Shown here: in pieces, positions 1-64,000 of the stretch | Layout: every line of letters begins with the position of its first letter | How positions within the stretch are numbered: the stretch's first letter is position 1 | Source of the DNA: Streptomyces sp. Tu6071 | GTDB lineage: Bacteria; Actinomycetota; Actinomycetes; Streptomycetales; Streptomycetaceae | Assembly (NCBI RefSeq): GCF_000213055.1 | Contig: NZ_CM001165.1 | Span: 1,674,001-1,738,000, forward strand | DNA length: 64,000 nucleotides | Direction: 5' to 3' | Translations under genes and position numbers: made by a program | Notes under the pieces: model-generated | Database searches by the model: none | Seen by the model: the letters and a program-made list of their open reading frames with translations, nothing else | Told to the model about the DNA's origin: nothing

Positions 1-1011
1 GGTGCTGACGTCGCGCATCGTCGTCAGGAGCAGGTGGTGGCGGGTCCACGCCTGGCCGACGAGAGCCGTGCGGGTGTCCGGCGCGAAGAGGACGCGGGCG
101 GTGCGGTCGCCCGCGAGGAAGGCGTCGAAGCCGAAGGCGAGGAGGGCGCCCGCCGGGTGCCCGAGCCAGTCGCTCCGGAGCGTCACGAGCAGGTGCTCGC
201 GGTGCGCGTACGCCTCGGCGTCGTCGGGCACGTCGATCTTGACGAGTCTGTCGCCGGGAGCGAGGAGGTACAGCTCGCTGGTGAAGAAGTCGATCGCCCG
301 GCCGACGAAGTCCCGTTCGAAGCCCGGTGTGCGGTCGTGCCAGCCCCAGGCCACGACGTCGCCCCGCTCCGCCTCGTACACGACGGCGGCCTCGCCGAGC
401 GGAGTCCCGCGCCGCCAGCGCCGTACCGTGCGCGCGTACCCGGAGTCGGTCAGCGAGCCGCCCGCGAGCCCGGTGCCGATGAGGACGGTGTCCTCATCGA
501 TCCACCCGATGCGGGTCTTGGCCTCGGCGACGCGGAAACCGTCGGCGACGAACTCCCTCCGCACGAGGTCGAATTCGCGCACCTCGACCGCGTCGCCGCC
601 GCCGCGCGACAGGCGCACGAGCGCCCGCTCCCGGTCCGGCTCGCGCACGACGGCACCGCCCCACACCCAGTCGACGCCCTCGGCCCCGGCGAGCGCGTCG
701 GCATCGAGCAGTACCTCCCACGCGGGCGCGTCCTCGCGGTACTCCTCGGTGGAGGTGCGCCGCCACAGCCCGCGCACGTGCTCGGCGTCCCGCCAGAAGT
801 TGTACCGGCAGGTGCCCCTTCGCGTCGTGTAGGGGATGCGGTCGCCCGCGTCGAGCACCTCGCGCACCCGTGCTTCGAGCGCGGTGAACCCGGGGTCCTT
901 CGCGAGGGCGGCCTCCGCCTCGGCGTTCCGCTCTCCCACCCAGGCGAGAGCCGCCTCGCCCTCGATGTCTTCCAGCCACAGATTCGGATCGTCATCAGTC
1001 ACAGCCCGCAT
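1..1011 (-). CDS. Prolyl oligopeptidase family serine peptidase, N-terminal part (cut by window edge)
   Basis: The leftward frame opens with ATG at 1011 and stays open for 337 codons to the window edge. The first residues (NLWLEDIEGEAALAWVGERN) match the N-terminal signature of S9 prolyl oligopeptidases (WLED...W...N). The following text (RIPYTTRRGTCRYNFW) is typical of the start of the seven-bladed propeller that gates substrate access in this family. The catalytic Ser-Asp-His domain would lie to the left, outside the window, so activity cannot be judged. A GTG four codons further in is an alternative start. No signal peptide is seen, so a cytoplasmic enzyme cutting proline-containing oligopeptides is likely. 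Confidence 0.8.
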   Translation of the reverse strand, partial: MRAVTDDDPNLWLEDIEGEAALAWVGERNAEAEAALAKDPGFTALEARVREVLDAGDRIPYTTRRGTCRYNFWRDAEHVRGLWRRTSTEEYREDAPAWEVLLDADALAGAEGVDWVWGGAVVREPDRERALVRLSRGGGDAVEVREFDLVRREFVADGFRVAEAKTRIGWIDEDTVLIGTGLAGGSLTDSGYARTVRRWRRGTPLGEAAVVYEAERGDVVAWGWHDRTPGFERDFVGRAIDFFTSELYLLAPGDRLVKIDVPDDAEAYAHREHLLVTLRSDWLGHPAGALLAFGFDAFLAGDRTARVLFAPDTRTALVGQAWTRHHLLLTTMRDVST

Positions 1012-1102
1012 TCTCCCGCCCCGGCGACTTGTGACAGCGCTGTGACCGGAACTATGGCCTCCGTCACACACGGGCGACGAAACGTGCTGATCAGATGACC
1101 GG

Positions 1103-2068
1103 ATGCACAGACGCACGCCGCTCCGCCCGGCCGCCGCTCGTCCCGTCCCCCTCCTCGCGCTCCTCGCCGCGACCGCTGCGCTGCTCACGGCCTGCGGGGC
1201 GGAGGACGCGGGTTCCGCGACGGCCGGGGCCCCGGCGGCGGCGTTCTCGCGCACGAGCGTCGACGACCCCGGCAAGGACGGCGTCCGCGTCACCTCCCTG
1301 ACCCTGCCGCGCCCCTCCCCCTCGCCGAGCCCCTCCCGGAGCCGGTCCGTCTCCGCCGAGAGCCTCGACCTCGGCGGGGACTCGGGCATCAGCGCCGCGT
1401 ACGAGATCATCAACCACGGCACCGAGACCCTGACCTACACGGTCACCATCACGTTCACGAGCGGTGACGGCGGCGCGATGGCCAACGAGACCACCACCGT
1501 GCCCGGCGTCCGCCCCGGAAAGACCGTGCGCGGCAGGGTCGGGGCCGGAACCCTGCCGCCCACGACCCCCCGGATCACGGGCGCGAAGGTGACGGAGGTC
1601 GCCGAGGTGCCCGCCGCCGAGGCCCAGGGCGCCGACGGCACCTGCCCGTCCTCCGGCGTCCGGGTCAGCACCGACAAGGGCGACGCGGCCATGGGCCTGC
1701 GCGTCGTGGGCCTGCACCTCGTGAACTGCGGCAAGCGCGAGTACGAGGTCGAGGGCTACCCCGAACTGGAACTCCTGGACGAGACCCGCGAGCCGATCGA
1801 CGGCGTCCGCGTCCTTCGCGGCAGCCGGGAGATCACCAGCGCGATCGAGGGGGACGGGCCCCCGCGCCCGGTCACCCTCAAGCCCGGTGAGACCGCGAGG
1901 GCCGACCTCGTCTGGCGCAACACGACGGACCTCGGCACACCGGTCACAGCCCCCTACGCCCGCGTACGCGCGAAGAGCGGGGCCGCCCCGGTGACGCTCC
2001 CCGAACACATCGACCTCGGCACGACGGGCAAGCTCGGCGTGACCCCTTGGGTGAAGACGGACCGCTGA
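1103..2068 (+). CDS. Secreted lipoprotein, DUF4232-like
   Basis: The 321-residue product begins with a charged stretch and a hydrophobic segment ending in a lipobox (ALLTAC, Cys31), so it should be lipidated and anchored outside the membrane. A Pro/Ser-rich linker (about residues 68-82) follows. The C-terminal half (about 170-321) has CPSSGVRVS, a later NCG and a beta-rich pattern seen in DUF4232 lipoproteins of Streptomyces. No catalytic motif is visible and the function is unknown. The gene stands alone and converges on the next gene, with a shared hairpin between them. Confidence 0.7.
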   Translation: MHRRTPLRPAAARPVPLLALLAATAALLTACGAEDAGSATAGAPAAAFSRTSVDDPGKDGVRVTSLTLPRPSPSPSPSRSRSVSAESLDLGGDSGISAAYEIINHGTETLTYTVTITFTSGDGGAMANETTTVPGVRPGKTVRGRVGAGTLPPTTPRITGAKVTEVAEVPAAEAQGADGTCPSSGVRVSTDKGDAAMGLRVVGLHLVNCGKREYEVEGYPELELLDETREPIDGVRVLRGSREITSAIEGDGPPRPVTLKPGETARADLVWRNTTDLGTPVTAPYARVRAKSGAAPVTLPEHIDLGTTGKLGVTPWVKTDR

Positions 2069-2173
2069 GCGGCCGGGACCGCTTGATCCGCCCGACCGGA
2101 CGGCACCGGCCCTGACCGGGTGGGCTGGACGGAACACGCACGCCGGGCTCGCCCCGCGGAACAAGCGCACAGC

Positions 2174-2206
2174 GTCGGCCGGGTGAACGAAACGCACCCG
2201 GCCGAC
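2174..2206. terminator. Bidirectional hairpin terminator
   Basis: A perfect 12-bp inverted repeat (GTCGGCCGGGTG / CACCCGGCCGAC, 9-nt loop) lies between the convergent lipoprotein and GH30 genes. There is no clear T-tract, which is common for Streptomyces terminators. Confidence 0.7.
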
Positions 2207-2219
2207 CCCGCCGCCCGGG

Positions 2220-5200
2220 TCAGCGCGTCCAGATCTGCTTCCCGTCCGCGTCGTACAGCCGCAGCGAGCCGTCGTCCCCGAGCACGAGCCAGCCGGGCCG
2301 CTTCCCCTTCGTACCGCTCGCCCACACCGCGTGGCCGTCGTCCGCGTACGCGACGAGGTTGCCGTCGGACTGGAGCGTGAGCTGCACGGTGCCCTTCCCC
2401 TTGGTGCCGGTGGACCAGACCGCCTTCCCGCTCCGGTACTCGACCAGATTGCCGTCCGTCTGCATCTCCAGGGTGTAGTCGCCGGCCTTCAGGTACGCGC
2501 CCTTCTCCAGCGAGCCCCGCGCGCCGACGCGGTCGGCGCCGCAGGTGGCCCAGACGCCGGTGAGGTCGGGGAGCCTGTCGAGGGTGTCGCTGGAGACGGA
2601 GCGGGAGTCGCCCTCGCCCGCGTCGTGCAGGCACTTGAAGGTGTCCCAGTCGTGGACGACCCGGCGTTTGCCGTCGTGCCCGACCTGCCAGGACGTCTTC
2701 TGCTCCGCCTTGTCGCCGTCCCACTGCACGATCTGCCCCCGGTAGGCGGCGGCGTCCACGGGGCTCGTCCACACCGTCTTGTCGGCCTTCGTGGAGAGGA
2801 TGAAGGTGCCGTCGTCGCGGAGCGAGAGCCACGCGGCGCCCTTGCCGTCGGTGCCGCTCGCCCAGCGCGCCGACGGGCCGTCGTAGAGGACGAGGTTGCC
2901 GTCCTCCTGGAGGACGAGCCGGTCGCCCGTGGCGGGCGCGGTCCAGCGCACGGTCCCGGAGGCGTCCTTGGCGACGAGCTTGCCGTCCTTGCCGAGGGTC
3001 AGGCGCGCACCGCCGCCCGACTTCAGGTACGTGCCGGTCTCCAGCTCGCTGTTGGTGCCCATGACGCTCGCGCCGCACACGGCCCACACGTCCTTGAGGT
3101 TGACGTACTTGTCGAGGGTCCCGCCGGGCTGCCCGCCCGCGTCCGGTTTCCCGGCCTCGTCCTTGAGGCAGCCGTACGTGTCGAGATCGCTCACCCAGCG
3201 GCGGTAGCCGTCGGCGCCGACGAGCCAGGAGGTCTTCTGCGCGTTCCCGTCGTCCTTGTACTGCACGATCTTGCCGCGGAAGTCGGACTCGCTGGAGCCG
3301 GGCGCGCCACCGTCCGCGTGGGTACGGGAGTTGAGGACGACGAGGGTCGTGGTGTCGCCGTCGCGGAAGGCGACCGTGGAGAGGTCGCCGGTGTTCGTGG
3401 AGTCGACGCGTACGGCTCCGGGGCGGACGAACTTCCCGAACTGCCCCCAGAACCAGAGGTCTTGCGAGGGCGTGTAGCTGCCGTCGCTCCCGACGGTCAT
3501 CATGCCCCGGCACGTGTGGCAGGCGTCGGGCGTGGAGAGGGCGGGGCCGCCCTGGGCGTCCTGGGCGAGGGACCAGTAGACGGAGCCCGTGGAGCCGTTG
3601 CGCAGCGGGCCGATGAGGAGGTTGGCGACCTCCCAGCCCATGTTCCCCGCGACGTCCGAGGACTGGTCGACGAAGCCGGAGCACTCGGTCATGAGCGTCT
3701 TCACGCTCCGGGTCTGAGCGCCGTAGTGCGTGCCGTCGTAGCAGTGGTAGCCGATCGCGTCGACCTTGCCCTGCCCGGTGAGGGTGCGGACGTAGTCGGG
3801 GTCGTTCCAGTTGTGGTCGAAGCCGAGGACTCCGACGTCACCGGGCAGCCGGGACGTGAGCGCCTTGGAGAGGGCGACCTCGTCGTCCGGGTTGAGGAGG
3901 GTCGTGGGCATCTGGGTCTTGCAGTTCTCGGGCTCGTTCTGCATCGAGACCATCCAGGGCCTGATGCCCGCCTTGTCGTAGGCGCTGACGTACTTGGCGA
4001 AGTAGTCGGCGTATTCGTTCACTTTCCCGCGGTCGAGTTCGTTCTGCTCGGTGCCGCACTCGGCGCCGAGGAGCTTGCCGCCCCGCTTGGCCCAGGCGGG
4101 GGCGCTCCAGGGGGTGCCGAGCAGCTTGAAGTCGCCGCCGGTCTCGCGTTTCGCGGCCTGGAGCATGGCGATCTGCCGCTTGTCGGCGGGGGTGGCGTCG
4201 GCCGAGAAGCTGCCCTTGGTGTCCTCGTAGGTGTGCACGTCGGTGCCGTTCGCCATGAGGTCGCTGGAGCCCATGGGCGAGCGCACGAGGGTGAGTCCGG
4301 CCTGCTTGTCCCCGGTGCCGAAGAGCTGGGAGAGGATCGCGTCCTGGTGCGGGGACGCGGCGATGAGGGAGGCGGCCGAGTCGGTCATGGCGCCGCCGAA
4401 GCCGTCGATCTTCTGGTGGGTCTTCGCCGTGTCCACGGTGACGGTGGCCGTGGGCTGCCGTCCCTGCGCGCTCACGTCGAAGTCGTCCATCGTGTACTTC
4501 AGCTTCGCGCCGTCCGCCGCGCTGAGCGTCATCCTCGGCTTCTGGCCGTCCTTGAGGACGTACGTGGCGAGGGAGTCGGCGGGCTGGGAGACGTCGAAGG
4601 ACGAGCTCCCCGAGCGGACCGTGAACGTCGCCGGACGGGAGCCGAGCTCGGGCACCCGGGGGTCCTGGCCGCCGTCGCCGGGCGGCGCGGAGAAGGACAC
4701 GTACCCGTCCTGGCCCTCGGGGCGCTCGTACCAGCCGGAGAAGGCCCAGTTGGTGTAGCCGCCGTCGCCGGTGTTGAGCACGTCGCCGGAACGGAGCACG
4801 AAGGCGTCGTAGCCGGTGTGGCCGTCGCTGCCCTCCCAGACGTGCCGGAGGCCCTCGGCGCGGGCGAACTGCATGTCGTTCAGGCTCTTGACGACGAGGA
4901 TGTTGGTGCCGGGGTAGCAGACGGCGAGCCGCGCGGCGGCCCGTTGGGCGAAGGTGCCGTCGCCGTCGGGCGGGGGCCCGGCGCACACGTAGTGGGCGGC
5001 GTCGGGGAGCGCGAGATCGGTCGTCGCGCCGGTCCAGGGGCCCGAGGGGTTGAGGTCCGCCTCGGCGGGGCGCGTGAAGTCGACGGTGACGTCCCCGTCC
5101 TTCTCGGTGCGCTGGTAGTGGCCGCCGTAGCCCCAGTTGAGCCAGCCGCCGTCCCCGGTGGAGGTCACCTTCCCGGTGTCCGTCACGTACAGCCAGAAGG

Positions 5201-6065
5201 TGCGGTTGCCGATGTCGAACTTCTTCTTGTACGCGGGCTTGCCGTCCGCCATCCTCAGCGAGTCCGTGCCGGTGAACTTCGCGGCGCCGCCGTCGTGCAG
5301 GAGCAGGATGTTGTGGCTGGGCCAGCAGTGCATGGCCCGGGCGAGGAGCTTCTCGTCGGCCCGCGCGCGGTTCTCGTCGCTGCCGTCGCCCACGGCGAGC
5401 TGGAGGTCGGCGTCGGGGGCGGTGACGCCGTTCACCTCGCAGGACATGGGAGTCTCCTCGCCCACCGAGGAGGCGTACCAGTCGTTCTTGCGGGTCACCC
5501 GCGGCGGGGCGGTGAAGGTGACCGTGCGGTTCTCGTCCGTACGCGAGAAGTACCCGCTGTAGCCCCAGTTCTTGTAGCCGAGGTCGCCGTCCTTGTGGAA
5601 CGTGCCCTCCTTGAAGACGAGGACGCGGTACGAGGTGCTGGAGATCGACACCGTCTTCGCCAGCAGCATGCCCTTCATGTGCTGCGTCGTGAGGCCCTTG
5701 GGCTGGGTGACCATGACGTTGTAGCCGGGGAAGCAGTCCTGGACGTCGCCGACGAACGTCTCGACACGCTGCGCCTTCTGCGCCTCGTCCACGATCATCG
5801 CGCCGATGACGGCGCCGATGTCCCAGGCGAGCGCGGCGCCGATGTTGGCGAGGTCGATGATGCGGTCGCTCGATCCGTAGGAGGGGTCCTTCGTCGTCAC
5901 GCTCGTGTTCCCGGCCGGTACGGCCCCGGGGCACTGCCCGGTGAGCAGGTCCCCCTCGGCCGCCGCCGCGGGCGTCGTCCCGCCCAGCGGCAGGAAGGCG
6001 GCGAGCAGGGCGAGGAGGACGGCCGCGGCGACGGGCCGCGTGCGGTCTCTGGGGGTAGGTGTCAC
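2220..6065 (-). CDS. Secreted multidomain glycoside hydrolase: three N-terminal repeats, GH30-like catalytic domain, lectin-like C-terminus
   Basis: The 1281-residue product starts at GTG with a GGAGGAA site 8 nt upstream and has an Ala-rich signal peptide (about residues 1-36). Residues about 110-470 hold three related modules, each starting C-(F/W/Y)-P-x-x-N and ending NW-x-x-x-G-x-(Y/F)-x-R. The GH30-like domain starts near QKIDGFGGAMTDSAASL (551). The expected acid/base is Glu711 (MQNEPEN) and the nucleophile Glu794 (MTECSG). Residues beyond about 920 carry B-lectin-type repeats (DGNLVLYDG, DGNLVEYRSG, DGNLVAYADDG), which suggests mannose or glycan binding. The substrate could be a beta-glycan or a decorated mannan. 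The neighbouring GH76 and GH92 genes point to fungal cell wall or glycoprotein. Confidence 0.85.
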   Translation of the reverse strand: MTPTPRDRTRPVAAAVLLALLAAFLPLGGTTPAAAAEGDLLTGQCPGAVPAGNTSVTTKDPSYGSSDRIIDLANIGAALAWDIGAVIGAMIVDEAQKAQRVETFVGDVQDCFPGYNVMVTQPKGLTTQHMKGMLLAKTVSISSTSYRVLVFKEGTFHKDGDLGYKNWGYSGYFSRTDENRTVTFTAPPRVTRKNDWYASSVGEETPMSCEVNGVTAPDADLQLAVGDGSDENRARADEKLLARAMHCWPSHNILLLHDGGAAKFTGTDSLRMADGKPAYKKKFDIGNRTFWLYVTDTGKVTSTGDGGWLNWGYGGHYQRTEKDGDVTVDFTRPAEADLNPSGPWTGATTDLALPDAAHYVCAGPPPDGDGTFAQRAAARLAVCYPGTNILVVKSLNDMQFARAEGLRHVWEGSDGHTGYDAFVLRSGDVLNTGDGGYTNWAFSGWYERPEGQDGYVSFSAPPGDGGQDPRVPELGSRPATFTVRSGSSSFDVSQPADSLATYVLKDGQKPRMTLSAADGAKLKYTMDDFDVSAQGRQPTATVTVDTAKTHQKIDGFGGAMTDSAASLIAASPHQDAILSQLFGTGDKQAGLTLVRSPMGSSDLMANGTDVHTYEDTKGSFSADATPADKRQIAMLQAAKRETGGDFKLLGTPWSAPAWAKRGGKLLGAECGTEQNELDRGKVNEYADYFAKYVSAYDKAGIRPWMVSMQNEPENCKTQMPTTLLNPDDEVALSKALTSRLPGDVGVLGFDHNWNDPDYVRTLTGQGKVDAIGYHCYDGTHYGAQTRSVKTLMTECSGFVDQSSDVAGNMGWEVANLLIGPLRNGSTGSVYWSLAQDAQGGPALSTPDACHTCRGMMTVGSDGSYTPSQDLWFWGQFGKFVRPGAVRVDSTNTGDLSTVAFRDGDTTTLVVLNSRTHADGGAPGSSESDFRGKIVQYKDDGNAQKTSWLVGADGYRRWVSDLDTYGCLKDEAGKPDAGGQPGGTLDKYVNLKDVWAVCGASVMGTNSELETGTYLKSGGGARLTLGKDGKLVAKDASGTVRWTAPATGDRLVLQEDGNLVLYDGPSARWASGTDGKGAAWLSLRDDGTFILSTKADKTVWTSPVDAAAYRGQIVQWDGDKAEQKTSWQVGHDGKRRVVHDWDTFKCLHDAGEGDSRSVSSDTLDRLPDLTGVWATCGADRVGARGSLEKGAYLKAGDYTLEMQTDGNLVEYRSGKAVWSTGTKGKGTVQLTLQSDGNLVAYADDGHAVWASGTKGKRPGWLVLGDDGSLRLYDADGKQIWTR

Positions 6066-6147
6066 GGTGCGCTTCCTCCCGGGGGGCGGGGCGGAGTGGT
6101 CCGGCCGGGTGCGGGGCGGTGCGGCGTCCGGTCGGATGTGGGGGCGA

Positions 6148-6200
6148 TACGGCGCCGGGGCGGGTGCGGGGCGGTACGGCGCCGGGGCGGGTGCGGGCGG
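6148..6200. repeat. Two-copy tandem repeat, 27 and 26 bp
   Basis: The unit TACGGCGCCGGGGCGGGTGC plus GGGGCGG occurs at 6148-6174 and again at 6175-6200 with one G missing. It sits in the 172-bp leader between the GH76 and GH30 genes, in a run of related GGTGCGG words. It looks like slippage-prone low-complexity DNA, and no regulatory role can be claimed. Confidence 0.75.
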
Positions 6201-6237
6201 TGCGGCACCCGGCCGGTGCGGCGCCGCCCGCCCGGAC

Positions 6238-7692
6238 TCAGTCGTCCTCCGCCGCGTTCAGCAGGTCCAGGGCGCTGTGCTGGCAGCCGTTGCCCGTGCC
6301 GGTCAGCGGGCCCGCCCAGTGCGGCCCGTACTGGTCGAAGCTGTTGCGGTCCTTGGCGTACGCCGTGTCGGCCTGACGGTCGAGGTAGGCGCGGTAGGGG
6401 TGGTCGGGCAGCTCCTTGTCGAGGATGCCGAGACCGCGCGCGTAGGCGCCCTTGAAGGAGTCGCCGTCCGACGTGCAGCCGGTGCCGTCCGGCTCGTAGG
6501 GCTCGTGGAGGGTGCCGCCCGGGTTGAGGTAGCCGGAGGAGGTGGAGGCGTCGGCGAGGGTACGGGCGCTGTCGAGCAGGCCCGCGTCGCCGGTCGCGCG
6601 GTGCAGTTCGGCGAGCCCCGCGAGGACGACGCCCTGGTTGTAGGTCCAGGTCGTGTCGCCGTTGTTGGCGCAGGAGTCCTTGAGGCCGTCGTTGATGGTG
6701 TGGCCGGAGTTGATGAGGCCGCTGCCCTTGAACCAGGACCACTCGTCCTGCGCGCGCTTGAGGTATGTCGTGTCGCCGCCGACGCGATTGTGGAGGGCCG
6801 CGTTGAGGTGGAGGTACAGCTCGTTGGTGATGGCGTTCTTGTACGGCTTGTCGGTGGCCCACTGGACCCCGCCGCCGCACGTGCCGGTCCAGTAGGCGGC
6901 CATGTGGTCGGCGTTTTTGCGGGCCGTGTCGAGGTAGCGCTGCTCGTGGGTCACGTCGTACGCGGCGACCCAGGCGAGCCCCCACCAGCCGGTGTCGTCC
7001 AGGTAGCTGTTGGTGAAGTCGCCGCCCTCGGCGCCACGTTGCTTCTCCCACGTGGTGGAGATGGCGTACTTGTAGCTGGGCATCCCGCTGACGCGGATGT
7101 TGTCGATGACCGAGGTGAGCGCGGTCGCCGAGGTCCACCAGCCGGCGAACTTCCCGCTGCCCCGGTCGTAGTTCGCCATGAGCGCGGTCGCCGCCGCCGT
7201 GCTGCGGCTCCAGGAGTTCCAGTCGGTGCGCGCCCAGCCGGTGCAGGCGATCTCGGCGCGGTCCCCGGCCTTGCCGCAGGCGCGCAGGGCGCCGATGCCG
7301 CCGGTGTTCCAGTCGTCCACGTTGTACATGAGGGTGCGCCAGCTCTTGCGCCCGTCCGGGACGGCGGTCACGCCGAGCTTGCTGCCCGAGGACCAGCTCC
7401 GCCCGCCGTCGAAGGAGCGGTCGAGCCACACCTGGTCGCCGGGGTTGCCGTTGTCGAGGGAGCCCCAGCCCATGACATCGTTGTCGGACAGGTGAAGGGT
7501 GATCGTCCTCCCGTAGAGCGAGGCGCTGACGGGGGTGCGCTCGCCGTTCGCGGCGGCCGGGTCGCGCGTGTCGCAGAACTTGTTACACACCTGCCCCGCC
7601 GCGTGCGCGGCGGTGGCCGGCACCGCCAGCGCGGTCGCGACGAGCAGACAGCCGAGCAGGGCCGCCCTCCCAGAGCGTACGGACGTTCTCAT
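6238..7692 (-). CDS. Secreted GH76 family alpha-1,6-mannanase-like protein
   Basis: The ATG at 7692 is chosen over the GTG at 7701 because GGAAGG lies 10 nt before the ATG but directly abuts the GTG. The 484-residue product has a signal peptide ending near AAHAAG. The GH76 hallmark of two adjacent aspartates is present (YLDDTGWWGLAW, Asp232-Asp233), and the helical-barrel motifs NELYLHLNAAL and TWTYNQGVVLAGLAEL follow. GH76 enzymes are endo-acting on alpha-1,6-mannan backbones, as in yeast wall mannan. An inserted segment of about 80 residues (near 35-115) precedes the barrel. It is divergent from the GH92 gene. Confidence 0.85.
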   Translation of the reverse strand: MRTSVRSGRAALLGCLLVATALAVPATAAHAAGQVCNKFCDTRDPAAANGERTPVSASLYGRTITLHLSDNDVMGWGSLDNGNPGDQVWLDRSFDGGRSWSSGSKLGVTAVPDGRKSWRTLMYNVDDWNTGGIGALRACGKAGDRAEIACTGWARTDWNSWSRSTAAATALMANYDRGSGKFAGWWTSATALTSVIDNIRVSGMPSYKYAISTTWEKQRGAEGGDFTNSYLDDTGWWGLAWVAAYDVTHEQRYLDTARKNADHMAAYWTGTCGGGVQWATDKPYKNAITNELYLHLNAALHNRVGGDTTYLKRAQDEWSWFKGSGLINSGHTINDGLKDSCANNGDTTWTYNQGVVLAGLAELHRATGDAGLLDSARTLADASTSSGYLNPGGTLHEPYEPDGTGCTSDGDSFKGAYARGLGILDKELPDHPYRAYLDRQADTAYAKDRNSFDQYGPHWAGPLTGTGNGCQHSALDLLNAAEDD

Positions 7693-8039
7693 CCTCGCCA
7701 CACCTTCCCTCTTGGCCGCGGATACGTTCCAGGGCCAGGGAAACGGGGCCGCCGGGAACCTGTCAAGGCCACAACAACGCTCACCGAACGGCGAGTTGGG
7801 GTCGTGTTGGCCGGATTCGGCGGCTTCGGACTCGCCCTGCCCAGGCGCATCGTCCCCGGGCAGGGCGGCACAGGGCGCGGGGACTTTCCTCGCGGGGCGC
7901 CGAGAATTCGCGTACCAGCCCCTCCCCCGTTGGCCACGAGCGGGATACGGTCACCGTGCCTCACCATGACAACGTTGTCCGAGGGCCGCAGCCTTCCCGG
8001 CTCCCCCGCCCCGGGCACCGCGCCGAAAGGGAAAGCGCC
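7693..8039. promoter_or_regulatory. 347-bp divergent control region between GH76 and GH92 genes, with a LacI-type palindrome
   Basis: No gene is seen here. A perfect 12-bp palindrome GACAACGTTGTC lies at 7968-7979, about 60 bp before the GH92 start. A symmetric site centred on CG with ACAA/TTGT arms is typical of LacI-family sugar repressors. Clear -35/-10 boxes could not be assigned. The GH92 start is preceded by an AAAGGGAAAG purine run. Confidence 0.5.
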
Positions 8040-11009
8040 ATGCGCACGCCCCGTACACCCGCCCGCGAACCGGCACCGCCCGCCCGGCGCCGGGGCGCGG
8101 GCCTCCTCCTCGCCGCCGTGACCTCGCTCGGCCTGATCGCCGCGAGCGTCCCGGCCGCCGAGGCCCACGCCCGGCCCGCGCCGGGCCGCGCCGCGAGCGC
8201 CTACGACTCCGTCGATCCCTTCATCGGCACGAAGCTCGACACCACGCAGAACAAGGGCAACAGCGCCTACGGCAACACGTGGCCGGGCGCCGCGCTGCCC
8301 TTCGGCATGGTCCAGTCGAGCCCGACGACGTACCGCACCTCGGACGGCGACCAGAAGGGCGGCTACGAGTACACGGCCGACAAGCTGCGCGGCTTCGGCA
8401 TGACGCGCCTGTCGGGCACGGGCTGCGAAGGCCGGTTCAGCGCCTTCGACTTCCCCGTCCTGCCGTACACGGGCGCCCTCCCGGACAGCGGCCTGCCGCG
8501 CAGCCCGGCCGCCGACATCACCCCCTACTACCTCGACTACGACCACGCCGCCGAGGACGCGGCGCCCGGCTACTACCGCGCGGGGCTCGGCGACGGTGTG
8601 ACGGCCGAGCTGACGGCGACGACGCGTTCGGCCGTGAGCCGGTACGCCTTCCCGCGCGACGGCGACAGCGCGACGCTGCTGCTCGACGTCGCGGGCTCCA
8701 ACAACAAGGTCTACGACAGCCACGTCAGCGTCTCCGGGCGGACGGTGAGCGGCTGGGTCGAGGCCGCCTCGGTGTGCGAGGGCGGCGGCCACTACCGCGC
8801 GTACTTCTCCACGACCTTCGACAAGCCGTTCACGGCGCACGGCACCTGGCAGGGCGACAGCGTCACGCCCGGCGCCGACAGCGCGGACGGCGGCGACCGG
8901 AAGCACGGCGCGGGCGCCTGGCTCACCTTCGCGCGCGGCGCGAAGGTCACCTCGCACACCGGGCTGAGCTACGTCGACGTGGACGGCGCCGCGGCCAACG
9001 TACGGGCCGAGAGCGCCGGACGCTCCTTCGACGCCGTACGCGCCCTGGCCCGCCGCGCCTGGGACCGCAACCTCGGGACCGTCCAGATCCAGGGCGGCAC
9101 GGCGGCGGAGCGGACGAAGTTCTACACGGCGCTCTACCACGCGCAGTTGCACCCCAACGTCACCGACGACGTCTCGGGCCGCTACCCGGGCTACGACGGC
9201 AAGGTGCGCACGGTCGCGCGCGGCCACCACGTCTACACGACGTACTCCGGCTGGGACACCTACCGCGGGCAGGCGCAGTTGCTCGCGCTGCTCTTCCCCA
9301 AGGTCGGCGACGACGTCAACCAGTCGCTCGTGGACATGGTCGAGCAGACCGGCACCTGGCCCAACTGGCCGCACCTGAACCAGGCGCAGCAGAAGATGAC
9401 AGGCGACTCGCTCCAAGCGGTCCTCTCCGCGATCGACGCCTTCGGCAGCACGCACTACGACCGCGAGGGCGCGCTGCGCTCGATGGTCCGGACGCAGTCG
9501 CTCCCCGCCACGAACACGCGGCGCACGGCCGCGCTCCAGTACTTCGGGACCGGCTTCGTGGAGAACGCGAAGGGCGACTCGGCGACCTCGAAGACGCTGG
9601 AGTACGCGATCGACGACTTCGCGATAGCCCAACTGGCGGGCAGGCTCGGCGAGAAGGACACCGAGAGCCGCTTCATGGCGCGCGCCCAGAACTGGCGCAA
9701 CGTCTTCGACCCGGTCACCCGGGAGATCCGGCCGCGCTCGCGCAACGGCTTCGACCGCGCCTTCGACCTCGGCCAGCGCGGCAACCAGTTCGACCAGGCG
9801 ACCGGCTACCAGTACGGCTGGATGGTGCCGCAGAACATCGGCGGGCTCATCGCCGCGCGCGGCGGCGAGGCGAAGGTGAGCGCCGAACTCGACGAGCACC
9901 TGAGCCAGTTGGACGCGGGCGTGTACGGCACGAAGGGCGCCTACCTCTCCAACCAGCCGAGCTTCTCGGCCCCGTACGTCTACAACTGGCTGCGGCAGCC
10001 CGCGAAGACGGGTGAGACGCTGCGGCGCGCGACGAGCGAGCTGTACGGCACGGGCCCGGACGGCCTGCCGGGCAACGACGACCTCGGCGCGCTCTCCGCC
10101 TGGTACGTGTGGGCCAACCTCGGTCTCAGCCCGACCATTTACGGCACCGCGAACCTGGTCCTGAGCGCCCCGCTCTTCGACCAGGTCACGATCCGCAGCC
10201 AGGACAGCGCGCGCACGCTGCGCCTCAACGCGCGGGGCACGACGGGCGACCGCCCGTACGTGCGCTCGCTCAAGGTCAACGGCCGGACGAGCACGGCGAG
10301 CTGGGTCGGCGAGGACTTCGCGCGGCGCGGCGGAACGCTGGACTTCACGATGGCCGCGAAGCCGGGCGACTGGGGCACGCGGGCGGGTGACGTACCGCCG
10401 TCGTACGACGCGGGCTCCGACGCGCGCAACGACGTCGGGACGACGGCGGACGGCGCGAAGTCGGCGGGCTCGCTCGACCTGAGCGACAACTCCCTGTCCC
10501 GTGAGCGCCTTTCGGCGGCGGGCGCGGCTCCCGGGGCGAAGATCCCGCTCGGCGACACGGGCGTGACCTTCACGTGGCCGCGCACCGCGCCCGGCGAGCC
10601 GGACAACTGGATTCCGCACGGCCAGCGGATCGCCCTCGGCGGCCGTACGGGCACCGCGGCGGCCGGGATCTCCTTCCTCGGCCTCGCCACCAACGGCCCG
10701 GCCCAGGGCACGGCGCGCGTCGAGTACACGGACGGCACCACGCAGGACGTGACGGTGGCGCTCACCGACTGGACCCCCGGCACCGACTACCGCTTCGGCA
10801 ACGTGCCGCTCGTGGATACGACGGGCCGCAACCGCGCCGACGGCACCGCGGACACGACCCGCACGGTCGTCTTCGGCACAGCCCCCGAGGCCCTGGACCC
10901 GGCGAAGCGGGTGAAGTCCGTGGTCCTGCCGCAGTCCAGCGACAAGGGCGTCCTGCACCTCTTCGACGCGGCCCTCACGACCAAGCCCGTGTCCACCGGC
11001 GGCAACTGA
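8040..11009 (+). CDS. Secreted GH92 family alpha-mannosidase
   Basis: The 989-residue product starts at ATG 8040, after a purine-rich ribosome site, and has a signal peptide (LLLAAVTSLGLIAASVPAAEAHA). GH92 features follow in order: VDPFIGTKLDTTQNKGN, TWPGAALPFGMVQSSP, TRLSGTGCEGRFSAFDFPVL, YSGWDTYRGQAQLLALLFP and GNDDLGALSAWYVWANLGLSP. GH92 enzymes are calcium-dependent exo-alpha-mannosidases that trim alpha-1,2/1,3/1,6-linked mannose. The C-terminal 170 residues form an added beta-rich domain (FTWPRTAPGEPDNW...), probably carbohydrate binding. With the adjacent GH76 and GH30 genes it forms a mannoside-degrading set. Confidence 0.92.
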   Translation: MRTPRTPAREPAPPARRRGAGLLLAAVTSLGLIAASVPAAEAHARPAPGRAASAYDSVDPFIGTKLDTTQNKGNSAYGNTWPGAALPFGMVQSSPTTYRTSDGDQKGGYEYTADKLRGFGMTRLSGTGCEGRFSAFDFPVLPYTGALPDSGLPRSPAADITPYYLDYDHAAEDAAPGYYRAGLGDGVTAELTATTRSAVSRYAFPRDGDSATLLLDVAGSNNKVYDSHVSVSGRTVSGWVEAASVCEGGGHYRAYFSTTFDKPFTAHGTWQGDSVTPGADSADGGDRKHGAGAWLTFARGAKVTSHTGLSYVDVDGAAANVRAESAGRSFDAVRALARRAWDRNLGTVQIQGGTAAERTKFYTALYHAQLHPNVTDDVSGRYPGYDGKVRTVARGHHVYTTYSGWDTYRGQAQLLALLFPKVGDDVNQSLVDMVEQTGTWPNWPHLNQAQQKMTGDSLQAVLSAIDAFGSTHYDREGALRSMVRTQSLPATNTRRTAALQYFGTGFVENAKGDSATSKTLEYAIDDFAIAQLAGRLGEKDTESRFMARAQNWRNVFDPVTREIRPRSRNGFDRAFDLGQRGNQFDQATGYQYGWMVPQNIGGLIAARGGEAKVSAELDEHLSQLDAGVYGTKGAYLSNQPSFSAPYVYNWLRQPAKTGETLRRATSELYGTGPDGLPGNDDLGALSAWYVWANLGLSPTIYGTANLVLSAPLFDQVTIRSQDSARTLRLNARGTTGDRPYVRSLKVNGRTSTASWVGEDFARRGGTLDFTMAAKPGDWGTRAGDVPPSYDAGSDARNDVGTTADGAKSAGSLDLSDNSLSRERLSAAGAAPGAKIPLGDTGVTFTWPRTAPGEPDNWIPHGQRIALGGRTGTAAAGISFLGLATNGPAQGTARVEYTDGTTQDVTVALTDWTPGTDYRFGNVPLVDTTGRNRADGTADTTRTVVFGTAPEALDPAKRVKSVVLPQSSDKGVLHLFDAALTTKPVSTGGN

Positions 11010-11034
11010 CCCCACGGTCCCGTTCCCGCACCAC

Positions 11035-11076
11035 CCCGGCCCGGCTCCGCACCACGCGGGGCCGGGCCGGGCTTTT
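11035..11076 (+). terminator. Rho-independent terminator after the GH92 gene
   Basis: A 10-bp stem CCCGGCCCGG / CCGGGCCGGG is followed directly by CTTTT, 26 nt after the GH92 stop codon. Confidence 0.75.
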
Positions 11077-11108
11077 CGCCCGCGGAAGGCCGTGCGGGCG
11101 GAGCGGGC

Positions 11109-13070
11109 TCAGCCCCGCGTACCGGCCGTCCCCTCCTCCACCGTGCGCAGGCTGGTGAGCAGCGCGAGGGGGGTAGCCGCCGCCCACGCCTGGGGGCTGC
11201 AGGCGTGCGGGTAGGGGACGGGGCGCGCGTGCAGGGACCGGTCGTACCCGGCCAGTACCTCCGGGAGGCGCCCGCCGTGGTGGGCGGCGGTCTCCGCGAG
11301 CGCCGCCGTGAGGGTGCGCACCGCCTCCCCCATCCCGTAGCGGGCCAGGCCGAGGGCGATGACCGCGTTGTCGTGCGGCCAGGCGCTGCCCCGGTGGTAG
11401 GAGAGCGGGTGGTGGGCGGGCTGGCCCGCGGCGAGCGTGCGCACCGCCCAGCCGGTGAAGAAGTCCGGCTCCAGCAGACGGTTGCCCACGCGGCGGGCGC
11501 GGTCCTCGTCGAGGATGCCCGACCACAGCAGGTGGCCCGCGTCCGAGGCGAGGCCGTCGACCTGACGGCCCTTTCCGTCCAGGGCGAGCGCGGGGAAGTC
11601 CTCGTCGGCGAGCCAGAAATCACGTGCGAAGCGTGCGCGCAGCGCCGTCGCCGTCTCCTCCAGACGCGTGGCGTAGGCGGGGTCGTCCCAGTGCTCCCTT
11701 GCCAGCCGGGCGGTACGCAGCAGCGCGTCGTAGGCGTAGCCCTGGGCCTCCACGACGGCGACCGGGCCCTCGGCCTGGGTGCCGTCGCGGAAGCAGATCG
11801 CCCCGGCCGAGTCCTTCCAGTTCTGGTTGACGAGGCCGTCCGGGTCAGGCCGGTAGACGAGGTAACCGTGCGCGTCGAGCCCGCCGTCGCCGTGCATCCA
11901 GTCCACGGCGGCGCGCGCGTGCCGCTCCAGTTCGCGGGCCGGGCCCGGGTCGCCGGTCGTCTCGGTGTAGGCGCCGAGCAGCGCGAGGAAGAGCGGGGTG
12001 GCGTCCACGGAGCCGTAGTAGCGCCCGTAGGGCACCTGGCGGAAGTGCGCGAGTTCGCCGTGCCGCACCTCGTGCACGATACGGCCCGGTTCCTCGCCGC
12101 GCTCCGCGTCGTAGGCGGTGCCCTGGAGGGCGGCGAGCGCCCGCAGGGTCGCGGCGGCGGTCGCGGGGCGGTAGGGCAGGACGAAGAACGAGGTGAGCAG
12201 CGAGTCGCGTCCGAAGAGGGTGAGGAACCAGGGCACCCCGGCGGCCGGGACCGACAGTTCCGCACCGGCCGGGCCGTGCGCCGTGACGCGCAGCCGGTCG
12301 AGGTCGTCGAGCCCGCGCCGGCACGCCTCGGCGAGTCCCGAGGGCGCCTGCGGCGGCACGGGCAGGCTCCTCGCACCCGTGTCCGCGCGGGCGCGAGCGG
12401 CGATGGCTGTGGGGTCGGTGCCGGGCGCGGGCTCCGCGGCGCCGTGCGCTCGCGCCTCGACGCGCAGCAGGACCTCCGCGGAGCCGAGCGCGGGCAGGTC
12501 GAGGTCCCACAGCAAGCACCGGGCGGTGGTCCCGGCCTCCTCGACGGCCGCGGGCGCCGGGGAGGCGGTGAGGGTGGTGGCCGATTCCCAGGTCCCGCGC
12601 GTGTAGGTCCAGCGCAGGCCGTCCGCCTCGGGGCGCACGGTGCGGCGGGCGTCGTCCTTGGCGTAGACACGTTGGTCGGAGCGCAGCTCGAACTGGTCGG
12701 CGAAGTCGGCGTCCACGAGGAGGGCGAGGCGCGCGGTGCGCGCCCCGGGGCCGTTGTTGACGAGCCGGACGCGCTCCACGAGCGCCCCCGAGACGACGGC
12801 GAGGTCGCGGACGACCGTGTGGGCGGGCGGGGTGTCCCGGGTGCCGGCCGGGGCGAGCACGCAGGTGGCGCCGCCGTCCTCCTCGCGCAACGGGACGAGG
12901 ACCTGCGGGGCCGCCCCGTCCACCGTCAGCTCGTACCGGCTGAGGTGGCGGGCGTCGCGGCGGAAGAGGCCGTCCGGGCCGCTGCCGCGGCGGCCGGTGA
13001 GCCCGCCGTCCGCGCCGAGGACGGCGAAGGTGCCCTCGTGGACGAGGACAGTGGTGTCGGTGGTGCTCAT
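11109..13070 (-). CDS. Glycogen-debranching-type glycosidase (amylo-alpha-1,6-glucosidase-like)
   Basis: The 653-residue protein begins with the N-terminal beta domain of debranching-type enzymes (TFAVLGADGGLTGRRGSGPDG...RDARHLSRYEL). An (alpha/alpha)6 barrel follows, with VPWFLTLFGRDSLLTSFF and LVNQNWKDSAGAI. No signal peptide is present, so it acts in the cytoplasm on imported sugar. It overlaps the upstream glycosidase gene by four bases (ATGA) and is the last gene of a leftward operon from 16446. Such proteins are often annotated as debranching enzymes, but related barrels hydrolyse other alpha-glycosides, so the substrate is open. Confidence 0.8.
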   Translation of the reverse strand: MSTTDTTVLVHEGTFAVLGADGGLTGRRGSGPDGLFRRDARHLSRYELTVDGAAPQVLVPLREEDGGATCVLAPAGTRDTPPAHTVVRDLAVVSGALVERVRLVNNGPGARTARLALLVDADFADQFELRSDQRVYAKDDARRTVRPEADGLRWTYTRGTWESATTLTASPAPAAVEEAGTTARCLLWDLDLPALGSAEVLLRVEARAHGAAEPAPGTDPTAIAARARADTGARSLPVPPQAPSGLAEACRRGLDDLDRLRVTAHGPAGAELSVPAAGVPWFLTLFGRDSLLTSFFVLPYRPATAAATLRALAALQGTAYDAERGEEPGRIVHEVRHGELAHFRQVPYGRYYGSVDATPLFLALLGAYTETTGDPGPARELERHARAAVDWMHGDGGLDAHGYLVYRPDPDGLVNQNWKDSAGAICFRDGTQAEGPVAVVEAQGYAYDALLRTARLAREHWDDPAYATRLEETATALRARFARDFWLADEDFPALALDGKGRQVDGLASDAGHLLWSGILDEDRARRVGNRLLEPDFFTGWAVRTLAAGQPAHHPLSYHRGSAWPHDNAVIALGLARYGMGEAVRTLTAALAETAAHHGGRLPEVLAGYDRSLHARPVPYPHACSPQAWAAATPLALLTSLRTVEEGTAGTRG

Positions 13071-14479
13071 ACGGCGGTCCTCTCTCGGGCACCGGGCCGG
13101 GTCGCGGCGGGGGCGGGGTCCCCGCCCCCGCGAGGCGTGGGAAGGCTCGGGGCGGCGAGCAGGTCGAGGCCGAGGGCCGCCGTCCAGCCGAAGGACCGGG
13201 TGCCGCGCGCCTCGGCGGTGCGGGGGTCGACGTACTCGGCGAAGCCGCTGGCCCCCGCCTCGCGGAGCATCGACGCGCGCAGCCGGTCGGCCTCGCCCGT
13301 GTAGCCGTGCAGGCGCAGTCCGCGCTCCAGCAGCCAGTTGATGTTGAACCAGGCGGGTCCGCGCCAGTAGCGGGAGGGGTCGAAGTCCGGGCCGCGCAGG
13401 TCGTAGGAGGGGACCAGCGGCAGGGTGCCGAGGCCGAAGCTCGCGCCCTTGGCCGTGCGTACGAGCGTGTCCGCCACGTGCGTGGGCAGCCCCGGGACGA
13501 GGAGCGGCACGAGTCCGGCGGCGCTGCGCGCGGGCACGAGCCGGTCCGGGCCGAGGTCGCGGTTGAGGAACATGCCCTCCTCCGGCGACCACAGGCGCGT
13601 GACGAGCGCGTCCGTCAAGCGGGCCGCGCGCCGCTCGTGCGGGGCCCGGTCGCCGCCCAGTTCGGCGGTGATGTCCGCGAGGGCGTGCTCGGAGGCGATG
13701 AGCAGGGCGTTGACGCAGGGGTCCTCGACGGCGAAGGAGAACGGCGCGGTGTCCAGGTAGCCCGCGTCGCGGTAGTCGGTCGCGAGGCGCACGTAGCGGC
13801 CGTAGTCGAGGTCGGTGGGGCGTTCGGCGGAGGCGCCGTGGTCGAGGTCGGCCCGCCGGTAGGACGCGGCCGGGACCGGTTCGACGCGGGAGAGGGGCCC
13901 GTCCCAGGCGGGGCTGTTGTCCATGCCCGCCTCCCAGGGGTGCACGACGGCCGCGAGGCCGCCGCCGCCGAGGTCGCGCTGCCCGGTGAGGTAGTCGTGC
14001 CAGGCGGCGAGCCGGGGGCGCAGCCGTTCCAGGAAGCCGCGGCGCCGGGAGAGCGCGGGGTCGAAGCGGTGCACGAGCCAGGTGGCGAGCGCGTGCACGG
14101 GCGGCTGCACGATGCCGGACGTCTCGATGTGGCGGGGCGCGCCGAGCGCCGCCCCGGCTCGCGAGGAGCGCCAGAAGTCCGGGCTCGGGAAGTAGGCGGC
14201 GAGCGGGACGGCGGGGTTGAAGACGATGTGCGGGATGCGTCCGTCGCCCCACTGCGCGAGGGTCAGGGTCTCCAGTTCGCGCTGGGCGCGGCGCACCGAG
14301 AGGTGGCGCAGGCCGATGGCGATGAACGCGGAGTCCCAGCTCCACTGGTGGGGGTAGAGCCCCGGCGAGGGGACGGTCGAGTCCCCCCGCCAGTTCTGGA
14401 GCAGGACCCGTGCCGCACCGCGCCACAGCGTCAGGTCCGTGGCGGCGGTGGGCACGGGAGCGGTGAGCGGCTCGGTCAC
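13067..14479 (-). CDS. GH63 / MGH1-like intracellular glycosidase
   Basis: The 470-residue protein starts at GTG 14479, overlapping the upstream stop (GTGA). Motifs LYPHQWSWDSAFIAIGLRHL, WEAGMDNSPAWD and YWRGPAWFNINWLLERGL belong to the (alpha/alpha)6 barrel of mannosylglycerate-hydrolase-like (GH63-type) proteins. It has no signal peptide. Position between a debranching-like enzyme and a sugar isomerase suggests it hydrolyses an imported alpha-linked mannoside or glucoside. Known MGH1-type enzymes act on mannosyl- or glucosylglycerate, and applying that here is inference. Confidence 0.8.
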   Translation of the reverse strand: MTEPLTAPVPTAATDLTLWRGAARVLLQNWRGDSTVPSPGLYPHQWSWDSAFIAIGLRHLSVRRAQRELETLTLAQWGDGRIPHIVFNPAVPLAAYFPSPDFWRSSRAGAALGAPRHIETSGIVQPPVHALATWLVHRFDPALSRRRGFLERLRPRLAAWHDYLTGQRDLGGGGLAAVVHPWEAGMDNSPAWDGPLSRVEPVPAASYRRADLDHGASAERPTDLDYGRYVRLATDYRDAGYLDTAPFSFAVEDPCVNALLIASEHALADITAELGGDRAPHERRAARLTDALVTRLWSPEEGMFLNRDLGPDRLVPARSAAGLVPLLVPGLPTHVADTLVRTAKGASFGLGTLPLVPSYDLRGPDFDPSRYWRGPAWFNINWLLERGLRLHGYTGEADRLRASMLREAGASGFAEYVDPRTAEARGTRSFGWTAALGLDLLAAPSLPTPRGGGDPAPAATRPGARERTAV

Positions 14480-15276
14480 GCCCCCGACCTCCGCAGGAAG
14501 GCGGGGAGGGAGCGGACGGCCTCGAGGGGGTCGCCCGTCAGGCGGCACTCGGCGGCCAGGTAGCCGTCGAAGCCGATGGTGTGCAGGGCGCCCAGCCACG
14601 CGGACCAGTCGAGGTGACCGGCGCCGGGCTGGAAGCGGTTGGAGTCGCTGACCTGCGCGTGCCCGATGAAGGGGGCCGCGGCCAGGATCGCGGCGGCCGG
14701 ATCGGACTCCTCGATGTTCATGTGGTAGCTGTCGATGCCGATGCGCACCGAGTCGAGGCCGACGGCGGCGATCAGTCCGGCGGCCTGGTCGAGCCGGTTG
14801 ACCATGTGGTCCTCGTACCGGTTGAGCGGTTCGAGGAAGAGGGTGACACCCTCGGCGCGGGCGTGCTCGCCGAGTTCGGTGAGCCCGGAGAGCAGGACCT
14901 CGCGGTCCTCCTCCTCGGAGCGCGGCGGCTCGAAGGGCGGCAGCCGGCGCGAGAACATTCCGTACGAGGCGGGGGTCTGCACGCCGAGCGCGCCGATCTC
15001 GGCGGCGACGCTGAGCTGCGACTTCATCTGCTCCAGGGCGTCGCGGCGCAGGTCGTCGTCGAAGGCGGCGAAGAAGTGCGGCATCTCGACGCACACGGTG
15101 GGCATGACGACCCCGTCCGCGCGGGCGCGCAGCAGTTCGGGGAGCCGGTCGCGGAAGCGGAACTCGCCCTGGGAGCGCAGCTCGACGGCGTCGTAGCCGG
15201 CCTCCTGGGCGAAGTCCCACTTCTCCTGGAGGCTCCCCCCGGGCAGCAGCTGTTCCTGGCAGGCGATCTTCAACAT
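14476..15276 (-). CDS. Sugar isomerase/epimerase, xylose-isomerase-like TIM barrel
   Basis: The 266-residue protein shows a TIM-barrel pattern with likely metal ligands in FLEPLNRYEDH, IGIDSYHMNIEESD, GHAQVSDSN and DGYLAAECRLTG. These are typical of the AP-endonuclease-2 / IolE-IolI / hydroxypyruvate-isomerase group. It probably isomerises or epimerises a sugar acid, keto-sugar or polyol. It is translationally coupled to the next gene by GTGA and lies downstream of an MDR dehydrogenase, so an oxidise-then-isomerise sequence is plausible. Confidence 0.8.
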   Translation of the reverse strand: MLKIACQEQLLPGGSLQEKWDFAQEAGYDAVELRSQGEFRFRDRLPELLRARADGVVMPTVCVEMPHFFAAFDDDLRRDALEQMKSQLSVAAEIGALGVQTPASYGMFSRRLPPFEPPRSEEEDREVLLSGLTELGEHARAEGVTLFLEPLNRYEDHMVNRLDQAAGLIAAVGLDSVRIGIDSYHMNIEESDPAAAILAAAPFIGHAQVSDSNRFQPGAGHLDWSAWLGALHTIGFDGYLAAECRLTGDPLEAVRSLPAFLRRSGA

Positions 15277-15399
15277 GGCTTGGCGGGGCCTTTCCGTGCC
15301 GCGGGCGCGACACGCGGGGGACGTGGATGGGGCGGGGCCGGATGCGGCGTGGGGGGACGAGGCGGAGAACCGGGGCTCTCCGCCGCGTCCCGCGCGCTC

Positions 15400-16446
15400 T
15401 CAGAAGCTGAGGACGACCTGGAGCGCGTCGGCGGGGTGCTCGTCCAGCAGGGCGTAGGCGTCGGCTGCTTCGGCGACCGGGACGACGTGGCTGACCAGGC
15501 CGGAGACGTCCACCCTGCCCTCGGCGACGAGGGCGAGGAAGGTGCGCTGGAGACGTTCGACCGTCCAGCGGCCCGCGAGCTGCGGGGGCACCCCGCCGAT
15601 CTGGGAGCAGATGAGCTGGACGCGGTTGTGGTGGAACTCGTCGCCCAGGCGCAGGCCGGCGCCGTCGCCCTGGTAGAAGCCGGAGGCGACGACGCGGCCT
15701 CCCACGGTGACCGAGCGCAGTGCCTCGTGCAGGGCGGGGTAGGCGCCGCTGATCTCGATGGCCACGTCCGCTCCGGCGCCGTCGGTGGCTTCGCGGATGC
15801 GCTCGGCGACGGCGTCGGTGCGGGCGTTGAGGGCGTGGGTCGCGCCGTAGGAGCGGGCGGTGGCGAGGCGGCCGTCGAGGGCGTCGACGGCGGTGACGCG
15901 GGCGCCGTTGAGCTGGGCGAGCCGGGTGGTGAGCAGGCCGATGACGCCCTGTCCGAAGACCGCGACGTCCTCGCCGACGTGGATGTCGGCGGCCAGGACG
16001 GCGTTGTAGGCGATGGCGCCGACCCGGGCGAAGGCACCGGCGAGCGGTTCGAGGCCGCTCGGGAGGGTGTGGCCGGTCATGCGCTCGACGGGGACGATGC
16101 CCTCGCTGCGGTGGCCCCAGATGCCCCAGACGAGGTCGCCGGGAGCGGGTACGCCGGGGCGGCCGACGAGTTCGGGCGAGACTTCGGTCACTTCGCCCAC
16201 CTCGGAGTAGCCCCAGCCGGCCACCGGGTACTCGATACCGGCCGCGCCGTCGCGGAAGAGGCGGGCCTCGGCGTCCCAGGTGCGCGTCAGGTAGGGGTTG
16301 GTGCCCCGGTACGCGGTGAGTTCCGTACCCGCGGATATCCCGCTGTAGCGCGTGCGTACCCGCAGGTGGCCGGGGGGAAGTTCGGCGCTCTCGTGCGAGG
16401 CGACCTCGACCTGTCGGGGGCCGGTGAACTGGACGACGCTTTCCAC
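15400..16446 (-). CDS. MDR-family (alcohol dehydrogenase-like) NAD(P)-dependent oxidoreductase
   Basis: The 348-residue protein starts at GTG 16446. It has the GroES-like N-terminal domain (YSGISAGTELTAYRG) and a Rossmann half with VAVFGQGVIGLLTTRLAQLNGA. The usual catalytic-zinc cysteine and GHE motifs are absent (SGISAGTE replaces the CGSD-type motif), so it belongs to the zinc-poor MDR branch. It is the first gene of the leftward sugar operon, 123 bp before the TIM-barrel gene. It may oxidise a sugar or sugar alcohol released by the locus. Confidence 0.78.
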   Translation of the reverse strand: MESVVQFTGPRQVEVASHESAELPPGHLRVRTRYSGISAGTELTAYRGTNPYLTRTWDAEARLFRDGAAGIEYPVAGWGYSEVGEVTEVSPELVGRPGVPAPGDLVWGIWGHRSEGIVPVERMTGHTLPSGLEPLAGAFARVGAIAYNAVLAADIHVGEDVAVFGQGVIGLLTTRLAQLNGARVTAVDALDGRLATARSYGATHALNARTDAVAERIREATDGAGADVAIEISGAYPALHEALRSVTVGGRVVASGFYQGDGAGLRLGDEFHHNRVQLICSQIGGVPPQLAGRWTVERLQRTFLALVAEGRVDVSGLVSHVVPVAEAADAYALLDEHPADALQVVLSF

Positions 16447-16501
16447 GGGACTGCTCCGGTCGTGAGGGGAAGGTGGTGCGGGTGATCACTCACTTCCGTC
16501 G

Positions 16502-16529
16502 AAGATATCCCAGGCTTATGTCTTGTCAA
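16502..16529 (-). promoter_or_regulatory. Vegetative-type promoter for the leftward sugar operon
   Basis: On the minus strand TTGACA (16529-16524) is followed after 16 nt by TATCTT (16507-16502), close to the TTGACA/TATAAT consensus and 56 bp before the dehydrogenase start. It overlaps the 16521-16531 palindrome, as expected for a repressible promoter. Confidence 0.55.
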
Positions 16530-16567
16530 GAAGCAAAAGTGATGCTGAGATGCGTTGACGATCAACG
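16521..16567. promoter_or_regulatory. Two palindromes in the divergent sugar-locus promoter region
   Basis: TCTTGTCAAGA (16521-16531) is symmetric around one base and covers the leftward -35 box. CGTTGACGATCAACG (16553-16567) has perfect 6-bp arms and lies 21 bp before the solute-binding-protein start. Both are candidate operators, most simply for the ROK regulator encoded at 20185. No binding evidence exists. Confidence 0.45.
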
Positions 16568-16588
16568 TAAGTAGCGTGAGGAAACAGC

Positions 16589-17989
16589 ATGGCGTGGAAG
16601 GCCCGAGGGACCAGGACGGCTCTGGCAGGGCTCGCCGCGACCCTCGTCGCCGGGCTGCTCGCCGGGTGCGGGAACTCGGGCGAACAACAGCCGGACAAAC
16701 GGATCACGGTCTGGACGCAGGAGAACCTGCCGCCCCGGATGGCGGCCACGAAGAAGGTCGTGCGGCGCTTCGAGAAGGAATCGGGCGTGCACGTCGACCT
16801 CGTGGGCGTGGACGAGGCGCAGTTGCCGCAGCTCATCATGTCCGCGGCGGCGGCGGGGAAGCTGCCCGACGTCATCGGCGCGGTCCCGCTCGGCCAGGTC
16901 TGGCAGATGTACGGCAACGGCTTGCTCAACACGGACGTCACCAGGAAGATCGTCGCCGACCTCGACCCGAAGACCTTCCAGTCCAACGCGCTCTCGCTCA
17001 CCGCCGACGGCGACAAGCGGCTGGCCGTCCCGTCCGACGCGTGGCTTCAACTGCTCGTCTACCGCAAGGACCTCTTCGCCGAGGCCGGACTGAAGGCGCC
17101 GACGAGCTACGCGAGCGCCCTCAAGGCGGCGGCGAAGCTGGACAAGGGCGACATGGACGGCATATCACTCGCCACCGACCCCTCCGACGTGTTCACCCAG
17201 CAGAGCTTCGAGGACCTGGCCCTCGCCAACGGCTGCCGCCTCGTGAACGACAAGGGGGAGGTCACCCTCGACTCCCCGGCCTGCCGCACCTCCTTCAAGA
17301 CCTACGACACCCTGGCCCGCGAGCACGGCGCCCCGGGCACCCAGAGCGTGGACACCACCCGCGCCACCTACTTCGCCGGGCGCTCCGCGATGATGGTCTG
17401 GTCCTCCTTCCTCCTCGACGAGCTGGCCGGTCTGCGCTCCGACGCGCTCCCGAGCTGCCCGCAGTGCAAGAAGGACCCGGACTTCCTGGCCCGCAACACC
17501 GGCATCGTCACCGCGCTCCAGGGCCCCGACGCCCAGCGGCCCGCCCAGTTCGGCGAGATCACCTCCTGGGCCGTGACCCGGACCGCCGAGACCGCCGCCT
17601 CGCGCTCCTTCGTCGACTACATGATGGGCAAGGGCTACGCGGACTGGTTCGGCATGGCCCCGGAGGGCAAGATCCCGGTCCGCAACGGCACGCCGAAGGA
17701 CCCCGACGTCTTCCGCACCGCCTGGCGCCAGGCGGACATGGGCGTGGACAAGAAGCGCTCGCTCAAGCAGGCGTACCCCGACGGCCTCACGGACCAACTG
17801 CTCGACGGCATCAAGGGAATGCGGCGCTGGGGCCTCACCGAGGGACAGGGCACCCTGGTGGGCGCGACCAACGGCGAACTCCCCGTCGCCAAGGCGATCG
17901 GCGCGATGACCGGCGGTCAGGAGTCCCCGGACTCGGCCGCCGAGGAGGCGAACTCCGAGGTCGAGGCCCTGCGCAAGTCCCTCCAGTGA
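16589..17989 (+). CDS. ABC transporter sugar-binding lipoprotein
   Basis: The 466-residue product has a lipoprotein signal (LVAGLLAGC) and the layout of family-1 extracellular solute-binding proteins (ITVWTQENLPPRMAATKKVV, LPDVIGAVPLGQVWQMYGNGLL, WLQLLVYRKDLF). It should capture a sugar outside the cell for the two permeases that follow. It is divergent from the leftward catabolic operon across 142 bp. No ATPase gene is nearby. Streptomyces often supplies one shared ATPase (MsiK) to several such systems. Confidence 0.9.
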   Translation: MAWKARGTRTALAGLAATLVAGLLAGCGNSGEQQPDKRITVWTQENLPPRMAATKKVVRRFEKESGVHVDLVGVDEAQLPQLIMSAAAAGKLPDVIGAVPLGQVWQMYGNGLLNTDVTRKIVADLDPKTFQSNALSLTADGDKRLAVPSDAWLQLLVYRKDLFAEAGLKAPTSYASALKAAAKLDKGDMDGISLATDPSDVFTQQSFEDLALANGCRLVNDKGEVTLDSPACRTSFKTYDTLAREHGAPGTQSVDTTRATYFAGRSAMMVWSSFLLDELAGLRSDALPSCPQCKKDPDFLARNTGIVTALQGPDAQRPAQFGEITSWAVTRTAETAASRSFVDYMMGKGYADWFGMAPEGKIPVRNGTPKDPDVFRTAWRQADMGVDKKRSLKQAYPDGLTDQLLDGIKGMRRWGLTEGQGTLVGATNGELPVAKAIGAMTGGQESPDSAAEEANSEVEALRKSLQ

Positions 17990-18008
17990 CGCCCCGCGCG
18001 GTGCCGTA

Positions 18009-18041
18009 GGACGCCCCCCGCGCCCGGCACCGCGGGCGTCC
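18009..18041 (+). promoter_or_regulatory. Intergenic hairpin after the binding-protein gene
   Basis: GGACGCCC / GGGCGTCC arms with a 17-nt loop lie 20 nt past the binding-protein stop and about 90 nt before the first permease. Such stems often protect the binding-protein mRNA or partly terminate transcription so that permeases are made in smaller amounts. That role is inference. Confidence 0.4.
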
Positions 18042-18127
18042 GCCTCCCGCCCTGCCCCGCTCCCCCTCCCCCGGGCCGTGTCCCCCGCAGGCCCCTTCCC
18101 CTGGCCGTACCCCCTTGAGGTAACTCC

Positions 18128-19108
18128 ATGAGCACACCCCCGCGCGACGCGACGAAGCGCCGCGCCACCCCGCGCACCGCGAGCCGGCGGGAGAACCGCG
18201 CCGGCATCGCCTTCGTCACCCCCACCTTCCTCGTGGTGCTGGTGGTGGTGATCGTGCCCATCCTGTGGACCGTCCTGCTCGCCTTCCAGAACGCCAAGCT
18301 CGTCGACATCCAGGACAACGGGCTCTTCGGCCGGTGGACGCTCGACAACTTCGCCCAGGTCTTCGGCTCGCCCGGCTTCTGGAGCAGCCTCGGCACGACA
18401 CTCGCCTACACCGTCGGCGCGACCGCCGGTTCCGTGATCCTCGGCCTCGTCGCCGCCCTCGCCCTGCGCCGGCCCTTCCGCGGCCGGGGCCTGCTGCGCG
18501 CGGCGATGCTGCTGCCCTACGTGGCACCCGTCGTCGCCGTCTCCTTCGTGTGGGAGGTCGCGCTCAGCCCGCAGTACGGCATCGTCAACGAGTGGGGCCG
18601 CAAGCTCTTCGGCTGGGACGACCCGATCGCCTTCCTGTCCACACGGTCCTACGAAGTGAGCCTGCTCGGCGCGCACTTCGACATCCCGCTGGCACTCCTG
18701 ACGGTCATCGCCTTCGAGACGTGGCGCTACTTCCCCTTCGCCTTCCTCTTCCTGCTGGCCCGCCTCCAGGCCGTACCCGACTCGCTGGAGGAAGCCGCCC
18801 AGGTGGACGGCGCCACCCCCACCCAGCGCTTCCGGCACATCCTGCTGCCGCAGCTCATGCCGGTCATCGCGCTGCTGAGCGTGCTGCGCTTCATCATGAC
18901 GTTCAACAAGTTCGACGACGTGTACCTGCTCACCGGCGGCGGCTCGGGCACCGACGTGGTGGCCGTGCGCGTCTACGACTTCCTCACCTCGCGCTTCGAC
19001 GTGGGAGCCGCCTCCGCCCAGGCGCTCGTGCTGGCCGTCGTGCTCATGCTCCTGCTGGGCGTCTACTTCAAGTTCTTCGCCAAGAAGGTGCAGGAGGAGT
19101 CCGCATGA
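18128..19108 (+). CDS. ABC transporter permease, MalF type
   Basis: The 326-residue membrane protein has about six hydrophobic segments and the cytoplasmic EAA loop (EEAAQVDGATPTQRF) that docks the ATPase. The first transmembrane stretch is FLVVLVVVIVPILWTVLLAF. It overlaps the next permease gene by four bases (ATGA), so the two are made together as a heterodimeric channel. Confidence 0.92.
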   Translation: MSTPPRDATKRRATPRTASRRENRAGIAFVTPTFLVVLVVVIVPILWTVLLAFQNAKLVDIQDNGLFGRWTLDNFAQVFGSPGFWSSLGTTLAYTVGATAGSVILGLVAALALRRPFRGRGLLRAAMLLPYVAPVVAVSFVWEVALSPQYGIVNEWGRKLFGWDDPIAFLSTRSYEVSLLGAHFDIPLALLTVIAFETWRYFPFAFLFLLARLQAVPDSLEEAAQVDGATPTQRFRHILLPQLMPVIALLSVLRFIMTFNKFDDVYLLTGGGSGTDVVAVRVYDFLTSRFDVGAASAQALVLAVVLMLLLGVYFKFFAKKVQEESA

Positions 19109-19989
19109 GCCGCGCGTCCCGCATGACCCGCGCCCAGTTCGAGGAACGCCTCTTCGGCGTGCTGCGCTGGGTCGTGATCCTGTTCCTGGCACTCATCACG
19201 ATCGTGCCCTTCTACTACATGCTGCTGCTGTCGCTGAAGCCCATCGACGCGCTGCTGCTCGACCCGGGGCGGCTGTGGATCAGCGCCCGCGAGTTCACGT
19301 TCGCCACGTACGAGAGCGTCCTCAAGCCCACCTCAGAGGGCGGGCAGGGCTTCCTCGGGATGCTCCTCAACTCGGCGCTCGTCGCCGTGGCGACGGTGCT
19401 GCTGACCCTCGCGGCGGCCGTTCCGGGCGCCTACGCGGTCAGCCGGCTCAAGTTCTTCGGCAACCGGCAGGTCGGCGCCCTCTTCCTCGCCGTCTACCTC
19501 TTCCCTGCCACCCTGCTCGCCGTCCCGCTCTTCGTCATGTTCGCGAAGATGGGCCTCTCGGGCAGCCTCGTCGGCCTCGCCGTCGTCTACATCGCGCAGA
19601 CGGTGCCGGTGTCGATCTACATGCTCAAGAACTACTTCGTCACCATCCCGTACAGCATCGAGGAGGCGGCGGCGATAGACGGCGCCTCACGGCTCCAGAC
19701 AGTCCGCAAGATCATCCTGCCGCTGGCGCTGCCCACCCTCATGGCCACCGGCTTGTACGTCTTCATGATCGCCTGGAACGAGTTCCTGTTCGCGCTCCTC
19801 TTCCTCGCCGCCGACCCCGGCAAGTGGACCGTCTCCCTCGGACTCCAGCAACTCGCCAACGGCATCGAGGTCTCCAAGACGGTCCTGATGGCCGGTTCGG
19901 TCGTCCTCACCATCCCCGTCGTCGCCCTGTTCTTCGCGGCGGAGAAGATGCTGACCGAGGGTCTGACGGCGGGCGCCGACAAGGGCTGA
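19105..19989 (+). CDS. ABC transporter permease, MalG type
   Basis: The 294-residue membrane protein has six hydrophobic segments and an EAA loop (EEAAAIDGASRLQTV) followed by the MalG-type segment LPLALPTLMATGLYVFMIAWNEF. It is the partner of the preceding permease. The gene has a GGAGG site 7 nt before the ATG inside the preceding gene. Confidence 0.92.
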   Translation: MSRASRMTRAQFEERLFGVLRWVVILFLALITIVPFYYMLLLSLKPIDALLLDPGRLWISAREFTFATYESVLKPTSEGGQGFLGMLLNSALVAVATVLLTLAAAVPGAYAVSRLKFFGNRQVGALFLAVYLFPATLLAVPLFVMFAKMGLSGSLVGLAVVYIAQTVPVSIYMLKNYFVTIPYSIEEAAAIDGASRLQTVRKIILPLALPTLMATGLYVFMIAWNEFLFALLFLAADPGKWTVSLGLQQLANGIEVSKTVLMAGSVVLTIPVVALFFAAEKMLTEGLTAGADKG

Positions 19990-20184
19990 GGACCGGACAG
20001 GTCCCGGACGGAGCCCTCGCCACCGGCGGTACCGTCTGCCGGGTACGGCGACAGCCGTGGATCATGGGAACGGGGGACCCCGGGGACACGGGGCCGCCCC
20101 GGGCCCGTAACAAGGACGCGGCATGCTGACCGGGTGAGCGCCGGGGAAAGTCCCGGCCACGACTGAGGGGGACGAAGGACGCTG

Positions 20185-21405
20185 ATGGCGCACACCCAGG
20201 CGAGCGCGGGCCACCTCCTGCGGCTGATCCGCAGCGGCGCGGCCATCACGCGCGGGGAGTTGCAGGAGGCCACCGGCCTCTCCCGCTCCACCGTCGGCCA
20301 CCGGCTCGACCAGCTCTTCGCCGCCGGCTGGCTGCGCGGCAGCAGCGGCACCTCCACCGGCGGGCGGCCCTCCGCGCGGCTGGAGTTCGACCCCGGGCAC
20401 GCGGTCGTCCTCGTCGCCGACCTGGAGACCCGGCACGCCCGCGCGGCCGTCGTCGACCTGGCCGGGACGGTCCTCGCCGAGCACCGCGACGCCCTGGTGA
20501 TAGCGGACGGCCCCGACGTGGTCCTCGACCAACTCGCGCGCTGGTTCGCCGAACTGCTCGACGCGAGCGGCCAACCGCCCGAACGCGTCTGCGGCGTCGG
20601 CCTGAGCGTGCCCGGCCCCGTCGACTGGGAACGCGCGCTGCTCGTCCAGCCGCCGATCATGCCCGGCTGGGACGGCTACCCGCTGCGCGAACGCTTCCGC
20701 GAGTACTACGCCGCCCACGTCGGCCGCCGGCCGCGCGAGGAACCGCTGCCGGTCTTCGTCGACAACGACGCCAACCTCATGGCACTCGGCGAGCAACGCG
20801 CCCTCCACCCCGACTGCCGCGCCTTCGTCTTCGTCAAGGCGTCCACCGGCATCGGCGCCGGGGTCGTCGTGGACGGCGCCCTCTACCGGGGTATCGACGG
20901 CGGCGCGGGCGACATCGGGCACATCCGGCTGCACGACCGGCCCGACGTCGTCTGCATGTGCGGCTCCACCGGCTGCCTCGCCGCGGTCGCGAGCGGGGGC
21001 GCCATCGCCGCTCAGCTCACCGAGGCGGGCGTGCCGACCGCCTCCGGGCACGACGTGCGCGCCCACCTCGCCGCCGGACAGCCGGACGCGGTCCGCCTGA
21101 GCCGCCGCGCCGGGCAGCGCATCGGCGAGGTCCTGGTCACGGTCGTCACCCTCCTCAACCCCGGGGTACTCGTACTCGGCGGCGACCTCGCGAGCACCCC
21201 CTTCCTCACCGGCGTACGCGAACTGCTCTACCAGCGCGCCATGCCGCGGACCACCGCCCACCTCCAGGTCCTCACCTCCGAACTCGGCGACCGCGCGGGC
21301 CTCCTGGGCGCCGCGATCATGGTCGTGGACCACCTCTACGCACCCGAGCGGGCCGACGCGCGCCTGCACGCGCTCACCCGCGCCACCACCGGCGCCGCCC
21401 GCTGA
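20185..21405 (+). CDS. ROK family transcriptional regulator
   Basis: The 406-residue protein has an N-terminal winged helix (ITRGELQEATGLSRSTVGHRLDQL) and a ROK sugar-kinase-like domain with VFVDNDANLMALGE, STGIGAGVVVDGALYRGIDG and the zinc-binding CMCGSTGCL motif. Proteins with both parts are repressors that respond to a sugar or sugar phosphate. It lies downstream of the transporter genes and is the likely controller of the 11.1-22.3 kb locus. Confidence 0.9.
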   Translation: MAHTQASAGHLLRLIRSGAAITRGELQEATGLSRSTVGHRLDQLFAAGWLRGSSGTSTGGRPSARLEFDPGHAVVLVADLETRHARAAVVDLAGTVLAEHRDALVIADGPDVVLDQLARWFAELLDASGQPPERVCGVGLSVPGPVDWERALLVQPPIMPGWDGYPLRERFREYYAAHVGRRPREEPLPVFVDNDANLMALGEQRALHPDCRAFVFVKASTGIGAGVVVDGALYRGIDGGAGDIGHIRLHDRPDVVCMCGSTGCLAAVASGGAIAAQLTEAGVPTASGHDVRAHLAAGQPDAVRLSRRAGQRIGEVLVTVVTLLNPGVLVLGGDLASTPFLTGVRELLYQRAMPRTTAHLQVLTSELGDRAGLLGAAIMVVDHLYAPERADARLHALTRATTGAAR

Positions 21406-21440
21406 CCTCGCGGGCCCGCCCGTACCACCCGGAGAACACC

Positions 21441-22349
21441 ATGCACGACCCCGCCGCCCCCACCGCCGGGAACCCGGCCCCGGTCCGCGTCGGACTCGTC
21501 GGCGCGGGCCCCTGGGCCCGCACGATGCACGCGCGGGTCCTCGCCGCGGGCCCCGAGACCCGGCTCACCGCCGTGTGGGCGCGCCGCCCGGAGGCCGCCG
21601 CCGCGCTCGCCGCCGAGCACGGCGCCACCGCCGCCGGGTCCTTCGAGGAACTGCTCGACACCTGCGAGGCCGTCGCCTTCGCCGTCCCCCCGGCCGTCCA
21701 GGCCCCGCTCGCGGTACGGGCCGCCGCCGCCGGTCGCGCGCTGCTCCTCGAGAAGCCGCTCGGCGCGGACCTGGCCGCCGCACGCGCGGTCGCCGACGCC
21801 GTCGCCGAGCACGGCGTCGTCTCCCAGCTCGTCCTGACCAAGCGCTACCACCCCGCGACCCAGGACTTCCTGGCCCGCGCCGCGCACCACGACACGAGCG
21901 GCGCGCGCTCCTGCTACCTGCACGGCGCCTTCCTGGAGGGCGACCAGGCCACCGCCTGGCGCCTGGAGCACGGCGCCCTCCTCGACCTCGGCCCCCACCT
22001 GCTCGACCTGCTCGACGCGGCCGTCTCCCCCATCGTCTCGGTCCGCGCCACGGGCGACCCGCGCCGCTGGACGGAACTGACCTGCGCGCACGAGAACGGC
22101 GCGACGAGCCAGGCCTCGCTCTCGGGCGCCGTACGCCTGCCACGCACCCGCACGCGCGTCGAACTCTTCGGCCCCGACGAGGAACTGGTCTACGACACGG
22201 CGGGCATCGACCACGAGGAGTGCTGGCCCATCCTGCGAACCACCTTCGCCACCGCCGTGCGCACCGGAGTCACCACCGCCCCGGACGCGGCACGCGGCCT
22301 CCGCATCCAGGAACTCCTGGAGCAGGCGGCACGGTCCCTCAGCGCCTGA
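21441..22349 (+). CDS. Gfo/Idh/MocA family oxidoreductase
   Basis: The 302-residue protein starts at ATG 21441 behind GGAGAA. It has the N-terminal Rossmann motif (VGLVGAGPWARTMH) and the EKPLGADLAAAR motif with the conserved Glu-Lys-Pro. The C-terminal domain has HGALLDLGPHLLDLLDA. These enzymes oxidise or reduce sugars and inositols with NAD(P). It is the last rightward gene of the sugar locus, 35 bp after the ROK gene. Confidence 0.88.
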   Translation: MHDPAAPTAGNPAPVRVGLVGAGPWARTMHARVLAAGPETRLTAVWARRPEAAAALAAEHGATAAGSFEELLDTCEAVAFAVPPAVQAPLAVRAAAAGRALLLEKPLGADLAAARAVADAVAEHGVVSQLVLTKRYHPATQDFLARAAHHDTSGARSCYLHGAFLEGDQATAWRLEHGALLDLGPHLLDLLDAAVSPIVSVRATGDPRRWTELTCAHENGATSQASLSGAVRLPRTRTRVELFGPDEELVYDTAGIDHEECWPILRTTFATAVRTGVTTAPDAARGLRIQELLEQAARSLSA

Positions 22350-22365
22350 GATCAGTGGGGCGGGT

Positions 22366-22402
22366 GGACCGGTTCCGCGGTCGAGGCCCGCGGAACCGGT
22401 CC
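22366..22402. terminator. Strong hairpin terminator
   Basis: A perfect 15-bp stem (GGACCGGTTCCGCGG / CCGCGGAACCGGTCC) with a 7-nt loop lies 16 nt after the oxidoreductase stop. Confidence 0.8.
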
Positions 22403-22811
22403 GACGGGCGAGGACTCCGAGACGGTCTTCCGAGGGGGTACCCGGCTCGGCCGCGTAGACGGTCGAGTCGTGGACGGCACGTCGGGACAGGGGCAGTTCA
22501 AGGTGCCGGAAGGTCAACTCCAGGCGTTCGAGGTCCGGATGCTCCAGCCCTTCGGTGCCTTCGTGACGGATGCGGACGTCATGACGGGCCCGCATGTCGC
22601 GGAAGTCGGCGCTTCGCGCGGACGGTTCCCCGATCAGCTCGCGCAGGGCCCGGTCCTCGGGTTCACGTCCGGTTTCGGCGCGGAGCACAGTGACCGTGGC
22701 CCTCGCGCCGTCCGGCCAGTGGACAGAGGAGTCCCGGGAGCCGGGGTCGAGGAAGAAGTAACGGGCGAAGTTGGCGCATCCCCGCTCGCCGGTGCTGCCG
22801 CTCGCGAACAA
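22403..22811 (-). pseudogene. C-terminal remnant of an MmyB-type XRE regulator
   Basis: Leftward translation from 22811 reads NFARYFFLDPGSRD, then ATVTVLRAETGREPEDRAL, LIGEPSARSADFRDM and TVYAAEPGTPSEDRLGVLA. This is the ligand-binding half of Streptomyces MmyB-like helix-turn-helix regulators. The DNA-binding N-terminus is missing upstream. Downstream the frame runs without its own stop through the terminator into antisense of the oxidoreductase. It is therefore a truncated gene cut at both ends. Confidence 0.75.
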
Positions 22812-22822
22812 CGGCCGCCGCC

Positions 22823-22984
22823 GCGGCGGTCACCCCGCGCACCGCCGCGATCATGCCCGTCCACATGACGGACCAGAAGTGCGGCATGGACGCGCGCGCG
22901 AAGCTCTCGGCGGACAGCGGAGTCCCGCTCATCCAGGACGCCGCGCACGCGCACGGCGCGGAGTGGGCGGGCAAGGCGACGTGG
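22823..22984 (+). pseudogene. DegT/DnrJ aminotransferase fragment
   Basis: The frame reads VTPRTAAIMPVHM and then VPLIQDAAHAHGAEW. This corresponds to the middle of sugar aminotransferases of the DegT/DnrJ/EryC1 family, where the ITPRTKAIMPVH and IEDAAHAHGA motifs hold pyridoxal phosphate. Only about 50 residues remain, with no start and no catalytic-lysine region. It runs in frame straight into a different family, so a deletion joined two genes. Confidence 0.65.
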
Positions 22985-23450
22985 GTACGGGCCAAGGGGG
23001 TGCCGGACCTGGGGGGCTGGTTCACCCGCGGCGTCCTCTCCAACGGCGGTGCCCTCGTGGATCTCGGCTGGCACCCCCTCGACGCGGTCGGCCCGTCGCT
23101 CGGCCCGGTCGCGCACTACACGCGGGTACTCGGCTCAGTCTCGGCCGACTTCCTCGGGCAGTCCCACGCCACCTCCTGGCGCGGCGCCGACGCGCGGGCC
23201 GGGGGCCGGCGGGCGACGTCGAGGACACCGCGCGCGGCTTCCGCCCACCTCCGGCGGCGTCTCCGTCGCCCTCCGCGCGAGCTGGGCCCCGCACGAGGCG
23301 TACGACATCACGACCGTACGCGTGGAGGGCAGCGCGGCGCCCCTCTCGCTGCGCCGCACCTTCGGCTTCAGCCCGAACCGCGTCGCGGAGCCCCGGCTCG
23401 TCCTCCCCCGGCTCCTCCGCGCGCGCGAAAAGCCGGGGCAGGTCCGCGAG
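22985..23450 (+). pseudogene. Frameshifted Gfo/Idh/MocA oxidoreductase fragment
   Basis: After the DegT fragment the same frame gives GGWFTRGVLSNGGALVDLGWHPLDAV, typical of the middle of Gfo/Idh/MocA oxidoreductases. Coding similarity then moves to another frame near 23200, reading SGGVSVALRASWAPHEAYD and RTFGFSPNRVAEPRL. The gene lacks its N-terminal Rossmann part and is frameshifted. Downstream to about 23690 a short leftward frame (ESDSFPYTAIVETPGLPGHS...) looks protein-like but was not identified. Confidence 0.6.
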
Positions 23451-23689
23451 GCTGTGGCGTCGACGCCCTGTTCGCGCAGTCTGTCGCGCATCGCAGCCTT
23501 GTCGTGCGCCGGGGTCACGGTCTCCCGGCTGTGGCCGGGCAACCCCGGCGTCTCCACGATCGCCGTGTACGGGAACGAGTCCGACTCGGTCGTGTGCACG
23601 GCCATCGCCAAGTCGACCCCCTCCTGCTCGGGGGCGTCCCGGCGGCAGGGGGACGGGCCTGAGTGGTCTGCAGAATCCCGTCCCCTCAG

Positions 23690-23705
23690 CGGACGCGCGC
23701 GTCCG
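23690..23705. terminator. GC-rich palindrome after the SDR gene
   Basis: CGGACGCGCGCGTCCG is a perfect 16-bp palindrome 6 nt past the stop of the leftward SDR gene, a plausible terminator. Confidence 0.4.
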
Positions 23706-23710
23706 GCCGG

Positions 23711-24415
23711 TCAGACGAACTTGTGCCGGGAGCCGCCCTCCACGTGGATGGTCTCGCCCGAGACGAAACCCGCGCCGAGGAGCCACATCACGGCGTCCAC
23801 GATGTCCTCGCTCTCGCCGTGCCGTCCGGCGAGAGTCTTGGCGGCACTTCCGCTCAGCACAGCGGCCCGCTTCTCGCCTAGCCGGTCCCAGGCACCCGAA
23901 TCCACGACGCCGGGCGACACGGCGTTGACGCGGACGGGAGCCAGCTCCGCGGCGAGGTGGCGCGCCGCGTATTCGACGGCACCGTTCGTGACCCCCTTGA
24001 CCAGCGAGCCCGGCCCCGGCCGCCAGCCGACCACACCGGAGAACAGCACCATCGAACCGCCCGGCCGCAGGACCGGGGCGAAATGCTTGGCCACGAGCAT
24101 CGGGCCGATCACCTTGGCCGTGAAAGCGGCAAGCAAGCCCTCCCGGTCCAGCTCCGTCACGCGCACGTCGTGCGGCGCCGAACCGGTTGTCACGATGTGG
24201 GCGACCCCGTCCCGCAGCACTTCAGCCGCCGCCGCGATCGACGCCTCGTCCTGGAGGTCGATCCGCAAGGCCCCGCCACCGATCTCGGCGCCCAACGCCT
24301 CGGCCGCCGCCACGTCGCGCGCGCCGACCACGACCTCGTACCCATCCTTCGCGGCGCGCCTCGCGATGGCGGCACCGAGCGCACGCGCCCCGCCGATCAC
24401 CAGAATCCTGTCCAC
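23711..24415 (-). CDS. SDR family oxidoreductase with altered active site
   Basis: The 234-residue protein has a Rossmann start (RILVIGGARALGAAIARR) and a C-terminal SDR pattern (VNAVSPGVVDSGAWDRL, VSGETIHVEGG). At the expected Tyr-x-x-x-Lys position the sequence is GSLVK, so the catalytic Tyr seems replaced by Gly while Lys stays. It may be a binding or regulatory SDR, or use another residue. GTG 24415 (GGAG three bases upstream) is chosen, and GTG 24424 is possible. It is divergent from an HxlR regulator that probably controls it. Confidence 0.78.
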   Translation of the reverse strand: MDRILVIGGARALGAAIARRAAKDGYEVVVGARDVAAAEALGAEIGGGALRIDLQDEASIAAAAEVLRDGVAHIVTTGSAPHDVRVTELDREGLLAAFTAKVIGPMLVAKHFAPVLRPGGSMVLFSGVVGWRPGPGSLVKGVTNGAVEYAARHLAAELAPVRVNAVSPGVVDSGAWDRLGEKRAAVLSGSAAKTLAGRHGESEDIVDAVMWLLGAGFVSGETIHVEGGSRHKFV

Positions 24416-24449
24416 GTACTCCACGTCCCTTCTCCGAATCGCGACTGAC

Positions 24450-24472
24450 GGTATAGATTCGATACCGGTATC
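24450..24472. promoter_or_regulatory. Operator-like palindromes between SDR and HxlR genes
   Basis: GATACCGGTATC (24461-24472) is a perfect 12-bp palindrome. It overlaps a second inverted repeat, GGTAT-7-ATACC (24450-24466). Both sit in the short divergent gap, where HxlR regulators usually bind. Confidence 0.55.
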
Positions 24473-24493
24473 TTCAACGAAACCGGGACGGTC

Positions 24494-24853
24494 ATGGGAA
24501 AGGCGTACAACGTGATGGCGGCGACCTGCCCGAGCCGCACGGTGCTCCACCGCATCGGCGCGCGCTGGACCGTCTTCGTCGTCAACGCCCTGGAGGACGG
24601 CCCGCGCCGCTTCAGTGAACTGAAGGCGCACATCCGGGGGATCACGTCGAAAGCACTCACCGAGACCCTGCGCTCCCTGGAGGCAGACGGCCTGATCAGC
24701 CGACGGGAGTACGACGAGAACCCGCCCCGCGTCGAGTACGAGCTCACCTCGCTGGGCCGCTCCCTGCTCGTCCCGTTGCGCGCGGTGCGGCTCTGGGCCG
24801 AACAGCACGTCCCCGAAATCGAGTCGGCCCGGACGCGCCCGCCGACGCGCTGA
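24494..24853 (+). CDS. HxlR family transcriptional regulator
   Basis: The 119-residue protein has the HxlR winged-helix pattern: CPSRTVLHRIGARWTVFVVNAL, RRFSELKAHIRGITSKALTETLRSLEADGLI and RVEYELTSLGRSL. A single Cys near residue 12 is where redox- or aldehyde-sensing members carry their reactive cysteine. It is divergent from the SDR gene and probably acts on it through the shared palindromes. Confidence 0.9.
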   Translation: MGKAYNVMAATCPSRTVLHRIGARWTVFVVNALEDGPRRFSELKAHIRGITSKALTETLRSLEADGLISRREYDENPPRVEYELTSLGRSLLVPLRAVRLWAEQHVPEIESARTRPPTR

Positions 24854-24864
24854 CCTGGGCAGGA

Positions 24865-24891
24865 GCCGCCCCGCGAACCCGCCGGGGCGGC
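24865..24891 (+). terminator. Hairpin terminator after the HxlR gene
   Basis: GCCGCCCCG / CGGGGCGGC forms a 9-bp stem with a 9-nt loop, 12 nt past the HxlR stop. Confidence 0.6.
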
Positions 24892-25257
24892 ACCCCCGTT
24901 TCGCCCAAAGGCCCTTGCTGAGCGACGAGTTCGGCGATGACCAGGACGACCGTGTGGTGTGCCCCGGCACCGTGCGGGCGACCCCTTCACGGTGAGCTGC
25001 CTTCGAACGACCTTCAAGGAGCGATCGACCCACTCGGCCCGCTGCCCGGAGAGGAACAGGACGGTCGCACCGCCTGCGCCACGAACCCCGGCTCAGCGCC
25101 CTTCTCGACCGGCTCCAGAATCGCCACGCACTCGAAACGTTGCGTCATCGGAAACATGTGACGAGCCTTGTCACGAACAAAGATGCGGGTCAGAAGGTCC
25201 TTTGGGCGTCCTCACCCGGCCGAGAGCGTCAAACGAGCGTCGCGGCGACGACCAGAA
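24892..25257. other. Gene-free or decayed stretch at the cluster border
   Basis: No frame here shows a recognisable family. A leftward frame from 25159 (MFPMTQRFECVAILEPVEKG) reads protein-like for about 30 residues and then breaks, so a decayed gene is possible. A small inverted repeat GTGAC-7-GTCAC lies at about 25158-25174. Confidence 0.4.
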
Positions 25258-25700
25258 TCACGCCCCAATGCCCAACCGCACTACCGCCCGGCCACGTCCG
25301 GGCGGTTCGAGGATTCCTTGGCCGACGAGTCTTCCCAGGCGGGAGCGGGTGACGTTGATGGAGGGCTCGTCGGTGGACAGGCCGAGGTGCTCGTGCGGAT
25401 CGCGGACGCGGAACACCTTCCAGGGGTTCTCGTTGAACGTGGTCACGGATGCGCTGTAGACGGTGGCGGTGGCGGTCTCCGCGGGGGCCGTTGCATGGTC
25501 GGGAGGGGCGAGGCCGTCGATGACCTTGCGGGCGGCGAGCTCGGCCAGGCTGTCGGGTCGGCGGTCGTAGTCGCGCGCGAGGCACCGGTGCAGCTTGAGG
25601 GTGCCGTTGGCCTGCTCGACACCGCTTCGGCTGCGGGACGAAGCCCCCGTCCTGGCCGTCGGGGTTGCGTCGCTCCCCCCGACAGGTTGCTGCCCCCGAA
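25258..25700 (-). pseudogene. Frameshifted transposase remnant (IS5/IS4-like C-terminus)
   Basis: Leftward translation gives GGFVPQPKR in one frame and, from the next frame, VEQANGTLKLHRCLARDYDRRPDS. Together these match the end of Streptomyces DDE transposases (FVPQ.KRW.VEQ..G.L.LHRRL.RDYE). A small deletion near 25630 separates the two frames. The second frame continues to TGA at 25258 through a different-looking segment (WKVFRVRDPHEHLGLSTDEP, VTRSRLGRLVGQGILEPPGRGR), possibly a separate helix-turn-helix-like protein end. No intact ends of an insertion sequence were found. Confidence 0.6.
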
Positions 25701-25774
25701 CCGGACTGTCTCGGTCGGGGGCAGCAGCAGTGCTGGTCGGAGGATGCTCAGGCGCCCTTCCGGCACGTTCTTGG

Positions 25775-26587
25775 CTAGGACGCGGAACGCGTCGCGGTGA
25801 CCGCGACAGCGGTGTACTTCATGTCGAAGCTGCCGCCCATGACGTCGATCACGGCGCCGACCTCCGTCAGCACCCTCTCCAGCTTGTCGGGCTGGAACTG
25901 GCCGTGATCCCCCTGGGTGGGCAGCTGGTCGAGCCACTCGTCCTTGCTGTAGACGTACTCCCACTCGAACTGCCACTGCTCGGGCTCACCGAACCCGCCG
26001 ACCTTGCGGATGCCCTCGATGGTCTTGGTGAGCAGCGGCGTGCTGCTGATCTGGGGCGGGGCTGGCATGCTGTAGGCCCGCGTGGCCAGCGCGTCCGGCA
26101 CCACCTCGACGTAGATTTTCCGGAAGGCCTCGCGGACCGCCGCCGGGGGCTCCGCGACGTTCCAGAACGCGGCGAAGCATCCCGACGGGCGCAGCACCGA
26201 CGCCGCCTTGGCCGCACCCACCTCGGGGTCCACCCAGTGCCATGCCTGGCCCGAGATGATGCCGTCGAAGCGCCGGTCCGCCGAGTCCCATTCCTCGAAG
26301 CGCGCGATCTCGATTTCCGTCCCGTGGGTCCGCGCGAACTCCGCCATCCGGGCATCCGGCTCAACTCCGAGAACCGTGCATCCAGCCGCCTGGAATTGAC
26401 GCGCTTCGATACCCGTGCCCGCGCCTACATTCAGTAGTTCCTCACCCGGGCACGACCGCACGATACGGTCCACCAGGCCATCCGGATAACGGGGTCGAGT
26501 TCGATCGTAGCGTTCTGCGTCCAGGCCGTAGTTCTCGGCTGTGCCACGCTGCTGATGGAGTTCTCCGCCGAGCTTCGAATTCGCCAT
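25775..26587 (-). CDS. Class I SAM-dependent methyltransferase (paralogue of 48456-49301)
   Basis: The 270-residue protein has a SAM-binding motif (LLNVGAGTGIEARQFQAAG) followed by VLGVEPDARMAEFAR and ISGQAWHWVDPEVG, as in small-molecule methyltransferases of the UbiE/Methyltransf_11 type. It shares long identical stretches with the gene at 48456-49301 (AERYDRTRPRYP, RQFQAAGCTVLGVEPD), so one arose by duplication. It lies 76 bp downstream of a P450 gene, probably in one transcript. It marks the left edge of the recognisable biosynthetic cluster. The substrate is unknown. Confidence 0.82.
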   Translation of the reverse strand: MANSKLGGELHQQRGTAENYGLDAERYDRTRPRYPDGLVDRIVRSCPGEELLNVGAGTGIEARQFQAAGCTVLGVEPDARMAEFARTHGTEIEIARFEEWDSADRRFDGIISGQAWHWVDPEVGAAKAASVLRPSGCFAAFWNVAEPPAAVREAFRKIYVEVVPDALATRAYSMPAPPQISSTPLLTKTIEGIRKVGGFGEPEQWQFEWEYVYSKDEWLDQLPTQGDHGQFQPDKLERVLTEVGAVIDVMGGSFDMKYTAVAVTATRSAS

Positions 26588-26663
26588 GGATTGACTGTAG
26601 TGGGCGTGCGCCCACTACGTCAACCCAGGGTTGCGCCCTTCTTCACAAGCACTTGCCCCACAC

Positions 26664-27893
26664 TCACCAAAGGACCGGAAGAGAGCGCAGACCCCTGATG
26701 AGCGTGGATTGGGTGTAGGTGATCTCGTCAGCGGGGACGGCGAGCCGCAGTCCGGGAATCGCCGGGAAGAGGGCAGCGAACGCGGCCTCCAGTTCGATCT
26801 GAGCGAGCTGCGCACCCACACAGCGGTGCATCCCGTGTCCGAACGTCAGGTGCGCCGCGGCGTTCTCACGGGTGACGTCGAAGCGGTCCGGGTCCCTGAA
26901 CGTCGCCGGGTCGAAGTTGGCGGCCGTATTGCACGCGACGACCACGCTGTGGGCGGGTATGACGGTGCCACCCAGCTCCACGTCGGCCGTGGTGGCGCGG
27001 ATCAGCCCGGTGTGCGGGTCGACGCCGGGGGTGACGTGGCGCAGCACCTCGGAGACGGCGGCGGGCACGGCCCGTGGGTCGCTGCGCACCACGGCCAGCT
27101 GGTCCGGGTTGTCCAGCAGCGCCAGCAGCCCCTTGCCGAGCATGGTCGCGGTCGTCTCGTAGCCGGCCAGCAGAAGACCGCAGCCGAGGGTGACCAGCTC
27201 CTCGTTGTCGAGGCGGCCCTGCTCGTCGCGGGCGGTGACAAGGCCGTGGAGCAGGCTGCCGTCCGGGTGTGCGTGCTTGTCGTCGACCAATCCGCCCATG
27301 TAGTCGAAGAGGGAGCGCAGCGCCGCCATCGCCTCCTGCGGCTGCGTCCCGGGGGCGCTGACCCGGTCGGCCCAGGCGCGGAAGCGTTCCCGGTCCGCGT
27401 AGGGGACGCCGAGGATTTCGCAGATCACGGCGATCGGTAAGGGGTAGGAGAGCCCTTCCGCAAGGTCCGCGGGCGGCCCGGCCGCCTTCATCGTCCCGAT
27501 CAGTTCGTCGGCGATCTGCTGGATACGGGGACGAAGAGCGCGCATCCGGCGGGCGCTGAACTCTCCTGCGACCAGACGGCGCAGCCGGGTGTGCTCCGGC
27601 GGGTCCATGTCGAGGATGCCGGGCCTGGTGAAGATCACGGCCGGGCTCATCACGGCGTCGAGCCGCCGCGCCTCGACGCGACTGAACCGCGGATCGGCGA
27701 GGACGGTGCGCACCTCGGCCCTTCCGGTCACCAGCCAGGCTTCGCGGCCGTCCCGCATCGAGAATCTGCGTACAGGCTTTTCCCGCCACATATCGTTGAC
27801 CTGCTTCGGCACCGTATAACCCGGGGTGGCGCCGGTATCGGAATTCCCGCTCCGAGTCGGGTCGGGCGAAGTTGTTTCCAGGGATTCAGTCAT
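26664..27893 (-). CDS. Cytochrome P450 monooxygenase (1 of 4)
   Basis: The 409-residue soluble P450 has the I-helix AGYETTAT, the ExxR motif EVLR and the heme-thiolate motif FGHGMHRCVG. ATG 27893 is used, and ATG 27899 would add two residues. A TTA codon at 27440-27438 makes translation depend on the rare bldA tRNA, a usual mark of late, antibiotic-linked control. It probably hydroxylates the terpenoid core. It needs an external ferredoxin, which is not in the window. Confidence 0.93.
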   Translation of the reverse strand: MTESLETTSPDPTRSGNSDTGATPGYTVPKQVNDMWREKPVRRFSMRDGREAWLVTGRAEVRTVLADPRFSRVEARRLDAVMSPAVIFTRPGILDMDPPEHTRLRRLVAGEFSARRMRALRPRIQQIADELIGTMKAAGPPADLAEGLSYPLPIAVICEILGVPYADRERFRAWADRVSAPGTQPQEAMAALRSLFDYMGGLVDDKHAHPDGSLLHGLVTARDEQGRLDNEELVTLGCGLLLAGYETTATMLGKGLLALLDNPDQLAVVRSDPRAVPAAVSEVLRHVTPGVDPHTGLIRATTADVELGGTVIPAHSVVVACNTAANFDPATFRDPDRFDVTRENAAAHLTFGHGMHRCVGAQLAQIELEAAFAALFPAIPGLRLAVPADEITYTQSTLIRGLRSLPVLW

Positions 27894-28192
27894 GATCATG
27901 ATGCTAACAAGCGTCCGCCCGCCTGACCAACATGCCAATCCAGGTAAAGGCAGATAACCGTGATGGATGGTTGCGACCGGACGCCGGTCAAATCTTTCAC
28001 CATGCACGTTTCCGCTGGTCACGAATGAGCCAGAAAAGCAGCCGCAAAACCACTCGGGAATGCAACCCCAACAAATAGGGGGATGACGTCGGGTCACCCC
28101 TCCAGCAAAATACTGGAGAACGCATGACCAGTATTTTACTTTCTCAATACAATGACGCAAGCAGGCGTCTCCGGATCGGAGGTGGTCGACCG
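27894..28192. promoter_or_regulatory. Divergent control region with two strong inverted repeats
   Basis: This 299-bp region separates the P450 and the sugar epimerase and is A+T-richer than its surroundings. GACCGGACGCCGGTC (27975-27989) has 6-bp arms and a 3-bp spacer. AAAATACTGG (28107-28116) and CCAGTATTTT (28128-28137) form a perfect 10-bp inverted repeat with an 11-bp spacer. The second repeat covers ATG 28124, which argues against that start. Each repeat is a candidate operator, and the second could also form an mRNA hairpin. Confidence 0.55.
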
Positions 28193-28768
28193 TTGGAGAT
28201 CAAGGAAATGGCCATTGCGGGCGCATTCCGCATCATCCCGGACAAGTACCATGATTGCCGAGGGTGTTTCTTCGAGGCCTTCCGGATCGAGGAGCTCCGG
28301 CGCGCGACCGGCTTCCCCTTCCAGGTCCGCCAGGGCAATGTCTCGGTCAGCAGGCGCTCGACGATCCGCGGCGTCCACGGCACCGGAGGAGATTCCGGCG
28401 AGGCCAAGCTGATCAGCTGCGCGCGCGGCGCGGTGCTCGACGTCGTGGTCGATCTGCGGGTGGGCTCGCCGGTCTTCGGCACGTTCGAGGCCGCTCCCCT
28501 CACCGAGGACTCCGGTGAACTGATCTTCCTGGTCCCCGGTCTCGGCCACGCCTACCAGGCGCTCACCGACGACACCCGGATCACCTACCTGTGCGCGGAG
28601 CGGTTCGTCCCGGGCTCCCAGATCGACATCAACCCGCTGGACCAGGAACTCGCCCTGCCCTGGGACCTTTCCGAGGAACCGGTCATCTCCGACAAGGACA
28701 GGGCCGCGCCGGGTCTGCGACAGGCAGCGGCGTCCGGGATACTCCCCCGCTACACCGGCCCCGCCTGA
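28193..28768 (+). CDS. dTDP-4-keto-6-deoxyhexose (3,)5-epimerase
   Basis: TTG 28193 is chosen because GGAGGTGG lies upstream at normal spacing and the product (LEIKEMAIAGAFRI) then starts where RmlC-like enzymes start; ATG 28124 would add 23 residues lying over an inverted repeat. The 191-residue cupin has the conserved pattern DCRGCFFEAFR, FQVRQGNVSVSRRSTIRGVH and VPGLGHAYQAL. These enzymes invert C5 (and C3) to give the L-series sugar. This fits an L-amicetose-type product, since C3 is later removed. Confidence 0.88.
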   Translation: MEIKEMAIAGAFRIIPDKYHDCRGCFFEAFRIEELRRATGFPFQVRQGNVSVSRRSTIRGVHGTGGDSGEAKLISCARGAVLDVVVDLRVGSPVFGTFEAAPLTEDSGELIFLVPGLGHAYQALTDDTRITYLCAERFVPGSQIDINPLDQELALPWDLSEEPVISDKDRAAPGLRQAAASGILPRYTGPA

Positions 28769-28787
28769 CGGACAGAGAGGAGCAACC

Positions 28788-29723
28788 GTGCTGCCCTCGA
28801 CCAGGAACCGACCGCTCGTAGCCGTACTCGGCGCATCCGGTTTTCTCGGCGCCGCGGTCACCGCCGAACTCATCGACGCCCCGGTACGCCTTCGACTCGT
28901 CTCCCGCGAACGGAAACTTCCGCTGCCGGCCTCCTCGGCCGAGACCCACCTCGCGGACCTCACCGATCCACGTGCGGTACGGGTCGCCGTCGACGGTGCG
29001 GACGCCGTCATCCATCTGGCGGCCCACCTCCCCGACGGGCGCTCGTGGCGTGCGCCGGGCAGCGACTCCGAGCGGCTGAGTACGGGCCTGCTCGACACGC
29101 TCGTCCGCTCCGTGCGCGGCAAGCCGCCCATCGTCGTGTTCGCCAGCACCATCCAGGCGGCGGCCCCCGAGGGAACACCGCTCAACGACTACGTACGGGA
29201 GAAGATCGCGGCCGAGAAGGTGCTCCGGGAGGCGACCCGCAACGGCGCGGTACGCGGGATAGTGCTCCGTCCCGCCACCGTCTACGGGAGTACCCCGCTG
29301 ACTGGGGCGACGGGCCGCGGCGTGGTCGCCGCGATGGCCCGTAAAGCCTTCGCCGACGAGCCCATCACCATGTGGCACGACGGCACCGTCGAGCGGGACC
29401 TGGTGCACGTCACGGACACGGCGCGCGCCTTCGTCGCCGCGATGCGCGCGCCCGAGGCGCTCAGCGGTGCGAGCTGGCCGGTGGGCAGCGGGCGGTCCGC
29501 GCGGCTCGGGGAGGTGTTCGGCACGCTCGCCGGACTCGTCGCCGCGCGGACCGGACGCCCGCCCGTGCCCGTCGTCACCGTGGCGCCGCCGGACTGGGCG
29601 GACACCACCGACTTCGGCAACGTGCACACCGATCCGTCGTCCTTCTCCGCGGCCACGGGCTGGCAGCCACGCGTCCGGCTGCACGACGGCCTCGTCGGCG
29701 TGGCGGACGCGCTCTCTTCTTGA
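28788..29723 (+). CDS. dTDP-4-keto-hexose 4-ketoreductase (NAD-dependent epimerase/dehydratase family)
   Basis: The 311-residue extended SDR starts at GTG 28788 behind AGAGAGGAG. It shows the nucleotide motif VLGASGFLGAAV, the VIHLAAH strand and the catalytic YVREK (Tyr-x-x-x-Lys). It resembles 4-ketoreductases that finish deoxysugar pathways by reducing the C4 ketone. It lies 19 bp after the epimerase gene and ends at a strong terminator. Confidence 0.85.
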   Translation: MLPSTRNRPLVAVLGASGFLGAAVTAELIDAPVRLRLVSRERKLPLPASSAETHLADLTDPRAVRVAVDGADAVIHLAAHLPDGRSWRAPGSDSERLSTGLLDTLVRSVRGKPPIVVFASTIQAAAPEGTPLNDYVREKIAAEKVLREATRNGAVRGIVLRPATVYGSTPLTGATGRGVVAAMARKAFADEPITMWHDGTVERDLVHVTDTARAFVAAMRAPEALSGASWPVGSGRSARLGEVFGTLAGLVAARTGRPPVPVVTVAPPDWADTTDFGNVHTDPSSFSAATGWQPRVRLHDGLVGVADALSS

Positions 29724-29755
29724 CCGCTCGGAGGGGCTCACGCCCCTCCGAGCGG
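29724..29755. terminator. Bidirectional terminator
   Basis: CCGCTCGGAGGGG / CCCCTCCGAGCGG is a perfect 13-bp stem with a 6-nt loop, lying exactly between the convergent ketoreductase and glycosyltransferase genes. Confidence 0.9.
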
Positions 29756-29761
29756 CCTCGG

Positions 29762-30952
29762 CTACTGGGAGGTGCCGGCGGCGAGGACGGCGAGGCGGTC
29801 GGTCACCTCGGCGGGGCTCGGCTGGGCGAGGACCTCCCCACGCAGCGCCGTGGCGGCGGGTCCGATCCGATCACTGGTCAGGAGGGAGGCGACCGCGCTC
29901 GCTAGCGCGTCCACGGTCGCGTCCTCCCTGTTGACCGCGATACCGGCGCCCGTCGCGGCGAGCCGGGCGCAGCAGGTCTGCACGTCACGCGTGGCCGCGA
30001 CGCCGAGCTGCGGGACCCCGTAGTACGCGGCCGTCATGATCGTGCCCGCTCCGCCGTGGTGCACGACCGCGTCGCAGGACGGCATGATCGCGTTGAGGGG
30101 GACGTTCTCCACCACGGTCGCCCCCGGGGGCAGGTCGGGGACCAGGCCGCGGTCGGTTCCCTTGACCGCGAGAACGATCTCGACGTCGTGCTCGTGGAGC
30201 GTCTTGACGATGTCGGCGACCGGGAACGCCTCCATACCGTCCCTGATCACCAGCATCGACCCCCAAGTGAGAAGCACCCGCCGCTTCTTCGCGGGCGCGA
30301 GAACCGAGGGCGGCAGCACATTGGTCCCGTTGTAGGGGACGAAACGCAGCGGGATCCGCGAGGGGATCTCGCAGATCTGCATGCTCTCCAGCCAGGGATC
30401 GACCGCCGTGACCGCGTTCTCGGTGCGGGGCTCGCAGTCATGGCGCGCGTACAGCTCGCGCAGGGGTTCGGGCCAGTCGTCCGGCGCCATGCCGCATCCC
30501 GGGTAGCCGTACCCGGAGCCGCGCAGCAGGTCAGGACCCCAGAGGTGGTGGACCAGCGGTGCGTCCGCCGCCGTTGCCGCCAGGGGCGCGGCGAGCACGA
30601 GCGGGTCGGCAACCACCAGATCGGGACGCCAGTCGCGGGCCAGGGACACGACCTCGTCCGCAGCTTCCACGGCGAAGCGGACCTGGGCCTCGACCAGCGT
30701 CTGATACAGCGCGGGCGGGGCGCCCGGCGCGGTCTCGACCGGTCCCCTCCTCCGGTGCCTCGCCAGTTCCTCGGTCATGTCGAAGGACTCGGCGATGGTG
30801 ACCATCGGCATCCCGGAACTCACGACGACCGATTCGCCCCAGGGCTGCGCGGCGACACAGACATCGTGACCGGCGGTACGACAGGCCCACATCAGCGGCA
30901 CCATCGGGAAATAGTGCGACGGCGCGGAAGCCGGAATGAACAGTATGCGCAT
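29762..30952 (-). CDS. GT-B family glycosyltransferase (natural-product type)
   Basis: The 396-residue protein starts at ATG 30952 with MRILFIPASAPSHYFPMVPL, the usual start of antibiotic glycosyltransferases (GT1), including the His that acts as base. The C-terminal nucleotide-sugar motif is intact (CDAVVHHGGAGTIMTAAYYGVPQL). It should transfer the dTDP-trideoxysugar to the terpenoid aglycone. It is the only glycosyltransferase in the window, so a single sugar is expected. Confidence 0.92.
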   Translation of the reverse strand: MRILFIPASAPSHYFPMVPLMWACRTAGHDVCVAAQPWGESVVVSSGMPMVTIAESFDMTEELARHRRRGPVETAPGAPPALYQTLVEAQVRFAVEAADEVVSLARDWRPDLVVADPLVLAAPLAATAADAPLVHHLWGPDLLRGSGYGYPGCGMAPDDWPEPLRELYARHDCEPRTENAVTAVDPWLESMQICEIPSRIPLRFVPYNGTNVLPPSVLAPAKKRRVLLTWGSMLVIRDGMEAFPVADIVKTLHEHDVEIVLAVKGTDRGLVPDLPPGATVVENVPLNAIMPSCDAVVHHGGAGTIMTAAYYGVPQLGVAATRDVQTCCARLAATGAGIAVNREDATVDALASAVASLLTSDRIGPAATALRGEVLAQPSPAEVTDRLAVLAAGTSQ

Positions 30953-31085
30953 CCGATACCCGACCATTCTCTTCAGCAGATGTGGCGGTGGGCCCCCAGC
31001 GTGGCCTCTCCGCGGCCGTCGCGACAAGCCTTGCTGATCGGGGTACCGCCGCAGGGGCATATCTGGTACGGGAGGCTGCGCGCTC

Positions 31086-31115
31086 TTGACAAGGTGAACA
31101 CAGGCCCCATAGTGA
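31086..31115 (+). promoter_or_regulatory. Possible promoter of the secreted hydrolase gene
   Basis: TTGACA (31086-31091) is followed after 18 nt by TAGTGA (31110-31115), 66 bp before the coding start, in the 229-bp gap divergent from the glycosyltransferase. The -35 is perfect and the -10 is weak. Confidence 0.35.
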
Positions 31116-31181
31116 GCTGGTGCCCACTCCGGTCCGGACCCTGGTGCCACCGGAACTCCCCGTGCCATTCGTTCACTTCGG

Positions 31182-32249
31182 TTGCGGAGCAGTGATCCTT
31201 TGTCAGTCAGACATGCATCCTGGAAATACTTACTCATTGCGGCACTCATGACGGTCAGCGGCCTGGTCGCCACGTCTACGCCCGCCACGGCGGCGGAAGA
31301 CGCGTCGCAGGCTATGAGTTGCACGTCGTACTCGCTGCCGGTCCGTCTCTCCGATTCGGGTGAGGCGACCGAAACCATGTGGGGTGAGCTGTGCCGGCCC
31401 GCCGATCGCCACCCCACCACCGTGCAGTTCCTCGTGCACGGTGGGTTCTACAATCACGCCTATTGGGATTTCCCGGTCGGCAAGGGCTATTACTCCTATG
31501 TGCGCCACGCCGTCGCGGCCGGGTACGCCACCTTCAACGTGGACCCGATCGGCTCGGGCAAGAGCTCACACCCGCAGAGCAGCGTGGTCACCGGCGACGC
31601 CGGGACCGTCGCGCTGCACGACGCCATCACCGCCCTGCGCAAGGGGACGGTCGGCGGGCAGGCGTTCAAGAAGGTGCTCTGGGTGGGACACGCACTCGGC
31701 TCGTTCTACGCGTGGCGCGAGATACCGCGGTACGGCGACGTGGACGGGGCGATCCTCACCAGCGCGCTGAACAGCCACAACCCGGATCACGCCGCGATCG
31801 TGAGCGCCAACACGTATCCGGCGACGCAGGACCCGAAGTTCGCGGACAGCGGCTACGACAACGGGTACTTGACCACCAGGCCGGGCACGCGCGGCTCCAT
31901 GTTCTACTACCCGGCCACGACCGACCCGGCGGTGGTGGCAAAGGACGAGGAGACCAAGGACGTCCAGCCGGTCGCGGTGACCCAGCCGGCGGCTCCGCCG
32001 TACGGGATCAGGGTGCCGGTGCTCGTCGTCGCGGGCGCGCAGGACTGGCTGGAGTGCCAGGGGGTGACCGCGTACGACTGCGCCGACCCGAGTAGCGTGC
32101 TCGCCCACGAGTCGCAGTTCTACCTGCCGGAGGCGAAGCTCAAGGTGGCAATGGTCCCGCAGACGGGTCACGATCTGGCGCTGGCGACGACCGCGCCGGC
32201 CACGAGCGCCCTCATGCTGCGGTGGGCCAAGGGGATCGCGGCTCCGTAG
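31182..32249 (+). CDS. Secreted alpha/beta-hydrolase-fold protein lacking the nucleophile serine
   Basis: The 355-residue product starts at TTG 31182 (a second TTG lies six codons on) and has a signal peptide (YLLIAALMTVSGLVATSTPATAA). The fold is an alpha/beta hydrolase: VQFLVHGGFYNH at the oxyanion strand, VLVVAGAQDW for the acid and PQTGHD for the histidine. The nucleophile elbow reads GHALG instead of GHSLG, so Ala171 replaces the catalytic Ser; one base change (TCA to GCA) would explain it. It may bind the product or act without a serine. A TTA codon at 31230-31232 suggests bldA control. It stands alone between two convergent/divergent genes. Confidence 0.82.
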   Translation: MRSSDPLSVRHASWKYLLIAALMTVSGLVATSTPATAAEDASQAMSCTSYSLPVRLSDSGEATETMWGELCRPADRHPTTVQFLVHGGFYNHAYWDFPVGKGYYSYVRHAVAAGYATFNVDPIGSGKSSHPQSSVVTGDAGTVALHDAITALRKGTVGGQAFKKVLWVGHALGSFYAWREIPRYGDVDGAILTSALNSHNPDHAAIVSANTYPATQDPKFADSGYDNGYLTTRPGTRGSMFYYPATTDPAVVAKDEETKDVQPVAVTQPAAPPYGIRVPVLVVAGAQDWLECQGVTAYDCADPSSVLAHESQFYLPEAKLKVAMVPQTGHDLALATTAPATSALMLRWAKGIAAP

Positions 32250-32264
32250 GCCAGCCTGTCACGC

Positions 32265-32299
32265 TGTCCGGCCGACGCGTTCGACGCGTCGGCCGGACA
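32265..32299. terminator. Bidirectional terminator
   Basis: TGTCCGGCCGACGCG / CGCGTCGGCCGGACA is a perfect 15-bp stem with a 5-nt loop between two convergent genes. Confidence 0.9.
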
Positions 32300-32326
32300 T
32301 GTTTGATGCGGCCCGGGAGGCGCGGC

Positions 32327-33340
32327 TCAGGACGTGTATGCGTACTCGGACCCGTCGCGGATGGCGTCGACGAGCTCGGCCTGTCGGAGCGAGTCGGCGT
32401 TCTGGGCGGCCAGGTCTCGTGCGACGTCGCCGTCGCCGGACAGTACGGCGGTGGCGAAGGCGGCGACGATGTTCGCGAACTGGTCTCCTGCGGGAAGGGT
32501 GATCTCCTCGGCTCCGTCCCGCCCCTCGACCCACAAGGTGGGGCGATGGTCCGGCTGCGGCGTGAACGCCCGGTCGAGCCGGAGGCGCCCGGACGAGCCC
32601 CGCACCTCGTAGGCGCTGCAATAGGAGTGCTCCATGCCGAAGTGGAGCTGTGCCGTGACACCGGTCGAGTCGGACAGCAGCACACTGCCGCCCACCACGG
32701 CGCCCCGCGCCCGCTCGACGCGGAGCGCCCCGCCCACGAGACGGAGGCGTGCCCCGAGAAAGTGAAGTGCGGCACGGAGGGGATAGACCCCGATGTCCAC
32801 CAGGGAGCCGCCCCCGACGTCGGGCAGGTAGCGGGGGTCCTCCGGCGGCCTCGGCGGAATCGTGAACGTGCTCTCGAAGGAACGGAGTTCACCGATGGCT
32901 CCGCGGGAGACGAGTTCGTCGACGCGGCGATGCTGCGGATGGTGCAGGAACATCATGTTCTCCAGCAGCAGGCACCCGCGTTCGCTCGCGAGGTCAAAAA
33001 GGCGTGCGGTCTCCGGCGACCGGGTAGTGAGCGGCTTTTCGGCGAGGACGTGTTTGCCCGCCAAGAGCGCACGCTCCACCCACTCAGTGTGCAATGCCGC
33101 AGGCAGCGGAATATAGACGGCGTCCACATCGTCCCGCTTCAGCAGTTCCGCGTAGCCTTTTACGGCCGCTCCGCCGAAACTGCCGGTGAACCGCTCGGCC
33201 TTCGTGAGGTCGCGGCTCGCCACCGCGCGTATCTCGATGGAGGGCTCAGCCCGCATCGCCGGCAGTGTCCGCCGCCACGCGATGTCGGCGCAACCGATCA
33301 CACCGAATCTCACCGGTCCCGGTCGCTTTTCCACAGACAT
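32327..33340 (-). CDS. NDP-hexose 3-ketoreductase (Gfo/Idh/MocA family)
   Basis: The 337-residue protein starts at ATG 33340. VRFGVIGCADIAWRRTLPAM matches the N-terminus of 2,6-dideoxysugar 3-ketoreductases, followed by the catalytic AEKPLTT motif with Lys and GGGSLVDIGVYPLRAALHFLG. It reduces the 3-keto group left by the 2,3-dehydratase (encoded at 60332-61723) to give the 2,6-dideoxy-4-ketohexose. It is transcribed alone, divergent from a P450. Confidence 0.88.
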   Translation of the reverse strand: MSVEKRPGPVRFGVIGCADIAWRRTLPAMRAEPSIEIRAVASRDLTKAERFTGSFGGAAVKGYAELLKRDDVDAVYIPLPAALHTEWVERALLAGKHVLAEKPLTTRSPETARLFDLASERGCLLLENMMFLHHPQHRRVDELVSRGAIGELRSFESTFTIPPRPPEDPRYLPDVGGGSLVDIGVYPLRAALHFLGARLRLVGGALRVERARGAVVGGSVLLSDSTGVTAQLHFGMEHSYCSAYEVRGSSGRLRLDRAFTPQPDHRPTLWVEGRDGAEEITLPAGDQFANIVAAFATAVLSGDGDVARDLAAQNADSLRQAELVDAIRDGSEYAYTS

Positions 33341-33458
33341 GGTGGATGTTAACGCCGGGGGCACGGACGGGGGAACCCCCCGCAAAATCGGGGCTTGTTC
33401 GACCCCGACGGCCTTCGGAAAGGTGACGTCCGGTGCTTACAGGAAGAGGTAATCAGGT

Positions 33459-34634
33459 ATGGCCGCCCAGATTCAACTTCCGCTCGACCCACCGCATCCC
33501 GCTCGACCCCAGCACAACCTACGGGCGCTGCAGAAACGGGCTCCGGTGCACCGGGTCAGCACGGCCGTGGGAGACCCCGCCTGGCTCGTGACCGGGTATC
33601 AGGAGATCAAACAGCTGCTCGCCGATCCGCGTCTCGGCCGCAGCCATCACGACCCCGAGAACGCCGCGCGCAGTGGCGCGTCGGAGCTGCTCGACGGTCC
33701 GCGCGGCGACTACGACACCGAGCAGAAATGGATCGCGACGATGCGCTCGCGGCTCCAGCCGTTCTTCTCGGCGGGACATGTGAAGGCGATGCGCCCCCGG
33801 GTCGAGGCGCTGGTCGGCGAACTCCTGGATCGTCTTGAGAAGCAGGGCCCGCCGGCGGATCTGGCCGAGGCCCTCGCGCTGCTCCTGCCACGGGAGGTGA
33901 TCGGCGAGCTCCTGGGTGTCCCGGTGGAGGAGAGGGAGCTGCTGGACGAGTGGACGACGGCGGTGAGCGACGCCCGCGACAGGGAGCGCTCGGCGGCTGG
34001 ACTTGCCGCCCTGCACCGCTACGGCCACGAACTGGCCGCCCGTAAGCGCGCGCACCCGACGCAGGACGTCGTCTCCTGGCTGTGCGAGGACGGCACCCTC
34101 TCCGACGATCAGGTCGCCCAGCTCGCGATGGGTGTGCTGTTCGCCGGCTACGAGACCACCGCGACGGCGCTCTGCGTCGGCACGGCGCTCCTGCTGGACT
34201 CCCCGGAGCAGTGGCGGGCGCTGCGCGAGAACCCCGGACTGGCGCCCACCGCGGCGGAGGAGAGCGTGCGGGTCGTCAGCCGGCTGCTGCCCCCGGTCAT
34301 CCGGTACACGCGTGAGGACCTGGAGATCGCCGGGGCCGAGGTGCGCCGCGGCGAGCTCGTGATGCTCGACATCTACGCGGCGACCCATGACGAGAGCATT
34401 TTTCCCGACCCCGACCGGTTCGACATCACCCGCGAGGACAACCCGCACCTCTGCTTCGGTTTCGGACTGCGGTACTGCATCGGGGCTCCCCTCGCCCGGC
34501 TTGAACTGCAAGCCGCCCTCACCCAGTTGACCACGCGTTTTCCGCGGATGCGCCTGACGGTTCCGGTCGAGGACCTGACGGTCCGCCCGGGTTCGTTCGC
34601 CGCCATTCCCACGTCCCTCCCTGTCATTTGGTAG
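33459..34634 (+). CDS. Cytochrome P450 monooxygenase (2 of 4)
   Basis: The 391-residue P450 has AGYETTAT in the I-helix, ExxR as ESVR and the heme motif FGFGLRYCIG. It starts at ATG 33459 behind GGAAGAGGT. It is followed by the beta-lactamase-like gene after 45 bp, probably in one mRNA. It is a tailoring oxidase for the terpenoid, and its exact position of action cannot be read from sequence. Confidence 0.93.
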   Translation: MAAQIQLPLDPPHPARPQHNLRALQKRAPVHRVSTAVGDPAWLVTGYQEIKQLLADPRLGRSHHDPENAARSGASELLDGPRGDYDTEQKWIATMRSRLQPFFSAGHVKAMRPRVEALVGELLDRLEKQGPPADLAEALALLLPREVIGELLGVPVEERELLDEWTTAVSDARDRERSAAGLAALHRYGHELAARKRAHPTQDVVSWLCEDGTLSDDQVAQLAMGVLFAGYETTATALCVGTALLLDSPEQWRALRENPGLAPTAAEESVRVVSRLLPPVIRYTREDLEIAGAEVRRGELVMLDIYAATHDESIFPDPDRFDITREDNPHLCFGFGLRYCIGAPLARLELQAALTQLTTRFPRMRLTVPVEDLTVRPGSFAAIPTSLPVIW

Positions 34635-34679
34635 GTCCGCCCCCGGCGGGCCGATGGAAGAAGATCGAGAGGAACCCCG

Positions 34680-36134
34680 ATGAGCCTGACGCCGGAAGCG
34701 CTGCGGGCGGCCGTCGACCGGGTCGCTCCCCCGGTGCTGGAAGTCACCAGCACCCCCGGCGCTCTCATCAGCGTCGGCTTCGCGAATGAGACCCCCCTGA
34801 CCATGGCGTACGGCATCGCCGACGTGGAGAGCGGCGCTCCGGTGACCGAGTCGCACACCATGCGCGTCGGCAGCCTCGGCAAACTCCTGGTGGCCACCGC
34901 GATCGCGCGCCTGGCCGACTCCGGCGCGCTCGACTTGGACGCGCCCATCGACGCGCATCTGCCCTTTCCGGTCGTCAATGCGCTCGGTGGCACGATCACG
35001 CTGGCCAAGGCCCTGTCCATGATGAGCGGCGCCGCCACGGACGGATACGACTGGGTCGAGCGGCCCGAGCCGGCGATGCGTTACATCGAGCGCGTGGTCA
35101 AGCGCGGTGTCGTCCACGAGTACGGCACGAACGCGCCCCGCTTCGTGAGTTCGGCGGACGCGAGCGGATGGCAGTCGTCCTCGTTCATGTACCAGGTGGC
35201 CGCGCTGACGGCCGAGGCGGTGACCGGGATGCCGTTGGGCGAGTACGTGAAGGCCGAGATCCTCACCCCGCTCGACATGCGTTCCACCGCCTGGCTCGAC
35301 AGCCCCGACTGGGACGAGGTACGGAGCCGTTGCACGACGGGGCACATGGTGTTCGGCGACCGCGCCGTCCCGCTGCCGTGGCACGAGTGCGGTACCTACC
35401 ACGCGGTCGGAGCGGTCATGTCCTGCGCCGACTACACGCGGCTGATGCTGGCGCTGACCGGCCGCGAGGGTCTGTTCGGCGGCGACGTCGCGAAGGAGAT
35501 CCTGCGGCCGCGCACGACGGCGCGGGACGGGAGCCAGGTGGGGTTCGGTGTCCATCTCTCCGGAGATCCGGCAACGGCCGACCACTGCGTCCGTTCGGTG
35601 GGCCACTACGCGTTCGGTTGGTGGTCCGTCTCGCTCGCCTACCCGAACGCGGCGAAGCCGTTCTGCGTCACCGTGAGCACGAACCTCGCGGACCAGCGTG
35701 ATGTCTTCAACCCGCCCGACCAGTACTCCTTCGGCATCCTCGCCCAGGAGATCGCGGGCTGGATCCGCGACGGAGAGACCGATACGCGCAGCCTGCCCAG
35801 CCGCGCCGAGTGGAACGCGTACGCGATGGGGCTCGTTGCCGCCGACAGGTTCGCCGGGCTGCTGGGGGCGGAACTCGACAAGGGGCAGATCTCCCGAATG
35901 GCCAAGGGGTCGCGGGGGATCGGGGCGTCCTCCACCGCGGCATTCGACGAGGCGCGCTTCGTCGAGGGCTACCTGGACATGCAGGCCGCGGTGCGCGAGC
36001 AGCGCATCGACGCGTACCTGGACACCGACTGCCCGGTCGGTGGCCTGTTCCGCAAGCTCGCGCGCAGGGGATGGGGAAGCAAGGGGTTCGAGGAGCCGTC
36101 CCCGGTGCGCTTCTGGTCCGACAGGCGGGCGTGA
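34680..36134 (+). CDS. Beta-lactamase-fold serine hydrolase / possible acyltransferase
   Basis: The 484-residue cytoplasmic protein has the class C beta-lactamase/esterase nucleophile motif Ser65-Leu-Gly-Lys68 (RVGSLGKLL) and a GHYAFGWW stretch like the third motif. The middle Tyr-x-Asn motif is not obvious (SSSFMYQVAAL in that region). Within biosynthetic clusters this fold serves as an acyltransferase (LovD type) or esterase, so it may attach or remove an acyl group on the terpenoid or sugar. Resistance is less likely, as it has no signal peptide. The C-terminal 120 residues are specific to this protein. Confidence 0.72.
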   Translation: MSLTPEALRAAVDRVAPPVLEVTSTPGALISVGFANETPLTMAYGIADVESGAPVTESHTMRVGSLGKLLVATAIARLADSGALDLDAPIDAHLPFPVVNALGGTITLAKALSMMSGAATDGYDWVERPEPAMRYIERVVKRGVVHEYGTNAPRFVSSADASGWQSSSFMYQVAALTAEAVTGMPLGEYVKAEILTPLDMRSTAWLDSPDWDEVRSRCTTGHMVFGDRAVPLPWHECGTYHAVGAVMSCADYTRLMLALTGREGLFGGDVAKEILRPRTTARDGSQVGFGVHLSGDPATADHCVRSVGHYAFGWWSVSLAYPNAAKPFCVTVSTNLADQRDVFNPPDQYSFGILAQEIAGWIRDGETDTRSLPSRAEWNAYAMGLVAADRFAGLLGAELDKGQISRMAKGSRGIGASSTAAFDEARFVEGYLDMQAAVREQRIDAYLDTDCPVGGLFRKLARRGWGSKGFEEPSPVRFWSDRRA

Positions 36135-36182
36135 CCTGCCCCCGGTCGACCAGCGACCCCGTCCCGGCCACCGGCGCTGTCG

Positions 36183-36977
36183 TCAGACGGCGACCCGGCC
36201 TCCGTCGACCGGCAGGACCGCCCCGTGCACGAAACTGGACTGCTCCGAGGCGAGGAAGACGATGGCACCGGCGATCTCCTCCGCCGTGCCCGGCCGCCGC
36301 GCGGGCCCGGCCAGCGCCGCACGGTCGAGGGCGGCGCCCCGGGGGGCGGTTCCCTCCGTGCGCGTCGGGCCGGGGCCGACCGCGTTGACCCGGACCCCGC
36401 GCGGACCGTACTCGGCGGCCCACGCCTTCGTCAGCAGCACCAGGGCCGCCTTGCTGGCACCGTAGAGGCCCAGGCCGGCGGCGCCGTAGGCGGCCGCCGC
36501 GGTGGTGACGTTGACGATCGCGCCGTGCCCGCGCCGGGCCATCGCGGGCGCTAGCTCCGCGACGAGGAAGTACGGCACCCTGACGTTGAGGCCGAACACC
36601 GCGTCGAAGTCCGCCTCCGTCGTCCGCTCGGTCGGGCCGAACGGAAAGACACCCGCGTTGTTGACCAGTACGTCAATCCGTCCGAACCGGGCCACCGCGG
36701 CCTGCGCGAGGCGCCTCGCGGAGGACTCTCCGCGCAGTTCGGCGGCGATGAAGTCCGCCACGCCGCCGGCCTCGGCGATGGCCTTGACGACCTGCCGCCC
36801 ACGCTGTTCGTCCCGCCCGGTGACGGCGACGTCCGCACCGCGCCCGGCGAACGCCATCGCAGTCGCCAGGCCGATCCCGCTGGTCCCTCCCGTCACCAGG
36901 GCCTTCACGCCGGCCATGTCCCGCGCGCCGGGCGGCTGTCCGGCGCTGCCGGGCTGTGTGCGCGTGGTGTCGGTCAT
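36183..36977 (-). CDS. SDR family dehydrogenase (3-ketoacyl-reductase-like)
   Basis: The 264-residue classical SDR has KALVTGGTSGIGLATAMAF, VLVNNAGVFPFG, the catalytic YGASK (Tyr-x-x-x-Lys) and VNAVGPGPTRTEG. It overlaps the dxs-like gene by four bases (ATGA) and ends the eleven-gene leftward operon. It probably oxidises or reduces a hydroxyl/ketone on the terpenoid. A strong N-terminal match to any one pathway was not recognised. Confidence 0.88.
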   Translation of the reverse strand: MTDTTRTQPGSAGQPPGARDMAGVKALVTGGTSGIGLATAMAFAGRGADVAVTGRDEQRGRQVVKAIAEAGGVADFIAAELRGESSARRLAQAAVARFGRIDVLVNNAGVFPFGPTERTTEADFDAVFGLNVRVPYFLVAELAPAMARRGHGAIVNVTTAAAAYGAAGLGLYGASKAALVLLTKAWAAEYGPRGVRVNAVGPGPTRTEGTAPRGAALDRAALAGPARRPGTAEEIAGAIVFLASEQSSFVHGAVLPVDGGRVAV

Positions 36978-38755
36978 GCGCCCTCCTCCGTGCCGGTGGT
37001 CGCCCTCGTCCAGGCGAGAACCCGCTCCGCGATCCCCGGTGCCGACAGACCGTGAGCGTGCAGCAACGCGTCCCGGTCGCCGGGCCCGAGGAAGTCCGTC
37101 GGCAGGGCGAGGCAGGCCACGCGCTTCCTGGCGCCGGTCTCGGCGACGGACCGGCCGAGGCGCTCGCCGAACCCCCCGCGGCCGACGTTGTCCTCGACGG
37201 TCACGGTCAGCGGATACGTGCTCGCCAGCGCCACCAACGCGTCGGGAACGGGCGCCACCCAGCGCGGGTCGACCACGGTCGCTTCCACGCCCTGATCGGC
37301 CAGCAGCACGGCCGCCTCCATGCAGGCGCTCGCCAGGGGGCCGGCGGCGGCCAGCAGCACGTCCGGATTCCGCGGCGCGCGCAGGACGTCCAGGCCGTCG
37401 ATCCGCTCGACAGCCTCAACGCCCGCTCCTGACCGCCCTTTCGGAAACCGCAGCACCGTCGGGCCGGCGTCCCGGTCGAGCGCCTCGCGCAGCAGAAGGC
37501 CCAGCTGTGCCGTGTCGCGGGGGGCGGCCACCCGTAGCCCGGGCACGAGCGACAGCCAGGACAGGTCCCAGATGCCGTGGTGGCTCGGTCCGTCGGGCCC
37601 GGTCACACCGGCCCGGTCCAGCACAAACACGACGGGCAGACGGTGCAGGGCCACATCCATCAGCACCTGGTCGAACGCCCGGGCCAGGAAAGTCGAGTAG
37701 ATCGCCACCACCGGCCGCAGCCCGGCGGTGGCCAGCCCCGCGGCTGAGGCGACCGCGTGCTGTTCGCTGATGCCGACGTCGTGCACCCGGTCGGGGAACT
37801 TGGCAGCGAACTTGTGCAGGCCGACCGGGACGGTCATGGCCGCGGTGATCCCGACCACCTCCGGGCGTTCGGTCGCCAGGGTGAGCATCTCGTCGGCGAA
37901 GACGTCGGTCCATGAGGGTGCGCCGGGCGTCGCGACGGCACCGGTGGCCGCGTCGAAGCGCCCCACCGCGTGCCAGCAGTCCACCTCGTCACGGGCGGCC
38001 GGAGGGTAGCCGCGCCCCTTGTCGGTCAGGCAGTGGACGACCACGGGGCGCCGCAGCCGCACCGCGGTCCGCAGGGCTTCCTCCACCGCGGCGCAGTTGT
38101 GGCCGTCGACGGCTCCCAGGTAGGCGATCCCCAGACTCTCGAAAAAGTCCGAGCGGTCCGTGGACTGTCTGCCGAGCCCGTCCAGATGACGTGCGAGCGC
38201 CCCGGTCGTGGGCCGGTAGGACCTCCCGTTGTCGTTCAGGACCAGCACCAGAGGCCGCTCGGGCGCGGCCCCGATGTTGTTGAGCGCCTCCCATGCCAGT
38301 CCGCCGGTGAGCGCGCCGTCGCCGACGACGGCGACCACTTTGCGGTCATGGTCCCCGCGCAGCGCGAACGCCTTGGCCATACCGTCCGCGTACGAGAGTG
38401 CGGTGGAGGCGTGGGAGTTCTCGATGACGTCGTGGTCGGACTCCGCCCGCGAGGGGTAGCCCGACAGCCCGCCGGCGGAGCGCAGGCCGCCGAACCGCTC
38501 TGCCCGGCCGGTCAGCAGTTTGTGCACGTACGCCTGATGGCCGACGTCGAAGAGGAGCACGTCACGCGGGGACTCGAAGACGCGGTGGAGCGCGACGGTC
38601 AGTTCGACCATGCCGAGGTTCGGACCGAGGTGGCCGCCCGTCCTGGCCACGGCGTGGACGAGGAACTCGCGTATTTCCGCGCACAGTTCCCCGTCGCGGG
38701 ACCGATCGAGCCTTCTGAGGTCGGCGGGTGAGGTGATGTCCTGGAGCAAGCTCAT
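36974..38755 (-). CDS. dxs: 1-deoxy-D-xylulose-5-phosphate synthase (cluster copy)
   Basis: The 593-residue thiamine-diphosphate enzyme condenses pyruvate and glyceraldehyde-3-phosphate, the entry step of the MEP pathway. Motifs are [51 protein letters not shown] and [20 protein letters not shown]. It is somewhat shorter than typical housekeeping copies (about 620-640). It overlaps both neighbours by ATGA, so it is tightly coupled with ispG. A cluster copy raises isoprenoid precursor supply. Confidence 0.95.
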
Positions 38756-39912
38756 GACCGCGTCTCGCCCCGCCCGCCCTCGTGCCACGGTTCCAGACCC
38801 GGTTCCTGCCCCTGTTCCTCCGCGATCCGCAGCGCCTCCTCGATCAGCGTCTCGACGATGCGGCTCTCCGGTACCGTCCGCACGACCTCGCCGCGGACGA
38901 AGATCTGGCCCTTGCCGTTCCCGGAGGCGACTCCGAGATCGGCCTCGCGCGCCTCCCCGGGGCCGTTGACCACGCATCCCATGACGGCGACCCGCAGCGG
39001 CACGGGCAGCCCCTCGAGCCCGGCGGACACCTCCTCCGCCAGCCGGTACACGTCCACCTGGGCCCGTCCGCAGGAGGGACAGGAGACGATCTCCAACTGC
39101 CGCGGGCGCAGCCCCAGCGACCGCAAGATCTCGACCCCGACCTTCACCTCCTCGACCGGCGGCGCCGAGAGCGAGACCCGGATGGTGTCCCCGATGCCCT
39201 GACGGAGCAGGCAGCCGAAGGCGGTCGCCGACTTCACCGTGCCCTGCTGGATCGGGCCGGCCTCGGTGACGCCCAGGTGGAGCGGCTGCTCGCACCGCTG
39301 GGCCAGCAGTTCGTACGCCTCGATCGTCACCATCGGGTCGTGGTGCTTCACGGAGATCTTGAAATCGTGGAAGTCGTGTTCGGTGAAGAGTTCGGCCTCC
39401 CGCATCGCCGATTCGACCAGCGCCTCCGCGGTCGCCGAGCCGTGCCGTGCCAGGACGCGGGGGTCGAGCGACCCGGCGTTGACGCCGATGCGCAGCGGCA
39501 CGCCGTGGTCGCTCGCGGCGCGGGTGATGTCCTTGATCTGGTCGTCGAAACGCTTGATGTTGCCCGGGTTGACCCTCACCGCCGCGCAGCCCGCCTCGAT
39601 CGCCGCGAAGACGTAGCGGGGCTGGAAGTGGATGTCGGCGACGACGGGGAGCGGCGACTTGGCGGTGATGGCGGGCAAGGCCTCGCAGTCGTCTCGCGAG
39701 GGGACCGCGACCCGGACGATGTCGCAGCCGGCGGCTGTCAGTTCGGCGATCTGCTGGAGCGTCTCGTCCACGTGCGCGGTCACGGTCGTCGTCATCGACT
39801 GGACGGAGACGGGGTGGTCGCTGCCGACGCCGACGGAGCCGACCATCATCTGTCGTGTCTTACGGCGCCGGGGCGTGGGCCGTCCGAGCGGGACGCGCGC
39901 GACGGTACTCAT
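38752..39912 (-). CDS. ispG: 4-hydroxy-3-methylbut-2-enyl diphosphate synthase (cluster copy)
   Basis: The 386-residue iron-sulfur enzyme converts MEcPP to HMBPP near the end of the MEP pathway. The start ([26 protein letters not shown]), VNPGNIK, the cluster-binding CPSCGR and [11 protein letters not shown] are all present. It starts 40 bp after the GGPP synthase and is coupled to dxs by ATGA. It needs reduced flavodoxin or ferredoxin from elsewhere. Confidence 0.95.
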
Positions 39913-39952
39913 GCGGGGCCTCCGATTCCGGCTCGTGCGGGGTGCCGGCCCA

Positions 39953-41032
39953 TCAATGGTTCCGATTGGAGAGGTAGTTGGTGAGCGAGAGCAGGGCGGC
40001 CACGCGGTCCACCGGCAGTCCCGGTACGGAGCTGAGCTCCTGGCGGGCCAGCATCTCGAAGCGCTCGATCTCCCGCACCGCCCTCGTCCAGCCGCCGGCC
40101 CGGGTGACCAGGTCGGTGGCGCGGCGTGCCTCGTCCTCCCCGACCGGTCCCTCGTCGGCGTAGAAGCGGGCCAGTTCGGCGGCTTCCGGGGTGTCGGAGG
40201 CGAGGGCGGACGTCACGGGGAAGCTGCCCTTTCTGCTGCGCAGGTCCGAGCCGACGGGCTTGCCGGTGCGCCGGGGGTCGCCCCAGATGCCCAGGATGTC
40301 GTCGGCGATCTGGAAGGCGAGTCCGAGCCGGAGACCGAACCGGCTGAACCGTCGTGTCGCCTCCTCGGAGGCGCCGGCCAGCAGGGCGCCCAGCTCACAG
40401 GCACAGGCCAGGAGCGCCCCGGTCTTGTCCGCGGCAACCGCGAGCGCCTCGTCCGGGCTGGCCTCGGGCCGGCCCTCCAACGAAAGGTCGGCCATCTGCC
40501 CGGCGGCGAGCCGGGCCACGGCCTCGGCCAGCAGCCGCGTCGCGCGCGGGTCGGCGGCCCAGGGCCCGTCCAGCATCAACGGGGCCTGCGCGAGCAGCAG
40601 ATCGCCCGTGAGGATGGCGGCCGGGATCCCGTACTCGTGCCAGACGGCCGGGCGGCCGCGGCGTTCTCTGTCACCGTCCATGACGTCGTCGTGGATGAGA
40701 GAGAAGTTATGGATCATCTCCACGGCGGCGCCCGCGGCCGTGACGCGCGAGATCGCCTCGGCATCGGTGGTGAAACACTCGCCGGTCAGCACGGTGAGGG
40801 TCGCGCGGACCATCTTGCCGCTGGTGGTAGCCGTCGGCAGATCACTCGACGGCCACCCGAAGTGGTGGGCGACCATGGGCCGGAGCCGGTCGTCGAACCG
40901 GGTGACCGCCTGATGGAGGATCGGGGTCACCATCCGGTTCACGCGCTCGATCTCCGGCGGGGTCGCCCTCGACGCGGCGTCCCGGGGGATGGGATTGCGT
41001 AGGTCTTGGGTTGCTGCCGTCTCGGCATGCAC
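39953..41032 (-). CDS. Geranylgeranyl diphosphate synthase-type polyprenyl synthase
   Basis: The 359-residue trans-prenyl synthase has the first Asp-rich motif DDVMD (Asp115, 116, 119) and the second DDILGIWGD, plus [18 protein letters not shown]. It should join isopentenyl diphosphate units to an allylic diphosphate. The diterpenoid-type context makes C20 GGPP the likely product, but chain length cannot be fixed from sequence alone. It lies 60 bp after the radical SAM gene. Confidence 0.92.
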
Positions 41033-41092
41033 AGCTCACCTCGGAAGTCTCATGCGCAGGAACGGAAATCCGTCGGGCCGGGTACGCGGGTC

Positions 41093-42820
41093 TCACACGG
41101 GGTGGCTCACCTCCCGGGCGCTCGGGCCCGACAACTCGCTGATCAGTTCGGCGGGCACCGTCACGTCGTCGAACCAGCGCCCGCCGAAGGGTCGCGGCAC
41201 GGGCAGGATCTGATCGCTGGAGTAGGCGAGGATCTTGCGGTTGTACGCGCGCATCTCGTCCCGGAGGGAGGCGGGCAGCTCACCGTCCAGCTTGAGGGCG
41301 CGTTCCATCTCCCCGAGCAGTCGCCGGGTCTGGTCGATGGTCTCCAGTACGGCCTCGCAGAATTCGCTGCGCAGCACGCCGTATTCGCCCTTGATACTGA
41401 CGAGCCGTGCGATCGCCTCGTAGGAGACGTCCTGAAGATCGCGTCGGCTGAGCCACTGCGTCTCGTAGTTGAGGCGGCGGTACCAGATCGGTTCGATCAT
41501 GGCCTGCCGGTGTTCTTCGAGCGTGCGGTGGAAGATCCGGTAGCCGTGCTTGTCGGGTTCCTCGAAGAAGCGGCATCCCGGGTCGAGGAAGGGCACCATC
41601 GGGCACATGAGCGGCAGTGCGGGCCATCCGTCGAACTTGCGGATCAGGCGCTCGGAATAGGCGACGGTGTCCATCACCGACTGGCGGTCCTGGTAGGGCA
41701 TGCCGATGAAGAACCACACCATGACGCCCTTGATCCCGGCGTCCAGCGCGCGGGGGATCCACCGCTCCATCTCTTCCATGGTGAACGTGCCGCGCCCCGC
41801 CGCCTTGCTGATCCTGGGATCGTGGGACTCGGGCGAGAGCAGGACGTAGGCGTCAGTGGATTCGCCCATCTTCTTCAGGGTGTCGTCCGGCGTCAGGTTG
41901 AACTGCTCGAAGTAGACGCTCCGGTAACCGAAGTCGTGCACGGCGTCGAGGTAGCTGTGCATGCGGGTCTTGTTCTCGGAGTAGCACTGCAGGGCGTAGA
42001 TGGAGGTGTGTTTGGCCGCCTCTCCCATCGTCCTGAGTTCCTCGATGATCAGGTCGTTGTCCTTCTGCACGAGCGTTTTGCGGACGTCCATGATGTTGCG
42101 GTAGGCGAAGCGGGAGCCTCCACACCAGCCGCAGTCGTGGGCGCATCCCGTGTTCGGCAGCGTCATGATGAGTTTGCTGGAGAGCGGCGTCACCGGCGAC
42201 TTCTTGTAGTACGACCAACTGTTGGCGACGTTGTTGTAGTTGGTCTGTGGCTTGTGGTCGAACCCCGTGGATTCGACCTCATCGCCGGAGGTGTAGAGAA
42301 GGTTCGGGATCGAGCGGAAGTCCCGGTCTCCCCTCAGCACCTTCTCGGTGAGGAGGCGGACGGGTTCGAGGGTGTCGTAGCCCTGCACGACGACGTCCAC
42401 CGCGTCGTACCGGGCGAGTTCCTCGGCGTAGTAGGTCGCCGAGATGCCGCCGAAGACGGTCAGCGCGTCCGGATGGATCCGCTTGACGAGCTTCGCCAGC
42501 TCGATCGCGCCGTAGCACTGCGTCATCCAGTGCAGGTCGAAACCGAAGATGGGTGCTTCGAGCCGGCCCATCAGCGCTTCGACGTCGAGTTCCGGGTGCA
42601 TCAGCATCAGCGAGGCGACATTGACGATGTCGCACTGCACGTCGTGCTCGGCCAGATGCTGTTTGATCGAGAACCAGCCGATCGGATACATCTCGTATAC
42701 AGAGGTCACGTTGACGCTGTCACTGTCGCTCAGATACGCGAAGAGGAGATCGTCGCGCTCGCGGAAGTCGAAGACGCTCGGCGCGTGCAGGAGGAACATG
42801 TCGGACTTCAGCTCACGCAT
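41093..42820 (-). CDS. B12-binding-type radical SAM methyltransferase, CloN6-like
   Basis: The 575-residue protein has an N-terminal part of the cobalamin-binding type and the radical SAM cysteines Cys226-x3-Cys230-x2-Cys233 (CAHDCGWC). The context of proline ligase, dehydrogenase and carrier genes matches clorobiocin CloN6, which adds the C5 methyl to pyrrole-2-carboxylate. ATG 42820 overlaps the upstream gene end by eight bases. An upstream in-frame start would add 24 residues of poor quality and is rejected. Confidence 0.88.
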   Translation of the reverse strand: MRELKSDMFLLHAPSVFDFRERDDLLFAYLSDSDSVNVTSVYEMYPIGWFSIKQHLAEHDVQCDIVNVASLMLMHPELDVEALMGRLEAPIFGFDLHWMTQCYGAIELAKLVKRIHPDALTVFGGISATYYAEELARYDAVDVVVQGYDTLEPVRLLTEKVLRGDRDFRSIPNLLYTSGDEVESTGFDHKPQTNYNNVANSWSYYKKSPVTPLSSKLIMTLPNTGCAHDCGWCGGSRFAYRNIMDVRKTLVQKDNDLIIEELRTMGEAAKHTSIYALQCYSENKTRMHSYLDAVHDFGYRSVYFEQFNLTPDDTLKKMGESTDAYVLLSPESHDPRISKAAGRGTFTMEEMERWIPRALDAGIKGVMVWFFIGMPYQDRQSVMDTVAYSERLIRKFDGWPALPLMCPMVPFLDPGCRFFEEPDKHGYRIFHRTLEEHRQAMIEPIWYRRLNYETQWLSRRDLQDVSYEAIARLVSIKGEYGVLRSEFCEAVLETIDQTRRLLGEMERALKLDGELPASLRDEMRAYNRKILAYSSDQILPVPRPFGGRWFDDVTVPAELISELSGPSAREVSHPV

Positions 42821-44597
42821 GGGCGGACGACCGCCTCTCGTACACCATCGCGCTGAGATTGTCGACGTTCTTGAAGCTTTCCGGAGTGACATCGCTCCAG
42901 GGCAGCTTGACCTCGAACTCGCCGAGTATGTGGGCGATCAAAACCGTGGTGTTCAGCGAGTTGAGAATGCCCAGTTCAAGGAGTGGTGTGTCACCCACGA
43001 GCTCTCCTTGAGGGTCTCCGGACAGGAAGCTCTCCCGGATGAACGCGAGCAGCTTCGTTGCGATCTCTTCTCGTTCCTGCCTGGCTGTCACTGACACCCC
43101 TCGTATGTTGTGTGCGGAGACCAGGGCCGTGAGGTCGAGCTTCCCCCGGTCGTTGCGGGGCAGCGCGTCGACGAAACGCACGTCGTCGGGGATCATCTGC
43201 GGGGGCAGCCGCCGTGCCAGATGGCGTCTGAGCCCAATGTTCCCCAGAGTGCTCGCCGGGGTCCTGGCCACGAACGCGGCCAGATGCCGTTCGAGCCCGT
43301 CCCCCACGGCGGCGACCGCGGCCTCGGCCACCTCCGGATGCGTGTGCAGTGCCACCGACACCTCGCTCAACTCGATGCGGTGACCGCGGACCTTGACCTG
43401 TCCGTCGGCGCGCCCGAGGTAGTCGAAGGAGCCGTCGGGCCGGACTCTGACCCGGTCTCCCGTGCCGTAGGGGCCGTGCTGGGCCGGCCGCCCCCAGTAC
43501 CCGAGGAAGACGGTCGGGCCGTCGACCATCAGCTCGCCCTCCTCACCGGGTCCGGCCGCCCGGCCGTCGGGACCGGCCGCCCAGACCCGGTCGCCGCTGC
43601 AGGCAGCGCCGATCGGGACCGGGACGTCGCGCTCCAGGTCCTCGGGGTGGACCTCGTGGTACGTGCACACGTTGGTCTCGGTCGGGCCGTAGAGGTTGAG
43701 CAGCCGGGCGTCGGTCCACTCGGCGAATTCCCGGACCTGGTGGACGGGGAAGGGTTCGCCCGCGAAGAGCACCGCACGCAGCGCCTCAGGGGCAGGCCGG
43801 TCGAGCAGGCCGCCGTCGCGCCGCATGAGGGTGAGCACGGAAGGAACGGAGTACCAGACGGTGATGTGCTCCCGGTACAGGAACTCGACCAGGCGTTCGG
43901 GCGCATACGCGAATTCGGTGGGGACGGGGCAGACCGCCGCGCCCACCGCGAACCCGGCGTAGATGTCGAGGACCGACAGGTCGAAGGAGAACGAGGCATG
44001 GCTGGCGAACCTGTCCCCGGGACCGGCCGACAGTTCCTCGACGGCCCACTCCACGAACGCAAGGGCGTTGCGGTGGCTGATGGTGACGCCTTTCGGCGTG
44101 CCTGTCGAACCCGAGGTGAAGAGGATGTAGGCGGGTTCGTTTTCGTCGACGACGACATGCGGCGCCTCGCGCGCGTCCCCGCCCGTCCCGGCGGCGCCGT
44201 TAGGTATCTCGACGTCGACGCAGGCCAGAGCAGTGCGCAGGAGGTCGGGAACGCGTGGGAACAGTTCGGCCGGGGCGCACAGCGCACGTGCCGCGCACTC
44301 GTGGGCGAGGGTCTCGACCCGCTCCGCGGGGCTCTGGGGGTCGACCGGGACGTAGACCGCGCCGAGCCGCAGGACGGCCTGCATGGCGGCGAGCACGTCC
44401 GCCGATTTCGGGCCCCATACGAGGACCCGGTCGCCGCGGCCGACGCCCTGGCCTGCCAGGACGCGGGCCAAGGCGTCGGCGCGGGCGTCGAGCTCCGCGT
44501 AGGTCGCCGTGCCGCAGGGGCCCGCCACGGCCGGAGCCCGGGGGGTGCGCGCCGCGGCGTCTGCGAGCAGCGCGTGAAGGTTGCCCGGCTTGCTCAC
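42813..44597 (-). CDS. L-proline AMP ligase fused to a peptidyl carrier domain (CloN4-CloN5-like)
   Basis: The 594-residue protein starts at GTG 44597, overlapping the dehydrogenase stop (GTGA). The adenylation domain (about 1-500) has YILFTSGSTGTPKGV, LLNLYGPTETNVCTYHEV, YGTGDRVRVRPDG and NDRGKLD. The last 90 residues form a carrier domain with Ser547 in LLELGILNSLNTT as the phosphopantetheine site; the usual Asp before Ser is Asn. In clorobiocin and similar pathways these are two proteins, so the fusion is unusual. It would activate proline and load its own carrier for oxidation to pyrrole. Confidence 0.9.
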   Translation of the reverse strand: MSKPGNLHALLADAAARTPRAPAVAGPCGTATYAELDARADALARVLAGQGVGRGDRVLVWGPKSADVLAAMQAVLRLGAVYVPVDPQSPAERVETLAHECAARALCAPAELFPRVPDLLRTALACVDVEIPNGAAGTGGDAREAPHVVVDENEPAYILFTSGSTGTPKGVTISHRNALAFVEWAVEELSAGPGDRFASHASFSFDLSVLDIYAGFAVGAAVCPVPTEFAYAPERLVEFLYREHITVWYSVPSVLTLMRRDGGLLDRPAPEALRAVLFAGEPFPVHQVREFAEWTDARLLNLYGPTETNVCTYHEVHPEDLERDVPVPIGAACSGDRVWAAGPDGRAAGPGEEGELMVDGPTVFLGYWGRPAQHGPYGTGDRVRVRPDGSFDYLGRADGQVKVRGHRIELSEVSVALHTHPEVAEAAVAAVGDGLERHLAAFVARTPASTLGNIGLRRHLARRLPPQMIPDDVRFVDALPRNDRGKLDLTALVSAHNIRGVSVTARQEREEIATKLLAFIRESFLSGDPQGELVGDTPLLELGILNSLNTTVLIAHILGEFEVKLPWSDVTPESFKNVDNLSAMVYERRSSAHA

Positions 44598-45727
44598 AGG
44601 CCCATCCCCTTGACGATGATCTCCCGCTGGATGTCCGTCGTCCCCGAGAAGATGTGCAGGGGGACGAGGTCGCTCAGCCGACCGCCGATGCCCTCCGCGG
44701 TCAGATATCCCTTCGCCCCGAACACCTGCGCGGCGTCGATACCGTTGGCTACCGCGCTCTCCGCGACGGCGACCTTGGCGAGGGCCGCCGCCTGACCCGC
44801 GTCCTGGCTGCCCTTGTCGACCTGCCAGCACGCCCGGTACAGCAACAGGCGGCTGCTCTCCAAGCGCTGTTTCATGATGGCCAGACGGTGGGAGACCGCC
44901 TGGAAGTCCGCGATGCGCCGGCCGAACTGCCGCCGTTGCCCGGCGTGCGTGACGCAGCGCCGCAGCTGGACCTCCATCGTGCCCAGGAAGATCGCGGGCA
45001 GACACGCCCGCTCCCAGGTCATCGATGCCTGGAAGATGGCGCTGCCCTGCCCTTCCGCACCCATCAGGTACGCGCCGGGGACGCGGCACCCGGAGAACTC
45101 CACCCGGGCGGCGGCGCAACCGTCCAGTCCCGCCTTGGCCAGGGGCGGGCCGATCCGCAGTCCCGGCAGATCCGTGGGGACGGCGAACGCGGACAGTCCA
45201 AGGAACCCGGCGGCGGGCGCGGTGACCGCGTAGGTGACGAGGATGTCGGCCAGGGGGCCGTTGCTGACGAAGGACTTCACCCCGTCGAGCACGTACGCAT
45301 CGCCGTCGCACACCGCGGTCGTCGCGAGCCTGCTCACGTCCGATCCGGCGCCGTCCTCGGTCATCGCGTTGGCGGCGATCGTCCTGCCGGAGGCGAGGCC
45401 ACGCAGCAGTTCGGCCCGGACCGCCTCGCCGGCGTGCTGCGCGAGGACGGTGCCGCAGGCCAGCAGGTGCGCCGCGATCGCGAAGGCGAGCCCCGTGTCG
45501 GCGCCGCCGGCGCAGAACGCCTCCAGGCCGAGAGCCGTGTCGAGCGCGCCGAGCCCGCCGCCCCCGTGGATTTCGGGCAGGCACAGGCCGGTGATCCCGG
45601 ACTCTCCCGCGGCCTGCCACACGTCTCTTCCGGCAGCCTCCCCCGGCTCGGGGCGGGGCATGCGGACGGCGGCGTCGCGAATGCGCCGGATCCGTTGTTG
45701 CTGTTCCTCGGTGAGGTCAAACTCCAC
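44594..45727 (-). CDS. Prolyl-carrier dehydrogenase (acyl-CoA dehydrogenase family, CloN3-like)
   Basis: The 377-residue flavoprotein has the acyl-CoA dehydrogenase order: FDLTEEQQQRIRRIRDAA, AANAMTEDGAGSDVSRLATTA, MTWERACLPAIFLGTMEVQLRRC and IFSGTTDIQREII. In pyrrole pathways it oxidises prolyl-S-carrier to pyrrolyl-2-carboxyl-S-carrier with FAD. GTG 45727 is chosen because the product then begins like the family. GTG 45742 would add five residues. It sits directly before the proline ligase gene. Confidence 0.9.
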   Translation of the reverse strand: MEFDLTEEQQQRIRRIRDAAVRMPRPEPGEAAGRDVWQAAGESGITGLCLPEIHGGGGLGALDTALGLEAFCAGGADTGLAFAIAAHLLACGTVLAQHAGEAVRAELLRGLASGRTIAANAMTEDGAGSDVSRLATTAVCDGDAYVLDGVKSFVSNGPLADILVTYAVTAPAAGFLGLSAFAVPTDLPGLRIGPPLAKAGLDGCAAARVEFSGCRVPGAYLMGAEGQGSAIFQASMTWERACLPAIFLGTMEVQLRRCVTHAGQRRQFGRRIADFQAVSHRLAIMKQRLESSRLLLYRACWQVDKGSQDAGQAAALAKVAVAESAVANGIDAAQVFGAKGYLTAEGIGGRLSDLVPLHIFSGTTDIQREIIVKGMGL

Positions 45728-46784
45728 TGGCCTGGGCCTCACGTTTCCGAGTCGGGTCGGTGCCGAGGACGCGGACGACCGCCGCCTTGTACGTCACTCC
45801 TGGGGAGAAGCCGCACAGCAGCACGTGATCCCCGGCGTGGAGTCGCTCCGTCGCCAGCAGGTGGTGCAGCGCCGCCATGTGGTCGCTCGCGCCGAGGTGC
45901 CCGACGGTCCTGCTGAAGTCCCACGTCGACCGTTCGAGGGGGAAGCCGAGGATCCTGAGGTAGGAGGCGGCCGCCCGGCGCGGCATGCCGTGGATGAGGA
46001 CGTGCGTGATGTCGTCCGCCGTCACGCCGGCCTCCTCCAGCGCCTGCTCGGTGCAGACGACGTTGTGCCTCTGGTGGCCAAGGAGCAGCCGCACCCACGA
46101 GCCGTCCTCCTCGGCCACGCGCTGGAAGGCGGCGCCTCTGACCCCGTAGTCCAGGGCGGTGGCGGTGGTGGCGCCGGGCGGGAAGAGCGGCTCACCGCCC
46201 CGGTGGGCCTCCTCCATCGCCGAGAACGTGGCCGTGCACAAGGAACGCAGCTCCGCGAGGCCCGGTGTAGTGCTCACCACGACGGCGCTGGCGCCGTCTC
46301 CCAGGTAGGCCACCCCGTCGCCGGGGTTCCACCTGTCGATCAGCGGCGTGCCGAAGTTGTCGCTCGCGGTGACCAGCGCCGCCGGGACATGAGGGAAGGC
46401 CTTGAGGTACCCGGCCGCGAGTTCCAGCGCGCCGAAGGTTCCGTTGCAACCGTTCCTGACCTCCATCGCGAGCAGGTCGTCGCCGAGCAGGTGCCGTTGC
46501 AGATACGCCTGGGGGCCCCAGCCGTCGGGGCCCTGGTGCCAGACGCCCGTGTAGAGGAGCAGCCCGATGTCCTCGGCGCTCGTCCCGCTGCTCTCGAGCG
46601 CCTCCTGCGCGGCGGCCAGGGCCATTTCCGGCGCCGCGGTCCGTCCCGCGACCACGACCCCCGACAACCCGTACTCAGCCGCCGTGCCGGCCGGGACGAG
46701 ACCCTGTTTCACCGCCGATCCGATGCTCTGCGCCGTGGGCAGGAATACGCCGATTCCGGCGAGGTAGATGTCCCGGATACGCAC
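45717..46784 (-). CDS. KAS III-like acyltransferase (CloN2-like)
   Basis: The 355-residue thiolase-fold protein has the active-site Cys113 (RNGCNGTFGALELA) and a His in LIHGMPRRA. At the third catalytic position, where FabH has Asn, it reads GHLGASDH, so it is unlikely to do a decarboxylative condensation. CloN2 moves the pyrrolyl group from the peptidyl carrier to a second carrier (CloN1), and the same role fits here, next to the carrier gene at 46797. Confidence 0.85.
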   Translation of the reverse strand: MRIRDIYLAGIGVFLPTAQSIGSAVKQGLVPAGTAAEYGLSGVVVAGRTAAPEMALAAAQEALESSGTSAEDIGLLLYTGVWHQGPDGWGPQAYLQRHLLGDDLLAMEVRNGCNGTFGALELAAGYLKAFPHVPAALVTASDNFGTPLIDRWNPGDGVAYLGDGASAVVVSTTPGLAELRSLCTATFSAMEEAHRGGEPLFPPGATTATALDYGVRGAAFQRVAEEDGSWVRLLLGHQRHNVVCTEQALEEAGVTADDITHVLIHGMPRRAAASYLRILGFPLERSTWDFSRTVGHLGASDHMAALHHLLATERLHAGDHVLLCGFSPGVTYKAAVVRVLGTDPTRKREAQASGV

Positions 46785-46796
46785 AAGCCCCCCTTT

Positions 46797-47087
46797 TCAA
46801 ACGGCGTTGTCGGAGCGCCTTCGCACGACCAGATCCGAGATCGAGCGCAGCGAACTGGCGGCGCCCGGTGACACCTCGGTCTCCCAGTCGATGTCGAATT
46901 CCGCGCCTACTTTGTCGAGCAGCAGAACCAGCGTCAGCGAATCGACGCCGAGGCTGAGGAACGACGCGTCGCGATCCACCGGCACATCGGCGGGCAGGTC
47001 GTCCCAGACTTCCCTGAGGAGCGAGTCGAGTCGAGCGAGAACGCCAACGGGATCGACTGGCTCTGAATTCTCCGTGACCATGCCCAC
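46797..47087 (-). CDS. Acyl carrier protein (CloN1-like)
   Basis: The 96-residue carrier has the phosphopantetheine motif SLGVDSLTLVLL (Ser50 counting from GTG 47087). ATG 47081 is an alternative start two codons later. It is adjacent to the KAS III-like gene and would receive the pyrrolyl group for transfer to the sugar or aglycone. It is small, acidic and helical, as typical for the family. Confidence 0.88.
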   Translation of the reverse strand: MGMVTENSEPVDPVGVLARLDSLLREVWDDLPADVPVDRDASFLSLGVDSLTLVLLLDKVGAEFDIDWETEVSPGAASSLRSISDLVVRRRSDNAV

Positions 47088-47226
47088 AGAACCTCGCTCC
47101 TCCTGACGAAGGGTGCGTCATTCCCCGACGCGGCGGGGGAGACAACCTTCTCGTGCTGTTCTACGGAGGATGCGCCTTATCCTCGCACCCCTGTTCGCCG
47201 GGCAGTACCCTCACTTCTGGGGGCCG

Positions 47227-48432
47227 TCAGGCCCAACGCAGGCGCAGCGGAAGCTTCTTGGCTCCGACGATGCCGCGCGCGTCGTGGCACTCGACGCCGT
47301 CCGCGACCGTTATCCCGCTCCAGCGGCCGAGCATCTTCTCCACGGCGATCCGCACCTCGAGGCGGGCGAGCGGTGCTCCCAGGCAGAAGTGGATCCCGTG
47401 GCCGAGACTCAGGTGCGGATTGGGTGCGCGGTGGATGTCGAAGGTGTCCGGCGCCGTGAACTGCCGCTCGTCCCGGTTGGCCGAGGCCAGCCAGGCGAGC
47501 AAGATCCTGCCCGCCGGTACGGTGTGCTCGCCGACCCGGACTTCTCGCGTCGTCCTGCGCATGCTCGGAGCCAAGGGGGTACGGAAGCGCAGTACCTCCT
47601 CGATGGCGCCGGGCAGGGCGCTCGGGTCCGCGCGGAGTGCCGCGGCGATGTCCGGGAACTCATCCAGACACAGGATGACGTTGGTCAGCAGCGCGGTGGT
47701 CGTGATGTGTCCGGCGAGCAGCAGCAGCCCCACGAATCCGATGATCTCGTCGTCGTCCAGGCGCTGGCCGTCCACCTCCGCCGCCACGAGCTTGCTGACC
47801 AGGTCCTGGCTCGGCGCGGCCCGCCGCCGGCGGATGTGCTCCAGGCAGTAGGCGTTCATCTCCCGCATGACGACCGCCATGGCCTTCGTGCGGTCCTCGT
47901 TCGGTATGAAGGACGTCTGGCTCTCCGGGGCGACCAGGGAGTCGGCCCAACGCCCGAACATCGGGCGGTCCTCGGCGGGGATGCCCAGCAGTTCGGCGAT
48001 CACGGTGACGGGAAGGGGGGACGCCAGGTCCGCGACCAGTTCCAACTGGTCGGCGCCGGCCTTCGCGTCCAGCAGTTCGTCGGCGATCACCTCGATTCGC
48101 GGGGCGAGTCGCGCGACCACTCCCGGGGTGAAGGCCTTGCTCACCAGGGTGCGCAGCTTGCGGTGCTGGGGCGGGTCCTTGCGCAGGAGGTTGCCCTTGA
48201 TGAAGCGGTCCACGTCTTCCTGCGCCGGCATGAACGAGCTGAAGTCGGAGGAGAAGGTGCCTGGATCAGCGAGGACGCGCTCCACGTCGGCGTGGCGGAA
48301 GACGTGCCACACACCGGCTTCCTCGTCATGGCTGACGGGTTCGCTCTCCCGCATCCGCCGGAACCAGGCGAGCATCGTCGCGGCATCGGCGGACTGGTCG
48401 GCCAGCCGGGTCCCTTCTTCGCTCGCCGTCAT
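47227..48432 (-). CDS. Cytochrome P450 monooxygenase (3 of 4)
   Basis: The 401-residue P450 starts at ATG 48432 behind GAAGGGACG. It has ExxR as EVLR and the heme motif LGHGIHFCLG. The I-helix reads AGHITTT, so His replaces the usual acidic residue before the Thr; this may alter oxygen activation. It is second in the leftward operon, 23 bp after the methyltransferase gene. A role in terpenoid oxidation is inferred from context. Confidence 0.93.
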   Translation of the reverse strand: MTASEEGTRLADQSADAATMLAWFRRMRESEPVSHDEEAGVWHVFRHADVERVLADPGTFSSDFSSFMPAQEDVDRFIKGNLLRKDPPQHRKLRTLVSKAFTPGVVARLAPRIEVIADELLDAKAGADQLELVADLASPLPVTVIAELLGIPAEDRPMFGRWADSLVAPESQTSFIPNEDRTKAMAVVMREMNAYCLEHIRRRRAAPSQDLVSKLVAAEVDGQRLDDDEIIGFVGLLLLAGHITTTALLTNVILCLDEFPDIAAALRADPSALPGAIEEVLRFRTPLAPSMRRTTREVRVGEHTVPAGRILLAWLASANRDERQFTAPDTFDIHRAPNPHLSLGHGIHFCLGAPLARLEVRIAVEKMLGRWSGITVADGVECHDARGIVGAKKLPLRLRWA

Positions 48433-48455
48433 CTCGGTCGTCCCTTCGTACGCGC

Positions 48456-49301
48456 TCACGCGAGGATCAGCGCCGCGTTCACCGCGACCGTGGTGTAGCC
48501 CATGGTGAAGCCGCCGCCCATGGCGTCGATGACGGCGCTGATGCCCTCCCGCACCTTCGCCACTTGGTCCGCGGAGTGCTGGCCGAGGTCGCCGTGGGTG
48601 GGCATCTGGTCCAGCCACTCGTCCCGGGTGTAGGACTTCTCCCAGTGGAAGCGCCACTCCTGCGCCGCGTCGAAGACACCGGCCTGCTGCATCCCGTCGG
48701 CCGCCTTGCCGCTCAGCATCGTGTATCCGTCGAGGGTGCTGGCCGTCCACTGGCGTGCGACGAGCGAGTCGGGCACCACCCTCCGGTAGATCTCACCGAA
48801 GGACCGCAGCACCTGGGGCGGCGGGACCTCCGCGTTCCAGAAGACCGTCAGCTGCCCACCGGGGCGCAGCGCCTGAGCCGCCCTCACCGCCCCGACCGCC
48901 GGGTCCAGCCAGTGCCAGGTCTGCCCGGCGACGACCGCGTCGAAGGACCGGCCCGCCGGTTTCCAGTCCTCGAACGTCGACTCCTCGACCTCCAGCCCGC
49001 GCCCCCGGGCGAACCCGGCCATCCGCGGGTCCGGTTCCACTCCGAGCACCGTGCAGCCGGCCGCCTGGAACTGCCGCGCCAAGATACCCGTACCGCAGCC
49101 GACGTCGAGGACGTCGAGCCCGGTGCGGGCTCCGACGATGCGGTGGAGCAGTCCTTCCGGATAGCTGGGCCGGGTCCGGTCATAACGTGCGGCGTCCGCG
49201 CCGAAACCCTCCGCCACCCGGCGTTGTCGGGAAAGCTGGTCCTCGGAGAATCCGTCGTTGGAGAAGGCGTCCTCGGAGAAAGAGACTCGCGTGTCGGGCA
49301 C
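48456..49301 (-). CDS. Class I SAM-dependent methyltransferase (paralogue of 25775-26587)
   Basis: The 281-residue protein has VLDVGCGTGILARQFQAAG as SAM-binding loop and VVAGQTWHWLDPAVG. It is a close paralogue of the gene at 25775, and each is paired with a P450 gene. GTG 49301 is the first codon of the eleven-gene leftward operon ending at 36183. The N-terminal 25 residues carry a repeat-like SEDAF/SNDGF/SEDQL stretch. The substrate is unknown; the separate sugar-type methyltransferase at 57535 makes the core or a side group more likely here. Confidence 0.82.
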   Translation of the reverse strand: MPDTRVSFSEDAFSNDGFSEDQLSRQRRVAEGFGADAARYDRTRPSYPEGLLHRIVGARTGLDVLDVGCGTGILARQFQAAGCTVLGVEPDPRMAGFARGRGLEVEESTFEDWKPAGRSFDAVVAGQTWHWLDPAVGAVRAAQALRPGGQLTVFWNAEVPPPQVLRSFGEIYRRVVPDSLVARQWTASTLDGYTMLSGKAADGMQQAGVFDAAQEWRFHWEKSYTRDEWLDQMPTHGDLGQHSADQVAKVREGISAVIDAMGGGFTMGYTTVAVNAALILA

Positions 49302-49555
49302 AGGCTGTACCGCCTTTCCATATTCGAGTGGTCACGATGTCGGACGGCCCGGGCATCGACAACTGGGAAAAGTTAGGGATGGCCATGCCGCGATCGCGCG
49401 TGCTACGTCACCGGCGAACTCCCCCACTAATGAGGGCTTGTCGGCACCGAGGGCAGCTGCCAGGGTGATGCCACGTTGCGAGGGCCGCCCGAGCCGCCCA
49501 CGCGAAGCCATGAGGGCTCCCTTTCACGCGGATCACCCAGATCGGATTTCCGACG
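49302..49555. promoter_or_regulatory. Divergent promoter region of the two main operons
   Basis: This 254-bp gap separates the eleven-gene leftward operon from the ten-gene rightward operon, so both main promoters should be here. No convincing -35/-10 pair or perfect palindrome of 10 bp or more was found by eye. Confidence 0.45.
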
Positions 49556-50749
49556 ATGGACCGTGTTCTTGATTTTCTCAGTTCCGCGGACTCCGCGGGC
49601 GAACTGCAGCCGCGCCTGGTCGAACTGAGCCGCCAGGAAACGCTTCCGCGGGTGCTGCTGGCAGATGGGCAAGAAGCCTGGCTGGTCACCCGTAACGAAG
49701 ACGTCCGGACCGTGCTGAGCGACCGGAGCTTCACCCGGGACGTCATGGGTGAGCGCGCCCGGCAGGCCGGCGAAACACCGGACGGCGCACGGTCGGTGAA
49801 CATGGACGGCCGCCCCCACAACGAACTGCGCGCCCTGGTCTCCAAGGCTTTCACCGTCCGGCGGATCGAGGCCATGAGGCCCCGCATCCAGGCGTGGACG
49901 GACGAACTGATCGACGCCATGGAGGAGACGGGGCCACCGGCGGACCTCGTGGCGCATCTCGCCGTTCCGCTGCCCGCCCTCGCCATCTGCGAGCTGCTCG
50001 GCTTCCCCGTCGAGGACCGGCAGGTGCTGAGCGGCTGGTGCGAGCGCATCACCAGACTCGGCGAGGGCGGCCCCGACCAGCGGGCGTGGCAGGAATTGAG
50101 TGCCTACATCGCTCGTCGGGTGCCGGTCGAACGCGCGGCGGCGCGAGGCGGGCTCGCACCGGAGACGTCCATCCTGACCAGGCTGGTCCACGCCCACGAC
50201 AGCGAGGACGCGCTGTCCATGGAGGAGCTGCTGTCGCTGACCGTCGTGGTGCTCGCGGGCGGCCTGGAAACGACCCAGACCGCGATCGGCGCCGGGATGG
50301 TGCGGCTGTTCCGCAACCCGGCTCAGCTGGACAAGGTGCGCGCCGACCCGGACCTCGTCGTCCCCGCAGTCGAGGAAATCCTGCGCTACCAGCCCGTCAT
50401 CGACGTCAACCGCGTCCAGGTGGCCACCCGGACGGTGCGGCTGGGCGGGCAGGAGATCCGCGCGGGCGATCTGGTCCAGGTGTCGGTCAACGCGGCCAAC
50501 CGCGACGAGACGGTCTTCCCCGACAGCGAACGCTGCGACGTCACGCGCGGGCCGAACCCGCATCTCGCGTTCGGCTATGGCGCGCACCACTGCCTGGGGG
50601 CGGCCCTGGCACGGCTCGAACTCAAGACGGCCTTCTCGACGCTCCTACGGCGTTTGCCGGACCTGCGGCCGGCCGTGCCGCTCGAGAGCCTCGGCTGGCG
50701 GGGCGGGCACGTGACGCTGGGCCTCGAGGAGCTGCCGGTCGCCTGGTAA
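49556..50749 (+). CDS. Cytochrome P450 monooxygenase (4 of 4)
   Basis: The 397-residue P450 has an I-helix of the form AGGLETTQT, ExxR as EILR and the heme motif FGYGAHHCLG. It is the first gene of the rightward operon (49556-60319) that carries the prenyltransferase, cyclase and epoxidase, so oxidation of the cyclised terpenoid is likely. Confidence 0.93.
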   Translation: MDRVLDFLSSADSAGELQPRLVELSRQETLPRVLLADGQEAWLVTRNEDVRTVLSDRSFTRDVMGERARQAGETPDGARSVNMDGRPHNELRALVSKAFTVRRIEAMRPRIQAWTDELIDAMEETGPPADLVAHLAVPLPALAICELLGFPVEDRQVLSGWCERITRLGEGGPDQRAWQELSAYIARRVPVERAAARGGLAPETSILTRLVHAHDSEDALSMEELLSLTVVVLAGGLETTQTAIGAGMVRLFRNPAQLDKVRADPDLVVPAVEEILRYQPVIDVNRVQVATRTVRLGGQEIRAGDLVQVSVNAANRDETVFPDSERCDVTRGPNPHLAFGYGAHHCLGAALARLELKTAFSTLLRRLPDLRPAVPLESLGWRGGHVTLGLEELPVAW

Positions 50750-50786
50750 GACCCACCGTCTGCACTGGTGAACAGGGAGCACACAG

Positions 50787-51671
50787 GTGTTGATCTGCAG
50801 ATACACCGACCACGGCCGGCGCGGGTACGGGCGCGTCGTACACGAAGAGAACGGTGATCTCCTCGCGCCCGTACGGTACGACGGCCGGGCCCGGCGCTGG
50901 GTCGGGGGCATCGGTCCGGCGCGTCCGCTCAGCGAGGTCACGCTGCTGCCACCCGCCGAGCCGACCAAGATCGCCTGTGTCGCGCTCAACTACGCGCCGC
51001 AGGGGTCGCCGACCGGCCCCGGGCGCCCTGCGAACCCCGCGGCCTGCTCCGTTGTACTCAAGCCGCCGTCGACGCTGGTCGGGCACGGAGCCGTGGTCGG
51101 CCACCCCGGAGAGCCCTGGGAGCTGCGGCACGAGGCCGAGTTAGCGGTGGTGATCGGGACGGCCTGCAAGGGTGTCCCCGCAGAGCGCGCGGCGGAGGTC
51201 GTGGCGGGATACACCTGCGCCGACGACCTCACCGCGTACGTGCGCAGGGCCCCGGAGGAACCGAGCGGGCACCCGCCGGTCTGGGCGAAGCACTTCGACA
51301 CCTTCACGCCGCTGGGGCCGTGGCTGACCACCGATCTCGACCCGGCGGACGTACCGATCACCTGCCGGGTCAACGGCGAGGTCCGCCAGGACGGCGGCAC
51401 CCGCGGCCTGCTCACCCCGGTGCACGAGATCGTCGCGGTGGTCAGCCGGCACATGTCTCTGCTTCCCGGCGATGTGATCCTCACCGGGACCCCGACCGGC
51501 TCGGGCCCCCTGTCGGTGGGCGATCGGGTCGAGGTGTCCCTTGCAGGGATCGGCACCCTGAGCCACACCGTCGGCGCGGCGACGGACCGGCTGTGGACGC
51601 CCGACCCGACGGTGAACGGCGGCGTGCCGGCCGGCAGCGTCGCGGACCGTCCTGCGACGAGGAGCGCCTGA
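50787..51671 (+). CDS. Fumarylacetoacetate hydrolase family protein
   Basis: The 294-residue protein has the family's metal-binding residues (HEAELAVVIG for Glu-x-Glu, YTCADDLTAYVRR for Asp), plus VWAKHFDTFTPLGPWL and LLPGDVILTGTPTGSGPL. Members hydrolyse, isomerise or decarboxylate 2-keto-acid compounds. Pyruvate was reported as the source of the phenalinolactone butyrolactone, so a step on a pyruvate-derived unit is an attractive guess. A TTA codon at 51141-51143 implies bldA dependence. It is 1 bp ahead of the UbiA gene. Confidence 0.87.
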   Translation: MLICRYTDHGRRGYGRVVHEENGDLLAPVRYDGRARRWVGGIGPARPLSEVTLLPPAEPTKIACVALNYAPQGSPTGPGRPANPAACSVVLKPPSTLVGHGAVVGHPGEPWELRHEAELAVVIGTACKGVPAERAAEVVAGYTCADDLTAYVRRAPEEPSGHPPVWAKHFDTFTPLGPWLTTDLDPADVPITCRVNGEVRQDGGTRGLLTPVHEIVAVVSRHMSLLPGDVILTGTPTGSGPLSVGDRVEVSLAGIGTLSHTVGAATDRLWTPDPTVNGGVPAGSVADRPATRSA

Positions 51672-51672
51672 G

Positions 51673-52686
51673 GTGGGCGGGCACGGGCTCGGTGCCACGC
51701 TCATGGCCCATGTACGCACCTGGCGGCCGTACACGCTCTGGTACGTGGGCCTGGTCGGCCTAGCCGGACACGCCATCACCAGCGACCGGCGCGACGACGC
51801 GCGGATGGTGGCGGCCTGGGCCGTGCCCACCTTGATCTGGGTCGCGGCGCACTATCTCGGCGACTATCTCGACCGCGAGCTCGACGCGGTCAGCAAACCG
51901 CAACGGCCCATTCCCTCGGGTCTGATCCGCCCCCGCACGGCGGTCTGCTGCGGCACTGTCCTGGCCGCGGCCGCCGTCGTCACGGCGGCCGTCGTCAACT
52001 ACCGCACCCTCATGGTGACCGCGGCCGGTATCGGCGGGGCGCTGGCCTACAACGGCTTCTTCAAGGCCAGGGGGCTGCTGGGCAATCTGGTGCGCGGATC
52101 GCTGACCGGCGGGGCGCTCGTCTTCGGGGCAATGACGGCCTCGGACCTCCCTCCGGTGCGCATCCTCCTGTTCGTCCCGGTGTTCTGGGCGCACGACGCC
52201 GCGTCCAATCTCGTCGGCACGCTGCGCGACGTCGCCGGTGACCGCGCTGGCGGATACGCCACCTTCCCGGTCCGCCGCGGGCCCCGGACAGCCGTCCGGA
52301 CGGCGGCGGGGCTCTACGCGCTGGCCGTCTCCGCGGCCGCGGCGGGCCTGCTCACCATGGCGGGGGACCGGGAGGGCGGCCTCGTGACGCTCCTGGTCGC
52401 GGCGGGACTCGGCGGCGGTGCCTTCGGCATGCTGTACGCGTCCGGACCCGAGCCCCCGGCCCATCTCGCCCTGCGGTCGCACGAGGTCCTGGTCGTCGAA
52501 CGGATGGTGCTGGCTGCCGTGTTCCTGGTACCGGGCCTCGGCGGTCTCGTCGCAATCGGGATTCTCGCTCCGATGCTCGCCGTCACGCTCGGCACCCAGC
52601 AGGCCATGCGTGCCCGGCACGAGTTCCCGCACGGCGTTCCCGCCCGCCCCGACGGGGACGCGGCGGCACCGGCCCGCTTTTCCTGA
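51673..52686 (+). CDS. UbiA-family membrane prenyltransferase
   Basis: The 337-residue integral membrane protein has about eight hydrophobic segments. The two Asp-rich motifs are GDYLDRELD (NDxxDxxxD variant with Gly for Asn) and RDVAGDRAGG (DxxxD variant), which bind the prenyl diphosphate through Mg. It would transfer GGPP to a small acceptor or act as a UbiA-type cyclase. Its place between the FAH protein and the cyclase supports attachment of the prenyl chain before cyclisation. It starts at GTG 51673, directly after the preceding stop. Confidence 0.87.
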   Translation: MGGHGLGATLMAHVRTWRPYTLWYVGLVGLAGHAITSDRRDDARMVAAWAVPTLIWVAAHYLGDYLDRELDAVSKPQRPIPSGLIRPRTAVCCGTVLAAAAVVTAAVVNYRTLMVTAAGIGGALAYNGFFKARGLLGNLVRGSLTGGALVFGAMTASDLPPVRILLFVPVFWAHDAASNLVGTLRDVAGDRAGGYATFPVRRGPRTAVRTAAGLYALAVSAAAAGLLTMAGDREGGLVTLLVAAGLGGGAFGMLYASGPEPPAHLALRSHEVLVVERMVLAAVFLVPGLGGLVAIGILAPMLAVTLGTQQAMRARHEFPHGVPARPDGDAAAPARFS

Positions 52687-52701
52687 GGAGGACGGTTCGT
52701 T

Positions 52702-54413
52702 TTGTGCTCAGACGTGGACAGCCGAGTGGACAGCTCGGTCGCGCGCGCCGCGCAGGCGCTGTTCGCGATCCAGCGTCCAGAGGGTTCCTGGCCGAACCGT
52801 CGCCCCACCGCGGTCCTGGGGACCGCCGGCGCCGTGGTCGCCCTGCACCTCGCCGACCCGGAGCGCTCACGCGATCTGATCGAGCGGGGGGCACAGTGGC
52901 TGGTGGCCGCCCAGAACGCGGACGGCGGCTGGGGCGGTGTGCCCCGCGCCGCCTCGCAGTTGGTGCCCACCGTGGTGACGGCGTCGGCCCTCACGCTGAC
53001 GGCTCCGCGAACGGCCGGGGAGCCTGCGCGGCGTGCGCTGGACCTGATCAGGTCGCTCGGCGGTGTGGAGTCGCTCGCCGACCCCGGGATGGTCCACATG
53101 GCCACGACGTTCCTCGCCCTCGCCGGGCTGCGGAGCCTGCACGGATCGCGGCGCATCCCCCTGGAGTTGTTGCTGCTGCCCCGGCGGCTCTGGCGGCCGC
53201 GGCTCTCCTTCCGGGCCGCGCCCTTCGTGGCCATGGCGTTCATCCAGGCACACGACGCCGCCCCGAAGGGCGTCGGAGGGCTCCTGCATCGGCTGGCCCG
53301 GCCGACCGCGCTGCGCCTGCTCCAGGAGATGGAGCGCGGGGAGAACGACCGCGGAGGATACGGCGGGGACAACTGGCTCGCCGCCGTGGTCTGTATCGGC
53401 CTGTGCCGCACCGGGGCCCCCGCGCACATGATCGCCGCCACCGTCGACTACCTGCGCTCGAACGTACGGCCCGACGGCTCCTGGCACATCATGCAGGGGC
53501 TCGACCTGATCGGCGGGTCCTACGTCGCCCGCGGCCTGGCGGACGCCGGTTACCGGGACGATCCGCGGCTGGCCCGGGCCCGGCAGTGGCTGCGCGGGTG
53601 CCAGCAGGACCAGGCGTTCCCCCTCTACGACGCCCCGCCGGGCGGCTGGGGCTGGGAAGGCCCCCACGGGTGGCCGAACTTCCTGGACAGCGCCAATGTG
53701 CTGGCCGCGCTCACCCCCGCCAGCCGCGAGGAGCCCGCGGAACACCTGCGGACCGGTCTCGACTGGCTCGTCTCGCGGCAGGACGGCCGGGGCTCGTGGG
53801 GGACCTTCGTCCCGGACACCACACTCGCCAACGACGGCCCTTGCCCCTACACGACGGCCCAGTGCGTCGAGTCCCTGCTCGACGGCGGTCTGTCCCGCGG
53901 CGACCCCCGGATCGCCAAGGCCCTGGACTGGCTGCTCGCAGCCCAACGGCCGGACGGCACCTACGAGGCCCTGTGGTATCGGGGCCTCACCGCGGCGACG
54001 GCGACGGCGCTCGTGGCCCTGGCCCGCGGCGGAGTGGGCGACCACCCCGCGGCGCGGCGCGCCCGCGAAGCGCTCCTGGCAGGACAGTTGGCCGACGGTT
54101 CCTGGGGCCCGGGCGATACCGGCACGCCCGGCGACGATCCGTCGCGGGGCACCGTCGAGGAGACCGCCTGGGCCCTGCGCGGCCTGCTCGCCGCCGGTCT
54201 GCCCGCCCAGGACGACCGGCTGCGGCGGGCGGCGGAATGGATCGTCTCGGCGCAGGGCGACGACGGCCTCTGGGACGCGAACCCGGTCTGTCTGCACATC
54301 CGGCGTCTGGCCTACTACGCGGACGGCCTGATCGGGAACGGGCTCGTACTGCGGGCGTTGGGCGCCTACCGCAGCGCTCTCGCTGCCGGCCCGGTGGCGC
54401 GACGGGAGGCGTC

Positions 54414-54417
<4 letters not shown>
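52702..54417 (+). CDS. Squalene-hopene-cyclase-like terpene cyclase with single-Asp active site
   Basis: The 571-residue protein starts at TTG 52702 with GAGGAGGA 9 nt upstream. At least six QW-type repeats are visible (QRPEGSWPN, QNADGGWGG, VRPDGSWH, RQDGRGSWGT, LADGSWGPGD, QGDDGLWD). The protonating DxDD motif of bacterial cyclases aligns to NFLDSAN, leaving only Asp329. Oxidosqualene cyclases likewise use a single Asp (DCTAE), so this enzyme probably opens an epoxide. The epoxidase gene overlaps its stop codon. It should build the fused-ring terpenoid. Confidence 0.88.
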
Positions 54418-56630
<2,213 letters not shown>

Positions 56631-56631
<1 letters not shown>

Positions 56632-57596
56632 TGGGTGCGGCGACGGACGGCGCCCGGCAGGGCGCGGACGAGGAGAGCCCGACCCACGTCACCACCACGA
56701 CCCGAACCCTGGACGTGCCGGGAGCACGGCTCTGCTATGACGTACGCGGCCACGGCCCCCTGCTCCTGATGATCGGTTCGCCCATGGGCAGCAGGGGGTT
56801 CACAGCCCTCGCGACCCTGCTCGCCGCGGACTTCACCGTTGTGTCCTACGACCCCCGCGGCATCCTGCGCAGCACCCTCAGCGACCCGGAACAGCCGGCC
56901 CCGCCCGAGCTGGTCGCGGACGACGTGCGCCGGCTGATAGCGGAGCTGGACGCCGGACCGGCGCACGTGTTCGGCAACAGCGGCGGAGCCACCACCGGTC
57001 TGGCCCTGCTCGCCCGGCATCCGGACGCGGTGCGCAGCCTGGTGACGCACGAGCCCCCGGTGACCGAGCTCCTGCCCGACGCGCGGCAGGTGCGGGCCGC
57101 CATCGACGATCTCTGCGAGGACTACGCCGCAGGGCGCCGGGACGTGGCCCTGCGCAAGTACTCGGCCCTGTCCGGTGTCGGCTTCGCCTCGCCGCCTCCG
57201 GCCGGGCAGGCGTCGACCCGTGCGCTGTACACGCCGCCGAAGGACGTCCGGGCGATCCTCGACCGCTTCTTCGGCCGCATTCTCCAGCCCACCACGCGCT
57301 ACCAGCCCGACGTCGACGCGCTGCGGACCGCGTCCGTCCCCGTGGTCGTGGCGGGTGGCACGACGTCCCGGGGGCAGCTCTACCACCGGACCGCGGCGGC
57401 CCTCGCCGAGCTGCTCGACACCCCGCTGGCCGCCTTCCCCGCAGGACACACCGGTTTCCAGGAACACCCGGAGCCCTTCGCCGATCTGCTCCGCGAGGCG
57501 TTCGCACCGCATCGTCACACCAGGATGGAGCGAAATGGAACACAACTTCCAGGCCAGCCGCCAGTGGGAGCGCATACAGAACCGCTGGATCACTGA
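56631..57596 (+). CDS. Alpha/beta hydrolase, candidate CloN7-like acyltransferase
   Basis: The 321-residue cytoplasmic protein has the nucleophile elbow GNSGG (Ser117), the oxyanion strand LLLMIGSPMGS and a late His in GHTGFQEHPEPF. The acid is probably in the strand PVVVAGGTTS region and is not clear. CloN7 of clorobiocin has this fold and helps transfer the methylpyrrole carboxyl to the sugar. This is the only such intact hydrolase in the cluster, so that role is suggested. Its last 62 bases overlap the next gene. Confidence 0.75.
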
Positions 57597-58446
57597 GGAC
57601 GCCGGCGCCGACCTGACGCAGCTGAAGTCCGACTCGAGGAACTTCAAGCTCTCCCTCTGGGACCCGTCGACGAACGGGGTCCGCTACCTCAAGACGCTGG
57701 CCTACAACCTGGGCATGGCGCTGACCCCGCAGGAGCTGGCGCGGATCAGCAGGACCCCCAACCGGGAGGTCGGCGGCCCGACCACGGTTCGGTGCCAGGG
57801 CGAGACGCTCTGCCTGGACTATCTGCAGGCAACGTTCGAGGTCGGTTTCATCGAGAGCGAGATCGACCTGGACGCCGCCAGGGTCCTGGAGATCGGCGCC
57901 GGTTACGGACGCACGTGCCACATGATCATGTCCAACCACGATCTCTCCGGCTACTGCATCGTCGATCTGAAGAACACGCTGGAGCTGAGCAGGGCCTATC
58001 TGCGCGAGGTCCTGGACGAGCCCCGCTTCAAGCTGATCGATTTCATCGAGGTCGAGAGCCTGGCGGGCACCTCCCTGCGCTCGGAGCGTTTCGACCTGTG
58101 CATCAACATCCACTCGATGACCGAGATGGCTCCGGAGACGGTCCGGTCCTATCTCGACCTGATCGACGCGACCTGCTCGGCCTTCTACGTGAAGAACCCG
58201 GTCGGCAAGTACATCGACAAGAGCCTGGACGGCTATCTGCAGGGCGAGGAGGCCGTACAGATGGCGCTGGAGAACGGGCCCCTGCGACAGCTGCTGGACA
58301 TCCACGACAGCGAGGCGGTGCGGGCCGCGGTTCCCGCCTTCGTCGACGGGTACCGGCCGGGCTCCGCCTGGACCTGCGTCGGTGACGGCCGCGCCCTTCC
58401 GTGGAGCTACCTCTGGCAGGCCCTCTACAAGAATCCGCACCGGTGA
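57535..58446 (+). CDS. Sugar O-methyltransferase (SAM-dependent)
   Basis: The 303-residue protein starts at ATG 57535 behind GGATGGAG. It has FKLSLWDPSTNGVRYLKTLAYNLG and the SAM loop VLEIGAGYGRTCHMI, which fit the putative sugar O-methyltransferase family. NIHSMTEM follows. It is coupled to the dTDP-sugar genes downstream. Methylation of the 4-hydroxyl of the trideoxysugar is the expected reaction, given that 4-O-methyl-amicetose is reported in phenalinolactones. It overlaps the hydrolase gene by 62 bases in another frame. Confidence 0.82.
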   Translation: MEHNFQASRQWERIQNRWITEDAGADLTQLKSDSRNFKLSLWDPSTNGVRYLKTLAYNLGMALTPQELARISRTPNREVGGPTTVRCQGETLCLDYLQATFEVGFIESEIDLDAARVLEIGAGYGRTCHMIMSNHDLSGYCIVDLKNTLELSRAYLREVLDEPRFKLIDFIEVESLAGTSLRSERFDLCINIHSMTEMAPETVRSYLDLIDATCSAFYVKNPVGKYIDKSLDGYLQGEEAVQMALENGPLRQLLDIHDSEAVRAAVPAFVDGYRPGSAWTCVGDGRALPWSYLWQALYKNPHR

Positions 58447-59348
58447 AGGGCATCATCCTGGCGGGCGGCAACGGGACCCGGCTCCAGCCCCTCACCCTCG
58501 TGGGTTCCAAACAGCTCGCTCCGGTCTACGACAAACCCATGGTGTACTACCCGTTGTCCATGCTGATGCTCACCGGCATCGACGACGTGCTCATCATCGC
58601 CCGGCCCGCGGAACTCGTGCTGTTCCGCAAGCTGTTCGGCGACGGCAGCAGACTGGGCATGCGCATCGACTACGCGGCCCAGGAGAAGCCGCGGGGTGTC
58701 GCCGACGCCTTCCTCGTCGGGGCCTCGCACATCGCGGGCGAGGAGTGCGCCCTGATCCTCGGTGACAACCTCTTCCACGGCGCCAAGCTGCCCTCCATGC
58801 TGCGCAAAACGGTGCGCAAGCTGCGCGGCTGTGTCCTCTTCGGGCACCAGGTCGCCGAGCCCCAGCACTTCGGCGTCGCCGAGATCGACGCGAAGGGCCG
58901 GCTTGTCTCCATCGAGGAGAAACCGAAGCAGCCGCGCTCCAACCTCGCGATCCCCGGCCTGTACTTCTTCGACGACACGGTGACGGACATCGCCCGCGGG
59001 CTGCGCCCCTCCAGGCGCGGTGAGCTGGAGATCACGGACGTCCTGCGCGCGTACCTGGCCGAGGGCCGCGCCGACCTGGTGTGGCTCGGCCGGGGCGTCA
59101 CCTGGCTGGACGCCGGAACCCACGAATCGCTGCTCGACGCGGGCCGGTTCGTCCGGGACATACAGCATCACCAGGGCATCAGCCTGGGCTGCGTCGAAGA
59201 GATCGCCATGTACATGGGCTTCATCGGCGCGGAGGCCTGCTACCGCCTCGGCGCCGAGATGGACGGCTCGCCCTACGGCCAGTACGTCATGCGCAGCGCC
59301 CTCGCCCACCAGCTCAACCCGACACCCGGCGAGCTGATGGAGGAGTGA
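58443..59348 (+). CDS. rmlA: Glucose-1-phosphate thymidylyltransferase
   Basis: The 301-residue enzyme makes dTDP-glucose from glucose-1-phosphate and dTTP. GGNGTRLQPLT (nucleotide loop), SKQLAPVYDKPMVYYPLS, LGDNLFHG and IEEKPKQP are all present. GTG 58443 overlaps the methyltransferase stop (GTGA), and its own stop overlaps the next ATG, so all three are co-translated. It feeds the deoxysugar branch. Confidence 0.95.
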   Translation: MKGIILAGGNGTRLQPLTLVGSKQLAPVYDKPMVYYPLSMLMLTGIDDVLIIARPAELVLFRKLFGDGSRLGMRIDYAAQEKPRGVADAFLVGASHIAGEECALILGDNLFHGAKLPSMLRKTVRKLRGCVLFGHQVAEPQHFGVAEIDAKGRLVSIEEKPKQPRSNLAIPGLYFFDDTVTDIARGLRPSRRGELEITDVLRAYLAEGRADLVWLGRGVTWLDAGTHESLLDAGRFVRDIQHHQGISLGCVEEIAMYMGFIGAEACYRLGAEMDGSPYGQYVMRSALAHQLNPTPGELMEE

Positions 59349-60319
59349 TGCGTCTGCTGGTCACCGGCGCGGCCGGCTTCATCGGTTCCGCGTACGTCCG
59401 GATGCTGCTCGCGCCCGGCCCCGTCGAGGTCTCCCATGTCACCGTGCTGGACAAACTGACCTACGCGGGCAGGATCGACAACCTGGACGTCACGCACCCG
59501 CGGCTGAGCTTCGTCCAGGGAGACATCTGCGACGCCGCGCTGGTGGACCGCCTCATGTCCCGGGCCGACCAGGTGGTGCACTTCGCGGCCGAGTCCCACG
59601 TCGACCGGTCCATCGCCGGCGCGGACGCGTTCGTGCGTACGAACGTGACCGGCACCCAGACGCTCCTCGACGCGGCACTGCGCCGGGGGGTCGGCCGCTT
59701 CGTGCACGTGTCCACCGACGAGGTCTACGGGTCCGTCGCGGCCGGCCGCTTCACCGAGGAGGACACTCTCGGCCCCACCTCCCCCTACGCGGCGTCCAAG
59801 GCGGGCTCCGATCTGGTCGCTCTCTCCTACCACCGCACCCACGGCCTGGACGTCCGGGTGACCCGGTGCAGCAACAACTACGGGCCGCGGCAGTTCCCCG
59901 AGAAGATCATCCCCCTCTTCGTCTGCCGACTGCTGACGGGCGCCGAAGTACCGCTGTACGGCGACGGCGAGCACGTACGGGAGTGGCTGCACGTCGAGGA
60001 CCACTGCCGCGGGGTGGATCTCGTACGCACCGGCGGGCGTCCGGGCGAGGTCTACAACCTCGGCGGCGGCACCGAGCTGACCAACCGCGAACTGACGGAG
60101 CTGCTGCTCAAGGCCTGTGGCGGCACCTGGGACCAGGTGCGCCACGTGGCGGATCGCAAGGGGCACGACCGGCGGTACTCGATCCTCGACGTCAAGGCCC
60201 GCAGCGAACTGGGCTACCGCCCTCGGCGCGACTTCGAGTCCGGGCTCGCCGAGACGGTTGCCTGGTACCGGGACCACCGCTCCTGGTGGGAACCGCTCGC
60301 CGGTGGCCCCGGGCGGTGA
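59348..60319 (+). CDS. rmlB: dTDP-glucose 4,6-dehydratase
   Basis: The 323-residue extended SDR has the NAD motif TGAAGFIGS, the catalytic STDEVYG (Thr-Asp-Glu) and YAASK, and CSNNYGPRQFPEKIIP for sugar binding. It forms dTDP-4-keto-6-deoxyglucose, the branch-point intermediate. It is the last gene of the rightward operon and converges with the 2,3-dehydratase gene after 12 bp. Confidence 0.96.
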   Translation: MRLLVTGAAGFIGSAYVRMLLAPGPVEVSHVTVLDKLTYAGRIDNLDVTHPRLSFVQGDICDAALVDRLMSRADQVVHFAAESHVDRSIAGADAFVRTNVTGTQTLLDAALRRGVGRFVHVSTDEVYGSVAAGRFTEEDTLGPTSPYAASKAGSDLVALSYHRTHGLDVRVTRCSNNYGPRQFPEKIIPLFVCRLLTGAEVPLYGDGEHVREWLHVEDHCRGVDLVRTGGRPGEVYNLGGGTELTNRELTELLLKACGGTWDQVRHVADRKGHDRRYSILDVKARSELGYRPRRDFESGLAETVAWYRDHRSWWEPLAGGPGR

Positions 60320-60331
60320 GCGGGTGCCGAC

Positions 60332-61723
60332 TCAGGCGTATCCGTCCAGCGAGTTCAGGCACAACAGCAGAGTCCGTGCCTGGACGTTGACGTAGTGGCT
60401 GTACTGGGTGAGCGCGGCGAGCTGGTTCCGCGAGACCCAGCAGAACCCGGGCGGCGCGTCGAGCGGCGCGTCGCCCTCGTCGGCCGCCACGACGAGGTAG
60501 CGGCTCACCGAGTTCAGGAAACGGCCGCCTTCCTCGGAGTGCAGGGCGCTGTAGCGGACCCGCGACGAGGGCGCCGTCGTGACCAGGTCGAGGAAGGGCG
60601 GTCGCTCCGCGACGGGCAGATGGGCATGGCTTCTGGGCTGGCACTGGACCGTGGGGCCCAGCTCCACCTCGGTGGAGCCGCCTTCGGCACGGGCCCGGGC
60701 CAGCACGTGCGGCACGCCCGCGAACGTGCGGGTGACGAAGGCGATCACGCCTTGACCGCGAGGCTCGATCAAGGGCTGGGTCCAGTGGCCGACTTCGCGG
60801 TTGCTCGCCCGTACCGACACGGCCACGGTGCGGAAGTAGCGGTCGTCGTCGTGGTCGATCGAGGAGGCGCCGCGCGTCCAGCCCGCTACACCGGCGAGCG
60901 GGATGCGTTCGCTGCGGATGGGGATCGCGGCCCGGTGCAGGGCCAGCCAGGACAGCAGCTCCGTGTCCGAGTGCAACGCGTGTGGCGCTCCGCGCACCGG
61001 CAGGGCTGCGAGGACCGAACGGGCGTCCATGTTCACGGTGTTGTCGTGCCGCAGGAGCTGATGGATCTGGCGCAGGGTGAGCCAGCGGAAGTCCTCGTGC
61101 TCGGGTACCGGCCCGCTGGTCTCGACGATCATGTTGCGGTTGCGCTTGCGGTGGAACCAGGCGCCGTGCTCGGACTGCAGCACGTCCGCAAGGACGCGGC
61201 CCCGGGAGGGGTCGGTGAAGTACTCCAGGTAGCGGACGGCCGCGCCCTGGTGCACCTTGGTGTAGTTGCTGTACGTGGCCTGCACGGTGGGCGAGAGCTG
61301 GAGCAGTCCGGGGTTGCCCGGCTCCATCTTGGCCTGCATCAAAAAGTGAAGCACTCCGTCGGACTCCCGGGCGAGGATGCCCAGGATCCCGACCTCCGAC
61401 TGCACGATGACGGGCTGGTGCCACTCCGTCCGCTCGGGATGCTCACCGATCGCGGCGTGCAGCCCTTCCACGGTGAAGAACCGGCCGCTGCGGTGGGCGA
61501 GGTTTCCGGTCTCCGGGGCGAACGACCAGTCCTCCAGCGCTTCGAAAGGGATGCGATCCACCGCGAACGAGGTTCGCGCGCGGCGCCGCGCGATCCATTG
61601 GCGGATCTCGTCCGCGCTTTCGCAGGCCGGCGCGGCCGCGGACCGGGCGATCCGGTCGGGCAACGCGGCGGCCCGCCGGGCCTTGAGCCGCGGCTCAGTC
61701 CGGATGTAGTTGGGCACGGTCAC
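60332..61723 (-). CDS. dTDP-4-keto-6-deoxyglucose 2,3-dehydratase
   Basis: The 463-residue protein is built of two similar halves, each with a W...(M/R)...T pattern and a Q-Y/F-S motif ([49 protein letters not shown]). This is the arrangement of NDP-hexose 2,3-dehydratases. It removes the 2-hydroxyl to give the 3-keto intermediate reduced by the enzyme at 32327. GTG 61723 overlaps the stop of the upstream gene by four bases. Confidence 0.92.
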
Positions 61724-63024
61724 CTGTGGGCCCCTACGAACTCGGTGACGGAGGCGATGACGTAGTCGATCATCTCCTCGGTCAGACCGGGGTAGACGCC
61801 GATCCAGAAGGTGTGCTCGGTGACGATGTCGCTGTTGTCCAGCTCGCCGCAGACGCGGAACTCGCGGCCGAGATAGGCGGGGTGGCGGGTCAGGTTGCCC
61901 GCGAAGAGCCGGCGCGTGCCGATCTTGCGGCTCTCCAGGAAGTCCACGAGCTCCGCGCGCTTGAAGGGCGCTTCGGGGTCGACGGTGATGACGAAGCCGA
62001 ACCAGCTCGGGTCGCTGCCGGGCGTGGGTTCCGGCAGCAAGAGCCAGGGCACCTCGGCGAGACCGGAGCGCAGCCGCCCCCAGTTGCGCCGCCGCGCGGC
62101 GCAGAAGTCGTCGAGCTTGTCCAACTGGGTCAGGCCGAGTGCGGCTTGGAGATCGGTCGCCTTCAGGTTGTAGCCCACGTGGGAGAAGATGTACTTGTGG
62201 TCGTAGCCGGTCGGCAGCGTCCCCATCTGGTAGCCGAACCGTTTGCGGCAGGTGTCGCTCTCCCCCGGTTCGCACCAGCAGTCCCGGCCCCAGTCCCGCA
62301 GCGACTCAACGATCCGGGCCAGGGCCAGGTTCGAGGTGAGCACGCAGCCGCCCTCGCCCATCGTCAGGTGATGGGCCGGATAGAAGCTGACGGTGGCGAG
62401 GTCGCCGAAGGTTCCCACGAGCTGTCCCTTGTAGGTGCTGCCGACCGCGTCGCAGGTGTCCTCGATGAGCAGCAGGTCGTGCTCCGCGGCGAGTTGGGCC
62501 ACCTCCGCCACCTCGAAGGGGTTGCCGAGGGCGTGCGCGATCATGATGGCCCGGGTGCGGGGCCCGATGGCTTTCTCGACGTGTTCCGCGGTGGTGTTGT
62601 ACGTGCGCAGGTCGATGTCGACGAAGACCGGGACGAGGCCGTTCTGCAGGATGGGGTTGACGGTCGTGGGGAAGCCCGCCGCCACCGTGATCACCTCGTC
62701 GCCCGGCACGAGCCTGCGCTGTTCGAGCTGGGGTGAGGTGAGGGCGGTGAGGGCCAGGAGGTTCGCCGAGGAACCGGAGTTGGTGAGATGCGCCTTCCGG
62801 CGGCCCATGCGCCGGGCGAAGGCCGATTCGAACTTGCGGGCCGATCGGCCCGCCGCGATCCGCAGGGTCAGGGCCGCTTCGACGACGGCCGCCCTGTCCG
62901 CGGCGTCGAGCACGGCCCCGGACGGCCAGATCTCTGTGACGCCGGCGACGAATTCCCTGTCGTCACTGGTCTCTCGGTGGTACTGACGTACCTCGTCGAG
63001 GATGTGCGCGAGCCGGTTACTCAT
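61720..63024 (-). CDS. PLP-dependent 3-dehydratase (DegT family, ColD/RfbH/SpnQ type)
   Basis: The 434-residue protein has a DegT fold, with [15 protein letters not shown] and [14 protein letters not shown]. His219 stands where aminotransferases have the PLP-binding Lys, the hallmark of 3-deoxygenating dehydratases. Cys-rich [16 protein letters not shown] matches the iron-sulfur region of E1-type enzymes. It removes the 3-hydroxyl to give the 2,3,6-trideoxy sugar. No dedicated reductase partner is encoded nearby, so host ferredoxin or flavodoxin reductase may serve, as reported for SpnQ. Confidence 0.93.
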
Positions 63025-63366
63025 GGGTTCTCCTCGCCGTCGCCGTAGGCGTTGCGGGGGCAGGCGGTAGTTGGCCGGCACGCGATGCACGGGCGGGCGG
63101 CCCGGCACAGTGTGGCCCGTGCGGCTGAAGCCGGCCTAGCCCGGGTCTTGCGCGGAGCTGCCCCCCGCTGAGGACCCGGGCCGGAGGGACGATGCGGCGA
63201 CCGGCCGGCGCAAGACTCGCGCAAGAACAGCTTTAGGGGCGCCCTTCAGGATGGTCGCAAAACGCGCAGCCCCCGCGACATGACGCACAGTCATATTCCG
63301 AAAGCGCAGAGCACTTCCGAAACACGTCGAGCCCGTCCCAGAGCCTGAGCACGAGAGAGGACCAGA
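63025..63366. promoter_or_regulatory. 342-bp divergent control region with 11-bp-spaced repeats
   Basis: No gene is seen. GCGCAAGA occurs at 63208-63215 and 63219-63226 (11-bp period) and inverted at 63146-63153. A 9-bp inverted repeat GCCCGGGTC / GACCCGGGC (63139-63147, 63173-63181) could form a hairpin in the leftward leader. The first pair resembles the one-turn direct repeats bound by SARP-type activators, but no SARP gene is in the window. Confidence 0.5.
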
Positions 63367-63600
63367 ATGGCCATCCTCGAACCGGACATCTCAGATGTCG
63401 CCCACGCGCTCACGCCGAGACAGACCGAGGTGGTGCGGCTCGCGGCACTGGGTCTGACGGCGAAGGAGACCGCCCGGCGGCTCGGCATCTCGAAGACCAC
63501 CGTCGACGAACACCTTACCGAGGCGCGGCGCCGTGTCGGGGCCAGCACCAAATCGCATCTGGTCGGTCTGGCGGTCGCCGCCGGGATCGTCGCCGGATAA
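63367..63600 (+). CDS. Small LuxR-type helix-turn-helix protein
   Basis: The 77-residue protein consists almost only of a LuxR/GerE DNA-binding domain (LTPRQTEVVRLAALGLTAKETARRLGISKTTVDEHL, here quoted in overlapping parts of the four-helix motif at residues 15-50). It has no receiver or ligand domain. A stretch AGASTK-type helix ends it. It is divergent from the deoxysugar genes and may control them, either alone or with a partner. Confidence 0.85.
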   Translation: MAILEPDISDVAHALTPRQTEVVRLAALGLTAKETARRLGISKTTVDEHLTEARRRVGASTKSHLVGLAVAAGIVAG

Positions 63601-63702
63601 ATCTCGACGCGTCGCGGCGGGCGCGGCCCTTTCAGAGGGTCGTCGGCGCCTGCACGCCCTGACCGAAGACGTTGTTGTTGCCTCACGGTAAGATGAGCAG
63701 AT

Positions 63703-63718
63703 GCCCATCTTTATGGGC
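63703..63718. promoter_or_regulatory. Operator-like inverted repeat before the TetR gene
   Basis: GCCCAT / ATGGGC with a 4-bp spacer lies about 60 bp before the TetR start and 10 bp after a possible -10 (TAAGAT). Autoregulation by TetR is the simple reading. Confidence 0.4.
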
Positions 63719-63776
63719 GCGCGCTCAGTGGGCGACGACCGGGCGCGGGCGGGCCGGCGTACGAGAGGACGGGCGA

Positions 63777-64000
63777 GTGCCGACTGGGGTGCACCTTCGC
63801 GACGCGAGACAGCAGTTGTTCGACGCTGCCGAGCGCGTGCTCCTGCGCAGCGGTCCGAACGGCCTGACGGGCCGGGCCGTCACCGACGAGGCGGGCTGCG
63901 CCAAGGGCGTCCTGTACCGGCATTTCAGTGACTTCGACGCCTTCCTCACCGACCTCGTGCTCGACCGGGCCGGGCAGCTGGAGAAGGAGGCGAGCGCGCT
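63777..64000 (+). CDS. TetR family regulator, N-terminal part (cut by window edge)
   Basis: The frame starts at GTG 63777 behind AGAGGA and runs off the window after 74 codons. It shows the TetR DNA-binding domain: ARQQLFDAAERVLLRSGPNG, TGRAVTDEAGCAKGVLYRHF and SDFDAFLTDLV. The ligand-binding half is missing. Such regulators at cluster edges often control an exporter, which could lie just beyond 64 kb. Confidence 0.85.
   Translation, partial: MPTGVHLRDARQQLFDAAERVLLRSGPNGLTGRAVTDEAGCAKGVLYRHFSDFDAFLTDLVLDRAGQLEKEASA

What the first reader, a model, noticed from the sequence alone, without database searches (positions are those of the whole stretch)
25775..63600. Complete phenalinolactone-type diterpenoid glycoside cluster
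Seen: MEP genes, GGPP synthase, UbiA prenyltransferase, cyclase, epoxidase, dioxygenase, four P450s, full 2,3,6-trideoxysugar genes with an O-methyltransferase and glycosyltransferase, and proline-to-methylpyrrole genes. Known: phenalinolactones (Streptomyces sp. Tu6071) combine a diterpenoid core, a butyrolactone, a methylated amicetose and 5-methylpyrrole-2-carboxylate, and their cluster of about 42 kb needs an Fe(II)/2-oxoglutarate dioxygenase and a sugar methyltransferase. Inference: this window encodes that product or a close variant.
Basis: partly seen in the sequence, partly recalled or inferred. Interest (0 to 1): 0.7.

Follow-up and report, generated by a model that had tools for sequence, protein, structure and literature searches.

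The report
Phenalinolactone antibiotic gene cluster

Summary
Observation confirmed, interpretation supported. Decisive: the dioxygenase is identical over all 287 aligned residues to PDB 7QTD, "PlaO1"; the closest ortholog found here differs at 3 of 287. With a TetR gene cut by the window edge and a SARP gene just beyond it the set counts 35 genes, the published number, though it spans 39.9 kb against the published 42 kb. It is almost certainly the published pla cluster, probably strain Tü6071 itself; the reference record could not be aligned. Novelty: already known. Two leads: comparison with other actinomycetes separates a shared core from sugar and aryl-acyl modules, with a possible sugar-plus-chloroanthranilate hybrid in Actinomadura litoris; and the cluster lies between direct repeats of the 3' end of a rumA-type gene, in a strain-variable region.

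The parts
25775..26587 (-). SAM methyltransferase (MT1), left-most cluster gene
   Evidence: Pfam PF08241; 93% in S. hyderabadensis
26664..27812 (-). P450 a; heme motif FGHGMHRCVG
   Evidence: Pfam PF00067; motif; 61% in CB03234
28124..28768 (+). dTDP-sugar 3,5-epimerase
   Evidence: PF00908 E 1e-45
28788..29723 (+). NAD-dependent epimerase/dehydratase family, likely sugar 4-ketoreductase
   Evidence: PF01370; role inferred
29762..30967 (-). EryCIII-type glycosyltransferase
   Evidence: PF06722, PF21036
31200..32249 (+). alpha/beta hydrolase with a signal-like N-terminus
   Evidence: PF12697; sequence read; among the compared loci only in those with sugar genes
32327..33340 (-). Gfo/Idh-type sugar 3-ketoreductase
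   Evidence: PF01408; start; role inferred
33459..34634 (+). P450 b; heme motif FGFGLRYCIG
   Evidence: PF00067, motif
34680..36134 (+). beta-lactamase-fold protein with SxxK motif, candidate acyl (acetyl) transferase
   Evidence: PF00144 E 1e-34; SLGK; role inferred
36183..36977 (-). short-chain dehydrogenase
   Evidence: PF13561 E 2e-58; 91% in S. hyderabadensis, otherwise only hits of 29-30% among 11 loci
36974..38755 (-). 1-deoxyxylulose-5-phosphate synthase (Dxs)
   Evidence: PF13292, PF02779; two further full Dxs domains in the genome
38752..39912 (-). GcpE/IspG
   Evidence: PF04551 E 6e-139; one further copy in the genome
39953..41032 (-). polyprenyl (GGPP) synthase
   Evidence: PF00348; DDVMD motif
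41093..42820 (-). B12-binding radical SAM protein, likely pyrrole C-methyltransferase
   Evidence: PF02310, PF04055; CxxxCxxC; best NCBIfam TIGR04190 below its cut-off; no PDB relative at E 0.001; role inferred
42813..44597 (-). prolyl-carrier-protein ligase (A domain) with a carrier-like tail
   Evidence: best PDB hit L-proline--[L-prolyl-carrier protein] ligase 6o6e, E 8e-146; the tail is a separate 92-aa ORF in G255 but has no Pfam carrier hit
44594..45727 (-). prolyl-carrier dehydrogenase (acyl-CoA dehydrogenase type)
   Evidence: PF00441; prolyl-carrier dehydrogenases 5zw0, 4irn among the four best PDB hits
45717..46784 (-). KASIII-like acyltransferase
   Evidence: best PDB hit ChlB3 7eqi, E 6e-97
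46797..47087 (-). free carrier protein
   Evidence: PF00550; LGVDSL motif
47227..48432 (-). P450 c; heme motif LSLGHGIHFCLG
   Evidence: PF00067; motif
48456..49301 (-). SAM methyltransferase (MT2)
   Evidence: PF13489
49556..50749 (+). P450 d; heme motif FGYGAHHCLG
   Evidence: PF00067, motif
50787..51671 (+). fumarylacetoacetate-hydrolase-family protein of the core
   Evidence: PF01557 E 2e-51
51673..52686 (+). UbiA-type prenyltransferase
   Evidence: PF01040
52702..54417 (+). SHC-like class II terpene cyclase lacking DxDD
   Evidence: PF13243, PF13249; no DxDD
54414..55763 (+). FAD epoxidase
   Evidence: PF01494, PF08491; start
55765..56631 (+). Fe(II)/2-oxoglutarate dioxygenase PlaO1
   Evidence: PF02668; 287/287 identical to PDB 7qtd 'PlaO1'
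56631..57596 (+). alpha/beta hydrolase, candidate aryl-acyl transferase
   Evidence: found by translation, GNSGG motif, PDB alpha/beta hydrolases; role inferred
57535..58446 (+). sugar O-methyltransferase
   Evidence: NCBIfam TIGR04371 E 1e-42
58443..59348 (+). dNDP-glucose synthase
   Evidence: PF00483 E 2e-60
59345..60319 (+). dNDP-glucose 4,6-dehydratase
   Evidence: PF16363 E 5e-74
60332..61723 (-). NDP-hexose 2,3-dehydratase
   Evidence: PF03559 E 1e-149
61720..63024 (-). E1-type 3-dehydrase (C-3 deoxygenation)
   Evidence: best PDB hit 3bcx E 3e-153 with His at the place of the PLP lysine; C191/C249/C251/C259 spacing
63367..63600 (+). short LuxR-type regulator
   Evidence: PF00196; 100% in S. 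hyderabadensis
63789..64000 (+). TetR regulator, cut by the window end (runs to 64379)
   Evidence: PF00440; found in 7 of 11 loci
25091..25159 (-). left direct repeat: remnant of the 3' end of a rumA-type gene
   Evidence: 87% to the intact gene end at window-relative 66994-67063

Best explanation
The window holds the phenalinolactone (pla) cluster, most likely the published one from Streptomyces sp. Tü6071 itself. Its own Dxs and GcpE raise isoprenoid supply; GGPP synthase makes GGPP; the UbiA enzyme prenylates a small acceptor; the FAD enzyme epoxidises the chain end; the DxDD-less cyclase opens the epoxide and closes three rings; P450s, PlaO1, the FAH-family protein and a methyltransferase finish the core and butyrolactone. 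An activated 2,3,6-trideoxyhexose (L-amicetose, as recalled for phenalinolactone) is built by the dNDP-glucose synthase, 4,6-dehydratase, 2,3-dehydratase, 3-ketoreductase, E1-type 3-dehydrase, epimerase and 4-ketoreductase, then transferred and O-methylated. Proline is loaded on a carrier, oxidised to pyrrole, C-methylated by the B12-radical SAM enzyme and esterified onto the diterpenoid. SARP, TetR and LuxR genes regulate it. Shown here: gene content, intact frames, PlaO1 identity, conservation. Inferred from families and published work: the individual steps and the product.
For: PlaO1 identity at 287 of 287 aligned residues, against 3 differences in the S. hyderabadensis ortholog. Gene classes by Pfam and, for the sugar O-methyltransferase, NCBIfam. 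Solved relatives: prolyl-carrier ligase, prolyl-carrier dehydrogenases, ChlB3, E1 3-dehydrase with His for Lys and the four-cysteine spacing. 33 genes plus TetR and SARP make 35, the published number, with a SARP as reported for PlaR1. The order prenylation, epoxidation, cyclisation is the title of Alsup et al. 2024, seen only as a reference entry in PMC13307353.
Against: The reference pla record could not be aligned: it is in no collection here, and the tools may leave out records of the window's own genome (notes). One identical protein does not prove the same strain, because that protein is 99% conserved in S. hyderabadensis too. The span I find, 39.9 kb, is a little under the published 42 kb. 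The roles of SDR 36183, the beta-lactamase-fold protein, both alpha/beta hydrolases and the FAH protein are not established here, and NCBIfam does not name the radical SAM protein as a pyrrole methylase.
Confidence: 0.96

Rival explanations
1. The window is an orthologous phenalinolactone cluster in another strain of the same or a sister species, making the same or a slightly different congener. It shares the mechanism above and differs only on which strain this is, so its odds overlap with those of the best explanation.
For: Such orthologous clusters exist: S. hyderabadensis 33 of 33 genes at 89-100%, G255 32 of 33 at 72-92%. PlaO1 is 99% conserved in S. hyderabadensis.
Against: PlaO1 is letter-identical to the solved protein while the closest ortholog found differs at 3 of 287 positions.
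Confidence: 0.12
2. A tiancilactone-type cluster (chloroanthranilate on the lactone diterpenoid, no sugar).
For: Core genes are shared with CB03234, the tiancilactone producer: dioxygenase 80%, cyclase 68%, P450c 68%, FAH 65%, epoxidase 65%, UbiA 64%.
Against: No tryptophan halogenase or tryptophan dioxygenase turned up among the window ORFs scanned, while both are in ISL-100 and A. litoris; the window's sugar and pyrrole genes find no match of the same kind in the 60 kb taken from CB03234 (the ligase reaches 29% there).
Confidence: 0.01
3. The cluster is present but silent or non-functional.
For: Many Streptomyces clusters are silent (general knowledge); a transposase remnant lies just right of the SARP gene and gene fragments lie left of the cluster.
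Against: All 33 frames are open and the motifs checked are present. If this is Tü6071, production is published (PMC10301674, passage).
Confidence: 0.04

Closest known systems
Phenalinolactone (pla) cluster of Streptomyces sp. Tü6071
   Same: PlaO1 identical over 287 residues; 35 genes (against 23, 41); SARP regulator; sugar, pyrrole and terpenoid gene sets
   Different: Span 39.9 kb against a published 42 kb; no other difference seen, but the record and its gene list were not available
Tiancilactone cluster of Streptomyces sp. CB03234
   Same: Shared core: P450s a, c, d, FAH protein, UbiA, cyclase, epoxidase, dioxygenase, a methyltransferase, carrier protein, alpha/beta hydrolase, LuxR, TetR
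   Different: Has a tryptophan halogenase; no match to the sugar genes, pyrrole dehydrogenase, KASIII-like and radical SAM genes, beta-lactamase-fold protein or secreted-type hydrolase, and no P450b of its own, in the 60 kb read
S. hyderabadensis JCM 17657 orthologous cluster (L026; taken as G215:C121 from the equal contig length)
   Same: 33 of 33 genes at 89-100%, TetR 90%, SARP region 88% by an antisense-frame hit
   Different: The SARP side bears a rumA-end remnant; the intact gene is on another contig
Clorobiocin/coumermycin methylpyrrole pathway (CloN1-N7; recalled)
   Same: Ligase, dehydrogenase, KASIII-like protein, carrier protein, B12-radical SAM methylase, alpha/beta hydrolase
   Different: There the acceptor is a sugar and two carrier proteins are used (recalled); here the acceptor is a diterpenoid and the second carrier is only a suspected tail of the ligase without a Pfam hit

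Membership tests
Phenalinolactone (pla) cluster | PlaO1-type dioxygenase | tested here: met
   287/287 identical to PDB 7qtd
Phenalinolactone (pla) cluster | GGPP, UbiA, epoxidase and SHC-like cyclase set | tested here: met
   Pfam
Phenalinolactone (pla) cluster | 2,3,6-trideoxyhexose genes with O-methyltransferase and glycosyltransferase | tested here: met
Phenalinolactone (pla) cluster | proline-to-5-methylpyrrole-2-carboxylate genes | tested here: met
   the methylase role of the radical SAM protein is inferred
Phenalinolactone (pla) cluster | 35 genes including SARP PlaR1 | tested here: met
   33 in 25775-63600 plus TetR and SARP; published number, SARP; count only, not the gene list
Phenalinolactone (pla) cluster | length of about 42 kb | tested here: inconclusive
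   25775-65629 is 39.9 kb; 42 kb from PMC6902898
Phenalinolactone (pla) cluster | near-identity to the published nucleotide record | not testable with these tools
   record not in the collections; own-genome records may be left out
Phenalinolactone (pla) cluster | product phenalinolactone A-D | not testable with these tools
   needs LC-MS
Tiancilactone cluster | halogenase and tryptophan-derived anthranilate genes | tested here: not met
   no such Pfam hit among the window ORFs scanned; halogenase seen in CB03234, halogenase and tryptophan dioxygenase in ISL-100 and A. litoris
Canonical squalene-hopene / class II diterpene cyclase | DxDD acid motif | tested here: not met
   no DxDD in 52702-54417; SHC profile match only in parts

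The most novel reading that the evidence does not exclude
Lactone-diterpenoid clusters travel as exchangeable cassettes. In Streptomyces they were delivered into an integration hot spot at the 3' end of a rumA-type RNA methyltransferase gene, leaving about 70-base direct repeats on both sides (this window; ISL-100; one side in S. hyderabadensis). Sugar and aryl-acyl modules were swapped around a constant core, yielding a glycosylated chloroanthranilate hybrid in Actinomadura litoris.
Probability: 0.4. Interest if true: 0.4.

Novelty: already known. Interest (0 to 1): 0.15.

Why it matters
The comparison made on the way shows which genes are constant in the phenalinolactone/tiancilactone family and which come with the sugar or the acyl group. 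That suggests testable roles for genes of unclear function (FAH-family protein, beta-lactamase-fold protein, alpha/beta hydrolases, carrier protein) and points to strains that may make hybrids.

Tried and rejected
Reference comparison: the papers looked up by id (Dürr 2006, the Tü6071 genome note, Alsup 2024, the tiancilactone paper, the class II meroterpenoid cyclase paper) are not held. Plasmid look-alikes of two 20-kb stretches of the second replicon did not name the strain. The named-genome scan may leave out the window's own genome, so strain identity rests on PlaO1 and the gene count.

First gene calls were wrong in several places because of the high GC content: the epoxidase, GcpE, acyl-CoA dehydrogenase, 2,3-dehydratase, one alpha/beta hydrolase and the second methyltransferase were missed or replaced by a wrong frame, and were recovered by scanning competing frames. 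SDR 23711 was considered as a cluster gene and dropped: no match in 11 loci. A tiancilactone-type product was considered and rejected on gene content. In one search the script printed two comparisons for the S. hyderabadensis dioxygenase; the first took the neighbouring gene by mistake and was dropped, the second (3 differences of 287) is the one used.

rumA-end repeats, results against an active element: no integrase lies near them in the window's own genome. Of ten genomes searched, a tyrosine integrase lies near such a repeat in two: G007, inside the stretch between repeat and gene, and G005, 1.2 kb from a copy that is itself about 0.9 Mb from the gene; in G085 a partial one lies about 5 kb from a copy. 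No repeats were found beside the clusters of G255, CB03234, Symbioplanes, A. litoris or A. flavus in the stretches read. Extra end-copies occur in at least 12 of the 18 other same-genus genomes, none of which is one of the loci with this cluster, so the link may be a shared hot spot only. The search for print on rumA as an integration site (Streptomyces, rumA, integrase) gave 8 papers; in the one opened (PMC5704250, passages) rumA is a site for streptococcal elements, at an internal position.

Full report
WHAT IS THERE. The window is G000:C1:1674001-1738000 of a 7.5-Mb two-contig genome. All 33 frames are free of internal stops (four start positions corrected, within open frames). Motifs checked: heme cysteines in all four P450s (P450c reads LSLGHGIHFCLG, without the usual Phe), CxxxCxxC in the radical SAM protein, DDVMD in the GGPP synthase, the serine motif of the free carrier protein, and the four-cysteine spacing (C191, C249, C251, C259) of the E1-type dehydrase, which has histidine at the place of the PLP lysine, as in its PDB relative 3bcx.

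IS IT PHENALINOLACTONE. The dioxygenase matches PDB 7qtd, deposited as PlaO1, at E 5e-201, and the printed alignment is identical at all 287 aligned residues. The S. hyderabadensis ortholog differs at 3 of 287. The pyrrole genes match solved prolyl-carrier ligase (6o6e), prolyl-carrier dehydrogenases (5zw0, 4irn; the first hit there is 6cxt, deposited as butyryl-CoA dehydrogenase) and ChlB3. The B12-radical SAM protein has no solved relative at E 0.001 and its best NCBIfam model, TIGR04190, is below cut-off, so its methylase role is inferred. Right of the LuxR gene lie a TetR gene (63789-64379, cut by the window end) and a SARP gene (window-relative 64832-65629; BTAD domain E 8e-43). With them the set has 35 genes, the number stated for the pla cluster in PMC7601586 and PMC10301674 (passages seen); I saw no published gene list, so only the count is matched. 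A SARP, PlaR1, is listed as its activator in PMC10972967 (passage seen). The span, 39.9 kb, is slightly under the 42 kb in PMC6902898 (passage). I count this as the published cluster. That the strain is Tü6071 itself is an inference (about 0.85): the reference record could not be aligned, and own-genome records may be left out of the named collections (notes).

HOW IT WORKS. Two further full Dxs domains and one further GcpE elsewhere in the genome fit the cluster copies serving precursor supply. The order prenylation, epoxidation, cyclisation is the title of Alsup et al. 2024, seen only as a reference entry. The cyclase has no DxDD, in line with the 'atypical bacterial type II' wording of the tiancilactone paper title (reference entry). 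Mutant work on plaO2, plaO3, plaO5, plaU, plaZ and plaV is summarised in PMC10301674 (passage); I did not map those names onto genes here.

COMPARISON. A genus sample gave a cyclase relative at E 1e-40 in 21 of 392 genomes, the window's own included; four of the other twenty have it at 64% identity or more over nearly the whole length, and a fifth, G006, has it in two pieces at 73%. The named scan kept 80 of 194 loci; nine of these have 62% or more. G215, G085 and G006 were taken as S. hyderabadensis, ISL-100 and CB03234 from equal contig lengths and places. Eleven loci were compared gene by gene (stretches of 15.6 to 75 kb, so an absence means absent from the stretch read). S. hyderabadensis has 33 of 33 genes, G255 has 32 of 33 (no SDR 36183), Symbioplanes lichenis 28 of 33 (no SDR, Dxs, GcpE, 4,6-dehydratase, and no true P450a: its best hit is the P450d gene). 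CB03234 and ISL-100 share the core (P450a, c, d, FAH, UbiA, cyclase, epoxidase, dioxygenase, a methyltransferase, carrier protein, the alpha/beta hydrolase at 56631, LuxR) but give no match to the sugar genes, acyl-CoA dehydrogenase, KASIII-like or B12-radical SAM protein, and only 28-29% to the ligase. Dxs and GcpE are near the cluster in ISL-100 but not CB03234. G058, SAJ15 and Wenjunlia match in cyclase and epoxidase but in no other core gene; a dioxygenase relative at E 1e-20 is also missing from the whole genomes of G058 and SAJ15, and Wenjunlia has only a partial 49% hit. The Kutzneria contig has cyclase, epoxidase, UbiA, FAH and P450d, with a 57% dioxygenase on another contig. P450b, the beta-lactamase-fold protein and the secreted-type hydrolase occur in all five compared loci with sugar genes (S. 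hyderabadensis, G255, Symbioplanes, A. litoris, A. flavus) and in neither of the two core loci without (CB03234, ISL-100).

ACYL MODULE. The free carrier protein and the alpha/beta hydrolase occur both with pyrrole genes and in loci with anthranilate-type genes: CB03234 halogenase and AMP ligase, ISL-100 halogenase and tryptophan dioxygenase, A. litoris halogenase, tryptophan dioxygenase, kynureninase-like protein and AMP ligase. I infer that they form a common acyl-transfer port, the acyl group being decided by the ligase set; this is untested. A. flavus speaks somewhat against it: it has a tryptophan dioxygenase and AMP ligase (no halogenase among the ten ORFs scanned there) but no carrier hit and only a partial hydrolase hit (26% of the length). 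A. litoris combines the acyl set with sugar genes, so it may make a hybrid product; but its sugar set is partial in the stretch read: epimerase, 4-ketoreductase-like, Gfo/Idh and glycosyltransferase genes are there, while dNDP-glucose synthase, 4,6-dehydratase, 3-dehydrase and this O-methyltransferase gave no hit and the 2,3-dehydratase only a fragment, with other methyltransferases present instead.

BOUNDARIES. A 70-base stretch at 25091-25159, beside the left-most gene, is 87% identical to the 3' end of an intact gene right of the cluster (window-relative 66996-68339; TRAM and tRNA (uracil-5-)-methyltransferase domains; 'rumA-type' is my label). The two copies have the same orientation and are 41.8 kb apart. 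It is the only extra end-copy listed for the own genome, in a search that scored 40 of 867 candidates. Of 400 random 80-base pieces of the window and its right flank, 2 had a second copy at E 1e-10, both from the methyltransferase pair MT1/MT2. ISL-100 has two such copies around its cluster (about 2.5 and 32.7 kb in a 37-kb contig, 84% and 76%), S. hyderabadensis one beside its SARP gene. In G010, the closest relative searched by this gene (95%; 92-95% DNA identity in both flanks), which has no cyclase hit, the stretch between the place matching window 10987 and the rumA-type gene shows no match of 250 bases or more to the window and holds its own repeat copy 51 kb from the gene. Extra end-copies occur in at least 12 of the 18 other same-genus genomes. 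Tyrosine integrases lie near such copies in G007 and G005 of ten genomes searched, but none near them in the own genome, nor a large serine recombinase. I read this as an old island at a hot spot, not as a proven mobile element.

VERDICT. Observation confirmed, interpretation supported, already known. The side results are leads.

Noticed in passing
window 25091-25159 and window-relative 66994-67063 (L108:3995-4064): Direct repeat of the 3' end of a rumA-type methyltransferase gene on both sides of the cluster; similar copies flank the ISL-100 cluster and lie at one side in S. hyderabadensis; at least 12 of 18 other same-genus genomes have extra copies.
   Followed up: partly
L128-L131 (Actinomadura litoris, G394:C12): Locus with lactone-diterpenoid core, part of the sugar genes, and tryptophan halogenase, tryptophan dioxygenase, kynureninase-like and AMP ligase genes: a possible glycosylated chloroanthranilate hybrid.
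   Followed up: partly
L132-L135 (Actinoplanes flavus, G399:C13): Core plus sugar genes, an IspH (LytB) gene, tryptophan dioxygenase, AMP ligase and a SARP regulator: another variant.
   Followed up: partly
L008 (G058), L031 (SAJ15), L032 (Wenjunlia vitaminophila): Cyclase-epoxidase pairs at 62-64% identity with no other core gene of this cluster in the stretch read: perhaps other meroterpenoid pathways.
   Followed up: no
window 22811-22978: A 56-residue fragment matching only positions 103-158 of the DegT aminotransferase family, beside a partial MmyB-type regulator match: probable gene remnants left of the cluster.
   Followed up: no
L108:1791-3200 (overlapping and right of the SARP gene): A minus-strand frame whose first 155 residues match the start of a DDE transposase, apparently an insertion-sequence remnant just right of the SARP gene.
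   Followed up: no
window 36974-38755: The cluster Dxs lacks positions 193-231 of the N-terminal family model, unlike the two other full Dxs domains of the genome.
   Followed up: no
L029 (CB03234 cyclase): The tiancilactone producer's cyclase matches in two pieces at 73%, residues 1-341 and 346-571, with about 96 bases between them inside one open frame: an insertion.
   Followed up: no
window 10987-25090 against G010 (L137-L140): The closest relative matches window 2885-10987 and the rumA-type gene onward but nothing in between, so the strain-variable region is wider than the cluster itself.
   Followed up: no
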